A DNA stretch of 64,000 nt, from NCBI GenBank assembly GCA_027604185.1, contig JADGKB010000038.1, positions 51,250-115,249 on the forward strand. Reading direction: 5' to 3'. This DNA comes from Boothiomyces macroporosus (lineage: Eukaryota > Chytridiomycota > Chytridiomycetes > Rhizophydiales > Terramycetaceae). Positions 1 through 64,000 of this stretch are shown piece after piece. The number at the start of each line of letters is the position of its first letter. Position 1 is the first letter of the stretch. Position numbers and translations under genes: made by a program. Under the pieces are notes generated by a model, which saw only the letters and a list, made by a program, of their open reading frames with translations, did not search any database and had not been told where the DNA came from.

Positions 1-756
1 AAACAGAATTACCAAGGGCTCTGGGGAGAACCAGCAGTTCTTGTTTACATACTCCAACGTCCATTCATCTTTTAGTTGTGTGCCCTCACAATAGAATTCC
101 ACCTAATTTATAAATAGAATACATTCTTGAATATCTTGTACTTTTTTAATGCCGATTTCTAATATTAGAATGAATTACCCTTAGCTTTTCTATTAGAGTA
201 CCATGATTTGATTCCTGTACCTGCTGCGATTCAGATAGTTTGCTCACTTCCTTGGAAAGCGATATGCTTTCTTTGGAGCACCAGCTTGGATCAAACAGAG
301 TTTACCATTTATCGAGCTTAATAATGTAAGCTGTACAAGTTGGATTGATTTTTTGTTTCTTTTTCGGTTCTGGGGATGTTGGAGGAGAATGCGACTGGCT
401 TTTTGGTGCTAAAGAAGGAAGAAATTTGTAAACTATGGACTGGATGGTTGGGTCGTGTCTCGATTAGCAATAATCTACTTTAAATGATTTTCTGGATGTG
501 GGCCTAACGCAACTTGACAAGTTGGGCAACACGAATTTGGTTTAGCGATTTCTCTTGTGATACAATTCCTGCAGAAGGTATGAAGGCAATCATTGAGCGT
601 TGTTGCGTCGTCTATTGGTTTGCTGCAAATTCTGCAATGGGTATATTCCGCGAAATCTTTCAACTGTGATTAAATTACTATTACTCTAATAATAATCTAG
701 GATTAAGTCTTGAATACTTGATCTGGAGACAGCTCAGCAGCTTTGTTTTTCCCCAT
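1..756 (-). CDS. Polycomb group RING finger (PCGF/Bmi1-like) protein, 3' end outside window
   Basis: Partial gene running off the left edge. Exons read on the minus strand: 718-756, a 12-nt microexon at 685-696, 479-663, 306-458, then further exons separated by introns at 159-178 and 103-141. An N-terminal C3HC4 RING (CRIC, CLHTFCRNC, CCPTC) is followed by DPTIQSIVYKFLP, the linker that follows the RING in PCGF proteins. The last exons read VEFYCEGTQLKDEWTLEY and then PLVILF, which looks like the RAWUL ubiquitin-like domain. In animals PCGF proteins pair with RING1/RNF2 to form the PRC1 H2A ubiquitin ligase. That role here is inference. The start at 756 was chosen because the two upstream introns join in frame to the RING exon. 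It is divergent from VTA1 with 41 bp between start codons. Confidence 0.8.
685..696 (-). other. 12-nt microexon in the PCGF-like gene
   Basis: A 12-nt exon encoding Ile-Ile-Ile-Arg, flanked by two 21-nt GT-AG introns at 664-684 and 697-717. Including it joins the MGKNKAAELSPDQ exon in frame to the RING exon. The alternative is that translation starts at the Met codon at 663, so that both introns lie in the 5' UTR. Confidence 0.6.
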
Positions 757-797
757 TTTTATTTTTAAAAGTAGGCGCGAAAGTTTCTGAAAACAAA

Positions 798-1744
798 ATG
801 GAACCACCGCCAGAACTCAAGAGCGTCTCCACGTATTTGATCAGAGGAAAAGAATTGGAAGACAAGGAGCCTATAGTGTCGTATTTCTGTAAGATTTCCC
901 TTACCTAGGCTATCTGTATGCAACCAAGCTGTCGATTTCACTAGGAGCAAAATCAAAAGAATCGCAACAGTTCATTTCATCGTTGATGGATAAATTGGAG
1001 CAGGTAATCAGCGGTTCAAGATAGGATAAAGTCAAATTGGCCGAGTACGAAGCGATCAATGATGATGATGTTGGTTACGCACATTTGGAAAACTTTGGAT
1101 TAAAGATATTTTTGAATGCAGACAATGAGGATCGTAACGGACTAGCCTCCAAGTATCAATAATTTGACGATAGGAAAACGGTAAAGACGTTTGTAGCTGC
1201 ATCAGTGTTCTTGGAGTGTTTAAAGATTTTCAAAGATGGAGAATTGGACGATGATATCAAGCAAAAGATCAAATATGCAAAATACAAGGCGGCCGATATT
1301 ATGAAAGCCTTAAATGAAGGCAGAAAGCCTAACCCTGGCCCTCCAGGCTCTGAAATACCATCTGCTACACAAACTTCTCCAGTTGTCATAGTGCCTCCTC
1401 CAAATTTGAATGAAGCTGGTCCATCAGTTCCACCGGTAGTTCCACCAAAAGTGGTAGCTTCCGCTCCAGTGAATTACAGCACTTTACAAATTCCTCCTGA
1501 ATATGCACATTTGCCAGTGTATCAGCCTCCATCTACTGTTCCACTGCCTAAGGATTTCTCCTCAGTCCCAGATGAAGATTATGAACTTGAAGATGATTAT
1601 ACTGAAGAAGAAAGAAAAGTAATTCTTGAGGCTGGAAAATTGTCAAAGTTCGCTATGAGCGCTTTGCTCTACGATGATGTAAAGACTGCGGTCGATAATT
1701 TAGAAAAAGCGTTGGGAATGTTGAAGCCATTGAAGCAAATATAA
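798..1744 (+). CDS. VTA1: Vta1/LIP5-like ESCRT-III regulator
   Basis: Four exons with introns at 889-908, 1004-1024 and 1153-1173 give 294 aa. The N-terminal half (start PPPELKSVSTYLIRGKELE, then LSLGAKSKES-like helices) matches the double-MIT domain of Vta1/LIP5, which binds ESCRT-III and CHMP proteins. A proline-rich linker spans roughly residues 140-215. The last 45 or so residues (EERKVILEAGKLSKFAMSAL, then DDVKTAVDNLEKALGML) are the Vta1 C-terminal domain that activates the Vps4 ATPase. The protein acts in the cytosol on late endosomes during multivesicular body sorting. The ATG at 798 gives the conserved N terminus. The SUMO protease gene begins 27 bp after its stop on the same strand. 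Confidence 0.93.
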
Positions 1745-1771
1745 TGTTGAACTTTTTTCATTTTTAAATCT

Positions 1772-3484
1772 ATGAAGAGGAGATCTTCACCTGCAGTAGG
1801 AAAAAAACGGTGGAGCTTAATTCTTCCTTGGAATTGGTTTCAAAACAGGAGTGACTCACCCGGAGTGAATACCGTGGATCCTCAAGAGACAGCAAAGTCT
1901 GGTACGGAATATATATCAGATAGAAAAACGGAATTAAATCCCAACAAAGTAAATTTGAACGAGACTCCAGCGAATGCGCAAAAACAGCAAGTTCCACGGA
2001 CGAGTGAAATTATTTCAATTGTAGAGATAGCTGATGATATAGAAATATTTACTCCAGGTTCATCAAATATCAATTCGCCTACAAAATATCAAAGTGTTTA
2101 TTCGGAAACGAAATCAGAATTGTCAACGAATGATTCTCTTTTTCAAAATTTACGAGATTTGGAATTGGAGTCAATGAGGAAACCTTTCAAACCAAAGGCG
2201 AATAAACGGACTAGAGATTTCTCTCGAAAATTAAGACTACAATCAGTCAGAAAAAAAGTATAGGTGGACTAAACATAAGCAAAAAATAGAACAAGAGGAG
2301 GCAACCAATAGTCTATTCAAGCAGCATGTTCCAAAGAGATATATGGAAGCGGTTAAGCAAGGTTCATTTATTACTCAAAGAAGGCTTTGAAGGGACCATG
2401 GAAGATTTTGAAGAATATGAAATCTATAAAGGGACAGCGGAAAGATTTACAAAGCCAAGCAAACAATCTCAAAAGTATCGTAAGATTAAATTTATTCAGT
2501 GGATAATTTTGAACGAAAAAAGACAGATAAAACACCAGTGCCAGTCCAATCTGAGTCTCCAATTGAATTTACTTGGATGAAAGATTTATCTGATTTAATT
2601 GCTTACTACAGCAAGCCGAAATCTGTTGACCTGGATCTTCCTGTTCCATCTACTCCACACTTCAATAGGTTAAAGAAAGAGGACCAAGAAAGACAGGAAA
2701 AGATACGGAAATTGAGCAAGAAAGATAATTTCCCGCCTTTATCCAAAGAGGCATTAGAAGAAGTACTTTAACTTAATACAGGTAGCTAGAAATAGTGTGG
2801 GATCAGGAGTTGTCGTCGAAGCATTTAAAATTGAAATCAAGAAACAGGACTTGAAAACTCTTGCTGGCCGAAATTGGTTGAATGACGAGGCACATTGAAT
2901 TTAAATTTAGATTATCAATTTTTATGGAGAACTGGTGATGGATCGCGCAAAAAAGGATTCAGGCTACCCCAAGATTCACATATTCAACACCTTTTTCTAC
3001 GAAAACTTGAACAACAAAGGATACAGCTCTGTTCGAAGATGGACGAAAAAATTTGATATATTTGCACTTGATGTGGTGATTATACCTGTTCATTTGGGAA
3101 TGCATTGGGTATGCTCCGCAATCAATTTCAAACAGAAACGGGTGGAATACTATGATTCTCTCCACGGAAGCAATGAAAGGTGTATTGCGGTAGATGTTTC
3201 TAATTCAGAATTTAAAAAGTTATATAGCAAGTGAGAGTCTGGATAAGAAAAAGAAAGAGTTTGACTTTACTGATTGGAAAGACTACTCGCCAAAAGTATT
3301 TTCTAATTAACATTAGGATATACCCGCCCAGCACAATGGATATGACTGTGGAGTTTTTACTTGCATGTTTATGGAATATCTGTCAAGACAGGCTGAATTT
3401 GATTTTGGCCAAAAACATATGGAATACCTACGGAAGCGAATTGCGCATGAAATTATAAACAAGAAATTATTGGCTTCTAAATAA
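1772..3484 (+). CDS. Ulp1/SENP-type SUMO protease (peptidase C48)
   Basis: Eight exons give 523 aa. The basic, Ser-rich N-terminal half is not conserved. The C-terminal roughly 210 residues are a C48 cysteine protease: AGRNWLNDE joins IINFYGEL across a GC-AG intron, followed by WTKKFDIFALDVVIIPVH, the catalytic His in LGMHWVCSAI, the catalytic Asp in VEYYDSL, and oxyanion Gln plus nucleophile Cys in PAQHNGYDCGVF. The whole triad is present. Such enzymes mature SUMO and remove it from substrates at or near the nucleus. The catalytic introns are 19-21 nt. Ulp1 versus Ulp2 cannot be settled by eye, but the compact C-terminal catalytic domain favours the Ulp1/SENP1-2 type. Confidence 0.92.
2890..2910 (+). 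other. GC-AG mini-intron in the SUMO protease gene
   Basis: A 21-nt intron that starts GC and ends TTTAG. It interrupts the invariant W-L-N-D-x-I-I segment. Removing it restores NWLNDE followed by IINFYG and the frame of the catalytic domain. No GT donor nearby gives an open frame. Confidence 0.85.
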
Positions 3485-3520
3485 AGCATTGTAATTACCA
3501 TTTTCTTTGAAATATTTTTC

Positions 3521-5108
3521 ATGAAAAATTACACTGATCCTGGAGAACCAAATGAAACAATAGTACTACATGGTCTTTCATATCAAACGGACGAAACAGC
3601 CGTACAGCTCGTATAACGATAGATCAGGAATGCATTGATTGATTCCAATGCTGCATTTACGCAGATGCGATTAGTTCGGGAAAGGTCGACAAATAAATCA
3701 AGGGGATTCGCATTCGTCACTTTCTTTTCTCTAGAGCATGCAATAGAATGGGTCAGCAATAATATACCAGTTGTAATGATTGATGGAGTTGAGAGCAGAA
3801 TAGAGTATGCCAAACCTGTTTTGGATGACGACTGGGAATGCAGTCTGGTAAGAATTTACTAATATTGTGTGGAGGAGTGAATTTCAAAAAGAGGGAAATC
3901 TGTTATAGATGTAAATCTCCTAAAGGTGCTGAAATACAGAAACAAATCGTAAACGATGGTGGACAGGATGTTGGCAGCACTCCATCCCACTTACTATTGC
4001 TTCGAGGATTAGATCCAGAAACAACGGTGGAAATGGTTCTTTATTGTTAAACCAGGTGCATAAAACAATGAGTGATCTGGCTCCAGTTAAGTCGGTGATG
4101 TTGGTTAAAGATCGAAATTCATATGCAAAGAAGTCTTGGGGGTTTGCTTTTGTTGATTGTGATACAATTGAGGTAATTCCATTCTGACAAGGTTGCAAAC
4201 CAAATCTTGAACGTAATTTTCAATCAAAGAAATCCCAAGCCTTTATACATTGACGATAAACCAATCTATATAGCTTATGGGCACTTGGGGTCGTTTATTC
4301 CCATGAATGCAGCTGATAGCTATATTTCCTTTGCGCGAAATGATAATGGAAAGCAGATTTTTTACTCTTATTGGGATCAGGTAGAACTATCCTAAAAACA
4401 GGGTGCGTCGTGTGTTCCTTTCCCTAACGAACTAATTATCGAGAAAGCCGCTGAAACAATTTCAAGCAAAGAGAAAGTAGAAGAGAAGGAGTATCCGAGT
4501 TATAATATAGAAATCCGAAAAAGAAAGTAAAAAAGAAGACTTTAGACGGGAAATTTTCGCTGCAAGTCCTTCGTTGGGTTGAAAAGCAAAAGGAGCTTGA
4601 TGCTGGAGACATAAATGAGTATACTGAGGAAGAATTGCTACTGGTAAACGACTGCTAATCGTAGAAACTGCCTGACGATCATATTGTTAACGAAGAATAT
4701 ACAGATTTTAATCGAATTGCATGTTTATTGTGCCAGAGGAAATTTCAAGATTTCTCCCAGCTGGATCAACACTTTCGCCTGTCAAAGTTACACTGCAAAT
4801 CAATGACAATCCTGCGACTAAAACAGATTGAAGATTTAAGACAGATGTTGATTCAGCAGAATCAATTGGTTGAATATCCAGAGGAAAAAGAAACCGAACG
4901 GCCTACCTTAGATGGTATAAAAGAAGACAACAAAGGAAATAGACTTTTACAGAAAATGGGCTGGAAAGAGGGTGAGGGACTTGGTCCCAGCAAGATGGGG
5001 ATTTTGAACCCCGTGAAACCACAAATCATTCCCAAAGGTGTTGGAATTGGATCTGTAAAAATGAAAATAGGAAAAGCTAAACTTTCAAAGAAAAATATAT
5101 TATCGTAA
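3521..5108 (+). CDS. RBM5/RBM10-like splicing regulator (RRM, RanBP2 zinc finger, RRM, C2H2, G-patch)
   Basis: Eight exons give 481 aa with the RBM5/RBM6/RBM10 domain order. RRM1 spans about residues 10-95 (TIVLHGL, SRGFAFVTF). A RanBP2 zinc finger follows (DWECSLC, then N, then CYRC). RRM2 spans about 135-225 (LLLLRGL, WGFAFVD). Next come an aromatic stretch where the OCRE domain would lie (FARNDNGKQIFYSYWDQ, degenerate), a basic KKKVKKK patch, a C2H2-like finger (CLLCQRKF, then QHFRLSKLHC), and a C-terminal G-patch (LLQKMGWKEGEGLGPSKMG). In animals these proteins work in the U2 snRNP A complex and regulate exon choice. One of its introns ends in TG, and the RanBP2 finger fixes that boundary. 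It starts 36 bp after the SUMO protease stop. Confidence 0.88.
3848..3867 (+). other. GT-TG mini-intron in the RBM5-like gene
   Basis: The sequence is GTAAGAATTTACTAATATTG, 20 nt, with a good donor and an ACTAAT branch site but TG at the 3' end. Removing exactly these bases yields DWECSLCGGVNF, the invariant W-x-C-x2-C-x3-N of the RanBP2 zinc finger. The next AG downstream leads to an immediate stop. A base-call error (A read as T) is the alternative. Confidence 0.75.
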
Positions 5109-5347
5109 TATTTATGTATCCGTTAATGCACATGCAATTCGTGGTGTTCAAATTACCCTTGCTCATAGGATGAATTACCAGGGATTCCAGATCGCTATTG
5201 CCAAAAGGCGTTGAGGCCATTCAGCTTCACATTTTCTAATCGGCAATATTTTCATGCTCCAGAGCCTGACTGATTTTCAAAGCACATGGGTGTAATTGGC
5301 ATGTGACTTTATGGTTAAAATCAACGAAAAAATAGAGTTTCAAAAAA

Positions 5348-8300
5348 ATGTCATCACCTTTACGATTTGATGGAAAAGTTGTAATTGTCACAGGAGCTGG
5401 AGGAGGCCTAGGAAAGGCTTACTCTCTCTTCTTTGCTTCCAGAGGCGCTTCGGTGGTCGTGAATGATCTCGGCACTATTACAGACGCATCTGGTAATAAA
5501 CAAAGGGTACGCATTCACTGATAAATAGGCAGCTGATATTGTAGTTAATGAAATTACTTCAAAAGGAGGTAAAGCAGTCGCCAATTATGATTCTGTTGAA
5601 TTTGGAGACAAGATCGTCGAAACTGCTATCAAGGCTTTCGGCAAGATTGATATCGTATTGAACAATGCTGGTATCCTTCGCGACAAATCATTCACTAGAA
5701 TGACTGATGCAGATTGGGATATTATTCAAGCTGTTCACGTAAAAGGTTCTTACAAAGTTGCCAAAGCTGCTTGGGATTACATGACCAAACAAGGCTTCGG
5801 AAGGTAAATTTGACTAATTTTAGAATTATCAACACCGCTTCTGCTGCTGGTATTTATGGAAACTTTGGTCAAGCCAACTACTCGGCCGCTAAGCTTGGTC
5901 TATTTGGATTCTCAAACACATTGGCCAGAGAAGGTGCAAGAAAGAACGTGTACACCAACACTATCGCACCATTGGCAGCTTCAAAGATGACTGAAACTAT
6001 CATGCGTAATTATCCATTAATTTAGCTCCTGAAATTTTGGCCTCATTGAAACCGGAATTTGTTGTACCATTGGTTGCATATCTATGCCATGACTCTTGTA
6101 AAGAAAACGGTTCTATTTTTGAAGTTGGAGCAGGATTTGTATCAAAGCTTAGATGGGAAAGATCTCGCGGTGTAGTTTTCAAGGCCGATTCATCTTTCAC
6201 CCCAAGTGCAGTTGCAAGGAGAATTGGTGAAATTAAGGATTTCAAAGACCCTGTATATCCTACCTCTATCATGGACACCGACTGGGTTGGCTTGCTCGAG
6301 CAAGCAAAGCAATTGAAGACGAATGAACAGGCTGGTGACCTTAGCTTCAAAGACCGAGTAGTGGTTGTTACTGGAGCTGGAGCTGGAATTGGAAGAGCAT
6401 ATGCTTTGCTATTCGCAAAGGTAATTTTAATGTAATCCAGTACGGTGCATCAGTTGTTGTTAACGATTTTGGAAAGGCTGCTGCTGACAAGGTTGTTGCA
6501 GAAATTACCTCCTCTGGAGGAAAAGCAGTTGCAAACTACAACTCGGTTGAAGACGGCGACAAGGTGATTGAAACCGCAATTAAAGCATTTGGAAAAATCG
6601 ATGTATTAGTGAACAATGCTGGAATCTTGAGGGACAAATCATTCACTAGACTTACAGATGCCGACTGGGACATTGTTCAAGCAGTCCACTTGAGAGGATC
6701 TTACAAAACCACCAAAGCTGCATGGCCATACATGGTAAAACAAAAGTATGGAAGAATTATTAATACCGCATCAGCTGTTGGTTTATATGGTAACTTTGGC
6801 CAAGCCAATTACTCTACTGGTAATTCATATATTGATTATAGCCAAAGCAGCATTGGTTGCTTTCAGCAACACCCTTGCTCTTGAAGGAAAGAGAAGCAAT
6901 ATTTTGGTAAATACTATTGCTCCTAACGCTGGAACCGCCATGACTGCCACTGTAATGCGTAATTAGTTATTGATTATAGCTCCGGAAATGGTTGAAGCCC
7001 TAAAACCAGACTATGTTGCTCCTCTAATTGGGTACTTGTGCCATGAAAGCAATCAAGAAACCGGATCCATTTTTGAATGTGGATCTGGATGGGTTTCTAA
7101 AGTTAGATGGCAAAGAACTGGTGGTGTCGGGTTCCCAGTTAACAAGCCTTTGCTGCCAGAACATATTGCTTCACGCTGGGGTGACATCACAAACTTTGAA
7201 GATGGTAGAGCTACTTACCCAACTTCTACTCAAGAATCATTTGCTGCCGTTCAAGCCAACTTTGAAAACATTGAAGGTGCTGAAAGCTCATCGAAACAAG
7301 GTGGAGTTGACGTTGACGGAGCAAAGAAAGCCAAATTCCCAACCACCACTTTTGAATACACTGAGCGTGATGTAATTTTGTACGCTTTGGGATTAGGGGC
7401 AAAGCGCACTGATCTTCCATTTGTCTATGAAAATAGTGAAAAGTTTGTTGCCCTCCCAACCTTTGCTGTAGTCCCTGCATTTGACTATCAAATGAAAAAC
7501 GTTTCTTTTGGTGACTTCTTGCCAGAATTTAATCCAATGATGTTGGTTCATGGTGAACAATACACTGTGATCAAGAAGCCTTTACCAACTGCTGGGAAAT
7601 TCACACAGACTGGTAAAATCATTGACATTCTCGACAAAGGAAAAGGCGCAGCTGTAGTTTTGGGAGTATCCACAAAAGATGCTTCTGGTGATGTTGTTGC
7701 AGAAAACGAATTTACATTCTTTATTCGTGGAGCAGGTGGATTCGGAGGAAAGAAGGATTCAGACAGAGGTGCAGCTACTGCAGCTAATGAACCGCCAAAC
7801 AGGGCCCCAGACCATGTAGTTAGAGAAAAGACTTCTGAAGATTTGGCTGCTTTGTACCGTCTTTCAGGTGACTGGAATCCTCTCCATATCGATCCTTCAA
7901 TGTCTGCCATGGGCGGATTTAAGGTTCCTATTCTCCATGGATTATGTTCTTATGGTATTGCAGGAAAGCACATTTACTCTAAATATGGGGACATTGCTGC
8001 AATTAAAACTAGATTTGCCAGCCCAGTTTACCCTGGTGAAACCCTTGAAACTTCAATGTGGAAAGAGGGTGACAAGGTTGTTTTTGTAGTCAAAGTTGTT
8101 GAAAGAAATGTGGTCGCGATCTCCGCTGCAGCTGCAGAATTAAGAGTAGCAGGAAAGAAGTCTACTGCAAAAGCATCTGGTTCATCAATCTCTGTTCCTG
8201 GATTTGGCGCATCTGCAGTATTTGAAGCTATTGCCAAAGGATTAGAAGCTCTTCCAGCCGATCAAAAGGCTAAGCTTGTCAAGAATACCAAGGCTGTTTT

Positions 8301-8565
8301 TGCATTTGAAGTTACCAACGCCGAAAAGAAGACTCAAGGATGGGTTGTTGATTTGAAGAATGGTAATGGATCTGTGTCTGCTGGAAGTGTTAAAGCAGAC
8401 ATGTCCATTGCAGTTCAAGATAAAGACTTTTTGGACCTTGCAAATGGTAAACTTCAACCGCAAAAGGCATTCATGTCTGGAAAGATTAAAATTAAAGGCA
8501 ACATGGGTCTTGCTACCAAATTGGAAGGTGTGTTGAAGTTGGCTGCACCAAAATCCAAATTATAA
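5348..8565 (+). CDS. FOX2: Peroxisomal multifunctional beta-oxidation enzyme (MFE-2: SDR-SDR-MaoC-SCP2)
   Basis: Seven exons (introns at 5507-5528, 5804-5823, 6006-6025, 6421-6440, 6820-6841 and 6959-6979) give 1030 aa. There are two consecutive short-chain dehydrogenase domains of the 3-hydroxyacyl-CoA dehydrogenase type, at about residues 1-300 and 310-600. Each has TGAGxGx[14 protein letters not shown] and Y-x3-K (YSAAK and YSTAK). A hydratase-2 (MaoC, double hot-dog) domain follows with [18 protein letters not shown] and ILHGLCSYG. The last 115 or so residues are a sterol carrier protein 2 domain, and the protein ends in SKL, a perfect PTS1 signal. It carries out the second and third steps of peroxisomal beta-oxidation via D-hydroxyacyl-CoA. 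Yeast Fox2 has two SDRs but no SCP2, while animal MFE-2 has one SDR plus SCP2. This form combines both. The ATG at 5348 gives the complete Rossmann strand. Confidence 0.96.
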
Positions 8566-8627
8566 TTGAATAAATCTTTGACCATTTTTTGTCATTTTCA
8601 AGATTTTGATTTTTCGCTTTTCACATC

Positions 8628-9528
8628 ATGTCCACCTTTCCGCCAATCATATCTACAGAGCCAAGTCAATTCGTAAAACGGTTATTTCTATGTAGGCACG
8701 GAGAAACCAAAGCAAATGCAACCGGAGTATTGCAGGGCTCTGGAATTGATTTGGAACTGAATGAAAGAGGAATCAAACAAGCGGAATTTCTGCGTGATCA
8801 ACTCACCAATGAGAATATTGACGTTATAGTATGCAGCAAACTCAAAGTAACTACAGAGATTAAAATAGCGTGCTATACAAACAGCCAAGATTGTCAGTGA
8901 AAGACACCCCCATGCAGAATTTATTGAAATTGAAGAATTTGCGGAAATCAGTTGGGGAGATTGGGAAGGCAGCCAATCTCCAATGCTTTCCAAATTGCTC
9001 ACTAGCTGGCAAGAAGGTGATTATTATGGTATTATATTGAATAACCACAGCCAAAAGCCCTAACGGCGAGAGCCCTACTGAAGTTGAATCAAGAGCTGTC
9101 CCTGCACTTTATGATATTATTTTAAAACGGCCTGAAAAGAGCTTTGCATTTGTGGGTAGTTTTATATTAATTTAGTTCATGGACGGCTCCTGCGTATATT
9201 GCTCTCTTCGATTCTCTTTCATTCACTGGAAAATATGAATCATTTTACACACCATAATACGTGCATTAACTTGATTGATGTGATTGTTGAAACTGATCCG
9301 GAAAAGTACTCTAAAACAGCATTCTGTGAGGACAGATTCCATGCACTGAAAGATGTAAATGTAAACCTAGATGATAATGTAAACCTAAATATGACAAACA
9401 ACCTCAAGCCAAAGAAGCACGCGGTTCCTTCAATTGCTTTGAGTAAGCTGGAGCATCCTACAAATATCAAATTTGTTCCTATCTTACTAGACGATAGACG
9501 GCATTTACCAGCAGAGTATTTAAGCTAA
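8628..9528 (+). CDS. Histidine phosphatase superfamily (phosphoglycerate-mutase-like), copy A
   Basis: Four exons give 274 aa. The catalytic LCRHGETKANATGVLQGSG motif is near the N terminus. The acidic residue lies in FAEISWGDWEGS, and the second catalytic His is in FVVHGRLLRILLSS, created by joining exons across a 20-nt intron. This is the branch-1 histidine phosphatase fold, in which a phosphohistidine intermediate is used to dephosphorylate small molecules. The substrate cannot be predicted. One intron of 34 nt is unusually long for this window. An N-terminal extension (MSTFPPIISTEPSQFVK) and an extra Asn-rich loop near 9345-9400 separate it from copy B. The two copies are tandem, 29 bp apart, with introns at the same three positions. 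Confidence 0.85.
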
Positions 9529-9557
9529 ATAAACTAAAGAAAAAGTTTACAAAAATC

Positions 9558-10345
9558 ATGAAAACCGTCTATTTTTGCAGGCATGGAGAGACCCATGCGA
9601 ATGCATCCAGAATTTTGCAAGGTTCTGGAATCGATATGGATTTAAATGGTAATGGCAAATTGCAAGCCAGGGCATTGCAGGAAGAACTCAAAAATAAACC
9701 GCTGGAGATGATAGTGTGTAGTAAATTAAAAGTTGCTGAATGATTTATTTAGAGAGCGAGGCAGACTGCTGAAATAGTTGGAAAGTGTCATCCCACAGCA
9801 ACATTCATGGAAATTCAAGAATTGGAGGAGTCTAGTTTTGGAGACTGGGAGGGGACAAAGTCACCGCTATTAAATGAACTACTTACAAAGTGGGGCAATG
9901 GACAGTTCGAGGGTGATTAGTTTCTAACAGTAGAGAAACCGCCAAATGGTGAAAGTCCCATTGACGTTCAAAACAGAGTAATGCCAGTGATATACGATAT
10001 AATTTTGAATAGAGAAGAATCGGTGATACTTTTTGTTGGTAAAGACTCCCTAATCTAGTACACGGAGCGATGCTGCGGATTATATTATCATCTCTATTAT
10101 TCCGATCTTTGGATAACACACATTTATTTTCTAATCACAATGCATGTATTAATGTACTCCAGATTCACGTCCAAGACGGTTCTGTCGATAAGCCATTGCA
10201 GGATGATCGGCTAGTTTTGAAACAGTTTGCGAATGGTGCTCCTATTCATACGGTGAGGTCAACTGGAACCCATCCAGAAAACCTGGTAATGATCCCAATA
10301 TTGTTGGATTACACTGGTCATTTAAAGTACACAAGGAAATGGTAA
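9558..10345 (+). CDS. Histidine phosphatase superfamily (phosphoglycerate-mutase-like), copy B
   Basis: Four exons give 242 aa. It has the same motifs as copy A: FCRHGETHANASRILQGSG, the acidic SSFGDWEGT segment, and VHGAMLRIILSS with the second catalytic His. Intron positions match copy A exactly: after SKLK, in the loop before the PNGESP segment, and inside the V-V/H-G motif. The second intron (9913-9930) is only 18 nt, while its counterpart in copy A is 34 nt. This is a tandem duplicate followed by divergence. All catalytic residues are intact, so it is probably active. Its stop is 19 bp from the convergent stop of the RGS gene. Confidence 0.85.
9913..9930 (+). other. 18-nt intron (among the shortest in the window)
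   Basis: The sequence is GTGATTAGTTTCTAACAG. It has a GTGATT donor, a CTAAC branch site and the acceptor AG directly after it. Removal joins GGACAGTTCGAG G to TA GAG AAA in frame, at the same position as the 34-nt intron of copy A. Confidence 0.9.
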
Positions 10346-10364
10346 TAAAGTACATTTATTGTTG

Positions 10365-13300
10365 CTAGATTTTTGCCGCCTTTAGGAACTTTGTTAAACT
10401 GTTTGTTCGCAGCAGATTTGCAATATGTTCAAAAGTAGGTTTCCAGATTTCCGGATGATAGTTTCCAGATGAAAGCTCATTCATGATTTGCTTTCGCTGC
10501 CTTTCAATGATATTGATTTCTCTTAATGATTCGGATTTGATATATGTGTCAACTATTGACTGGCACATTGTTTTTAACTGTACCATCAATTCTTTGTATT
10601 TCTCACCGTTCATGGTACTTGGTTGAACTGGTAGCACAAAACTTGGTTGCTCGTTCCCTTTCTGCGTACCTGTATTTGCAAGCGGTGAAGTGTTTGCGAG
10701 GTTCAATGGGTTTGGGTAGTAGGGAGATGCGAATTTATGATAATTAATGACAGCCAGCAAGAATTCCAGATTTTCTTCAGTATGCTACAATTAATATAAA
10801 AGTACTTCAGTTTTCAAAAACTTCATAAAATCTAATAGTAAGTAGAAACATACCTTGAACGCTGTATGGTGGTGGCAATTCGTTCAACACTATCTGTTTA
10901 ATATTTGATTTGATAACCCCAGAGTTGGTTCTAGCAAGTGACTCTTCAAACTTCATCTTTGGAATATTCTCATGGGCAAATTTCCAAAACTTTGACAAGT
11001 TGTTTGTTTTAATCATATTTGAAATGTGCTCTATTGCGTCGTTTAATATATGTGGATGGTAAAGACCATGGTCATACAGCTTGAAGAACGGCTTTCTGAT
11101 ATTTGTAGGTAGATTAATCTCTCTTATTGAATCTGCTTTCATAAACATATCTACTATATCAGTAATCATTTCTTTAAGATGCTGTTTCCGGGCTTCAAAT
11201 TCAGCCTGTGTCAAATATGGTGGCATCACAGCTTTTGGAACCACAATTTCTAACGAGTGTGCCGGATTTTGGGAATTGTGGAGAAACTGCGTTAGCAATA
11301 TTTACCTCCGCCAAACTCTGAGAATTGAAATCCGCACCTCGCACCACTGGCGAATCTTCAACATGGCTGGGATCTCTTTTGAGCTCTTTAGGTTGTATTT
11401 TCTTTACAGGTTTCATAATTGGGTGGGGATACAATGGGGTAGCCTCATGCTGGTATTTCATTGCAGCTTTTAAAAATTCCAAATTTTCCTCGCATAGCTA
11501 TACTTAGTGATTAAATTACTTCTCTTTTCAAGAAAGCCAAGAAATCTACTGTCACATAAAATTTACCATTGTATGAATACGGGGAAGGCAGCTCGTTATT
11601 TATAAGCTGTTTCAAAGTATACTTTTGAATAGAATCTACCTTTAGAGCGGAACTACCTTCCTTGGAAATCAGCTCTTCCATTTTTTGCTCATAACTCCAC
11701 CAAGCTTTGACATTCAAGTCGTGGGCAAAGCAGTCGTAACACTTGGTAAATATGTCTGGATGGTATTGCCTTCTTTCAAATTTCAACAACAGCGGCTTGG
11801 ATAACTCGGAAGGGATCAATAACTTTGAATCTTGTGCCCTCAAGTACTGATGGACGATCTCAGAGAACATGAATTCAATTTTTTTCACCAAAAGCTCGTA
11901 ATCTTGCGTTTTCATATTCGTTGGCTTTTTCGGTTGAGCTGTATACAGTGCCTCGCTAGAGTTATTCGAAACGGAATCTCTCCCATCTACAGAATTCAAA
12001 GGAGTCGTTGACGGGCCAGTGATTGTGGCTGAACTTGACTCCCTCCTTCTTCCATGTGGATTCGCCATAGTGAATACTTGGCTAGCGACTTTTTGATATT
12101 GAACAATTGCTCTCAGAAATTCCAACTCCGTTTGACAACCTAATTCGAAACAGTATTCAGAGAAACCTAACATCAGATGAAATTACCGAGATAAGAATAC
12201 GGTGGTTGTAATTCATCCAGTAAAAGTTTGTCCAGTTTGTTTCGATTGGGGTTTTCAAATCGGCTTGAAAGTCCTAATTGTTAAGGCAATTTGCACCTTT
12301 GGATATTCCCTCTTTATAGGTGCTTTTCAGGAACTTTGCAAGATTATTCTGCTGGATCATGTCAAAAATATGCTTCTTTGACTCACGATAAATATCAGGA
12401 TGCAGAGCATTTTTCGAAAGTTTGCTAATAAGTGGTTTTTTGATCTTTGTAGGAATATTAATTTCCGATGGAGCGGATTCAGAAATATACTGCTCATAGA
12501 TTAGATGATGGGCTTCCTGAACCTTTTGAAGCAGTTTTTGATATTCTTCTTCAGAAAGGGTAGCAGGTTTTTCTGGAAAGTACAATTTGTCCAATGCGAT
12601 ATCTGGCTCTTCAATAACGCCTGGCAATTTTGTGTCCCTTCTAGCAACGGTCGTTCCTCGAACAATCATGCTCATTCTAGGCAACGGAATAGGATTAGGG
12701 AACAGGTCTCTAGCTAATTTTTCATAATCTGATACGGCTAATAGGAATTTCAAGTTTTCTTCTGATAGCTGGGTGAATTTATAGTTACCTGCTTTTGAAG
12801 GAAAAGCAAGAAATCTAAAATTAATGAGATTTACCATTTCTAGAATAAGGCGGTGGAATTTCATCATTGATGATTTGGTTCAAAGAATATTTGGGGATTG
12901 CGGCTGATTATTAGGATACATTACCTTCGATGATGTTGTTCGCATTGACGATATCTGTACCTGACTTTAAAAATTTTATAAGAGAGTTTGTCTTTAGCAT
13001 ACTCGCTATATGCTCATAGGCTGGATTAAGTATATCTGGATGATATTTTGCATTTGCTATGTGTGCTAACAATGGTCTTCTTATTGCTGTAGGCAGGTTG
13101 ATTTCACGATGGGAATTCTCCTTTACATACTTGTTGATCAGTTCCAATATATTGGTTTTAATTTTAGAAAGTTGTTCTTGATATTCTGCCTCAGTTAAAT
13201 CATCAGGCTTTTGTGGGGATGGAAGGGCGCTTGAAGCAATTTTCTCAATCGTTGATCCGCCTTCACTTTCTGTTTGTGTTGAATCTCCTTTAACAGTTGC

Positions 13301-14280
13301 GGCTCTGTCAAGATATATAGGTGGTGGAGCAGTTGAAAGTCCACGTTCCCGTCCTTTAACAACTGGTTGAGGGAAAAACTTGACTGCTGCTTTTTGGTAT
13401 TTGACCACATCAATAAGGAACTCTAAATTTTCTTCACATAACTAGATATTAGTATGTCGCGTACATCTTTCTTTAGAAATTGCATAAACTCTAGCGATAA
13501 AAAATTGTTTACCAGATTGTGAAAAGGGGGAACCGCTCTCGTTCAATACTATTTGATTTATCGTTATCTTTGGAAAATCGCTAATCCCTGAGACTGAAAC
13601 TCTATTCTTTTGACGAAGAAATTTCAGAAATGAATTTTGAGATAAAATCTTGATGCAATATTGGACAGCAGTATCAAAAATTGATGGATTTAGATGTCCA
13701 TCTGTATATCTATTTTGCAGTACTATTCTAATTTGATCTGGCAGTAACAGATCCCTTTCACTATTGATGGTAACATATAAATCTATAATCTTTGAAAGTT
13801 TTGATTTCAGGCCTTCCAAATGCTTCTCATACATATTGGAATCTATATTATTAATGTTGACTGGTTTGGATAAATCTGTATTTGATTTCGATTTGTATTC
13901 TACCGCGCTATCCTCAGGGAGATTATCCTTTCCGATATTTAATCTGCATTAGATGTTCTTACTTGTTTGCTGTCGCTTTCGAGTCAAAGCATTGGGCTGC
14001 AGCCTTTTTATATTCCTGTACTTCAGTAATAAACTCCAGCTTTTCTGGACAATTCTTGGTTAGTTTATGACTATACCTCGTCCTTCAGGAATTCTAAAAA
14101 ATCTATGTATTAGGATAGGTAACCTTTGCAGGACAGTGGAGGAGGCAGCTCGTTATTTAATACTTGTTCAATGGTGTATTTGGTTGGGGCCATAGTTTTC
14201 CTCCGACTAACAGTAGTCGGTAAATTAATCTGCTGTGATGCAGGTATACATTTAGTGAAGAAGCTATCTATGGATGTCAT
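10365..14280 (-). CDS. Six-RGS-domain protein (tandem RGS array)
   Basis: Sixteen exons give 1199 aa. After a short N terminus (MTSIDSFFTKCIPAS) there are six RGS-like units, approximately at 14118-13650, 13495-12950, 12815-12320, 12165-11680, 11560-10960 and 10831-10368. A typical unit reads LNELPPPYS, DFMKFLKTE, C-EENLEFLLAV-Y, an insert of about 50 aa, then Y-x-S-x-REINLP, a P-x-I segment, and N-L-x-KFLK. These are the helices of a regulator-of-G-protein-signalling domain split by an insertion. RGS domains accelerate GTP hydrolysis by G-alpha subunits. Whether all six units are active cannot be judged; the first and fourth are the most divergent. In five of six units a 26-nt exon encodes the DFxxFLKxE helix. 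No membrane segment or other domain is visible. The exon joins were checked at every unit boundary, so this is one gene and not six. Confidence 0.85.
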
Positions 14281-14458
14281 ATGTGTATTGGTAACTCGAG
14301 GAAAAAGCGTTGATTGTTAGATGACGTCGAACAATGGATACAAATAAAGCATGGGCACTGCTCCTTAGCAATCTAGTATACGTTTAATATACTGTTCTCT
14401 CTTAAAAATTTGACTGTATCAGTGATTTAATATTTTCTTCAACACGAAAAATCTTGAC

Positions 14459-15836
14459 ATGGAGGAAACAGCGTATACCAAAGTACCTGTAGATTTTACA
14501 AATACGTATCTCTCTCACTATAATTTACACGAAACCAGCTTACCAGAGCCTGTTGATAGATTAATTAATCATCTGGCCCAACCTGGTAATGGCGGCGCAA
14601 ATTCGTTATTTTACAATGATAACAGATTTCCACCGTCTATATTACGAACTAAACCTCGTCTTAGTGAAACACCCAGACATCAGCAGGATAATACAGTGAT
14701 TAAAAGCCTTAAGGAGGAAAACAACTCGTTAAACACAAAGAATACAAACTTGAAGATTGAAAATCAATCATTACGCGATGAAAACACAGAACTAAACAGG
14801 AAAATTGAGCAGCTAAATGCAAATGCTGAATTACGACTCCAACGAGCTGAAGAAGAAATTCGAATGGATTATAATGTCGGTATATCTGGCTAACTATAGA
14901 ACATTATAAAAATAAAGAGTTGGAGATTAAAATCAACGATTTGACGAAAAGTCTGGATAATTCAAATCATAGGCTCCAGAAAGAGCTGGAAAAATCTAAG
15001 CAAATGGAGTTGAAATTGGAAGAGCTGTCAAGTCAACATTCAAAGACTATGAAAGCGAATTCACTGCTAGTGAAGAGAAGTAAGGAGCTAGACAATTTAT
15101 TAGAATCCACTCATCAGAATCTCTTTGAACACAAAAAAGAATGCGCTCTGCTTAATAAATGGAAGTTGGAAAATGAATCTATGTTGGAAGATTATAAAAA
15201 GTAATTGCCTTCTAAAACAGTGCTCTTGGAGAGGCAGGATTGTCCCATATATACGGCTCTGGGGGCTATTCAGGAGGAAGGACGCCTCTGAAAGATTTTC
15301 TAAAGTTGTTAAAGGGTGAAAATCAAGGTAAGCGGATCCTAACTCAGAATTGAAGGCCGAAAATAAATTGGTCAATAGAGAGCTTAAAGAATTGAAATAT
15401 GAACTTGTTACAAATTCCAAATCTTATATCTCTGATATGGAGAAGAAAGAGACTAAACTTGCAACTTTGGAAGACCAACTTCGATGCATAGAACGTCTGG
15501 TATTTCATTTTAATTTAGCTGGAAGAAAAGAAATTAGAATCTTCAAACCTAAAGGAGGAGAAACGGCAGCTGTGTGCAGATAAGTTGAGACTAGAGAATG
15601 ACAAAAAGCGCTTGATTGACGAAACGGAATTAAAGCAGTTTGAATTATTAAATCGAACCAACTTGCAAATCAAGGAAATTAGAGAAAACTATGAATCGGA
15701 CAAGTATGACCTTCGAATCGCGTATGACAAGCTGCAGGAAAAGAACATTGAATTACAAGCTGAAATTGGCCAACTGATTAGGGACAGAAGAGCCGCTGCA
15801 AATAGCTACTATCAAAGAGATCCCAGAATAAAGTAA
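14459..15836 (+). CDS. Coiled-coil protein of unknown function
   Basis: Five exons (introns of 19-20 nt near 14884, 15203, 15330 and 15500) give 432 aa. The first 80 residues look structured or extended (FTNTYLSHYNLHETSLPEP) and carry no recognised domain. From about residue 80 to 420 the protein is almost continuous heptad coiled coil rich in E, K, L, N and Q, broken by a Gly-rich segment (GLSHIYGSGGYSGG) in the middle. It ends in YYQRDPRIK. The composition is typical of centrosomal, basal-body or tethering proteins, but no family is recognised. It is transcribed away from the RGS gene, with 178 bp between the starts. Confidence 0.8.
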
Positions 15837-15880
15837 ATATTTAGATTTTAATACATTAAAAAAGTTGTATATTTTTTGAA

Positions 15881-18041
15881 ATGTACAATCGTAGACAAAG
15901 GTACAACCACTTACCTACCAGTAACATCCAATCTAGGCAAGAAAGAAGTGGATTCGATCAACTCAATAAGAAGCTGTTGGCAGTTGCATACGTTACTGGA
16001 CTGATTTCTGGACTAATTATTTCGTACCTTGTATATCCGTCAAGATTGTCTCAACTGTGTTTCAGCAACGGTATAGTAAAACTAATCCTTTGATGTACCC
16101 GAGATATCCCGTAGACAGCAGGAGATTATCAAATTAATTGGAGTTAAGGTGGGGCACAACTAACACAGAACGGAATCGCGCCATTTTTGAACTGCAGTTC
16201 CAATTTGAAGCTTGCTTTAACCTCTGGAAAAGCAAATGCACATGAAATGGAAAATGAACAAAAGTATGGTAACTCTTATTTCATCAAGAAATCGAAGAGG
16301 ATACAATTGTGCAAGTGATGCATACACTTCCAGAATCATCTGTATACTGCACTGGGTCAAATTTTAATAACAGATACTGCAGAATACGCAATCTCTGCTA
16401 CCATCCTAAACAAAAAGATTGGTTTATTGTTAGAACTAATAGATCCATATTTGAAAATCTACCTGCCGACAGTGATAGGTATAAGAAACCATTATTGGAA
16501 TTAAGCTCTATAGACGATCATCCTTATTTTGAATGGGATTATACAGAAGTATCCCCATTTGATGAAAATTTGCGTAATGTTACTGTACGTTATACTAGCA
16601 GTACACATTTTATGTTCAAGAGACTGCACCCACTAAATATCATGCACAATTTACATGACGATGTATTGAACTTGTATTTTCATATTAAAAAGGTAATAAC
16701 TAGGTTGGATCAAAACACGGATTTACCATTTAATTTAAACGATCATCGAATTCAATTTCTAGATCCGTATGAAGGAACGGAGTCTACTAGACCTTTCCAG
16801 TATCTTTCCCGACATCCACTTCGTTTTACATCTTTCCTTCATCAAGATGATAATATAATCACTTGTTTCAGGGATGCCATAGTCGGGAATTCGCAAACAA
16901 CAAAGTGGTATCAATACGGATTTATTGATGAACCCCAAGGACCAGTTAAAAACTTGCCAAATGGGTTACATGTTCGAGAAGTTGCTGAATGGATTATTAA
17001 AAGAAATGGGTTGGAATTGGGTTGGGATGAAAAGTATCCAATTAACCCTCCAATATTACTGGATAAGCTTACAGATTTAAGCGTGCTGGATTTCTCTGAA
17101 ACTGAATTAATAGTTATATTATCTCGAAAATCCAACAGAATAATCATTAACGAAATGGAGCTGGCTGAAAAGCTGACGGGAGTATTTGGGTACAAGACAG
17201 TTTTTGTTAGAAATGAGGACTATTCGTTTGAAGAGCAGATAAAGATATTGAGGAAAGCTCGGATTGTAATTGGAATGCATGGGTCAATCTTGGTTATGGC
17301 GATGTTTTGCAGAAGAGGCACAGTCCTGATTGAAATGTATATATATTTATTAATCAGGTTTCCTTATGCTGTTCCAAGTGAGGACTATACACCTTATAAA
17401 ACTATGGCAGCACTTCCAGGTATGGATTTAGTCTATCGAGCATGGGAAGTAATCGAAATTAAACAACTAGAATAAATATCCAGAAAAATCGATAGGCTAT
17501 CCCAATAGAACTCAATTGCATGGCGTAAGTTTGATCTAAAAAGGGTATTTCTCATCTCTCAGCTAAAATGCAGAAATCTGTGTTATCAACTACAACGGTT
17601 CCCCGGCATATATGTTGCTCCTCACCCTATTGGCTGTATAGGATTTACCAGGACACAGAAGTGACTGTTTCTGAAATTACAAAGTTGGTTGAAGAAGCTT
17701 TACTAGAATCACGAAAAAGCGTTCTTTTTAATTTATACAACAAAAATTACTGGGCAGCCACCATTCGACCAAGCAAGGTAAGAGAAATCGAATGTGTGGA
17801 GCATGCAGAAAGGGAGGCTGGAACCCTGTGGGCGAAATGGAAGGATCCATGGGGTGGAGTTCTTGTTGAAAAATGGAGTGTTCTAATAGGAAATGATGGT
17901 AAAGAATACACAACAGTATCTAATACTTCATCTATATCCATACCAGGTTTTACACCTGGACAGACCGTTCGATTTTTCGTCAGGGCTATATCCAACAAAT
18001 CCTTTAGCCCTTGGAGTGATGGAGCTAATTGCAGAGTATAA
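15881..18041 (+). CDS. POMGNT2: POMGNT2-like GT61 glycosyltransferase with C-terminal fibronectin III-like domain
   Basis: Seven exons give 678 aa. A basic N terminus and a single hydrophobic segment (LLAVAYVTGLISGLIISYLV, about residues 29-48) predict a type II ER/Golgi anchor. The lumenal part matches POMGNT2/GTDC2 along its length: CTGSNFNNRYCRIRNLCY, LNIMHNLHDDVL, TTKWYQYGF, GMHGS, IEMFPYAVPSEDYTPYKT (formed across a 21-nt intron at 17337-17357), ALPGMDLVYRAWE, then GGISHL, VPRHICC and WLYRIYQDT. A final fibronectin-like domain starts at KVREIEC. In animals this enzyme adds beta-1,4-GlcNAc to O-mannose on alpha-dystroglycan (core M3). The acceptor here is unknown; O-mannosylated wall or surface proteins are a guess. 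An intron near the N terminus appears to end in TG. Confidence 0.9.
16071..16092 (+). other. Putative GT-TG mini-intron in the POMGNT2-like gene
   Basis: A 22-nt interval with a GTATAG donor, an ACTAAT branch site and a CCTTTG end. It is the only nearby choice that links the membrane-anchor exon in frame to the stem-region exon ending at 16148. AG acceptors at +34, +44 and +48 all lead to stops. The region is poorly conserved, so support is weaker than for the zinc-finger intron at 3848-3867. Confidence 0.55.
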
Positions 18042-18117
18042 TAATCTCAATATAATCAAATTATCAAATTTTTCGCATTCATACAAACTATTGTTGTCAG
18101 AAAAAGGCATTCAAAAA

Positions 18118-19559
18118 ATGACCACAGTTGACCCTTTGAAGAGAAAATTGGCAAGTGATGTTATTGAATCATTGTTGAATAAAGCAATAGGAATTAAGAA
18201 AGGAGTGTCACTCAATAAAGTCAGCAAAAACATTGAACAGGCACAAGTCAATTGTTTTGTCAATGGTAATATATCATTTGAAGTAAGGCGATTATTCTTG
18301 GTGTGATGAGCTTCAATCGATAGAACTAATGCTTCGAGAATCAAATTCTAAACTCAAAAATATAGATTACAAGAAGTTACTGAAAAATGTCCGGCTTCAT
18401 GGAAAGAAAATAATTGAGCTTGATCCTGGCCTCCAGTTATACTCGTCAATAGTAGACTTGAGCTTGACAGGTAATTTCATAGACGAAATAAAAAATCTTC
18501 CAAAGTCTATCGAAAAGCTCCATTTAAACGGAAACAGGTAATAGTTACTAATAGCAAGAATAAAAATCTTTCCAGCAGCTACATCACTTACCTCCAGTAT
18601 TGTTCATTTTGGCCTCGCATTCAACCAGATTGCCAATTTTCCCAGCGGTAATTCACAGAATAATTTTAAGATTACAATTTGCAGTTGCCTAATCTACAAT
18701 CTCTGGATATTTCTTGGAATGATCTCTGCAACCTGAATGAGATTATTAATGCGTTAAAAAATTTGCCAAACTTACATATATTGAATATGATGGTATTTTA
18801 TGAATGTAATCCAGGGTAATCCATTAGTTTTATCTCAAAATTATAGAGGAAGTCTATCATTAAACCTGCCAACTTTGAGATACTTGGATGAATTGAAAGT
18901 CAATCGACAAGAGCTTCCACACGCCAAATCCCAAGAACAAGTCCCAATTGAGCAATTATGCAAGTTAAGATTGAAAATTTCCACCATTGCAGGCTTGGAT
19001 CAACCAAATCCACCCCAGAATGAAAACCCAGACCAACCTCCAATCCAATACACATTTCAAATAGTAGTTGAACTCAATGGATACCAACATACATTTTCAA
19101 CAAATGAATTTAATTGGAATGAGACAAAAATTGACTTTGATGCAATGGTGAATCTTGACGTTTCAGTAAAACTTAGGGACCTCTTTATTAGTAATCCTGC
19201 CGATAACACATAGAAGGGCCTCGAGTAGTACTAAAACGAAATGAATACACATTCATCAATATTCCTCAGGGAGTTGCAGAAGAGGATAATCCTCCAGTTA
19301 ACAAATTGAAAAATAATCCTACAAAGGATAAGACCAAGAAGGGGAAAAATGAGGCTGGTAATATATAGCACTAATAGCAGCGCTAAGCAACTGGCAGAAA
19401 ACTTTGGAAACATCAATCGAAATAGCAGCTTCATTCTGTTCATTGGAGAGTTTGCTTACAGGAAATGTAAATTCTAATTAATGCAAGAGTCGAGGATTCG
19501 CAACTGCAGTATCCCCCATCGACTCTCTTTCCATCGAACTTGATTTTCAGCTTGGATGA
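18118..19559 (+). CDS. Leucine-rich-repeat protein, LRRC43-like
   Basis: Eight exons (introns of 21-28 nt) give 426 aa. A helical N terminus precedes LRRs (YSSIVDLSLTGNFIDEI, IEKLHLNGNRI, SIVHFGLAFNQIANFP, LPNLQSLDISWNDLCNL, LPNLHILNMMGNPLVL). The array ends in QNYRGSLSLNLPTLRYLDEL, the capping block seen in LRRC43 (NPL-x3-YRG, then L-x-YLD). The remaining roughly 180 residues hold an NPPQNENPDQPP linker and a lysine-rich stretch. LRRC43 is a conserved protein of flagellated eukaryotes with poorly known function, so this would hint at a flagellated life stage. The assignment rests on a few blocks. A generic protein-interaction LRR protein is the alternative. The last exon and stop are the least certain part. 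Confidence 0.6.
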
Positions 19560-19597
19560 TAATAATGGATTTTAAACAAAAATAAAAAGCGAAATTT

Positions 19598-21225
19598 CTA
19601 TTCCTTGCAAATTGGAATTGGTTTCCAATACAGACTTTTCAATGGTTTTGGAATGCAAATTTTTATATCTTGCTTCATCAAGTCCTGGAAGGTTAGAGGA
19701 ATCAGGTCACTTGGATAGGCGCTATCATCCACGTCCACATAGTCAGTACTGAAGAATGGGTCTGTAGAAACTAAATGGTTGTCAGCATCGGCATTATCCC
19801 TTAAATTATCTGAAGATTTTAGAATTTTTGTTCTTTCTCGCATAATGGTTTCTCTTGAACTTTCCATCAGATCGATCTGATTATTTTCCGGCGGATTGCT
19901 TATAATTTCTTCATCTGGTTCAGCAGCAAAAGATTCCACTTCTGATTCTATCGGTTTTTCATCTATAATTTTGAAATTAATAGGATTTGCGGGCAAGCAA
20001 TAATTCAAATTTTTCAGTATGCTATGTTTTTTTTCAGTTAGGAACGTTTTCCTGGATTCTTTCAATATCGACAGCGACAGTCCTTGAATCTGAGATATCC
20101 GGTTTCCAGCAGGGCCCTGAGTAATCCTCCCCTCTAAATTCTCTTCTGTTGATGGATTTTGATTTTCTGATTGTTCTGCAGATTCATCAATTGAATTTAA
20201 CTCTGCAAAAGAAAGAAGAGGGTCGTTTTGGTCAGAGGATCCTTGTTGGGCAGTTGAAAATGAATGTGACAAGTTTTTATGCTTAAGAATAGCGTTCGAC
20301 ATTTGTATTATACTCTTGGATTTAATCACTAGTGAATCAGCCTTTCTATTAGTTTGATGGTACTTTTTTGTGTGTCTCTCTATTCCATAAGTTAGATGCA
20401 TCGTTTTCTAGAGGCTTATCAATGGACAACTCTCGTAGTACAGGGGGTTCCTTAAATTCATTATGCCCCTTCCGTTAGTGAATTTTACCTTCTTTAAAGA
20501 TGAATATTTAGATAGAGCCTTTCTTTTTGGTATTTTGACATAGGGAGCGTCATCCATATATTTGAAGTGCAGACTATTTTGAGGCGAATCAGTGATTCCA
20601 TCGTCTTTATCTGTGATTTCTAAGGGTTTCAAGTTGGCGATTTTTCGATACCATTTACTTTCCATCCATGATTTAGGCATTCTACATTGCACAATTGGAG
20701 TATGAGATTTTACTCTTGGGGAAGTCATCTTTTTTTCTGTAAGGTGTATATTGGTATCGGACTTTTTTTTAATTTGCTCTAATTTCTGTTTAGATTGGTA
20801 TGAGTGTTGAAGGATAATTTCCACCCACTCGCGCTTATATGCTGCCCGTTTCTCCTCAAGCATCTTATCTATTAATTCCCATTTCTACTCTTACCAATCA
20901 AATACCTGCCTAGCTGTTTCGAGTGAATTCGTATTACGGTTATGAGGAATGTTTGGGAGAGTCTTCGATTTTTCTTTGGAGTTATTTTTTTTATAATTGT
21001 CTCTTTCTTTATCTGATATTGCTTTATTATGGGTGGCATTAATTCCGGATTCGTACACTTCCACATTCTCCATGATGCTTTTCAGCTTTACTCCACTATC
21101 TTTAGTATTATGTACGGCGATAACTGCGATGCTAGCTCTAGCAATTCCAAATCGAGCTTTCTTTTAAATTCATTAATGTCAATTGATTGGGATTCAGGTG
21201 TTTCTTGACTGCGAATTGATATCAT
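19598..21225 (-). CDS. Hypothetical protein, lysine/serine-rich, unknown function
   Basis: Five exons (introns of 20-22 nt near 21095, 20900, 20480 and 20350) give 514 aa. The start at 21225 (MISIRSQETPESQSIDINEF) was chosen because a 20-nt intron joins it in frame to MENVEVYESG. The N-terminal third is basic and helical (ETARQKWELIDKMLEEKRAAYKREW). The middle is low complexity. The C terminus is compact and hydrophobic/aromatic (LIPLTFQDLMKQDIKICIPK, then YWKPIP). No known domain is seen. It lies tail-to-tail with the LRR gene, 38 bp between stops. Confidence 0.7.
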
Positions 21226-21523
21226 TGCAAATCAAATATCTTACGTAAGAAAAAAGCTTTGTAACTTATTTGGGATTTTATTACAATCAGCTAGCTCAAT
21301 TCTCACCTTTCACTTCTTTTTAGGTTAGAATTGAATATAAAATTTGTACAGCTAAGTGAAGTAAGTCCTCTAAAACCAATTTGGAATTTTTGGGTAGTAA
21401 AATAGGATTGAAAGTGCATTTCATTCTATCTACTGCGAGTAAATGCTATGTATGTCTTTAGTTGTAAAAGTAGTTTGATATTGCAGGTTTTTTCTTTTTT
21501 TTTTTTCGAGAAAAGTTGAAATC

Positions 21524-23599
21524 ATGGAAAGCCTTCTTGAAGTATTAACATCAATAAACGCCGGAAAATCCGTTGGAGAGATTAATTTCAGCATCTATGG
21601 CAATATTGGAGATTGCTTGAATGATTCAAAATCTACAAAGAGTCTTGTTTCAAACCAAATTATTGCACTTATAAACAATAGTAATAGTCCACATATCGCA
21701 AAAATTACCTTGAATCTTTTTCAATATTTCAGAAATCATAAATGTTTTCATTATTTTGAAGATCATATTACATCTTGGTTTAACGTATTGAACTTAAATT
21801 TGTCGGTTACACATGAATTAACAATAGAAGTCCAAAAATACGGATGTTTTAACTTATTTAATGGTGATTATGGTAATTGCGACTAGAAATATTGACTCAT
21901 TGAAAAAGCAAAGTTCTCAATGGACAGGAAAGCTTTATCAGACTATACTTAAACACCTGGAAACTAATAACGGTTCAGTATATCAGTTTTAATCAAGGAT
22001 CTTCTGTTGATTTCATTCGATAGACTTTTGAAGCATTTCCCTTCAGCTGCAAAGCCGGTAAAGGAGTCGGCCATGGATCTTATGCTGAAGAAATTTGCTC
22101 AATCTAACTATAATCCGCATATATTAACCGTAATTGTTAGTCTTTTTGTCGTTGAAACTAAATCTTCTGAAGATTCCCTTGTCGATGGAATTGTGGCATC
22201 AATCTATATGATTTTGAATGATGCATTTGAATTGAACTCGCCAGCGGAATTATATAGAAAGAAACTCTCAATTGAAATCTCAAAATCAAATTGGCGACAG
22301 GAATTACGAAAACTTTTCCAGCTGCTGGAATCGATCATCCAATCAAACACCAAAATTACTATTGATCCAGTACTTGCCCTTTTGAAGTTTATATATTCAT
22401 TAAAATTCACTCAGATGGAATACAACGACTTTCTGTCGTCTGTTAATGACATATCTGACAGATTTTTAATAGCCTTGGTTAAATGGTACAGTCTATCTAA
22501 CAGTACAGTGTCGGAAGCAATTTCATTCTCAAAAAAACTATTAAAAGCTTAGTGAAGATAATGGGACAAAGAAGATACTATTCAAAATGCTTATACTATG
22601 AGTTACTCTCTCAGTTGCTGCAAGTAAATTATTTTGAATCCAAAGAGGAAATTGATGTCATTTCTGAAGCTATTCAGGAAGAAATTTCTTTTTATCACTC
22701 GGATTTACCTGTACTTTTGTCCTCTGTAAATATTTCTTGATCATAGCTAAAAGATACCTCTTCTCCAGAATTACTGAAATTTGCGTATGCTATTAGAAGT
22801 ACATCAATTGCTAACCATAGTTATCCGTTTCTCGATTGAAATGTTTTCCTTTAAGTTAAATGACGATGTGATAGGGGTGTTGGTGAGTATTGCTCTAAAT
22901 ATTTCAACATACTCATATACATCAACCGATTTTCCCACGATGCTTCATGAAATGACTATTGATACCTTGCGTAGTCTTTATGCCCAATCACTGGAAGACC
23001 GATCATTATTTCCGGTAATAGTCAAGATAGTATCTACTGGCATTCACCATTCAAACAAAGTTATTCGTGATTGCAGTTTTGAAATATCGAGAAATCTCAC
23101 AGTTGTGGTGAAACCGAAATTACAGCCAGTTGTATTAGGTGTGCCTAGTTTTGAAGAAAAAAGAAAGAATTCCGCTTACGTTGAAAAGGCCATCGCAAAA
23201 AAAGTCAAAGTAGACGATAATATTGATCAACATCTTCCTCTCCAATCAGGTATTAATGCAACCAGAAAAACAACGATTACCAAGGTATTTGTGCATTAAT
23301 CACAGCAACCGCAAGACAGCCCGAAAACTATCCCTGTTGAAGTGTCAACTAGTGCGAAAATTCCAGCAGAGCTGTCTGCACATACACAGGAGAAATCGGT
23401 GTTAAACTTACCGAAAATTCAAGTGCAAGAACACAAAGATCATTTACCTAACGTAAACCAGGTGGATCACCAAGATAGCCAAATTGTACCAATGAAAAGG
23501 CTTCATGATGAAACCCAAAATTCACCGGAAAACGAATCTGATGGTGATTCTAACTTTCCCGAAATTGAAATTGATTACATTGACTCTGATAATGAATAA
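21524..23599 (+). CDS. HEAT-like helical-repeat protein, possibly Rix1/PELP1-like
   Basis: About eight exons give roughly 640 aa. Residues 1-480 are alpha-helical in a HEAT/ARM-like pattern (for example DLLLISFDRLLKHFPSAAK and LIALVKWYSLSNSTVSEA). A basic segment (KRKNSAYVEKAIAKKVKVD) and an acidic tail ending in FPEIEIDYIDSDNE follow. Helical repeats plus a basic patch and a terminal acidic tail resemble Rix1/PELP1 of pre-60S ribosome maturation, but no diagnostic block was identified and this is a guess. One intron (21873-21894) seems to end in TG. Another, near 22512-22549, is about 38 nt, long for this genome. A further 18-nt GT-AG interval at about 22484-22501 is in frame, and its use is undecided. 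Confidence 0.65.
21873..21894 (+). other. Putative GT-TG mini-intron in the HEAT-like gene
   Basis: A 22-nt interval with a GTAATT donor, an ACTAGA stretch and an AATATTG end. Removing it joins NGDY to DSLKKQSSQWTGKLYQTI and keeps the frame of the next exon, which is fixed by a canonical 20-nt intron just downstream. The internal TAG acceptor gives an out-of-frame product. Confidence 0.5.
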
Positions 23600-23682
23600 A
23601 AAGTAGATCCATCTCAATAGGTTTCCTGTCCAGATATGAACAAAATTTTTGTCCGAGTTGTAGACATTTTTTCCAATCTAAA

Positions 23683-26600
23683 ATGGACTCAAAGAGAACA
23701 AGCGAGAAGTTCAACTCGCAAGATACCGGAGTATCCGTTGCTATAAGAATACGACCATTCAACCAGAGAGAGAAAAAGTTTGGAGATTGTGATCCTTCGA
23801 TCATAGTCGAAAATAATTCTCTCTTAACCCAGACAAACCCTACAATTCAATTTAATTTTGGTATGATTTGCATTTAATTAGATCACGTACTGCAACAAGA
23901 CTCCTCAACGTTGGATGTCTATAATGCTGTTGCCAGTGACGTAGTATCTTCATGTGTGGACGGAATCAATGGTAAACATTCAAATTTACTAAGGCACAAT
24001 ATTTGCGTATGGGCAAACATCTTCTGGAAAAACATATACGATGTTTGGAACTGAAAAAGAGCCGGGGATTATGAATTTATCAATCAAACATATTTTTAGT
24101 CACATATCACAAGTATAAAGGGGTTTGCTAATTGTAGAGTGAAAATAGGGAATTCTTACTTCGAGTTAGTTACGTGGAGATATACAACGAAGTGATCAAA
24201 GACCTATTAAAGCCAGGAAATGAAAATTTGAAAATCCACCAGAATCCAAATGGCGAAATATTTGTAGGAGATTTGACAGAACATGTTGTCGCCTCCTTGA
24301 ATGACGTGGAAAATTTATTGATAATTGGAGATCGGAATAGGCATATTGGTGAAACAAATATGAACGAGAAAAGTTCCCGATCACATACTATTTTCAGAAT
24401 GGTAGGATTCTCCTAATTTAGACTATTGAAAGTAGAGAACGTGTTTCCAGTAAATCAAGATCTGCATCTGGAGCGGTAAAAGTGTCAAATTTGGTACTTG
24501 AAATTTTATTTTAGAATTTGGTAGATCTGGCCGGCTCTGAGCGTGTTGGGCATACTGGTGCAGAAGGTATCCGTTTGAAAGAAGGAGGGCACATAAATAA
24601 GAGTCTTTTAGCCCTCAGCACTGTGATTGCAAAGTTATCTGAAGGCAGGGATAGGTATTTTCACATTAATCCAAGTTTACACATTCCATACCGAGACTCG
24701 AAATTGACCAGAATGCTTCAGTCCTCATTGGGAGGGAATGCGAAGACGGGGATTATCTGTACGATTACACCGTCACTGATACATATGGACGAAACCCTTT
24801 CGACACTGAGATTCGCTAGCCGAGCCAAAAATATAACAAACAAACCTAGAGTGAATGAAGTAAGTTTGAATTTATTGTAGATTGTGCCAGAAGGGACTCT
24901 GCTAAAAATCTATAAACAGGAAATTAACGAGCTCAAGAAAAAGCTAGACCAAGTAATTTCATCTAATGCAGGCAAACGAAAGCTCCCGTTTGTCAGATAT
25001 CTCAAAAGAAGAATTGCTTGAGAACAGAGAGAAAATCAAACTGGAAGCAAAGATAAAGAAACTAGGATTAATGATACTTGATTCTTCAAAAGTAGAAAAG
25101 AATGGAAAATCAAATAATGTAATTAGAATTTAAATATAGAAGAGCAAGAGGAGACAAACATGGGTTCCTTCATCATTCAACTCTCCAAATCTGAATACCA
25201 ACAACGAAAACGACACTGACATTGACCAAATGCCATCCAGCGAGATTATGGGAATTATTATGAAAATGATTAAGGGAGAAATTAAGGAAGAGGATGTAAA
25301 AAGTTTGGAACTTTTGGTAATTTTCCGGTAATTTAGAAATTGCATCGATATATTCAAGATTTGAAGGATAATGCCTCCAATACTTCGAATGAACGTAGCA
25401 ATATAGGTTCAGGCGATGGAGAACACAAAAGAATGCTCGAAGAGGAAACACAAGTAGAGTCAAAGAGATTGAAAACCTCTCACATAGATTCCAACAGTGA
25501 TCTTCTTTCTCAGGATATGCTGGAGGATGAGCTATTACGGTCTTTGGGTGTGTCAACGGCGGACGATTTATATGCCTATCTAAACGATTGTAATAAGAAG
25601 TTATCTGAGTATGAAAAACTGAACTCCCAACATGGTGATAATCTACAAAAATTACACTCTTTAGAAGAGAAGTTGGTCGACTATAACAAAATTGAAAACG
25701 AACGAAATGACTTGATAGAGCAAATAAATCAAGTAAAGACAATGCTGATGACCAATTCAAATAATGGGACGGATGGATTAACACTTCTTGAATTAATGAC
25801 TCTTGAGAAGAACAAGGTTAATGCTGGAATACAATATCTTTCGGGATTAATTGTCGAAAATCATGCGGACGATTATGAAGAATTGGATGCGAATCTTTTG
25901 GGGAATATTGGAATTCCAAGTCATCACAAACTAATCACCATTTTAAAGGAACACAAGAAAACCCAAGAGCTCTTATCATCATTGTGTACCAAGTATGGGC
26001 TAAATGACATTTCACTAAATTCACTTTTATCCTACTTTGAAGATGAGCGTTTGAGTAGAGGAAATGCCATGGAGATGAAAAATTCTGAATTTATTAATCT
26101 AAAAAATAGTTATGAAGAGCTTCAGACAAAATACACCAACTTGGAGGATGAATTCAAACAAAAAACGGAGGAAAAGAATCTGCTTGACCAAGATACTGAA
26201 ACATTAAGACATTCACTAGAAACTTATCAGAAAACCAACGAAGCATTGCTGGTTGATATGAATAACCTTCAATTAGAGAACGCTGGATTAAAGTCCAACC
26301 TTAGCACGCAAAGATCTGAATACGAGCGCTTAAAGGAGGAGTTTACTTTTAAAATGGATCAAACGGAAGAATTTGAAATCAAGTTTGGCAATGAAATCTT
26401 CAAATGCAACACCAAAAACTTGATAGACGATCAAATTGCAATTCAAAACAGAATCGATGAAGTGTTGCACTTGAAAGAAAGTGACTCAAAAGAGTTGCAA
26501 CAATACCGCTTGATTATGAATGAAATATGTACAAGCATTGGCTATAACGCGGAACAATGGTCCCCTTCCGAAATCAAACACCAGCTGGACAAGGTTTTGG

Positions 26601-28416
26601 CAGTGGAATTGCAAAAAGGAAAAGCAATCCAATTAGATTACGAACAACAATTGAACGACATTGCATACTCAATGGGCGGCGAAAAGCTGAACACATTTGA
26701 AGATTTGCTGAAATTCTTTAACACTCAGGTCGTCCCCAGGGCAGTTCATTCAGAAACGTGTAAAGAACTTGAAGAAAAATATCAAGTTGCTTTAACAATG
26801 AATGAAATGTCAACAAAGAAAATTGAGTCCATCCTTGATGCCAATGATTCTAACTCAGTTAAAGATGTTAAAATCTTCAAAGAATACGAGCAAAGCGTTG
26901 CCGAAAATGTTGAGCTTGAAAAGCAACTAGAAGATCTAAAATTATCTTTTGTTACTCTTCAGTCCAAGTATATTTCTACTGACATAGCTCTGCTGAATTG
27001 ATGGAACTAAACAAAGAACTCACCCAAGCGCTCTCTAGCGCACAAATGGAAAATGAAGCATTAAAGAGTGAAATTGATGCTCAACAGAAGATGGTTTTGG
27101 AAAAAATGGATGAACAGCAGGTTTTTTCTATATTGACGTAGATTTTAAAACAAAGAATTGACGACTTGGTACTTGCTTCTGAATCAAACGAAAATGCTGA
27201 ACAACTGAAAAATGCCTACCTTGCACAAAATGAGAAAGTTACAGATTTAAATAACCAACTTAATGTCTTAAACTCATGTTTGAATGAGAAGAACGAATTC
27301 ATTGCAAGCCTTCAAGAGTTAGTTAAACAAAATAATGATGCAATTCTCCTGCTCGATCAGGAATTACAGGAAAAATCCAAAATGGCAGAATCGGAAATAT
27401 CAAATCTAACTCAAAGTTTAGAAAATTCGACGAAATCTTTGGAGCATGCCCTAATTGTACAGAAGAATGAACTAGAGTCCCAATGGAGGGATAAATATGA
27501 CCAAATTCTTAATGAATTTAACCAGGTTTCGGCTGAGATATTAGAAAAAAATAAACAGATCGAGCAGCTCAATGTTAACTTGCTACAAGTTGGGGAATTA
27601 CAGGAAACATTGGATGCAGCCAAGTCAAACATGGAGCAATTAGATAGTGATCGCAAATGTGCAGAGGAATTCAGCAATAATTTGAGAGTGGTAAGAATCT
27701 CTAACGTAGAAAATTAATCGATTAATTGGAATTACAACTGGATACATGGAATCTACCAATGCAAGACTGAAGGAACACGAAAGAAAATGTGACATTTTGG
27801 TATCTGTAAGTTCCTCTACTCATCTAGTCTATCAACGGTGCTCATAAGAGCTATTTTGGTGTGAAACAAGAAAAAATGAAATTGGACAATAAAGTATCCC
27901 AGTACGAAGGGAAAATTCAGGTATTCCTCGACTGATTACAGGATCTAGGACTTCAAATAACATCACTTAATTCCATTAATGAAGATCAGATCACTGAAAA
28001 AGAAAAGCAAATTCAAAAGTTGGAGAATTTCATCAAAAGTTCATTAGAAGAAAATGAATCATTAAAGGCTAGTATCGAAACTCATCTGTCAAAAATTTCA
28101 GACTTATTTGCGGACAATAAGTTACTGAAGGATTCTATCTCACAATTGGTAATTCAAAATTAATTGTTAGAATGGAGAGCTTGAAAATATTAAATCGCTT
28201 CAAGAAGAAAATACTCAACTCCGTGCAAAAATGCGCAATCTTGAATCTGAATACAGCGAACTGAAAATGCAATTATCAGACAAAGAGGCTTATTTGAGAA
28301 CTGTTCAGGCAAACATAGATGTACAGAAAGACCGATCAAATCAAGAAAACACTCTTCCAAATATTTTACCACGAAAACCTCTATCAAATTCAGTTCAAGA
28401 GCCTGTAGTAATATAA
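23683..28416 (+). CDS. Kinesin-7 (CENP-E-like) motor with long coiled coil
   Basis: Sixteen exons give 1472 aa. The N-terminal motor domain (about residues 15-350) has [14 protein letters not shown], the P-loop [11 protein letters not shown], switch [14 protein letters not shown], switch [17 protein letters not shown] and [16 protein letters not shown]. The neck reads [17 protein letters not shown] followed by [17 protein letters not shown], the form found in CENP-E. The rest is about 1100 residues of coiled coil rich in E, K, L and N with no recognised tail domain. Kinesin-7 motors are plus-end directed and position chromosomes by linking kinetochores to spindle microtubules. Introns of 19-25 nt fall through both motor and stalk. 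Its stop is 93 bp from the convergent stop of FIP1. Confidence 0.9.
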
Positions 28417-28509
28417 ACTAATTCTAGTTTTCAAGCAAACCAAGGTTCAACCGACTCAAATCTCAACCTGTAAAGAAAGAACAGGAAATTGAGTGTAATC
28501 AACAATGAA

Positions 28510-29512
28510 TTAAACAATATAGGCACCAATAGTTTTATTCTGAATTTAGTCATAATAGTCTCGCTTTCTACATTAGTTTTTTTCAACCTCCTATCTTTAT
28601 CTTTTCGATCATAATCGTATCTTCTGTCATCTCGATCTTTGTCCAATTTCTTTCTCTTGTCTCTTCTATCATCACGATCCCTGCGATCATAGCGATCGTC
28701 CCTATCTCTGTCGTCACGGTCATCCCTTGACCGTCTTCGATCCTTTTTAGACTTTTCACGATCATCCTCATAAGGGCTATCTCTTCTGTCTTTGTAACCT
28801 GTATTAGAAAGGATTACTTTTATAATTGGTATCTGTTGATTCATTGTCATCATCATACCCACCCAACACTTGAATTGCATCATCATCTCTATGTCGCTTG
28901 CTGCTTCCATGAGAAGATTCCTTCCTGTCGCTTCTCTGATACTTTCCAGAGTATGACTCTTCACGATACTGATTGGAGAAAATGTGAGATTCAAATTCTA
29001 AATCTGTCTCTTTATCCTTACATAAATCTAAACTCACCTTCTTTTGACCCTCTCGTAGTAACCGCTGTTTGGTGCAATATGCTTTCCATGTTGCTTCATT
29101 GAACCCAAAATTGAAATAATCTGTAATGTCAGCCCCAGGATTTCTCCAAGGCTTATCCTCAAACGATTCCATATCGACATTAATTATATCGACTCCTTCA
29201 TACTGTCCCATTGCTTCAATATCCAATCCAGCTTTTTGCACAGTAGAAATTACAGTTGAATCTGATGATTAGTTCCAGCTACCATGCTTGGGAATGGGTA
29301 ATCCAACTACAGGCTTGGATGTTTCTTTAGGTCTACTGTTATGCATCAGCTTACTTTTCTGTTTCTTTTGTTTCTTGAGCATCTTGGTCAACAACAATTT
29401 CAATATCCTAGAATAAACAGTTGTTTACACTTTCAGAATCTTCATCTTCTACTTCTTCTTCCTCTTCCTTTCCGTATAAATCCTCATCCAACTCATCGTC
29501 AAGATTAGACAT
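28510..29512 (-). CDS. FIP1: Fip1-like pre-mRNA 3'-end processing factor
   Basis: Seven exons give 289 aa. The protein starts with an acidic stretch ([20 protein letters not shown]) and contains the Fip1 motif [20 protein letters not shown] followed by WKAYCTKQ. Fip1 links poly(A) polymerase to the cleavage and polyadenylation factor in the nucleus. The C-terminal third is a mixed-charge Arg/Asp repeat ([13 protein letters not shown]), as in metazoan FIP1L1 and unlike the shorter yeast protein. The last intron (about 32 nt) and the short final exon are uncertain; reading through it instead gives a stop near 28431. Confidence 0.88.
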
Positions 29513-29528
29513 TTTGAAATTATTTTTT

Positions 29529-31095
29529 TTAGAAATTTATTAGTGAGTCTGGAACGGTGCTTGCTGCTCCAACAGCCAGTGGAGGGAAATCTTCCTTTGA
29601 AATCTTTTTGCTGTTTAATTCAGAGTCGATAAACTACGTTAGCACTGGTATTACGTTTGAATAGGAGTAGTCTAAAAAGTCTTCCAAGTCGTAGGAAGGC
29701 TTTGCCAATGAGTCTTGGAATATATGGGCAAGCGTAGACACAGTAGGGTAGTAATGGTTTTTGAGTAGCTCGAGTTCCCATAGACAACTTTCAGATGCCT
29801 TACTTTCGTTGGGATCTAGCTTCTCAAATATATATGGATCTGGTTAGAAATCGGATACCTTTAATGTTGTCTACATCCTCTCTGTGAATTAGAGTAAGGG
29901 ATGATGGATGTAATCGAAACAGGTTGTAGATTAAAGGCAAAATCATTATAATACCAGCTGGTGGTGCGCCTAATGAAATTCTTGCCATCCGTTTGATGAA
30001 AGCTGATACCAAATACGATGGAATGTAAGTAGATGATAGAAACAGCGAAGCCATTCTAAAGAATCTTGATCTGTATTTGGCATGCAAAAGATTTTGGTCA
30101 AATAATGCATACAGCTTTGGATAAAAGTGTGGATAATCCAAATTGTACTTGTGAATCAAGGTAAAAAGCCCATTCAAGGCAAGGATACTGACAAAACCAC
30201 CTGCATTAATATCAATTACCAGAGTTATAGGCAACGACGAGGAAATCCATTAGCTTTGTAGGATCATATAAATTAGGGACAATCCTGGCGTGAAGTATCT
30301 CCAAAATACCACGGTAGATTGGTGCAGTCATTGGAAACTCTAAAAAGCGCAACCAGCAGTCACTATAAACTTTCTGATACACCTGTGGTACTTTAACTTG
30401 ATTGGTCTTTTCGCCAAAGGAAGTCAATTCTGTCCCACAAATCATAGTGATATCCGAAGAGTGTGGCTCTAATGACGAGAGCAGTCTGTAAACAGTAGAA
30501 ACATTACAACCCTCTTCCATAGATTTCCTAACTTAACAAAAATTTACACTGCCAATTTATAGAAATAGTACCGCAGGTCGTCGTAGCTATTTAAAGTTGT
30601 AATAATATTGGTTGCGATTGTATCATTCAATTCCAAGTCAACCAATTTGTCGACCAGAATTGAATACAAGTTTGTTTGAAATTCATCAACTGATTCACTT
30701 GCTTCTTTGACAATTTTAACCATCTTTTCAAAGCAGGTAACTTGGATTCTCAAGTCTCCATTTGTCAAGTTGACTGCCAATGATTCGTAAAACAATAATC
30801 TGTTTTCTCTTAGCCATGTCGCTATTTTTTGCTTTGGTTCACTCTGATTCTTGTTCATCATTCCCTTTGCCAGCAACTTGCTATAAACCAATTCCAAGGT
30901 AGATATTGCTGAATAGCAGACCTGTGGGATTTCACTTTGACAGAAATCTTGAATTTCAATTATGTTGTTTAGCTTGTTTTCATTTAGAATTTCCTTTCCT
31001 AAGCGGTTGATTTTCTCTGTGATTTCTTTGTGATTCGCCTTCCTTGCTGGCTGTTTTGCTTTCTGGTTCAAGGAGCTCTCTGCCTTTCTCTTCAT
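29529..31095 (-). CDS. NOC4: Noc4/NOC4L nucleolar complex protein
   Basis: Five exons give 495 aa. A basic N terminus (MKRKAESSLNQKAKQPARK) is followed by a helical-repeat region. The CBF/Mak21 block reads FVSILALNGLFTLIHKYNL, DYPHFYPKLYALFDQNLLH, KYRSRFFRMASLFLSSTYIP, then FIKRMARISLGAPPAGI and HREDVDNIK. Noc4 forms a heterodimer with Nop14 in the small-subunit processome and is needed for 40S maturation and nuclear export. The length is close to yeast Noc4 (552 aa). All four introns are 19-21 nt. It lies head-to-tail after the septin gene with 63 bp between. Confidence 0.93.
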
Positions 31096-31158
31096 TTTTT
31101 TTATTTTTTTTTAAAAAGTTTTTAGACAAAAATAATAGCAAAAAGGGATTTTATTAAG

Positions 31159-32473
31159 TTACTTTTTTTGTTTTGCAGAAACTAATTCATTGTAAGCAAC
31201 TTCTTCAGCCTCGACTGTCTTTCTCAAAGCTTCCAATTCCTCAAGCATTTTTTGACGAGTGTTGTTCAAAGCCTCTTCTCTTTCCCTCAAGCTTTGTTCC
31301 TTTTCTCTAACCTTGGCAACGAATCTTTGGCGCATGGCTTCCTCCTTCTTTTGCATTTCATCAGCGAGATTACGCTTTGCGTTTTCAATTCTTGATTCGT
31401 AAAAGTCGTCACAGGCCAAGAATGATTCTGGTCTTCCGTTACCTCTAATCTTTTGCCCACGATATGTTGCATAGTGAATCGAATGAGTGGTGTCAATTAG
31501 ATCTTGCATGTTTGTTCTGATATTAATTACCATTTACCCAATCAACAGTTCTCTCAAATGTACAAAATCGCAGTGCAAAGGGTTTTCTACTTCAACGTTT
31601 CCCCATCTATAAGATCTTCCTCTAACCATCTTGCCGTTCACATTAATTAATTTGTCGCTTCCGATCACAGTAAATGGAATATGCTGTTCCAACTCGGCGA
31701 TGAATTCTCTATCTTCGGCATGGAAGGTTGGATAAGCTCTAATGTCATACTGTTCAAAATCGCGCAAGATAGCTTTCTTGTACAATGATACTTCCTCTGG
31801 TGCCAAGGCATCTGCTTTTGCAATAACAGGAATAACATTTACTTTTGAACAGATTCTTTGCAAGAATTCGACATCCAAGTCATTCATTCTAAATTAACTA
31901 TTTTATACCTGTTGATCCCGGTTGGCGGTAAAAAGTACAACAGCGCGTGTACTCTAGTGTCTGGAATATTCCCACGAATTTCTTGAGACCTTTCTGCTGC
32001 TAAATATTTGTCATGTTGCTTTTCGATATAATTGATGATAGGTTCAAAGCTAGTTTGAGTAAAGTGTTACTTTGTTTCACGGTTTAGTTGGTCTCCGAAT
32101 CCAGGGGTGTCAATCACAGTCAAAAACAACGTTACTCCGTCTTCTGTGAGTTCAAAAGTGGTAGGGTTGATTTCGACAGTTTTTGAAGCAAACAGATTTT
32201 GTGGTGCGATTTTCTCAGTTAATGGTGCGTTGAACAAAGTGTTTAAAAATGTAGTTTTTCCCAATCCTGATTCACCAGCGACCATCAAGTTGAAAGCGTA
32301 TGGTCTCTTTTTGGAGCGTTTCGCTTGCTGTTTTGGAAGCTCTGCAATTCCCAAGGATGAATTTGGTCTTAGTGTAACGGAACGAGGGAGTTTCCATGGA
32401 CCTGGGTCAGGGTTTAATCCACGAAATTGTAAAGCGTATTCCTATTATTAGTTTGAATTTGTACCAAAGGCAT
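31159..32473 (-). CDS. Septin
   Basis: Five exons give 409 aa. The start MPLEYALQFRGLNPDPGPW is set by a first 23-nt intron. A basic patch KRSKKRPYAFN precedes the GTPase domain: P-loop GESGLGKTT, G3 DTPGFGD and G4 IAKADALAPEE. The septin-unique element ends in RGRSYRWGNVEVENPLHCDF. A C-terminal coiled coil (about residues 320-409) starts at ENAKRNLADEMQKKEEAMR. Septins assemble into membrane-bound filaments at division sites and growth tips. The paralogue group (Cdc3, Cdc10, Cdc11 or Cdc12) was not assigned. The coiled coil argues against Cdc10. Confidence 0.95.
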
Positions 32474-32881
32474 TTGAGATTTTGAAGAATTTTCAAAGGA
32501 CAAAGCGTGGCGGTTGATACAACGGCAAGTGGGCGTACGCCCAACACGGCAAAGAATATTAATTTCACGAGTAGAGCAGGATTTCTATGTATTCAATTTC
32601 AATGAATCATCTTTGTCGAGTTGGAGCTTTGTCACCGCCAATTCTCCACACAATGTGGCCACTAATCGCTTCAAATATCCATTTAAAAGGGAGGCATTAC
32701 CTATGTCTAGGATAAGAACTTAAAGTGGGTGGCAAGTGTATTCCCTCACCAAACCTTTTTAGCGGATAGGCTCAAATTATCAGAGTTGGAATTGGTATAT
32801 GTACATTGAACTTATTTCGCATGTGGCTTGGAAATTTCGTCCAATACATTTTCTCTTGTTTTTTCTTTTTTACATTTCCAA
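32474..32881. promoter_or_regulatory. 408-bp divergent intergenic region (septin / CBF5)
   Basis: No supported gene. It holds the promoters of two divergent genes. A perfect 14-bp palindrome TGGGCGTACGCCCA lies at 32530-32543, 57 bp upstream of the septin start. A T-rich tract sits just before the CBF5 start. Confidence 0.6.
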
Positions 32882-34341
32882 ATGACCATTAAGCCTAGCA
32901 AAGAAGGTCCATCATTGAAGACTGATGACTGGCCATTATTACTCAAAGTAATTTCCTACTAATTCCAAGAACTTTGATAAACTGAATGTTCGCACTGCAC
33001 ACTACACTCCAATCCCAACAGGATCCGCTCCATTGAAGAGAGATATTGAAAACTATGTCAAGTAACTTAAGTTTAATGATAGATATGGAGTTATCAATCT
33101 TGATAAGCCAGCAAATCCATCCTCCCACGAAGTTGTTGCTTGGATTAGAAGAATTTTAAGAGTTGAAAAAACTGGACATTCTGGAACATTGGATCCAAAA
33201 GTTACCGGATGTTTGATTGTTTGCATCGACAGAGCCACACGTCTCGTTAAATCTCAACAAGGAGCTGGAAAGGAATACGTAGCTGTACTAAGATTGCACG
33301 ATGCTATCGATTCGGAAAAAAAATTGGCACAAGCGCTTGAAACTCTCACTGGTGCTTTATTCCAAAGACCACCCCTTATTTCCGCTGTTAAACGTCAATT
33401 GCGTATTAGAACTATTCATGAATCCAAATTGATCGAATTTGACAATGAAAGACATTTGGCTGTATTCTGGGTCTCTTGTGAAGCCGGTACTTATATTCGT
33501 ACATTGTGTGTTCATTTGGGCTTGTTGCTTGGTGCTGGAGGACACATGCAAGAGTTGCGCCGTGTAAGATCTGGTGCAACTGGAGAAGCGGATGACATGG
33601 TTACTATGCATGATGTATTGGATGCACAATGGGTATTAGACAATACCAAAGATGAATCTTATTTAAGAAGGGTAGTTAGACCTTTGGAATCACTATTGAC
33701 TGGTTTCAAGAGAATTGTAGTCAAGGATAGCGCTGTCAACGCAATTTGCTATGGTGCTAAATTCATGATTCCTGGTTTGCTGCGCTTTGAATCTGGAATT
33801 GACGTCAATGAAGAAGTTGTTTTGATGACCACTAAAGGTAAATGGCATTTAATATCAGGTGAAGCAATTGCACTTGCATATGCAATGATGTCTACTGCTG
33901 AAATGGCATCTTGCGATCACGGAGTTGTCGCAAAAATTAAGAGAGTTATTATGGAAAGAGATACCTATCCAAGAAGATGGGGATTGGGACCTAAAGCTTC
34001 CGAAAAGAAGAAGCTCGTCGCTGATGGAAAACTTGACAAATATGGCCGTCCTATTGAAGGCACTACTCCTGCTGACTGGAGTAAAAATTATGTAGATTAT
34101 GCTTCGTAAGTTTATTACTTATTTTAGTGGCCAAACAGCTCCAAAAACTGCCGCTCCAATGATTGAAGAAGTGGAAGAACCAAAGAAGCGCAAAGCAGAA
34201 GCAGTTGAAGAAGCTGAAGAATCAAAACCAAAGAGAGAAAAGAAAGGTAATTGGAGTCTCACAATAGAAAAATCTGAAAAGAAAGAGAAGAAAGAAAAGA
34301 AGGAAAAGAAAGAAAAAAAGGAAAAGAAATCCAAAGAATAA
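32882..34341 (+). CDS. CBF5: Cbf5/dyskerin, H/ACA snoRNP pseudouridine synthase
   Basis: At least four exons (introns of 21-22 nt) give 464 aa, or 457 aa if an in-frame 21-nt GT-AG interval near 34245-34265 is also spliced. The N-terminal extension matches the dyskerin-specific DKLN region. The TruB catalytic block [14 protein letters not shown] contains the catalytic Asp, followed by [12 protein letters not shown], then [16 protein letters not shown] and [16 protein letters not shown]. The C-terminal PUA domain includes [14 protein letters not shown] sequence ([12 protein letters not shown]) and PRRWGLGP. The tail is a KKEKKEKK repeat (34260-34341) typical of nucleolar Cbf5. The enzyme pseudouridylates rRNA and snRNA guided by H/ACA RNAs. 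Confidence 0.96.
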
Positions 34342-34383
34342 TTATTCACTAATCTTCACTACTATATTTCAAATATATGATTT

Positions 34384-35889
34384 TTACAGCTTATTTAGTT
34401 TTTGTTTCTTTGCTTTTTCCTTTTCTGACTGATGCTTTTGCAAGTCTTCTTTTGGGGTGTTCCACGCAGGAGCACTACCATTTTGTGATTTGAAGGGCCA
34501 TAAATCTCCCCAATCTAGTTTCCGTAAAAGGGAGTAGCTATCCTCTGGAGAGTTTGATTTGGACACGGTAGATCGAAGAATATCGCCGTCTGTAGTGCAT
34601 AGGTCGGCAATGATATGCTTCTTTCCTTTAATCAGAGGCATAACAATTCTATCCCACCGATATGAAGGTTGTGCTAATTCTTTGCCGTCTTCTAGAACCT
34701 TAAGTGCACTAGAGTTCGAACTTGACTCTGTTTTGCCTACTTGAACACTATCTCCATTTTCCAAATCTTGCAAGACTATTTGGTTCACATCAATATGTGC
34801 CGTAGGTCTTGGCCTTTTTGAAATCACTAGATAGCTGTATTTTATATCTTTTTGGTTTTCTCTTGGTGCTTTATCAAGTAATCTCCGCTGAATTAAAGCA
34901 AATATTACCATAGATTCGTTTAGCGTATAACGCTGTGAGGTATGGCACCAGTGACCGTATCGATTTCCCAACATTGGACAAGGTTTTTCATGCTGACACT
35001 ATCGTTAGAGATTTTTTACTGGCGCTATGATATGAAATTCAGTATTCTCCTCTTTGCATAAATTAATTAATTGGGTTCTTGCAGCACTAATAGCATTAAA
35101 GCCTGATGGGTTTCCTCTATCAATCAAAATCAAGATATCATTCGTCTGTCTCCACAGTGCTTTCACCGTGAGTTTTCGATTATTGTCGTTTGGTAGTTCT
35201 GATAAAGTGAATGCAGAGAGCACAAGGTCTGCTTTAGCATCACTATTCGGTTTGTCTATGATAGCGAGATATCGTTGTAATTTCAAATTCCGAATAGCAA
35301 GTGCCGGATCTGCATTACTGAACCTTTCGACAACCTTAAGCATATGTTCTGATAAATCAATACCTAGCGTGCGTTGAATATCTTTCCAGACTAAATTTGC
35401 TGCAAACACTCCTGAGCCCGTTCCCACGCCAAAATCAATCATTGACTTGGGATTGAATTCGGGATATCTTTTACGTAGCTGTGTGAGCACATTGAAGATT
35501 GCAGCATAACTTGGGACCATTCGTGAGGCAGTATATGCAATAGACTCGTATTTATCATAGCTCAAAACATGCGGTGTAGTTATGATTTTCCGATTCAATT
35601 CTTGCGCCTTTAATGCAACTTTTGCTTTTACCATGGAACTTCCTGTTGAAGCCAAGGCGTTTGATATTCTATCCGCACATTCCTTGATATACTTGAAGTT
35701 TGTTTCTTTGAGAAGTAAATTAATTTGATTATCCAATTCCGGGTGAATACTGATAATTCCCAATCGATTAGAGCATATTTCTTTTAGAAGCTTTCTTTTT
35801 GCTTTTGACATTTGTTGAAAAAAAAATAAAAATCCAATCACACTCCTTGGTAGTCTCTCTACCCGCCAGACAATTGAGTTGGCTCGCAT
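34384..35889 (-). CDS. RSM22: Rsm22/METTL17 mitoribosome assembly methyltransferase-like protein
   Basis: Two exons (one 21-nt intron near 35010) give 494 aa. The first 25 residues (MRANSIVWRVERLPRSVIGF) are positively charged and amphipathic, like a mitochondrial presequence, so the first Met at 35889 is preferred over the MSKAKRK Met. The SAM-binding motif I is MIDFGVGTGSGVFAANLVW, preceded by ASRMVPSYAAIFNVL. A Cys-rich block (APCQHEKPCPM, then HWCHTSQRY), formed across the intron, matches the Cys cluster of METTL17 that binds an Fe-S cluster. Rsm22/METTL17 binds the mitochondrial small-subunit rRNA during assembly. Confidence 0.87.
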
Positions 35890-35964
35890 ATCAATTATCC
35901 GAGGAATTCTAAATTATTCTCGCCGTAATTCATTCTGGCTGCTAACCGAATAACAACCAATTTA

Positions 35965-36789
35965 TTAAACTCTCCAAATGTATATAATAAGTGAGATGTA
36001 CGACACGACGAATGACATGAAAACGAAAATATCCTTGCATATGACAAACAACCAAATATTTTCATCCATGTTGAGCCTGTGCACAAATACTACCAATTCA
36101 GGTACGTCTCCGATTGAAATCACGCAAGACAACACCTTTTGAAGAACATTCATTTCACTAATTTTGATCATTTTGAAGCAATCTGTTTCTAGGCGTATTT
36201 TCGTATAGTCAAATACTTGGAATAAAAGCTCAGTTGGGAGCTTATCACCAAGTGCCTCATGCAGCAATTTGAATTCTAATGGTTTTAAACATTTCAAGAA
36301 TTTCAGGACTAATTGTCTTTGGAAAAATCTGATTTGTTTGTAATATGGTGGTAAGTGATCCCATTTATCTAAATTTTTCAGTGCAAGGTTTGCTGATGTG
36401 AGGAACAGACATAGTGGCCAAGAAACAGTGCTCGCCAAAGACGCGATTAATGCAATTCCAGGTAGGTGCTGGCAGATAAGCCATATAGTTGATTTGGTTT
36501 GCAAATTTAGTATGAATTTGAAATGCCAATATATCATTAATCCAGTATTTAATACAATCAAATTCAGCAATAATAAGGAAACTATCAAAACCACGTAACT
36601 GGCGGTTTTAATTGAGCCTAGGTGCTTTATGATTGCCTTTTTGTTTTTACATAGTGAATTGTAAGCTAGATCCTGGAAGCATTGCATTTTTGAAAGGTAG
36701 GATGCAACCGTGGATAAACCGGAGTGGATCAACGCTAAAACAAAAACAATAAAATATCGATTTATTCGCTGAATTGCAAGTGCCAGCAT
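35965..36789 (-). CDS. Polytopic membrane protein of unknown function
   Basis: Single exon, 274 aa. Hydrophobic segments lie at about residues 10-32, 63-90 (YVVLIVSLLLLNLIVLNTGL), 100-130 and at the C terminus (FVFMSFVVSYISLIIYIW), so four or five membrane spans are likely. Between them is a soluble segment with LPTELLFQVFDYTKIRLE and GDVPELVVFVHRLNMDE. No family is recognised; a distant resemblance to Pex11-type proteins was considered but is too weak to use. Its ATG follows directly on the stop codon of the mutase gene upstream on the same strand. A later Met (for example MQCFQDLAYN near 36690) could be the true start. Confidence 0.65.
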   Translation of the reverse strand: MLALAIQRINRYFIVFVLALIHSGLSTVASYLSKMQCFQDLAYNSLCKNKKAIIKHLGSIKTASYVVLIVSLLLLNLIVLNTGLMIYWHFKFILNLQTKSTIWLICQHLPGIALIASLASTVSWPLCLFLTSANLALKNLDKWDHLPPYYKQIRFFQRQLVLKFLKCLKPLEFKLLHEALGDKLPTELLFQVFDYTKIRLETDCFKMIKISEMNVLQKVLSCVISIGDVPELVVFVHRLNMDENIWLFVICKDIFVFMSFVVSYISLIIYIWRV

Positions 36790-38602
36790 TTAGATAATGT
36801 TTCCAGCAGCATCAACCTTTTTGAATTTAGAAGGTCTTTCTCCAACTCCGCCAAAAGAGTCGAAAACAATACCACATACCGCGTAGGTCAAAGTCTCTGT
36901 TTCTTCTTTGGTTTCAGCTTCAGCATAAACTCGAACAACATCCTCAGTGCCGGATGGTCTAACAAAGCAGCGACCTTTCTTGAATTTTGCAACTTGGGCA
37001 TTAATCTTTTCTTGCAGTCCTTTTGGTTCAACCAACTCTGTGTCAGCTTTAATCGGAACGAATGCAGCTCTTGATGCAACCTACTGTGAAATTATACATA
37101 CTTTAACTTTTTCTTGACGACTTGGTAAATCAGTGTAAGCGCTGTCCCATTGTTTGAATGACTGTTGGGTGCACACTAAAATCGCTTCGACCATCAACAT
37201 ATCAGATAAAGCATCTCCAACCGTTTGGTTAATTAGGTCAGACAGAGCACGCAAAGTCTCGATAGCTTTCTTTTCAGCTTCATTTTTTCTACATAAACTA
37301 AAATATACCCTTCAGCATTCTTGAAGGCAGTAACAGCGGCATCACTGAATAATACAGTGCCATGACCGTTAGCTTCAAAATATACTCCAACATCAAAATG
37401 AGCAGCCTCATGGTGCAAATGCTTAACTCCAGTCGGGGTAAATACAGTTGGAACTTGCAACTTGTTTTTGACATAATCAGTGGAACTTCCATTGGCATAA
37501 GCAGTTTGCACTAACCCAACCCTAAGAGGGGATTTGTCAGCGTGGGTGACATTTGCTTCTTTGATCTTTGACATGATAAATCCAGCTGCCAAAGTAGCGA
37601 TTTTATCGCCATCCAACAATCTAAACACGCCAGCTAAATTACTAACAATTACCATCTACGTTAAAAGTAATGTACCATCTACAAAATAAAAAACAATACG
37701 ATCTGCGTCACCGTCAAGGGAGCATGCCCTTTGGTTTGGAGACAAGGAGGTTCCACGAGGGGCTTTCTGTCCAATTTTCACATAATCAGCTCCACATTCA
37801 AAGTTCAAAACACCTTTTCCATTGATATCAGTGTTGCTAGAGGTAACTGCTAAATCCTCGCCAAGATGCTGACACAATTCCTTCAACGCAACTGCACCAA
37901 TACCATTTGCGCAATCAACAAGTAATGGTGATAATCTTGGCTTTCCAGATACAATTTTTTTGAATGCATCAGCCAATTTCTTGTGATAGCCATCAGTAGT
38001 AGGCTCCCCATAGGCATTTGGTGTATTGGCAGTGTTGATACATCTGGTAACATAGTGCAATTGAGGGGTGGTTTGTAATCCATAATCAGTGATCTTTCCA
38101 TTCAATGCTTTGACACCATCTTTCAAGGATGCAACTAAAGCCTCTCCAGAAGGTCTTTATAAACGAAAAGTTACCTAGTGTCCCTAGCCACCACAATATT
38201 TGCAGGAGCATCCATATTGATTTTGCATTTCTTGATAATATCGTCCAACGCGGCTTGTAATTGCTGATGAGTTTCACAGTTTGCCAATGTAATAGCATAC
38301 TCTTCCCAAGCTTGGTCCAACATTTCACCAAGTGGTTCTACCAGTTTTACACCGTTATCCTCTCGGTTAAACTTCACTTACAGCTTCAGGATTGTGCGAT
38401 GCAGTTACCATAACGCCGATCGTAGCCCCATTATGGCTTTTAGAGCGCAATACAGCAAGCAATCCCACTGTGAACATGATTGAATCAAGCAAATCAGATC
38501 TAGTTTAATCACCTTATACTTCATGCGGAACCCGGCGGTACCATAAGTGAATTTACCAGCAGCTTTAGGATGCTTTTCAAACAATTGTTGCAAAAGTGAC
38601 AT
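36790..38602 (-). CDS. AGM1: Phosphoacetylglucosamine mutase
   Basis: Eight exons give 556 aa. Diagnostic blocks in order are [28 protein letters not shown], the phosphoserine loop [20 protein letters not shown] (across a 22-nt intron), ARDTRPSGEAL, the metal-binding loop [40 protein letters not shown] and the phosphate-binding [15 protein letters not shown]. It interconverts GlcNAc-6-P and GlcNAc-1-P, supplying UDP-GlcNAc for chitin and glycoproteins. The length is close to human PGM3/AGM1 (542 aa). Between DGDADR and DGDK the model needs either a 3-nt exon between two tiny introns or one 42-nt intron. It is divergent from the dephospho-CoA kinase gene with only 23 bp between start codons. 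Confidence 0.95.
37653..37655 (-). other. Possible 3-nt microexon in phosphoacetylglucosamine mutase
   Basis: Two perfectly formed mini-introns, 37656-37675 (20 nt) and 37634-37652 (19 nt), flank a single ATG triplet on the minus strand. Using both gives [17 protein letters not shown]. Using one long intron gives the same protein lacking one Asp. Both keep the frame. Confidence 0.35.
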
Positions 38603-38625
38603 TTTAGATTTCTCAACTTTTCCAA

Positions 38626-39456
38626 ATGAAAATCGTCGGGCTGACTGGAGGGATTTCGACAGGAAAATCCACTGTATCTCATTTCTTGGCCACCTCGCAA
38701 ATCCCAATCTTGGATGCGGATGTCGTAGCAAAAGAAGTTGTGAAACCAGGTGAAGTACTGTGAATCTAACATAGGTTTGCTACCACTTGATATTGGATCA
38801 TTTCGGTCTAGACATACTCGATTACAACTCTCACATTGACCGAGCAGCCTTAGGAAACATTATTTTTACAAATGCTGAAGAAAGAGCGGCCTTGAATAAC
38901 ATTACCCATCCAAGAATCAGGATTGAGCTTTTAAAACAAGTGCTGGTACAATTTTTGAAAGGAAAAAGCATGGTCGTATTGGATACGCCATTGCTTTTTG
39001 AAGCTGGCTTTTATCGTTGGGTTCATACCACTGTGGTAGTCTATTGGTAATTGAAACTAACGTAGCCCAGCCCCAATGCAACTTGACAGGCTGATTGCTA
39101 GAGATGGGATAACTATTGCGCAAGCCCAAAACAAGATGAACTCTCAAATGTCTATTGAACAGAAAAAGACTTTGGCCCATCACGTCATTGACAACTCTGG
39201 GTCGATGGCTTCAACCAGAAAGCAAGCAGACAATCTCATCAAGGAATTGACTCCTCCAACATATACCACACTATTCATGTGGGTGATCTTTTTCTGGCCC
39301 GCTCTTTGGCTTTATGTAATCCTCGAAGTATACACTAGAATTGATAGGATGAGACACTTGGGGATATTTACTCACAGACCAATTCCTGAAGTAGTACGAA
39401 CAAAGAAACCATTTGTTCATGGCTCTGTTCCGCCTGCAGCAGGACCATCACTTTAA
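38626..39456 (+). CDS. CAB5: Dephospho-CoA kinase
   Basis: Three exons (introns of 20 and 19 nt) give 263 aa. The Walker A motif is at the N terminus (VGLTGGISTGKSTVS), followed by LDADVVAKEVVKPG. YHLILDHFGLDIL, IDRAALGNIIFTN, NITHPRI and DTPLLFEAGFYRW are typical CoaE blocks. QLDRLIARDGITIAQAQNKM and DNSGSMASTRKQADNLI form the lid and C-terminal part. The enzyme phosphorylates dephospho-CoA, the last step of CoA synthesis. The last 80 or so residues carry a hydrophobic segment (LFMWVIFFWPALWLYVILEV), suggesting membrane attachment as reported for eukaryotic homologues. Confidence 0.93.
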
Positions 39457-39585
39457 ATGGTGGTAATTAGAGAACCTCATAGTAATAAAAAGTCTCAAAT
39501 TTGATTTGGCACATGTAAAATCAGCATGTGAGTGGAGATGATTTATCACGGAGATTTGTGCTACACTACGAAATAGGAGCCTTTT

Positions 39586-40197
39586 TTATTCCTCTGATTC
39601 ATCCTTTGGTTTCTTTTTCTGTACTTCAACGAGTACTTTTCCAGTTCGAGCACTCGTTGGAATATATGGCAACAGAGCCAAAGCACTATTCCTTCCTTCT
39701 TCAACCAGTACATTAAATGTCGAACTAGCATGTCTCTAAAGTCAACAATATTTACCGAGTTTAGCACATCAATCTGTATTCCGAGTTTGTTGACGTACTC
39801 TTTAATTGGCTGTGGTACTGACGAAATAGCACCGCCAGATCCTAGTAATAACAATTCTGGTTTCGGTTCTACTTTTTCAAATATATTGAACATTTCCGTT
39901 TTCCAGCCGTAGAATGGAGACGATGGGTCGGTACAGACAACATCTGCATTAATCAAAAGCACCTTTGTCTAACGGTTCAACGTCATCTTTGGGACCTCCG
40001 ACTCCATATTGCGGAACATCCCATAGGATTACTTGCTGATTCAAGACAATTATCGGCCCTTCAATTTGCAAACCCTGAACATGGAATCCGGTATTCGTTA
40101 CTTTGCTGATGACTTTCTTTGCTCTGTCGTGAATGATATTGAAATCCCCAACGTTGAGTTTGCTCTTTGAATAATTCCTTGTAAAGAATTTAATCAT
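39586..40197 (-). CDS. NDUFAF3: NDUFAF3-like complex I assembly factor (DUF498 family)
   Basis: Three exons (introns of 19 and 20 nt) give 190 aa. The N terminus MIKFFTRNYSKSKLN resembles a short mitochondrial presequence. The body reads GFHVQGLQIEGPIIVLNQQ, LWDVPQYG, LLLLGSGGA, then YVNKLGIQIDVLNS joined to RHASSTFNVLVEEGRNSAL. These are the conserved blocks of NDUFAF3/DUF498 proteins (LLIxGTG, GI-x-xEV-x-xT, A-x-x-TFN-x-L-x-EGR). NDUFAF3 works with NDUFAF4 in the matrix to assemble the complex I Q module. The convergent dephospho-CoA kinase stop is 129 bp away. Confidence 0.88.
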
Positions 40198-40233
40198 TTG
40201 CGATTCGGAAAATATTAAATTTAAAATTATATT

Positions 40234-41929
40234 TCAAAAAAATCCTTTAAACATGTCAGTGAAACCTTTCTTTTTGAAGCATTTTACTTCTTGCTTTTCT
40301 AAATCTACACAAGGTTTTCTTTTTGGCGGTAAGCGGACATTGTTTGGAATCGCGGGTAATGGTCTCGTTGGATAGGATCTTGGCTCTGTATAGTAGCGGA
40401 TGTGTGGTTTAGGGGTACTTTGGGGATCGTGGTAATATTCCCTCGGGATAGATTGATACCTTGGATTTACATTTTGATGGTACAGATTAGAGGTATTTAC
40501 ACTTTGAAATGATGGGTTTGGCTTATCAGGTACAGTAGGGGTTTGACCAATCTTGTCAGTGCTAGAATGGTTAGTATTAATTATCGTTGGTGGTTGATAT
40601 GGCTGTTCTTTTTCATAGTTTTGTTCTGATAACACAGTACTATCATCGTTGTATCGCTTCACGGATCCATACCGCTTTATGGTAATGTAATCAGAAGTAT
40701 GTTCTATGTTAGTGAATAGTACCATCTTGTAAATCGAATGGTGGTAGTATCTGTGTGTCTTGGAATGAAATGAATGACTGGTATTCATCAGCATCCATAG
40801 ACTGATAATTGTCGCCAGAAAAGTCAGAATAGCTTTTTCCTTCATGAAATGAATTTGTTGGTGATATGGTCGCAAGTCTTTCTAATTTATTGTACAATTC
40901 TTGGAGTGACCGATCGTTGTCTACTGTTTTTAAATCTTCATTGTTAACTACTGTAGATTTTTCTTGGATTTCAAATGAATCCAAAAAAGTGTTTGGTTTC
41001 TGAAGTCTTTTGGGTTCAGGCTGATACAAAACTGGTTGCTTTTGGGCAAACCAAGTGTCTGGCAAAGTTTCTGCCGAGCCAGTTCTATCCACCTCTTTGT
41101 CAAACAACACCCATTTGGAAGACTATGATTAAGAATGAGTACGGCTTTGATGGTTGCATTTTTATCCTCTTCGTCTATATTAATCTTTCCAATTGCAATC
41201 AGGAGATCGTTTTTTGGGATGATATTTTCCCTCATTGCGAAATGTAATTCCTCTTCTTTCCACTCTCCTAGAGATATGCTGGATACAATATGATTCAATA
41301 CTTCTCCAGGAATATCGCTGTATTTTAATAGTTTGGAAATAAATAGATATCTCCCAAATGAAGAGCTTGTACTGTACATAGACTTTTTAAAGTCTTGAAT
41401 TTCTATAGATTCGCACGATGCTGCAGTAATCATATTATCTATAAATTCCAAATTGATGTTGTATTTTATAGCCAACAGTAACAAGTTGAACCATTCATTA
41501 ATATCTTTGATTTCCTGATTTGACAAGTCATTCACAATCCATTCCATACACGTTTGCTCCAAGTCTCTGATCTGCAAAGAGTTTGCTAACCCAAATACTA
41601 TATCAAATTAAACACACCTTGCCAAACATTTTGAGAATCGAGTCGCGCTTCTTTTACATACAGATATTCAATCACAATGATGATTCCAACGTCATCTTGA
41701 ACACTGATTTCGAATATATCATTTGAAAACATGTGATCAAAGTAGCTTGACTGGTGAGCCAAGATAATCCGGTGGATTGGAATGGAGACTATTTAGTTTG
41801 ATAATACCTCTCTTTCCGGGAAAGTTTACTTGCAATACAGCGTCTTGTTAGAGATTCATTACCAGTGTATTTTGAATTAATGAAAAACGATCCTAGTGGA
41901 TGATCTTGCCAAATATCTTTTTCTTTCAT
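40234..41929 (-). CDS. BTB-BACK domain protein
   Basis: Six exons (five introns of 19-20 nt) give 532 aa. The BTB/POZ fold is at residues 1-110 (DAVLQVNFPGKRVSIPIHRI, ILAHQSSYFDHMFSN, IIIVIEYLYV). A BACK-like helical region follows (SLQIRDLEQTCMEWIVNDL and onward). The C-terminal half (about residues 300-532) is disordered, rich in Pro, Ser, Tyr and Asn, and ends in KCFKKKGFTDMFKGFF. BTB-BACK proteins are often Cullin-3 substrate adaptors, but no Kelch repeats are present, so the partner is unknown. The start at 41929 was chosen by working back through the 5' introns; an upstream exon cannot be excluded. Confidence 0.8.
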
Positions 41930-42038
41930 TAAAAAAAGTATAAACTTTTTGATCTGGCACAGATGGTCATTCGGTACTTTTGCTAAACAAGCCTCACACA
42001 GATGCTGTAGCCTTTACTATAATAATTGTTTATTAAAT

Positions 42039-42251
42039 TTACCACAGCCAGCTCTTCTTTATGGGTTGGCTCTTGATCTTTAAGTCAGCTTTCTCCAGCT
42101 CTAGTTCCTGAATTTCCTTTTCAATATCAATTTTAGTAAATTTCAAGTCCAGTCTAGTTCGAATATACTGCAGAGAGACGAATGCGGTTGTGGAGTATAA
42201 TAGAAATGAGGTTAGTGGTTTGCCATATTGAAACATGAATGAACTGCTCAT
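42039..42251 (-). CDS. Small single-span membrane protein, unknown
   Basis: Single exon, 70 aa. One hydrophobic segment (LTSFLLYSTTAFVSLQYI) follows a short polar N terminus, and the rest is a charged helix (KEIQELELEKADLKIKSQ). The size and layout resemble mitochondrial inner-membrane subunits or assembly factors, but no family is recognised. It is divergent from another small membrane-protein gene with 25 bp between start codons. A second in-frame Met (residue 6) is possible as start. Confidence 0.6.
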   Translation of the reverse strand: MSSSFMFQYGKPLTSFLLYSTTAFVSLQYIRTRLDLKFTKIDIEKEIQELELEKADLKIKSQPIKKSWLW

Positions 42252-42276
42252 GATTTTATTTTTTAAAAAAAAAGGA

Positions 42277-42618
42277 ATGAATCACAGGTCAGTTCGATCG
42301 ATTCTAAATATTTCCAGACCAAACAAGCTGATATACAGACGGTACAGTGATGAGCAAAAACCATTCCAATTCAAGAAAATACTGGGTAATTTGAAAGACT
42401 ATGGACAAGTGCTCGCTCAGCAAAAAACAAATATTTTTCAGATATTTCTATGGCTGATTGTTGGTTCTGTAGCAATGGAAATGAAATGGCAAAAGAATGA
42501 AATCAAAGAGCTGGAGCTTTTGCGGGATACCAAAGTAGAGCAACTAAGGAAACAGATTCAGGATTTGAAGAGAGACTACAAGGAACCAGAAATATCAAAA
42601 GACTTTGGATTGTATTAA
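42277..42618 (+). CDS. Small, probably mitochondrial, membrane protein with C-terminal coiled coil
   Basis: Single exon, 113 aa from the Met at 42277. The N terminus MNHRSVRSILNISRPNKLIY is Arg/Ser-rich without acidic residues, as in mitochondrial presequences. A hydrophobic segment (IFQIFLWLIVGSVAMEM) is followed by a charged helix (EIKELELLRDTKVEQLRKQI). An upstream in-frame start at 42235 would add a stretch overlapping the divergent gene and is less likely. The family is unknown. The membrane-span-plus-helix layout is the same as that of its divergent neighbour, which may mean related function. Confidence 0.6.
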   Translation: MNHRSVRSILNISRPNKLIYRRYSDEQKPFQFKKILGNLKDYGQVLAQQKTNIFQIFLWLIVGSVAMEMKWQKNEIKELELLRDTKVEQLRKQIQDLKRDYKEPEISKDFGLY

Positions 42619-42900
42619 TAAAAAGGAATGGATAGTTTAAATTTCGTATCTCATATCCCCAATTGGATGGACAAGGCTATTTCTTGAATTACCAATCATA
42701 GTTAATGTTTCCTAGACTTACCATCTCTGAGATTATCACCAGATTACCATTACTTTGGAAAACTACAGGAGAGCTGAATAAATTATGTGAGATTGCCCTC
42801 TATTTCAATTGGGAGTAGACAATGTTCAAATAAGGCTGATCCTCACAGCCAATCCACAGCCACCCCAGCTTAAATTCAAAAGCAATTTTTACAAAGAATA

Positions 42901-43446
42901 ATGCAGCAATTTCCTCCAAGTTATCAGAAACCATCCAGTGATCTCATATACCATATATATCGTGGCGGCTTATTCAGCAGGGATGCAAGGATTACTGTAG
43001 AAAACAAACAGGAGCAACTCTTCCACGTAGAATTTCCTCTTTCTTTGTTTGGGTCATGGTCAGTAACTATCCATTGGGGAGCCAACAAAAACGGTCCAAT
43101 TGCAATGACAATATCCAAGCCAATATTCTCTTGGGACTTTGATATAATCGATCATACCACCAACTTTAGGACTTCATTAATTAAAACTGGTTTCTTTAGT
43201 AGGAAGCACAGCTTTATGGGTCCAGACGGCAGGCAGTATGCTTGGAAAGGCTCAGGGTTTGGCGGTAATCTAAAGCTGGTTGCGTATCCTGAAAAAGTTC
43301 AAGTTGGATACTACGAGCGTGCAATGTTCTCGTTCATGAAGGAAGGCAAACTCGTAATCAGCCCTCAAGTGCATCATATGATCAATTTAATTATCGCAAC
43401 TGGGTTTGCAGTTGAAGAGTGGGAAAGAGAACAGAGAAATTCTTAG
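42901..43446 (+). CDS. Tubby/LURP-like beta-barrel protein (DUF6593-type), copy 1
   Basis: Single exon, 181 aa. The sequence is mostly beta strands. The HSFMGPDGRQYAWKGSGFGG segment resembles the central hairpin of tubby-C-terminal-like, LURP-one or fungal DUF6593 proteins (G-P-D-G-x-x-Y-x-W). No signal peptide or membrane segment is visible. The C terminus MINLIIATGFAVEEWERE is nearly identical to the end of a second gene at the right edge of the window (63942-64000, minus strand). Function unknown; lipid binding is the usual suggestion for the fold. Confidence 0.7.
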   Translation: MQQFPPSYQKPSSDLIYHIYRGGLFSRDARITVENKQEQLFHVEFPLSLFGSWSVTIHWGANKNGPIAMTISKPIFSWDFDIIDHTTNFRTSLIKTGFFSRKHSFMGPDGRQYAWKGSGFGGNLKLVAYPEKVQVGYYERAMFSFMKEGKLVISPQVHHMINLIIATGFAVEEWEREQRNS

Positions 43447-43484
43447 TGTAAATAAAAAAAGTTTTGTCCGAAAAGTTTGGAATC

Positions 43485-46400
43485 ATGAAAGTAAAAAGAG
43501 TTAACACAAGATATTATGCGTTGCGGAGAAACCATCCATTTCAAAATCAGTAGCGCAGATACTCAGTGATGGGCAGTTTACAGCAAACAACACCGGTTCG
43601 CCTTACATCAAAAATTACTTGTTCAATCACATGTATCAAGGAAGGAACTGCGATGTTGTGATGACCGCATTACTGGGACACTTGATGGAAACTGATTTTC
43701 CACCAGAGTTCAAAAAGTGGAATAATTCTACGACTTCGCTGTTATTTCAAGCAAATATTATAAAGTATGTGAAGCCAAATATGAAGGAATTGGAAAAGAA
43801 TTTGAAAAAGGAAGCCAGGAATGCAGATATATTATCAATTTGGACAGATTGTGATCGGTATCTGTATTTAATTCAGTGAAGGTGAAAATATTGGAGCGGA
43901 AGTTGTTGAAATATGTCGATCAGTCAATCCTAGAATCATCGTGAAGAGAGCAAAGTTTTCTGTAGTTCAAAAACGAGATATTATGCAGGCATGGAATACG
44001 ATGGTTGAATTGGATATGAAGGCTGCTATTGCTGTGGATGCTAGAATAGAACTGGATTTGAGAATTGGTTGCCAAATTTAACATTAGGTGCTGTATTTAC
44101 CAGGTTTCAAACTTGCAATCTAAAACAAAAGTTTAGAGAGTTACAAGAGCAAAAGGTATTATCTTATGGACCGTGCCAATTTCCCACTCTTGGCTTTGTA
44201 GTTGAGCGGTTTTTAAAAGCAAAGAATTTCAAAGAGGAGCCATTTTGGAAACTAGAACTGTCAATAAAGAAGGATGGAATAGAAAGCAAATTCAACTGGA
44301 ATCGGGTTCAACTATTTGACTACTTTTCAACCGCTGTCCTGTTCGAAATGTGTATGGAAAACCCTGTTGCTTTGGTAACCAAAGTTACCTCAAAACCAAA
44401 GGAAAAATGGTGCAATAGCACTAACATAGGACACCTCTACCTCTCACCACGGTTGAAATGCAGAAGATGGGATCTAGATATTTGAAAATGAGTTCTGATA
44501 GAATAATGACGGTACTAGTGCTTTTACTCAGATCGCTGAAGGCCTTTACAATGAAGGAATTATAAGTTACCCCCGTACAGAGACAGATGTTTTTGCAGAT
44601 AATTTCGATTTGAAAGGATTAATCCAAAAACAAACACAAGATCCTAGTTGGGGTAATTATGCACAAGAGTATACGCAATCTAACCTAGGCTATTAAATGG
44701 CAAATTTAAAAAACCTAGAAAAGGCAAAAATAATGATCAAGCGCATCCTCCAATCCATCCCGTAAGAGCAGCTCTCAATCTTGAGGGAGAAAAGAAAAAA
44801 GTATTTGATTTTGTCACTAGGAGATTTCTTGCCTGCTGCTCACAAAATGCAAAGGGGCAGGAAACTATAATCAATGTGTCTGTAGCAACTGAAAACTTTA
44901 CAGCAACAGGATTGCTAATCTCTGAAATGAATTATCTTGATGTTTATCCTTATGATAAATGGTCGGATACACAAGTTCCGCCGTTGGTAGAAGGGGAGCG
45001 AATTCAGCCATCAGCATTGAATCTAGCAGCTGGATCAACTTCTAAGCCAAATATGCTGACTGAGGCGGATTTGATTGGGATAATGGACAAATCAGGTATC
45101 GGGACAGATGCTACAATCCACGAACACATTAAAAAGATATTAGAAAGAGAGTATGTAAACAAGGAAGGAGAATATTTCTATCCTACCACACTTGGAATGG
45201 CTCTTGTATGTGGTTATGATGAAATGGGAATAGATCTATCACTTTCAAAGCCAGAATTGAGAGCACAGATGGAAAGTAATATGAACTGTATAATAAATGG
45301 AACAAAAACCAAAGAACAGGTTGTAGATGAAGTAGTCAGGATGTATTCACGTGCCTATGAACATGCATTTAGTCAAATGGAAGTGCTGGTCAATCAAATT
45401 GGAAAATATATGCAGCCTGTTCCTCTCAATGAACAAATCCCTGAACGTGATATGGGTGTGTTTATCCGTCATTGTCCGCCTTGCAGAAAACCAATGAATC
45501 TTCGACAAGTCAGGGCTAACGAAAATAAAAAGATGATTGGATGTACAGGATATCCTACTTGTAAGGAGTGTGTCTGGATTCCTGGGTTTGTCACTGAAAT
45601 CAATGTTCATGAAAGTATCTGCAGCCACTGCAGTGTTCCAAACTTTCCTGTTCATCGGGTCCTTATTGAATTCCTGCGAAATGCTATTCCTGGAGGAATT
45701 GAATCACCGGTACTACTAATTAATGTAGGCAGTGGTATGTTTGTGGTGCGACCAAAATATGACCGAGTTATTTACTGGTGGATATTCCAGACCTCAAAGA
45801 GAGGTTCACTTTTCCTAACAAATAGAGCGAGCCTCCCTCAAGACCTATTGTTGCTAACACACCACCACTACAATTCCATGGCTTTTCAAACACAAACCCT
45901 TATAAAAGTAACAGTGTTGATGATTCAAATACAAAATGCCCCTGCCAGCTTCCTGCTATTGTTAAACAGGTAAAAAAAGAAGGCTCTAACTATGGGAGGG
46001 AATTTTTGGCATGCTCCAAACCACAATCAGATGCAAGTAGGTGCAACTTTTTTGCTTGGACTGATGAGATGGATAAAGATACACGAAATTGCAGTTGCGG
46101 AACTCCCTCCTCTTTAAGAACTGTTCGCAAAGAGGGTGCGAATTTTGGAAAACAATTCTATTGTTGCTCCAAACCAAAAGGCGAGGGATGTGACTTTTTC
46201 GAGTGGTTTGATGAACCCCCAAGGTCGACAGTGAATCAAACAAACACTGCCAAGAGATACCAGGAGCAAACTTCCACCGATGATGGTGTGCATGTTAGAT
46301 GTAAATGTGAACTGGTTGCTGCAATGAAAACCGTGCATAAAGAAGGACCTAACAATGGTAGACAATTTTACACTTGTCCAAAAGCTGGTGCAAGGTGTGA

Positions 46401-46710
46401 TTTCTTTGAATGGCTTGATGAAGAGTCAACCACCAAAAATTCAACCCCAAATAGTTGTTACAAATGTGGGCAGACAGGACATTTTGCGTCTAATTGTACT
46501 GGAAAGGCAAAAGAAGGCCCAGGAACCTGCTACAAATGTGGAGAGCCAGGGCATTTTTCAAATAATTGCCCTAAAGACGGACCATCTACTTCTAGAGGAC
46601 GAGGAAGGGGTAGAGGCAGGGGAAGAGGGTCGGGAAGAGGTGTTAGTAAACCAAGGGCAAAGAAAGGCTCAAAAATTGGAAAGCATGCTTCCATGTCATT
46701 AGATATTTAA
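43485..46710 (+). CDS. TOP3: DNA topoisomerase III (type IA) with three GRF zinc fingers and two CCHC knuckles
   Basis: Nine exons give 1021 aa. The start is only ATG AAA before a 20-nt intron (43491-43510), then ILCVAEKPSISKSVA. The TOPRIM domain has MTALLGHLME and the metal-binding IWTDCDREGENIG (across a 19-nt intron). ELDLRIGAVFTRFQT and QFPTLGFVVERF follow, and the catalytic Tyr lies in GIISYPRTETD. A C4 zinc-ribbon (CPPCRKPMNLRQ, IGCTGYPTCKECVW) leads to three GRF-type fingers (CPC, CSC and CKC starts, each ending in CNFFAW or CDFFEW) and two CCHC knuckles (CYKCGQTGHFASNC, CYKCGEPGHFSNNC), then an RGRG tail. Top3 with RecQ helicase and Rmi1 dissolves double Holliday junctions. Confidence 0.96.
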
Positions 46711-46750
46711 CAAATCATATTAATAATGAACATATATATTACATGTGTAT

Positions 46751-48553
46751 TTACATTAGACTGTGGCAAAATTCAAGTCTTGTTTGAGCTTCAAAGTCGC
46801 CTTGGGCAGCAGCTCTAGAAAACCATTCCACTGCAATATCCAAGTTATTTGTCTTTTGATACCAATCACCCAAATTGAATTGTGCAGATGAATTGCCTTG
46901 CTCGGCGGATAGTCTGTATAGACGGACAGCTTCTTTGATATTGATTCCTACGCCTTTTCCCAATTCAAAGCAAAGAGCGAGATTGTTTTGGGCAGGAGCA
47001 TACCCTTGAAGTGCTGATTTTCTGTACCAATAGACAGCTTTTTCCATGTCTTGTTCACAGCCAGATCCAGATTCGTAGCATTGACCAAGATGATTTTGGG
47101 CAACTTTGTTTCCAGCTTCGGCACTAAGAGAAAACAAATTGAATGCGATTTCTTCGTTTTGATCAACACCCTTTCCATATCTGTAAAGGAAGCCAAGATG
47201 GTTTTGGGCAGAGGCTGAGGAACCAGCTACAGCTTTTTCATACCATCCAACTGCCATATCCAAATCCATTTCAACGCCGATTCCGTGTTCAAGCATATAT
47301 CCGCATCGACTTTGGGCTGAGGCGTGACCTTGGAGTGCAGCTTGTTGATAAAAATGATATGAGGCTCTGAGATTCAATTCAACGCCAACTGCTTCTCCAT
47401 AGCATCTTCCGAGTCTGAATTGTGATTCTCTGTGACCTTGAATGGCGGCTTTCTTGAAATATTCTACTGCCAAAGCATAGTCAACATCTTTGTTTTCCTT
47501 TCCATAATAATAAATTTCACCCATATCATACTGTGCTTGGGGTAGAACTTCTGCAGCGATTTCTAGCCACCTCAAAGCTCTTCTTGAATCCCTAGATACT
47601 GAAATCCCAGAACGAAAACATCTAGATAGGTAAAGCTGGCCTAGGGGATGAGGTGCTGACATTTTAGAGGCAATGTAAAACGCTCTAAATGCTTTTTCTT
47701 CAGACATTGGAGTACCATGACCATGCAAATGGCAAACGCCTTGATAGACATAGGCTAGCGCATAATCGTCGTTCTTGCATGCTTTTGAAAACCACTTGTA
47801 GGCCACAGAGTAGTCTTTTGGTAGATATTTCCCTTCATAGTGCAATACCCCAACACGCACTTTATCTTTGCTGGTTTCAACGGTAAGCAATCTGACCAAA
47901 TCAGAGATATATACAAGGCATTCTTTGGAAAGTTCACCATCGACTTCACAAAGAACTTTTGATTCCTTTGAACCAGTATGAAAAGGTACAGATTTCAAAA
48001 GGGTATTGTCCAATAGCGCTGGCGTGACGGATTCGTCTGGCGATTGAATGAGCGAGGATAGTCCATTTTGATCAAGTTTAACTCCAGCAGCAAACTTTTC
48101 GCAAAAGGACTTTATAAATTTGGACAAGGATACTGAATTCAAATCTTGGAATAGCATTTGAAACACGATTCGTCCATTTGTTGGTTCCAGAGATTTCAAA
48201 GACAAATCTGATGCTTTCTTTGTGAGCTTTGTGAAAAATCCCAAAATATTTGTTGGTGATTTGGAATGTGCAGATTGTGGGAGCTCAATATCATTGAACA
48301 ATGTTGAAGTGTCACTTTTTGAAGAATCTATATCCACAGAAATTGGCGATAGAGGGCCGCCAGATTTCCCCTTTGGAATTTTGATGGAGAGCTTGGCAAT
48401 GTTTTCGATATTCTTTGCTGGTGTTAGGCTTTTTGCCTGTCCAGGCTTGTAACTATGGAATGCATGCACTTGTGAGTCGGTCGTTTGCATTGATATAATT
48501 TTGCAAGTCGCAAATATTTCATTTTTATATTCACATTCGTGGGGGGAGAGCAC
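46751..48553 (-). CDS. Sel1-repeat protein
   Basis: Single exon, 600 aa, one of the few large intronless genes here. The N-terminal roughly 230 residues are Ser-rich with an uncharacterised folded part. From about residue 240 onward there are about ten Sel1-like repeats of 36 residues (for example ALQGHASAQSRCGYMLEHG, AVYWYRKSALQGYAPAQNNL, AVEWFSRAAAQGDFEAQTRL). Sel1 repeats form solenoid scaffolds. In fungi this layout occurs in Skt5/Chs4-type chitin synthase activators, and in other eukaryotes in ERAD and signalling proteins. No CAAX box or membrane anchor is present. The start could be 48553 or the second Met at 48490. Its stop is 40 bp from the convergent TOP3 stop. Confidence 0.85.
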   Translation of the reverse strand: MLSPHECEYKNEIFATCKIISMQTTDSQVHAFHSYKPGQAKSLTPAKNIENIAKLSIKIPKGKSGGPLSPISVDIDSSKSDTSTLFNDIELPQSAHSKSPTNILGFFTKLTKKASDLSLKSLEPTNGRIVFQMLFQDLNSVSLSKFIKSFCEKFAAGVKLDQNGLSSLIQSPDESVTPALLDNTLLKSVPFHTGSKESKVLCEVDGELSKECLVYISDLVRLLTVETSKDKVRVGVLHYEGKYLPKDYSVAYKWFSKACKNDDYALAYVYQGVCHLHGHGTPMSEEKAFRAFYIASKMSAPHPLGQLYLSRCFRSGISVSRDSRRALRWLEIAAEVLPQAQYDMGEIYYYGKENKDVDYALAVEYFKKAAIQGHRESQFRLGRCYGEAVGVELNLRASYHFYQQAALQGHASAQSRCGYMLEHGIGVEMDLDMAVGWYEKAVAGSSASAQNHLGFLYRYGKGVDQNEEIAFNLFSLSAEAGNKVAQNHLGQCYESGSGCEQDMEKAVYWYRKSALQGYAPAQNNLALCFELGKGVGINIKEAVRLYRLSAEQGNSSAQFNLGDWYQKTNNLDIAVEWFSRAAAQGDFEAQTRLEFCHSLM

Positions 48554-49251
48554 TATAATTTTGGCTGTGATTTTTTGTGCTACACAGTCAAAGACAGTAC
48601 CCCTGTGGGCGACAAGGGGTGATTTTTTAACAAGCCTTCGCCCAAAGCTTGCTAACCCTTATTCCATATGCCCTGGCATATGATAACGAATCAGTATTCG
48701 TAAGAGATAAAGAAAATAAAATTACCGCACAGTGAAGTTCCTTTAAATTTATTACGAACTACATCATAGGTATTCTTTATGCATGAGGAGATGGGATGTA
48801 ATTGTGATTTACCAGCGTGCGGGTTCTTGATTTACTGTCTTTTGAATGTGCGGTGTGCTGTGATTGATACCATATTATACTGGGTCCAAATCACATGAGA
48901 TTTAGTAATTACCTTGATGAGTTGTGATTACCCTATTTGAAACCTTTGAGGTAGGTCACCAAATTTAAAACAAATCCGCATCGACGAATTCCGTTCCACG
49001 ACAAAAAATACCCACAGTAGGCATGCAAGCTCAGAAAGACACGCTCTCATATCATGCCGTACTTTTCACGAATGAGGTTCCTGAGGATACGTGATATTGA
49101 CTCACACGCACTCTGAAGAAGATCAACCATTCCGCTTCAGCAAGCCGGTCATTTCACAATCATTTGCAACCCGTCTCTCCTCACTTTGAACATTGTTCAA
49201 AAGTGAATCAGATCAAAAAAACTTTTTTGAAGCAGAGATACTTTCGCGTTA
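48554..49251. promoter_or_regulatory. 698-bp divergent intergenic region, the longest gap in the window
   Basis: No supported gene or RNA. It lies between the divergent Sel1-repeat and MYST genes. Two adjacent inverted repeats occur: CATATGCC-ct-GGCATATG at 48665-48682 and ACGAAT-cagt-ATTCGT at 48686-48701. A CCCCT/AGGGG stem lies near 48600-48620, and a TGACTCA (AP-1/Gcn4-type) heptamer at 49098-49104. Regulatory use is inferred from position only. Confidence 0.5.
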
Positions 49252-51450
<2,199 letters not shown>

Positions 51451-51469
51451 TATAATGCATTGAAATTGT

Positions 51470-52124
51470 TTATTCAGGAGATCTTGATCTGAATCTTTGG
51501 TTTCTTTCATAATCATCATCATCCCTTCCTCTCTTATTACCTAAAATTAGAACGCGTTACTTTTATAGTATCCCTTGGTGTACATGTTCTGCGGACCATC
51601 CGGAACACCTATAGATCCGTCATAAACATCTCTCTGAGTTTGTTCCCGGGCTTCTTGCTCTCTTATTCTGGCACCCCAACCGCCCCTTCCTTTGATTAAC
51701 ACAAAATACCTTCATCATAATCAACTCTGTGCTCATCCCTAACTTGTCCGCCATTCTTTCCTCTTCCAAACTGTCTTCCAGGCTTAAATCCAGGATCGAT
51801 ATCAGTTCTGATCACTCTTTCATCCAGCTTGGTCCCATTCAAATATTTTTGGGCATCAAGACAGTCATTAATATTATAATATTCTACAAAGCAAAATCCA
51901 CAGGGAGTTTTTTTATGTCTATCCAAGCCCATAATGATCCTCTTTATCTCCCCAGTCTTTGAAAATAACTCGTAAATTTGTTCTTCAGTGCTGTAGAACG
52001 ACAGGTTACCTACATACAGGGTGGAGGAGTTTTTCAAATCAATCTCCAGTTGCTCTGGCCCAGCGGGATATTTCTTGTCTCTGTAGCTAGATGGCTGGCC
52101 AAGTGTTGGAACGATTCCTGACAT
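51470..52124 (-). CDS. CBC2: Nuclear cap-binding complex subunit 2 (CBP20)
   Basis: Three exons (two 20-nt introns) give 204 aa. A short N terminus with [14 protein letters not shown] precedes the [23 protein letters not shown] (RNP2), [20 protein letters not shown] (RNP1) and [20 protein letters not shown]. The C-terminal motif [20 protein letters not shown] is the Arg/Gly region that folds over the m7G cap. CBP20 with CBP80 binds the cap of nuclear RNA polymerase II transcripts. The tail ends in RFRSRSPE. The start at 52124 is 33 bp from the divergent NDUFB4-like start. Confidence 0.96.
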
Positions 52125-52157
52125 TTCACAAAAAGTTTTTCTTAATCTGAAATCAAA

Positions 52158-52411
52158 ATGGGACATGGACATGGAAAATACCCACCATTGCTAGTGGATC
52201 CAGCGATAGAAAAATGGTACCATATGAGAGAAAACACTCATGTCAACTTTAAATTCACAAACAGAGTCGTTCGTTTCATAGGAGTTGCCGTCGTTGGTTT
52301 CCCGGCACTTGTCTATTACCTCAATGAAAAATACAACGTAAGTAGCAGCTAACATAGTTTTCATTCAGACTAGCTGGAGTGAAGAGGGGAGAAGCAATTT
52401 GCAAGGAATAA
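52158..52411 (+). CDS. NDUFB4 (B15)-like complex I accessory subunit
   Basis: Two exons with a 20-nt intron at 52338-52357 give 77 aa. [20 protein letters not shown] and [14 protein letters not shown] match the DPAIE-x-W-x-x-MRE-N-x-x-x-x-F block of fungal NDUFB4-type subunits. One membrane span follows ([19 protein letters not shown]). The second exon ends [11 protein letters not shown], like the conserved KRRGD end of the family; reading through the intron instead would stop after NVSSS. It is a subunit of the membrane arm of mitochondrial complex I. Confidence 0.7.
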
Positions 52412-52585
52412 ACGTTAATTTGATTACAAATCTTTTTTCACTGACAAGGATTGAGATTTCCAGAGTGTGGTTATACCTTGGGATTGTCAGAGTTCGATTG
52501 TGTCTGCATCCTCTTGATCATAGTAATCCTTGATTTCTAGCGGATTAGAATACCCAGTGAGAATACTCTAATCTGCCTGAATTGT

Positions 52586-53734
52586 GTGCTGTACAAATTT
52601 CGCAGCTCTCTGAGTTCCAGAACGTTTTCTTTTGACTTTCACAAACCAATGAAGGTACAATTCAAGCGGATTTATTTGTGGCTAGCATTGGCTACCTTGT
52701 TGGCAGTTGGAGGAATCGTAGCAATAGCATTGGTTATTCATCATGCCAGCAATCAGCAAACTACAAACTACTCTCTCTCAAAGAGTTGGGATGCGAATGC
52801 AATACTGAACGGTGCAGACTGGATATTTGAGCCAAAGCTATTTGATAGTGATAAAGGATACGTAGAGTATGTTTCAAAACAAGAAGCCCTTGATCTTGGT
52901 ATTTTTAAAGTGGTTGATAACCAATTGCATTTAGGAGCCACTCAAGTGAAAAATGGTCCACCAAAGAGTGTGAAAATAAAAACTGCTACACCATACAACG
53001 GGGGATTGTGGATATTTGACAGGTATTCACTAGTTTAAGAATAGCACTCGCATGCCAACTGGGCCAGGAACTGTAATCTAATCTTAATTTAGTGGCCATC
53101 TGTAATATCTTGCTAATATAGTTTTGGAGCGTAGGACCAAAGGTAAATTCTATTAATCACAGTGGCCAAATAATGGGGAAATTGGTATCTTGCACTGATA
53201 TTAGATATTTTGGAAGGAATCAATGGTTATGGAAATGACACTGTAAGTATACATTCATCGTCCTCGTGTTCACTACCAATATCTGGAAAGCTAACTGATT
53301 GTTCAACACCTGGAAGCGGATGTGCAGACAAAATAAAAGCACCGTTGACATTTGGGGATTCGTTCAACAAAAACCAAGGAGGAATTTATGCAATGGAATG
53401 GGTCGCTCAGACTAATGGATGGATCAAAGTCTGGTTTTTCCCAAGAGGCTCTATACCATCTGATATTGGCACAGGCAAACTTGTACCATCCAAATGGCCA
53501 ATACCAGATGCATACGCCGAATTTAACTTCAACTCTGATTGCGATTCGAGTAATTTCAACGACCATGTAATAATTGTAAACCTTGCATTCTGCGGAAAGT
53601 GGTCTGAAGAATACTTTACAAAGCATGCACCGTATTTGACAACGGACTGCAGAGGATATCTCGGCACGAACTCGTCCGCATTCAACGATATTTTCTTTCA
53701 TCTCAATACCATTAGATACTATACATTGACTTAA
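52586..53734 (+). CDS. GH16 family beta-glucanase-like protein, copy 1 (membrane-anchored)
   Basis: Six exons give 348 aa. A single N-terminal membrane span (YLWLALATLLAVGGIVAIAL) makes it a type II protein with an extracellular or lumenal catalytic domain. Joined exons read MPTGPGTWPSFWSVGPKWPN followed by NGEIDILEGINGYGN, the GH16 active site (E-x-D-x-x-E: nucleophile and acid/base Glu). Other blocks are SGCADKIKAPLTFG, GGIYAMEW, WIKVWFFPRGSIPSDI and FCGKW. GH16 enzymes cleave or remodel beta-1,3(4)-glucan. Five introns of 20-22 nt lie between 53023 and 53204, enclosing exons of 28, 9, 21 and 22 nt. The second Met (MKVQFKRIY) is an alternative start. Confidence 0.9.
53093..53101 (+). other. 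9-nt microexon (GH16 copy 1)
   Basis: TGGCCATCT, encoding Trp-Pro-Ser, lies between 20-nt introns 53073-53092 and 53102-53121. It is required for the GTWPSFW block that is contiguous in copy 2. Confidence 0.9.
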
Positions 53735-53825
53735 AAAAAATATTCTTATCAAGTTTTTCTTTTTTGTTCTCTTTTTGTACTTGCTGGCCGCAAACGATAA
53801 GTGAAGGCGCAAAGATTATTTTTTA

Positions 53826-54835
53826 ATGAAATTGCCGATGGTGACCAGAAAGCATTGTATTCTGATTTTCATCATCAGTTCGGTTGCATTGACCGGCATT
53901 ATTGCCCTCGTATTGTTTCTATCCCACACCAAATACCACTATAGAACTTACACGCTTGTGCATAATTGGAATGCTGATGCAATGTTTAATGGAAATGACT
54001 GGATATTCGAGACGAATAGCCCTACCACTTTAGACAAGGGCTTCATGACTTATGTAAACAAGTCTCTTGCAGTTCAACAGGGTCTTTTCAAACTTGGAAA
54101 CAACTCTTTATACCTTGGTGCTAAACAAACTGGTGACCGCCCAAATAGTGTACGGATTTATACAACGCAGACTTTTACTGGCGGCTTGGTATTAATAGAT
54201 AGCACTCATATACCATCAGGTTGTGGCACCTGGCCAAGTTTTTGGACACTTGGGAGCAATGTAAATGTTACTGATCTTAGTGGCCCAACAATGGAGAAAT
54301 TGACATTATGGAAGGGATAAACGGCCATGGGAACAACACTGTTAGTTTGCATACCAGTTCAGGCTGTACTATGCCAGTTACAAGCAACTTTACTGACTGT
54401 AGCGCTCCAAATGTCGGATGCGAATCAAGCATGAACTCAACCGTTGCTTATGGTGATACGTTCAACGATATTGGTGGAGGAGTTTACGCTATGGAATGGC
54501 AATCTTCAAATGATGGAGGTATTAGGGTGTGGTTCTTTCAGAGGAATGCAATACCAATAGACATAACCAACCAAACCCCAGACCCACCATCATGGCCAAC
54601 GAACCAAACATTTGTATATTTTCCATTTGGATCAAATTGCGACTCTTCAAAATTTAGCGAACACCAAATTGTTATTAATCTTGCCTTTTGCGGTGGATGG
54701 GCTGGAAACCTATTTAACAGCCAATGCTCATGGTGGACCAGCGATTCTTGTACAGACTATGTGGCTAAAAATGACAGTGCATTGCGAAATGCTTACTTTG
54801 AAATCTCTTCAGTAAAGTATTTTGCGCCAGTGTAG
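53826..54835 (+). CDS. GH16 family beta-glucanase-like protein, copy 2 (membrane-anchored)
   Basis: Two exons (one 20-nt intron at about 54261-54280) give 329 aa. N-terminal membrane anchor CILIFIISSVALTGIIALVLF. The block GCGTWPSFWTLGSN is uninterrupted here, whereas copies 1, 3 and 4 have three introns in it. The active site NGEIDIMEGINGHGN follows the intron, then SGCTMPVTSNFTDC, GGVYAMEW, GIRVWFFQRNAIPIDI and FCGGWAG. All catalytic residues are present. It shares the ExDxxE core and disulfide-forming Cys pattern with its four neighbours and was probably formed by tandem duplication. Confidence 0.9.
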
Positions 54836-55144
54836 TAAGATATTCATCCTAATTTGGTTTTGAGTCTGATGATAACCACGACTTGGATCACTGTGCAGTG
54901 GTGTGCTCATGGGATCTGTGTGACTAAAAAAGATCAGAAAAACGATTCAATATATTGGGCTTCATTTAAATTATCTTTTCTATATATAACTGGTTAATTA
55001 TATTTGAATAACTTGTGCAAAGACCAAGCTAATTCAAAGAAATTGTTATCGTAAAAGAACCAAAACTAGAACTGCCAAGCCCAATCTGGGAATTACCGCA
55101 TGGACTGGCCAACAGTATAAAAGAGGCCCGAAAACAAAAATAAC
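54836..55144. promoter_or_regulatory. 309-bp intergenic region upstream of GH16 copy 3
   Basis: AT-rich spacer with no supported gene. It contains a TATAAAAG box at 55116-55123, ending about 21 bp before the ATG of copy 3. Confidence 0.55.
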
Positions 55145-56195
55145 ATGCTTCTATCTGCTCTACTTCTAACTGAAATATTATTCGCAAAATCTGCAATTAA
55201 AAGCTACAGATTGAAAGAAAACTACGAGCCTCACATTATTTTCAACGGAATTGATTGGGTTTTTGATACTGGAGAGTATAATTCACCAAAACAAGGGTTT
55301 ATGAATTACACATCAAGAGAGGATGCGATCCAAAACGAGACTTTTAAATTAGAGAATAACACGCTGTACATTGGAGCAAAGCAACACCCAAATGGAGGGC
55401 CACCTAGCAGTGTGCGACTGATTACCAAAAATTCTTATACGGGAGGATTATGGCTATTTGACAGGTAACTAAAGATAACATAGTGATCATATACCAGATG
55501 GTTGCGGAAGTGTATGAATTGGACTAACATAGTGGCCTTCAGTAACTGGATTGCTAACATAGTTTTGGAGCGTAGGACCAAAGGTAAATCCTGTTAATGC
55601 TAGTGGCCATCAAATGGTGAGATTGATATCATGGAAGGAATCAATGGCTATGGAAACAATACCGTAAGTGTCCATACTTCACCTGGCTGTAATTTTACAG
55701 TGTCAGGTTCCTTACAAAACTGTTCAACTCCTGGTCGCGGTATTTTACCCTAACTCAGGTTGTGCAAATAAAATACAAGCACCATTCACTTTCGGGAGCA
55801 GCTTTAATGGTAACCAAGGTGGGGTTTACGCCATGGAATGGGTGCCTAATGCAAGTGGGTGGATAAAAGTATGGTTTTTCCCAAGAGGAAGGATTCCATC
55901 AGATATTACTCACAACACTCCAAATCCTTCGTCTTGGCCAACTGACGGTGCATACGCAGAGTTCCGCTTCGGTAGTAATTGTCCTTCAACACACTTTAAT
56001 CATCATCACATCGTCTTAAATATTGCTTTTTGTGGTAGATGGGCAGAGGAAAACTTTAGTCAGGATTGCCCGTTGGTGAAGGAGAAAAGCTGCATAGAAT
56101 ATATTCAAAACAACCCGCGCGCCTTGGACAGCGCATATTTTCATATCAACTACGTCAAATACTTTGTTCTAGGGATAAACAATCACAGAGCCTAA
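55145..56195 (+). CDS. GH16 family beta-glucanase-like protein, copy 3 (secreted)
   Basis: Six exons give 314 aa. A cleavable signal peptide (MLLSALLLTEILFAKSA) replaces the membrane anchor of copies 1, 2 and 5, so this protein is probably secreted. After splicing it reads IPDGCGSWPSFWSVGPKWPS and then the active site NGEIDIMEGINGYGN. Later blocks are NCSTPGCANKIQAPFTFG (formed by a 25-nt intron), GGVYAMEW, WIKVWFFPRGRIPSDI and FCGRWAEE. It contains a 9-nt microexon TGGCCTTCA at 55533-55541. Intron positions match copy 1 except that the intron inside GEID is missing and one further downstream is added. Confidence 0.9.
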
Positions 56196-56403
56196 CTGAT
56201 CCCAATAAAACTGGTCTATTTCTAATTTAATTTGATCAGATCAAGGTTTATAATGCTCCGTAGTATGGTAGAACTCAAGTCTCCATCACGGTTGAACTAT
56301 TCTTTATTTCCTCCTGAAAATAAAAGGCGTCCCCAATCTGTGTCCGCATGTGACAATTGGCAATCAATCTTGATTTATAACCAATATTAAAATAATTTAA
56401 TAT

Positions 56404-57478
56404 ATGAAGCACACTGACAGCAGTATATTAGGGCATTCAAATTTTAAAATGGATATGTCTGTTCTCACACATTTGATCCTAGTGTGTACTACTTTAGCAA
56501 CAACCTACAAGCTGGTTTCAAACTACACGCCACAATCTATTTACAATGGCACTGGTTGGAAGTTTGATCCGGGCTACTACGATTCATATACGGGCCAGGG
56601 GTACATGAATTACGTATCTCGCAGTGAAGCAATTAATGAAGGAATATTTAAAATTGAAGGGAATGTTCTTCACATTGCTGCAAAACAAAATCCAAAAGGC
56701 GGACCTCCAAATAGCGTAAGATTAATCACGACCAAGTCGTATACCGGGGGATTGTGGCTGTTTGACAGGTAAATGGATATTAATTAGTTCCCATATCCCC
56801 GCATCATGCGGAAGTGTAATTATATTCTAATTCAGTGGCCATCTTTGTAATTATATAGCTAATGTAGTTGGTCTTGTGGTCCTCAGGTAAAGAATTGTTA
56901 ACAAAGTGGCCAAACAATGGCGAAATTGACATAATGGAAGCTGTTAACGGGTATGGAAATGATTTGGTCAGTTTGCATACATCGTCTGGATGCTCAATGA
57001 CCGTCAAAGGGAAAGTACAGCAATGTTCAACTCCAAACACTGGTCGCTATTATTAATGATAGGGTGCTCCCAGCCATTGAATAGCCCAAATGCATTTGGC
57101 AGCCCCTTTAACGCAAATAAAGGGGGAGTTTACGCAATGGAGTGGGTAAACGAGACAAATGGTGGGATAAAAGTTTGGTTCTTTCCTCGAGGAATGGTGC
57201 CTCAAGATATTCAAAGAAACACTCCAGATCCTTCAAAGTGGCCAACAAGTGGTGGATATGTACATTATTCGTTTGGTCCCAATTGCCCATCGTCACACTT
57301 TCGTGATCATATCATCACGGTTAACATTGCATTTTGTGGTGGGTGGTCCAGCGCATTCTTTGCTAGCCAATGCCCTACTTTAGTGGGAACGAATTGTAAG
57401 GATTATGTGGGCAAAACTCCTTGGGCTTTGAGCAATGCCTATTTTCATATTCTGTCAATCAAGTACTTCAAATCCTAA
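56404..57478 (+). CDS. GH16 family beta-glucanase-like protein, copy 4 (secreted)
   Basis: Six exons give 324 aa. The first 14 residues are polar, followed by MDMSVLTHLILVCTTLATTY, a signal peptide that would start best at the second or third Met. The active site is NGEIDIMEAVNGYGN, then CSTPNTGCSQPLNSP across a 20-nt intron, GGVYAMEW, GIKVWFFPRGMVPQDI and FCGGWSS. The microexon at 56836-56846 is 11 nt, because the following intron sits 2 nt further downstream than in copies 1 and 3. It is closest to copy 3 by intron pattern and lack of an anchor. Probably a secreted glucan-active enzyme. Confidence 0.9.
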
Positions 57479-57634
57479 GGAATACTGTTTTATTTTGAAT
57501 ATATTTGTGTTTATCTAAGAGTGACATTTCATTTGTCTTTTTAATATCAATATTTTAATCTGGTCCACGGCCCTAATCGAAATTTAATATTGCGGAACAA
57601 GTTATAAAATACCAAAACTGCTACCAAGAATCGA

Positions 57635-58746
57635 ATGGGATTTGTAAAGAAATATCGACCAACTATATTCGTCATAACCCTTCTCATATTGCTTGCAGTA
57701 GTTATAGGTGTGATAGTGGCAAGAGAAATAGCTGCTGCACAGTTGTCAAATTCTAGCAACTCAATTTCAACTTCACATAGTGCTCAAAACCACATACCGA
57801 ATGCAAAGCCTACTCATCAAGTATCGGTCGGAACCAATAACGCTTCATCTCCATGGAATCTTACCTTCTACAGCACTCCTAAAGACATTTTGTATGGCAA
57901 CGGGTGGAGCTATTTTTCAGGAAATGATCCTACAAAAGGATATGTAGATTATGTAGACCAACTTACTGCCCAAAGCTTGAATATGCTGCAAATCGGTACA
58001 TCGGGCCAGGAGTATGTACAACTGTCTCCGATAGCAGGATCTCCCCCTAAAAGTATCAGAATATTTTCAAATCAAACTTTTACCGGAGGGCTATTTCTCT
58101 TTGATATATTGCACATGCCAAGCGGCCCTGGTAGTTGGCCCGCAATTTGGCTTGTTGGCCCAAACTGGCCATTAAATGGAGAAATAGGTAGGCAGTATCT
58201 TATCTAGATATCCTAGAAGGAACCAATGGCTTTGGAAATAATACATCAACACTTCATACGCAAGATCGGTGTATTATGACCGAAGACGGGCTGCCAATGG
58301 ACTGCAGCCATCTAGTTTCAAGAACAGGCTGCAACTCTGTAGCAACTGCTCCAAATACGTTTGGTGAAAGCTTTAATAGCGTACAAGGGGGAATTTATGC
58401 AATGGAATGGATTGCTCAAAGTAACGGACATATCAAGATTTGGTTCTTCCAACGAGATTCCATTCCAATCGATATAATCAATGGGAAACCTCTCCCTGAT
58501 ACTTGGCCTACTGATTCTGGGGCATATTCCTACTTTCCGTTCGGGAAAAACTGTAGATATTCGAATTTCGCCTCCCACACAATTGTGATTAATATTGACT
58601 TTTGTGGTACGTGGGCTGGTAGTGTATTTAATGCACAAACTGGTATGAACCAAGGGTGTGCTAACTTTGTTTCCAACCATCCTTCAGCTCTGCAAAATGA
58701 CTATTTTCAAATCTATGGCATTAAAGTGTTTAATAAAGCAAGTTGA
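57635..58746 (+). CDS. GH16 family beta-glucanase-like protein, copy 5 (membrane-anchored)
   Basis: Two exons (one 20-nt intron at 58188-58207 inside the active-site codons) give 363 aa. It is the longest copy. A membrane anchor (TIFVITLLILLAVVIGVIVA) is followed by a Ser/Asn/His-rich stem of about 45 residues. MPSGPGSWPAIWLVGPNWPL is uninterrupted, then NGEIDILEGTNGFGN formed across the intron, GGIYAMEW, HIKIWFFQRDSIPIDI and FCGTWAG. The catalytic Glu residues are present. It keeps only the intron that copy 1 also has in GEID. Its stop lies 11 bp from the convergent APC1 stop. Confidence 0.9.
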
Positions 58747-58757
58747 CAGCAATATAT

Positions 58758-61700
58758 TTAATTTTTCATTAATTGAACAACCTTTTCCAAATTGTGGAAC
58801 GATATTTCAGGTATATGTGTATGCAGTATTATCAATTTAGCTGGTTCTACTAGGTTGGGGTCAAGCCCACGATATTCTTCCTTTAGGCGGTTGAATTGAT
58901 CATAATCTGGCAAATGATTGTACCTGATGTATCCAAGCAATGCTCCGACAATTTCTGGTGGATATTTCAAGAAATCATTCTGGTAATAGTCACTTATGCA
59001 CTTCCCATAATCACTTTCAAATCTGTTCCAAATCTGTTTCATTTTGTTGTTGATTAATCTGATAAATGACGGATTAATGAGATTAGTATCAGCGTTGGCT
59101 TGATAATATTCTACAAGTAATGTAAGCAATAGAACTTTGTTATAGGCAGGGTTATTTGCACTTGCAGACTTTATGGTGTTCATCGCCCACAAGTAAGTTT
59201 CAATCATCTCTGGTTTTTCTCTGGCCAAGCATTCATAAACTGCTAATTTACAAAAGTTGGCAAAGGATGATGAATCTTGGCAAAAGTTTTGGACCAGGGC
59301 GAGGATCTGTGAATCCGACGAAAACGATTCAATAAACCGCTCATGTACTTTATGCAAACGAGTTTGATAGTCTTCATTTGATTTCTGAGATTTCGGGATT
59401 GATGCTGCCAGCATTCCTTTCTGACCATCAATGTCCTGATATTAGCATAAAATTACATCCATGTATGGTAAATACTGAACCTTTCGTTTAACAGAAACAA
59501 CGAAGCCTAATCTAGTTGGCTGTTTATCTATTGTTTCTTTGGATAATCTCACGCTTTTGTATCTTGGACCTAGAATAGTAATTGAAGAAAGCTTTTCAGA
59601 ACCCGGAATGATTGTAGGAGCAAAAGTTTTGATTGATTTACCGGATTGTAAGGTTATTTCGATTGGCACACAAACAGGACTGCCTGTTTCAATATCCCTT
59701 GGGATTATACACCTTCTTTCAATTGCAAAGACCCATAAGTGTCTTAGAGCTTGCAAATGGTATCGATTATCAGTCGCACTTGACGGGTATATTGGGAAAA
59801 GAGAGCAAAATAAACTTGCAACAGCAAGATTGCTATTCCCTAGGGTGATTGTTCCTTGTCCTAAAAACAACAATCCAAGGGATAGATGAAGGGCCATATG
59901 GGCACCAAAAGTTACTTCGGATCCAAATTGCCGCTGAACTTTAGTCAGTAAATCAAATGCGTCGAAATTGCCGGTACCAGCCATTACCATACCAAGAGCG
60001 GATACTACAGTATTCATACACATTCGAATAATTACTTTAAATAGTTTTCCTGGTATTCCTTTGAAATCTAAATTAATCTAGATGTACTATTTTTGTCTAA
60101 TAAAGTTAAACGAGTGACGAAAGCTTTAATTAGATTGAACGCATTTCGATTGCTAGAACCTGCATACTTTAGTCCAATCACAAACAATAATCCAGCATAG
60201 ATCGAGTAGTAAGCATGGAATATATGTTCAGACTTGTAGTTTATAACTTGCTCCTTTTCCATCCTATCCCTAATGAATTGAGGTATCTGGGAAGCAATCC
60301 AGTTTTCTGAAGGTTCAACCTCGTCCCACATGACCAAATTCCTGCAAATAGCATGAACTAATAGACATTCCGGCTCCTTGAAATCAAGCAAATGTTCACT
60401 GTTTGGAATCTGCATCTGTCTTGCAATGTATGAATTGTTGGATTTCAAGCAAATCAGCCCTAATGCGATCAAAGCGCTAATCGCAAAATTACTATTGCTA
60501 GGTGTTTTCAATTGTGATATCAAGCTTGACAAGACTTGTTTCGATCCTTGTTTGCTCTTGCCCAACCCAACAAACCCAAGTGCAAACCCACAACCTATCA
60601 CATATAAATCATTTCCAGCATTTTCGACTGCTGATTCCTTAAAGCTGATGCTGTTTATTTCGGACAATATCTTGTCATATTTGTATTGAGATGGTTTTGC
60701 AAGGTGCAGAATTCCATATGCCACCATCGCTCCTGTTTTTAGCATGTGTCCTGTTTGAAGCTCGATGGAATGATTAGGCAACATGGCAGGCAAATGTACT
60801 TCCAACATGTGAGACACTTTTTCATTCATTGTACCAATAAAAGAACAAGCCAGCCCCAGTAGATGAGATAGAGTAATAAGTTCGTACTGCGGCATGAAAT
60901 AGTTTCGAAGGGAATCGGCAGATTCTAGTTTTCTTAAATGTCCCAGCAACCCTAGTCCAAAGAGGAATCCTGCATGGCTAGAATCGATTACTGGTCCTGT
61001 AGCACTCTTTTTTTGATTAAACACAATCCATGAACTATCTATATCTTGACATTCTTTAGATATTTGCAATGCACTGGCCACTCCGATATGAAACTCTGGC
61101 CATTCCATGATTTCACTATTTGGTGGGATAATATACTCTACCAACGTACCAAGAGGTAACAGTCTGGCAGATTTACTAATTGCTGGAATAGGAAACACTT
61201 GTGCAGGCACAATCTCTGCTGTTTCAAACTTTAGCATTGCTTGTCCAAACGGTAGTGCAAAAACTTTTTGTACCCATACGCTTAAAACAGATTGCTGAAC
61301 AGCAGTAATATCTTCAATACTATGTTAGTTTTGATCACCTCATGCTGGCTGTAATTTGAACTTGGAGACTTGGCTCTGTTGTAGGAAAGAATAACTCGGA
61401 GATTTGCTTGATCCGATCATCCTTGTGGAATCTTAATCTAGTAATTTCAGGTTTCATTGCTATCCACTCTGAAGAGCTCCACTCCTTGGTCTGATGATTG
61501 TATTCTTCAATTGTCACTTTTTGTTTCCTTCTGTGCAATACATTTATTATTGGAAATATTACAGATGGATTGAAATTTTCAAAATCTAGATCGAAATCAA
61601 GTGATTCTGAATTAGAGTATATAGCGTAGTATATCTTTAATATCTTTTGCAAGTCTTTACAAAATGGTAATTCCTGTTTGCTGTTCAACAGTCGGTCGTT

Positions 61701-63044
61701 CAAGTATGGTTCTGTATACCCAAATTTTACTGTTTTCATAATCCAGTCTAAAATACCCTCAATTTCTATTGGACTTTTTACTTTATAGTGATGATCCGTC
61801 TTTCCGTATCCTTCAATACAATACAATGTTTTCCATTCATGCGAGGATTGATTTAGAATATTAAACATAAACATTCCCATATCATGTTGTAGTTTTTCAT
61901 TCACAGTGAGTAACAGATCTTGGTAGATTAAATGAAAATACGCCAATATTTCATTCAAGTGTTTTGAGAATTCACTTCTCTGTACACCCTGATAATTATT
62001 TTGATCAAGCGTTTCCAATTTCTTTGGCCCTAAACGAACACGTAGCAATTTCGAATCTCTTATTCCAAGATAAGAACAAAACAATCCAGTAAAGCTACCC
62101 CAATCCAATACTTGATTTCTGAATTTGTAATAAAGGTCAACGGGTAAACAAAATTCCATAGCTTTTAAACATTCATTCGTTAAATGGTCTCTAATTTGTA
62201 AATCCAATTTCATTCTTTCTTTGGAATCTGTAAATGTAATTATCACTTCATTTCTAAACGATTTTTCTATTTTTATAATCCTCTTGTCCGTTGAGCCTGT
62301 TTTCCTCTTTTTTGGTTCTTGTCGTTCAATTTCAATTGGAACAAAGGATCCGTTCCATAAACTAATTTTTGATTCTGAATACAAGAGTAAATCCGCTTCA
62401 TCTCGAGTTGCTTGTATTGATAAACAATTAGAATTGAATTCTTGCATAATTTCAAATTTGCTGTTGTAACAAACGAGAATCTGTCCACACTGGAACCAAT
62501 AAAAAGTACCATTTGATTTTATGATTTCGCAGTGGTTAGGGGTATATTTGATCTTTACTGTTTTCACCAACTTCAGTTCTACTGAATCCAACTCACTGTG
62601 AACAAGTTCATAGATATCAACCTGGTTATCATTGCTAGTGACTAGAGTGTCTTTATCGTGGCTAAATACATTGAGAACAGTATTTGAAGTTGAAAGCTTT
62701 TGATAGTCACTGTATATTCCTAGTAATGCAAATACCCCAGATTGCGTATCCAAAATTACTCCGTTCTTTAGCCCAAACATCTTGTTTACTTTAAAAGAAA
62801 GGTTCTTTGGTATTTCGTCTGATTGCTGGTAGATTGTCAGGCACTTGTTTACGACTACTATTGCATCAGAGTCAAAATGGGCGATTGCAACCATTCCGAT
62901 ATCCGCATGAATATTCTGCAATAGCTTTTTGTTTCTATAGACTTGAACTTGAGTGTCTGAATAATATATGGAAATATCACCTTTAGACGCAAAATTGTAT
63001 TTGGTCAAATTGGTAGATTTCGTTTTCAATTTCATTTCGGACAA
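58758..63044 (-). CDS. APC1: Anaphase-promoting complex subunit 1
   Basis: Four exons (three introns of 19-21 nt near 61330, 60080 and 59440) give 1408 aa. The N-terminal roughly 450 residues form a beta-propeller-like region. The middle carries WPEFHIGVASALQIS, WIVFNQKK, HAGFLFGLGLLGHLRKLE, LSHLLGLACSFIGTMNEKV and HLPAMLPNHSIELQTGHML, the start of the PC (proteasome/cyclosome) repeat solenoid. FGAHMALHLSLGLLFLGQGT and TDNRYHLQALRHLWVFAIE are its conserved last repeats, followed by the C-terminal domain. APC1 is the scaffold of the APC/C ubiquitin ligase that triggers anaphase. It is shorter than animal APC1 (about 1900 aa), and most of the loss is in the N-terminal half. Confidence 0.94.
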
Positions 63045-63159
63045 GTTTTAGGAAAAGGTTATTGAAATCATCAAATAGTATTTGTAAATGATGAATAGAT
63101 TCAATAAATAGAGTAAATGATAATAGAGCTTTGTAACTTGTAAGTGTATTAAAAAACAA

Positions 63160-63763
63160 TTAGGAAGCATGCTTCATCAACCAATTTAAAACTGTATCAA
63201 TATTGTTCGAGTTTTTGGCAGAGATTGAGTAACAAGAAACTTCTCTATCAGTGATTGATCGCAATCCAAAAGTTTCAATTAATTCCTCAACTTTTAAAGC
63301 TTCTGGCAAATCGTTCTTGTTTCCTAACACTAGTAGTGGGATTCCACGTAATACTGGTCGTTCAATGAGTGAATGTAACTCGGTTTTAGAAGACGGTAAT
63401 TTCGCATGATCAGCGGCATCAACAACATATACAATAGCATTTACACCTGTCTTAATAGTAATCAACCTCTACAATAACGCTCCCACATCCCTCTGAACCT
63501 GGCTTGACCTCCAAGATCCCACAGTTTCATTACTACACTTCCCTTGGTAACTTTACTGCGTTAGCTAATTTTACCGCATATTAAAACCAACTGTTGGAAT
63601 CATATCTTCAGTAAACTGTCCGTTTGCAAGTACATTTACTAGTGTTGTTTTCCCACTGTTTTGCAGTCCAACAAGCGTCAATTCCATTTCTTGTTATTCC
63701 TAAAGTACCTTGCTTGAAGAACAGACTCTTTAACCAATTTAAAAATGAATTCAAATAATCCAT
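63160..63763 (-). CDS. ARL8: Arl8 small GTPase
   Basis: Four exons (introns of 19, 19 and 20 nt) give 181 aa. [20 protein letters not shown] is the Arl8-type amphipathic N-terminal helix. It is followed by [19 protein letters not shown] (P-loop), [20 protein letters not shown] (switch I), [20 protein letters not shown] (switch II), VLGNKNDLP (G4) and [13 protein letters not shown] (G5). No myristoylation Gly2, as expected for Arl8. In animals Arl8 recruits kinesin adaptors to lysosomes and controls their movement; here vacuolar or lysosomal transport is likely. The length is close to human ARL8 (186 aa). Confidence 0.96.
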
Positions 63764-63941
63764 GTTATGAGATCGAAAAAGAATTTCAGCGGCGTAAAAA
63801 GTCAATTTTGTTTGTTTGGAAATTAAAAAAGATAATATTGGGGTTAAATCTAGTTGTATCTATCGACAGCCTAGTTGATCTTTAACTAATCCGTCTGGTC
63901 GAGGAAGATTTACGTTATAGTTAACTAGACTGACATAAGCT

Positions 63942-64000
63942 TTATTTTTTTCTCTGTTCTCTTTCCCATTCTTCGACAGCAAACCCAGTAGCGATAATCA
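63942..64000 (-). CDS. Tubby/LURP-like protein, copy 2 (3' end only)
   Basis: The last 18 codons of a gene entering from the right edge. They read IIATGFAVEEWEREQRKK and then a stop. The gene at 42901-43446 ends IIATGFAVEEWEREQRNS, so this is a second copy about 20 kb away on the opposite strand. Everything upstream lies outside the window. Confidence 0.7.
   Translation of the reverse strand, partial: IIATGFAVEEWEREQRKK

Follow-up and report, generated by a model that had tools for sequence, protein, structure and literature searches.

Ultrashort introns have been published, according to the available portions of the reports, for heterotrich ciliates (PMC9505925) and for chlorarachniophyte nucleomorphs and mikrocytids (PMC10245619). 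In those portions, most core spliceosome proteins are reported for the heterotrich Stentor, and a deletion bias acting against a functional minimum is proposed for mikrocytids (PMC10245619). The distance from the 5′ splice site to the branch site in the unaltered human B complex is estimated at ~52 nt in the accessible text of PMC6692369. Size-locked introns of this kind, which these texts describe for ciliates, for the relic nuclei of algae and for reduced parasites within Rhizaria, are here found throughout a fungal genome. No report of ultrashort introns in a fungus was found in the open-licence literature, which leaves uncontradicted the statement of the initial annotation that no such genome was known in the fungal/animal group.

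The host is a chytrid (Chytridiomycota, Rhizophydiales), Boothiomyces macroporosus, with a fungal assembly of 15.2 Mb. The species was identified through U2AF65 and mutase searches; a Cbf5 tree placed it nowhere firmly, and among at least 120 Cbf5 matches listed none was from Boothiomyces, perhaps because the public model is absent or has an unsuitable length. Judged from its sequence, the introns are very probably nuclear U2-type spliceosomal introns that have shrunk to ~20 nt genome-wide, would be recognised as compact units, and may owe their size to deletion bias working against a functional floor.

Intron lengths in the window and the genome

Gene models were built for 259,748 bases, consisting of a 64-kb window (the whole stretch of DNA that was analysed) and 20 further stretches picked by place, together 1.7% of the genome. 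The refined gene model was self-trained and used a length prior that is biased to short introns; the first model, for which long open frames served as training data, the flat rounds with learned motifs and the dinucleotide control are free of that bias. The refined model predicted 504 introns in the 260 kb, 455 of them of 19–22 nt (102, 184, 120 and 49 at 19, 20, 21 and 22 nt, with 15 more at 23 nt). In the window it placed 173, of which 160 were 19–22 nt, in good agreement with the ~160 previously placed by hand and with the claimed length near 20 nt; 167 were at most 25 nt (159..63708, both strands; self-trained model, dinucleotide control and frame test), at least three of these appearing to be false. 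The pattern extended beyond the window, with 295 of 331 introns in the sampled stretches at 19–22 nt and at least one such intron in 19 of the 20 stretches, and the intron density was 2.2 per kb of coding sequence.

A strict intron motif occurred 611 times genome-wide, compared with 36 for the reversed motif. Within the 260 kb, a 20-nt pattern had 13 matches, all 13 being predicted introns. Among seven altered control patterns, five gave 0–2 matches, one gave eight matches with no predicted intron, and one with branch YAATY gave eight matches, seven at predicted introns. Taken together, the sequence data confirm the predicted ~20-nt introns as real and genome-wide rather than local to the window. 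The nuclear fungal setting that had been supposed for them is borne out, and a genome-wide mode above 50 nt, named earlier as the outcome that would speak against the claim, was seen neither in the 1.7% of the genome that was modelled nor in the single motif count run across the whole genome.

Spacing, splicing machinery and a possible ruler

The introns end in GT..AG and, as had been noted, most carry a branch site just before the acceptor. For introns of 17–24 nt (n = 471), a branch-like motif placed its A 3–8 nt before the intron end in 394. A narrower motif set was present in 344, whereas shuffling the intron interiors 200 times gave 80 on average and 104 at most. None of the listed motifs occurred in 59 of the 471. 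The branch A lay at nt 14–16 of the intron in 376 of the 394, that is, 13–15 nt past the 5′ splice site where the motif was seen, and 332 of the 394 had 5 or 6 nt after it. The donor–branch and branch–acceptor spacings were each narrow, with a standard deviation of 0.80 nt. Their correlation of −0.21 fell just outside 2000 permutations, an effect that motif assignment may itself cause. The shortest intron in the initial annotation, 18 nt at 9913–9930, more likely ends at 9933 (9913..9933, + strand), giving 21 nt and leaving 6 nt beyond the branch A, as is usual. The interval from branch to acceptor is too short to accommodate a polypyrimidine tract. By their sequence, these introns appear ordinary in chemistry and extreme in geometry.

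Inspection of the snRNA genes, suggested earlier, gave canonical recognition sequences: U1 carries AUACUUACCUG (68.8 bits, just under Rfam's 69.5), the two U2 genes carry GUAGUA, and U6 carries ACAGAGA. A U4 gene is also present. U5 had no Rfam match in the genome, and the control genomes gave none either. Genes for SF1, U2AF65, U2AF35 and Smu1 were found, so that a fungal genome with ~20-nt introns retains the usual factors of 3′ recognition; RED was not detected in a search run without a positive control. Two RNP1 aromatics are missing from RRM1 of U2AF65, as they are from that of a metagenome protein (P0124). This change would fit the short introns, but its being a correlation within a single genome and its recurrence in P0124 count against the link.

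In the mechanism we propose, U1, SF1/U2 and the U2AF pair would read each intron as one compact unit, with both spacings fixed near the minimum that the spliceosome tolerates. Without space for a polypyrimidine tract, 3′ recognition should depend mostly on U2AF35 at the AG and SF1/U2 at the branch, with which the altered RRM1 would be consistent. Only 13–15 nt separate the 5′ splice site from the branch, too few for a B complex of the human type to accommodate both extended helices simultaneously, so that spliceosome activation should be abbreviated or rearranged. A deletion bias pressing on a functional floor would best explain why the size range is so narrow. Whether the spliceosome itself is now adapted to ~20-nt introns is a closer call, and we advance it tentatively, at somewhat less than even confidence: rulers of ~14 nt from donor to branch and 5–6 nt from branch to acceptor, loss of poly-U reading by RRM1 of U2AF65, a donor position 5 without preference for G, and a bypass of the extended B-complex geometry (~52 nt in human).

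The strongest competitor, somewhat less probable again but a serious one, is that the size lock is mostly mutational, the product of deletion bias in a compact genome whose ordinary spliceosome would splice longer introns well. Conservation of the snRNAs and 3′ factors agrees with this reading, as does the deletion-bias proposal for mikrocytids in the available text of PMC10245619. Against it, a standard deviation of 0.80 nt in each spacing suggests a functional ruler, although a floor combined with deletion could give the same result.

Longer introns, false calls and independent support

A second possibility, which we regard as unlikely, is that the short introns are real and a hidden class above 50 nt has been missed. 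In its favour, 31 introns of at least 26 nt remain in the refined model, 18 of which fail a simple test for spacers between tandem genes, and the gene model was confined to regions other than untranslated ones. Five of the six window introns of at least 65 nt can be read as such spacers. With a flat prior and learned splice motifs, 407 introns were called, 216 of 19–22 nt and 173 above 25 nt. Many of the latter merge genes or pass over short exons, and the calls above 25 nt were taken for noise because control pairs yield as many. The first model was likewise noisy above 30 nt, and raw counts of donor-to-acceptor distances serve as a hint only.

The dinucleotide control used a flat length prior (10–300 nt) and a splice motif of GT and AG alone, which was compared with 38 other end pairs. 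It called 307 GT..AG introns, 100 of them of 19–22 nt, where each control pair gave 2–15. No GT..AG excess was seen in the flat-prior run at 27–60 nt (38, against 45–94 for the 38 pairs) or at 61–300 nt (148, against 150–200), GT..AG lying at or below the control level above 26 nt; this argues against a hidden long class. Total model score did not single out GT..AG (6591, with AT-rich pairs reaching 6709), which was distinguished from the control pairs by the length class only.

It is very improbable that the set consists of GT and AG pairs that happen to be so spaced in AT-rich coding DNA and that a flexible gene model mistook for introns. Miscalls of this kind do occur among in-frame, stop-free 21-mers, and three calls look exonic (37679–37699, 50971–50991 and 57064–57084). 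For the bulk of the set, the 100 GT..AG calls against 2–15 for control pairs refute chance spacing. In addition, retention would break the reading frame in 441 of the 471 introns; the other 30, in-frame and stop-free, could be exon. The window has 12 such calls, among them the three that look exonic. Among introns of 3n length, 91 of 121 (75%) would bring in a stop if retained, compared with 67% of 21-mers when every frame is read, an excess too weak to be taken as evidence for nonsense-mediated decay. Pairs of short introns around an exon of 1–3 nt, ~42 nt altogether, are partly model errors.

Pfam matches and paralogs also require removal at these sites, contrary to chance spacing. The window holds 36 gene models, in seven of which Pfam matches enclose 20 of 36 introns, or 19 after subtraction of one false call. 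On the + strand, a Vta1 match (162.5 bits) spans introns of 20 nt at 889..908 and of 21 nt at 1004..1024 and 1153..1173. The kinesin motor domain (379.7 bits) contains six, including the first, of 21 nt, at 23861..23881, and others of 22 nt at 23972..23993, 25 nt at 24113..24137 (the longest of the window's short class) and 20 nt at 24402..24421. The CoaE domain is interrupted at 38755..38774 (20 nt) and 39047..39065 (19 nt). On the − strand, introns fall within matches to a septin domain (31517..31537, 21 nt; 31889..31908, 20 nt; 32050..32070, 21 nt) and an Arf-family GTPase domain (63447..63466, 20 nt; 63556..63574 and 63690..63708, both 19 nt).

Of the 11 internal gaps in two public B. macroporosus protein models, eight are 19–22 nt and lie within 3 nt of predicted introns. 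In the phosphoacetylglucosamine mutase gene (− strand), a gap of 20 nt in public protein P0241 lies at most 1 nt away from the 20-nt intron at 37289..37308, and another gap in P0241 is identical to the 22-nt intron at 38360..38381. A pair of introns around a tiny exon in this gene may be one intron or two.

Five paralogous genes (A–E, + strand) confirm 17 introns at six sites. Site 1 is a 22-nt intron in A (53023..53044) and 19 nt in C and D, with none in B and E. Site 2 is 20 nt in A (53073..53092), 21 nt in C (55512..55532) and 20 nt in D (56816..56835). In A it is followed by a 9-nt exon encoding Trp-Pro-Ser (53093..53101) and the 20-nt intron of site 3 (53102..53121), so that two 20-nt introns flank an exon that lies in uninterrupted coding sequence in B and E. 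Site 4 is 20 nt in B (54261..54280) and likewise in A, C and D, with none in E, and site 5, common to A and E, is 20 nt in E (58188..58207). Paralog comparison also indicated that the second half of an intron pair called in D around a 1–3 nt exon is itself exon.

Some ciliate internal eliminated sequences are very small and of uniform size, and while that likeness is the attraction of invoking DNA elimination, or non-spliceosomal RNA removal, such an origin is highly improbable given the GT..AG ends, the branch motif and the genes for U1, U2, U4 and U6 that the genome carries.

Comparison with known systems

The introns lie far below the presumed requirement of the human spliceosome and provide a fungal case for minimum intron size. 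Spliceosome structures are solved for yeast and human, to which a fungus is more closely related, so that minimum splice-site distances, like the parts played by U2AF, Smu1 and RED, can be compared more directly. A practical warning, which we infer, concerns gene finders: where their lower limit on intron length exceeds 20 nt, genes in species of this kind would come out broken. Of the two public models checked, one joins a pair of genes and omits a conserved stretch.

The human short introns that depend on SPF45 or on Smu1/RED resemble those described here, in the accessible text of PMC8363638 and PMC6692369, in their short distance from 5′ splice site to branch and truncated polypyrimidine tract. 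They are nonetheless longer, with a 56-nt model intron for SPF45 (PMC8363638) and distances from 5′ splice site to branch peaking at 50–70 nt for Smu1/RED (PMC6692369). Smu1 is shared between human and the fungus, whereas RED was not detected in the fungus in the search without a positive control. Paramecium and Nyctotherus, per the available portion of PMC5014332, also have ultra-short introns only, but these are ~25 bp and the hosts are ciliates.

Stentor coeruleus is similar in several respects, as described in the available part of PMC9505925. Its introns are of near-fixed length (15–16 nt), the branch A at nt 10 of 15 is followed by 5 nt, a spacing that many of the fungal introns share, the U1 and U2 recognition sequences are conserved in both, U2AF1 and U2AF2 are listed, and its commonest intron starts GUAAUU, resembling the consensus here. 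It differs in being a ciliate, in introns ~5 nt shorter, with most of the difference falling in the interval from 5′ splice site to branch, and in a branch consensus that is not strong, whereas that of the fungus is clear and YTRAY-like. On the evidence of the accessible text of PMC10245619, chlorarachniophyte nucleomorph introns share the narrow range (18–21 bp) but belong to the relic nucleus of an endosymbiont, with more than 800 introns in ~300 genes, rather than to a fungal assembly. The same text gives narrow-ranged, very short introns (16–17 nt) for Mikrocytos mackini, an intracellular parasite with 224 introns in 179 genes, compared with 2.2 per kb of coding sequence here, and a reduced mikrocytid spliceosome in which 17–19 proteins were found, whereas the fungus keeps SF1 and both U2AF subunits. 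Ultrashort-intron genomes share a single narrow peak below ~25 nt, and the fungus has the same (455/504 at 19–22 nt). As its host is a fungus, and by descent not a heterotrich, nucleomorph or mikrocytid, the pattern would have had a separate origin.

A short class of GT..AG introns

The B. macroporosus assembly (Chytridiomycota, Rhizophydiales, Terramycetaceae) comprises 15,203,306 bases in 216 contigs; members of the genus are free-living saprotrophs. Genes were modelled in the window and in 20 stretches of at most 10 kb, picked by place on other contigs, 259,748 bases in total. The gene model was a two-strand HMM with states for coding sequence and jumps for introns; it was trained on long open frames only, with a flat intron-length prior from 10 to 300 nt and the end dinucleotides as its sole splice signal. 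A refined model used learned splice motifs and a learned mixture of lengths. Because this learned prior leans to short introns, the flat-prior model with dinucleotide controls provides the unbiased test.

With GT..AG ends, the flat-prior HMM called 307 introns in the 259,748 bases, 100 of them 19–22 nt long, compared with 2–15 of this length for each of 38 other dinucleotide pairs. There was no GT..AG excess at 27–60 nt (38 against 45–94 in the control pairs) or at 61–300 nt (148 against 150–200). The total model score did not set GT..AG apart (6591, with up to 6709 for AT-rich pairs), but the length class did. Since the excess lay at 19–22 nt, with none above 26 nt, the short intron class is GT..AG-specific and no long class can be seen.

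The refined model placed 504 introns in the same DNA, of which 455 were 19–22 nt and 471 were 17–24 nt, the commonest length being 20 nt (n = 184) and the density 2.2 per kb of coding sequence. For two chytrids, Lim et al. 2021 (PMC8476143) give a mean intron density of 3.93. The initial annotation had described introns nearly fixed at about 20 nt, and this was borne out in the window, where 160 of 173 introns in 36 gene models were 19–22 nt. Six window introns were at least 65 nt, and five of these held both an upstream-frame stop and a downstream-frame ATG, as tandem genes would; the same pattern was found in 13 of the 31 introns of at least 26 nt at all loci. In the 20 sampled stretches, 295 of 331 introns were 19–22 nt, with at least one in 19 stretches. 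Extrapolated from the 260 kb, with its 471 introns of 17–24 nt, to 15.2 Mb, the genome would contain about 27,500 such introns.

A strict 20-nt pattern, GTAA-N7-YTAAY-N-TAG, matched 611 times genome-wide, against 36 for the pattern read backward, and all 13 matches in the 260 kb were predicted introns. In this and another genome search, some matches came in identical or equal pairs, on contigs C1 (16455/18924), C2 (282417/325013) and C20 (74242/119309), which hints at segments duplicated either in the genome itself or by the assembly.

Reading frames, paralogs and public protein models

Of the 471 introns of 17–24 nt, 350 have lengths indivisible by three and a further 91 contain a stop codon in frame; retention of any of these 441 would disrupt the reading frame. 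The other 30 are in frame and stop-free and could be exon. Twelve of these are in the window, and three look like false calls: read through, 50971–50991 encodes GYGNFLI, which we take to be a conserved stretch of MYST acetyltransferases; 57064–57084 closes a gap in the alignment of paralog D (see below); and 37679–37699 encodes RIVFYF, conserved among homologs of the mutase. On the minus strand, the 42 nt at 37634–37675 allow two readings, a single intron or a pair of introns (20 and 19 nt) flanking a 3-nt exon. A Pfam scan of seven of the 36 window gene models, with the kinesin represented by its first 373 residues only, placed 20 of their 36 introns inside domain matches, including one false call, that in the MYST gene.

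Five paralogs, A–E (52649–58746), judged by eye to be glycosyl hydrolase 16-like, are 39–59% identical over 297–325 positions and hold 17 introns at six sites, leaving out the false call in D. The introns are 22, 19 and 19 nt in A, C and D at site 1; 20, 21 and 20 nt in the same genes at site 2; 20, 21 and 21 nt, again in A, C and D, at site 3; 20 nt each in A, B, C and D at site 4; 20 and 20 nt in A and E at site 5; and 19 and 20 nt in C and D at site 6. Every site is uninterrupted in one or more of the paralogs, and the alignment is gap-free at the intron sites except in D beside site 6; there, seven residues are lost to the false call. Introns at the same site vary in sequence between paralogs and hardly in length. 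A Trp-Pro-Ser stretch, uninterrupted in two other paralogs, forms a tiny exon between sites 2 and 3 of 9 nt in A and C (53093–53101 and 55533–55541) and 11 nt in D (56836–56846), each flanked by two introns of about 20 nt.

Two public B. macroporosus protein models have gaps at predicted introns. The U2AF65 of this genome is 98% identical to the public model P0121 over 98% of its length, and the window mutase is 98% identical to the public phosphoacetylglucosamine mutase P0241 over 95%. Placed on the genome, P0121 leaves gaps of 19, 253, 52, 20, 19 and 19 nt, and P0241 gaps of 22, 20, 39, 20 and 21 nt; eight of these 11 are 19–22 nt, each within 3 nt of a predicted intron. The 253-nt gap joins a KOW-domain protein onto U2AF65, and the 52-nt gap loses a peptide retained in Globomyces and Kappamyces, errors that might be expected of gene finders faced with such introns.

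Splice signals and splicing factors

The donor consensus of the 17–24 nt introns is AAG|GTAATT. A occupies position 3 in 89% of them; at position 5, T (42%) outnumbers G (only 17%), despite canonical U1 and U6. The U1 snRNA starts with AUACUUACCUG, U6 carries ACAGAGA and U2 carries GUAGUA. The two U2 genes (L001 and L002) differ in their 3′ halves and share the branch-recognition region. The sole U6 match (L023) has a modest 62.2 bits. Compared with the Rfam consensus it carries two extra bases, one of which falls shortly past the AGC of the catalytic region. U5 was not matched in this genome or in any control genome, and may have been missed.

A branch-like motif with its A 3–8 nt before the intron end was present in 394 of 471 introns. 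The A was nucleotide 14, 15 or 16 in 376 of these, and 5 or 6 nt followed it in 332. In the 292 introns with one of the six clearest motifs, the spacings before and after the A were 13.66 and 5.48 nt (sd 0.80 each). T content upstream of the branch was 42%, compared with 27% for coding sequence and 33% for other DNA. Any weak U-rich stretch would therefore be upstream of the branch and not downstream.

SF1 carries helix-hairpin, KH and zinc-knuckle domains as well as a KRKTRWGS stretch that resembles a U2AF ligand motif. U2AF35 is present, and U2AF65 (L027, contig C2) scores up to 212 bits (RRM1–RRM2) and 83 bits (C-terminal domain) against solved U2AF65 chains. In U2AF65, aromatic residues of RRM1 RNP1 stack on uridine. 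This U2AF65 was aligned with 16 among the 120 homologs listed; RNP1 reads HCHVEF in both Boothiomyces rows, which are probably one gene, and SAIVEF in the metagenome protein P0124, whereas the other 14 of the 17 proteins have aromatics at both places (NFAFLEF in the solved chain). Smu1 is present, with 472 bits against a solved SMU1 chain; RED_N and RED_C had no match in this genome or in any control genome, so RED, too, may have been missed.

Comparison with known splicing systems

Our search of the open-licence literature returned no fungal report of such introns, though a subscription paper could exist. Four papers mention both Boothiomyces and introns, none of which appeared relevant from its title and abstract opening, and no paper naming B. 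macroporosus together with a genome was found; excerpts of two chytrid genome papers (PMC5364385, PMC13391722) give no intron lengths.

By the estimate of Keiper et al. (PMC6692369), the unaltered human B complex needs about 52 nt from 5′ splice site to branch site, whereas 13–15 nt separate them here. The two extended helices would be much shorter than in human, or would not coexist as they do there. In human cells, SPF45 can substitute for U2AF on truncated tracts (PMC8363638). Comparably small introns are listed in PMC10245619: 16–17 nt in mikrocytids, 18–21 bp in the chlorarachniophyte nucleomorph and 15–16 bp in heterotrichs. The likeness to Stentor (PMC9505925) is close: 5 nt follow the branch A, the commonest intron start is GUAAUU, matching the T-preferring donor position 5 seen here, U1 and U2 are canonical, and U2AF is retained.
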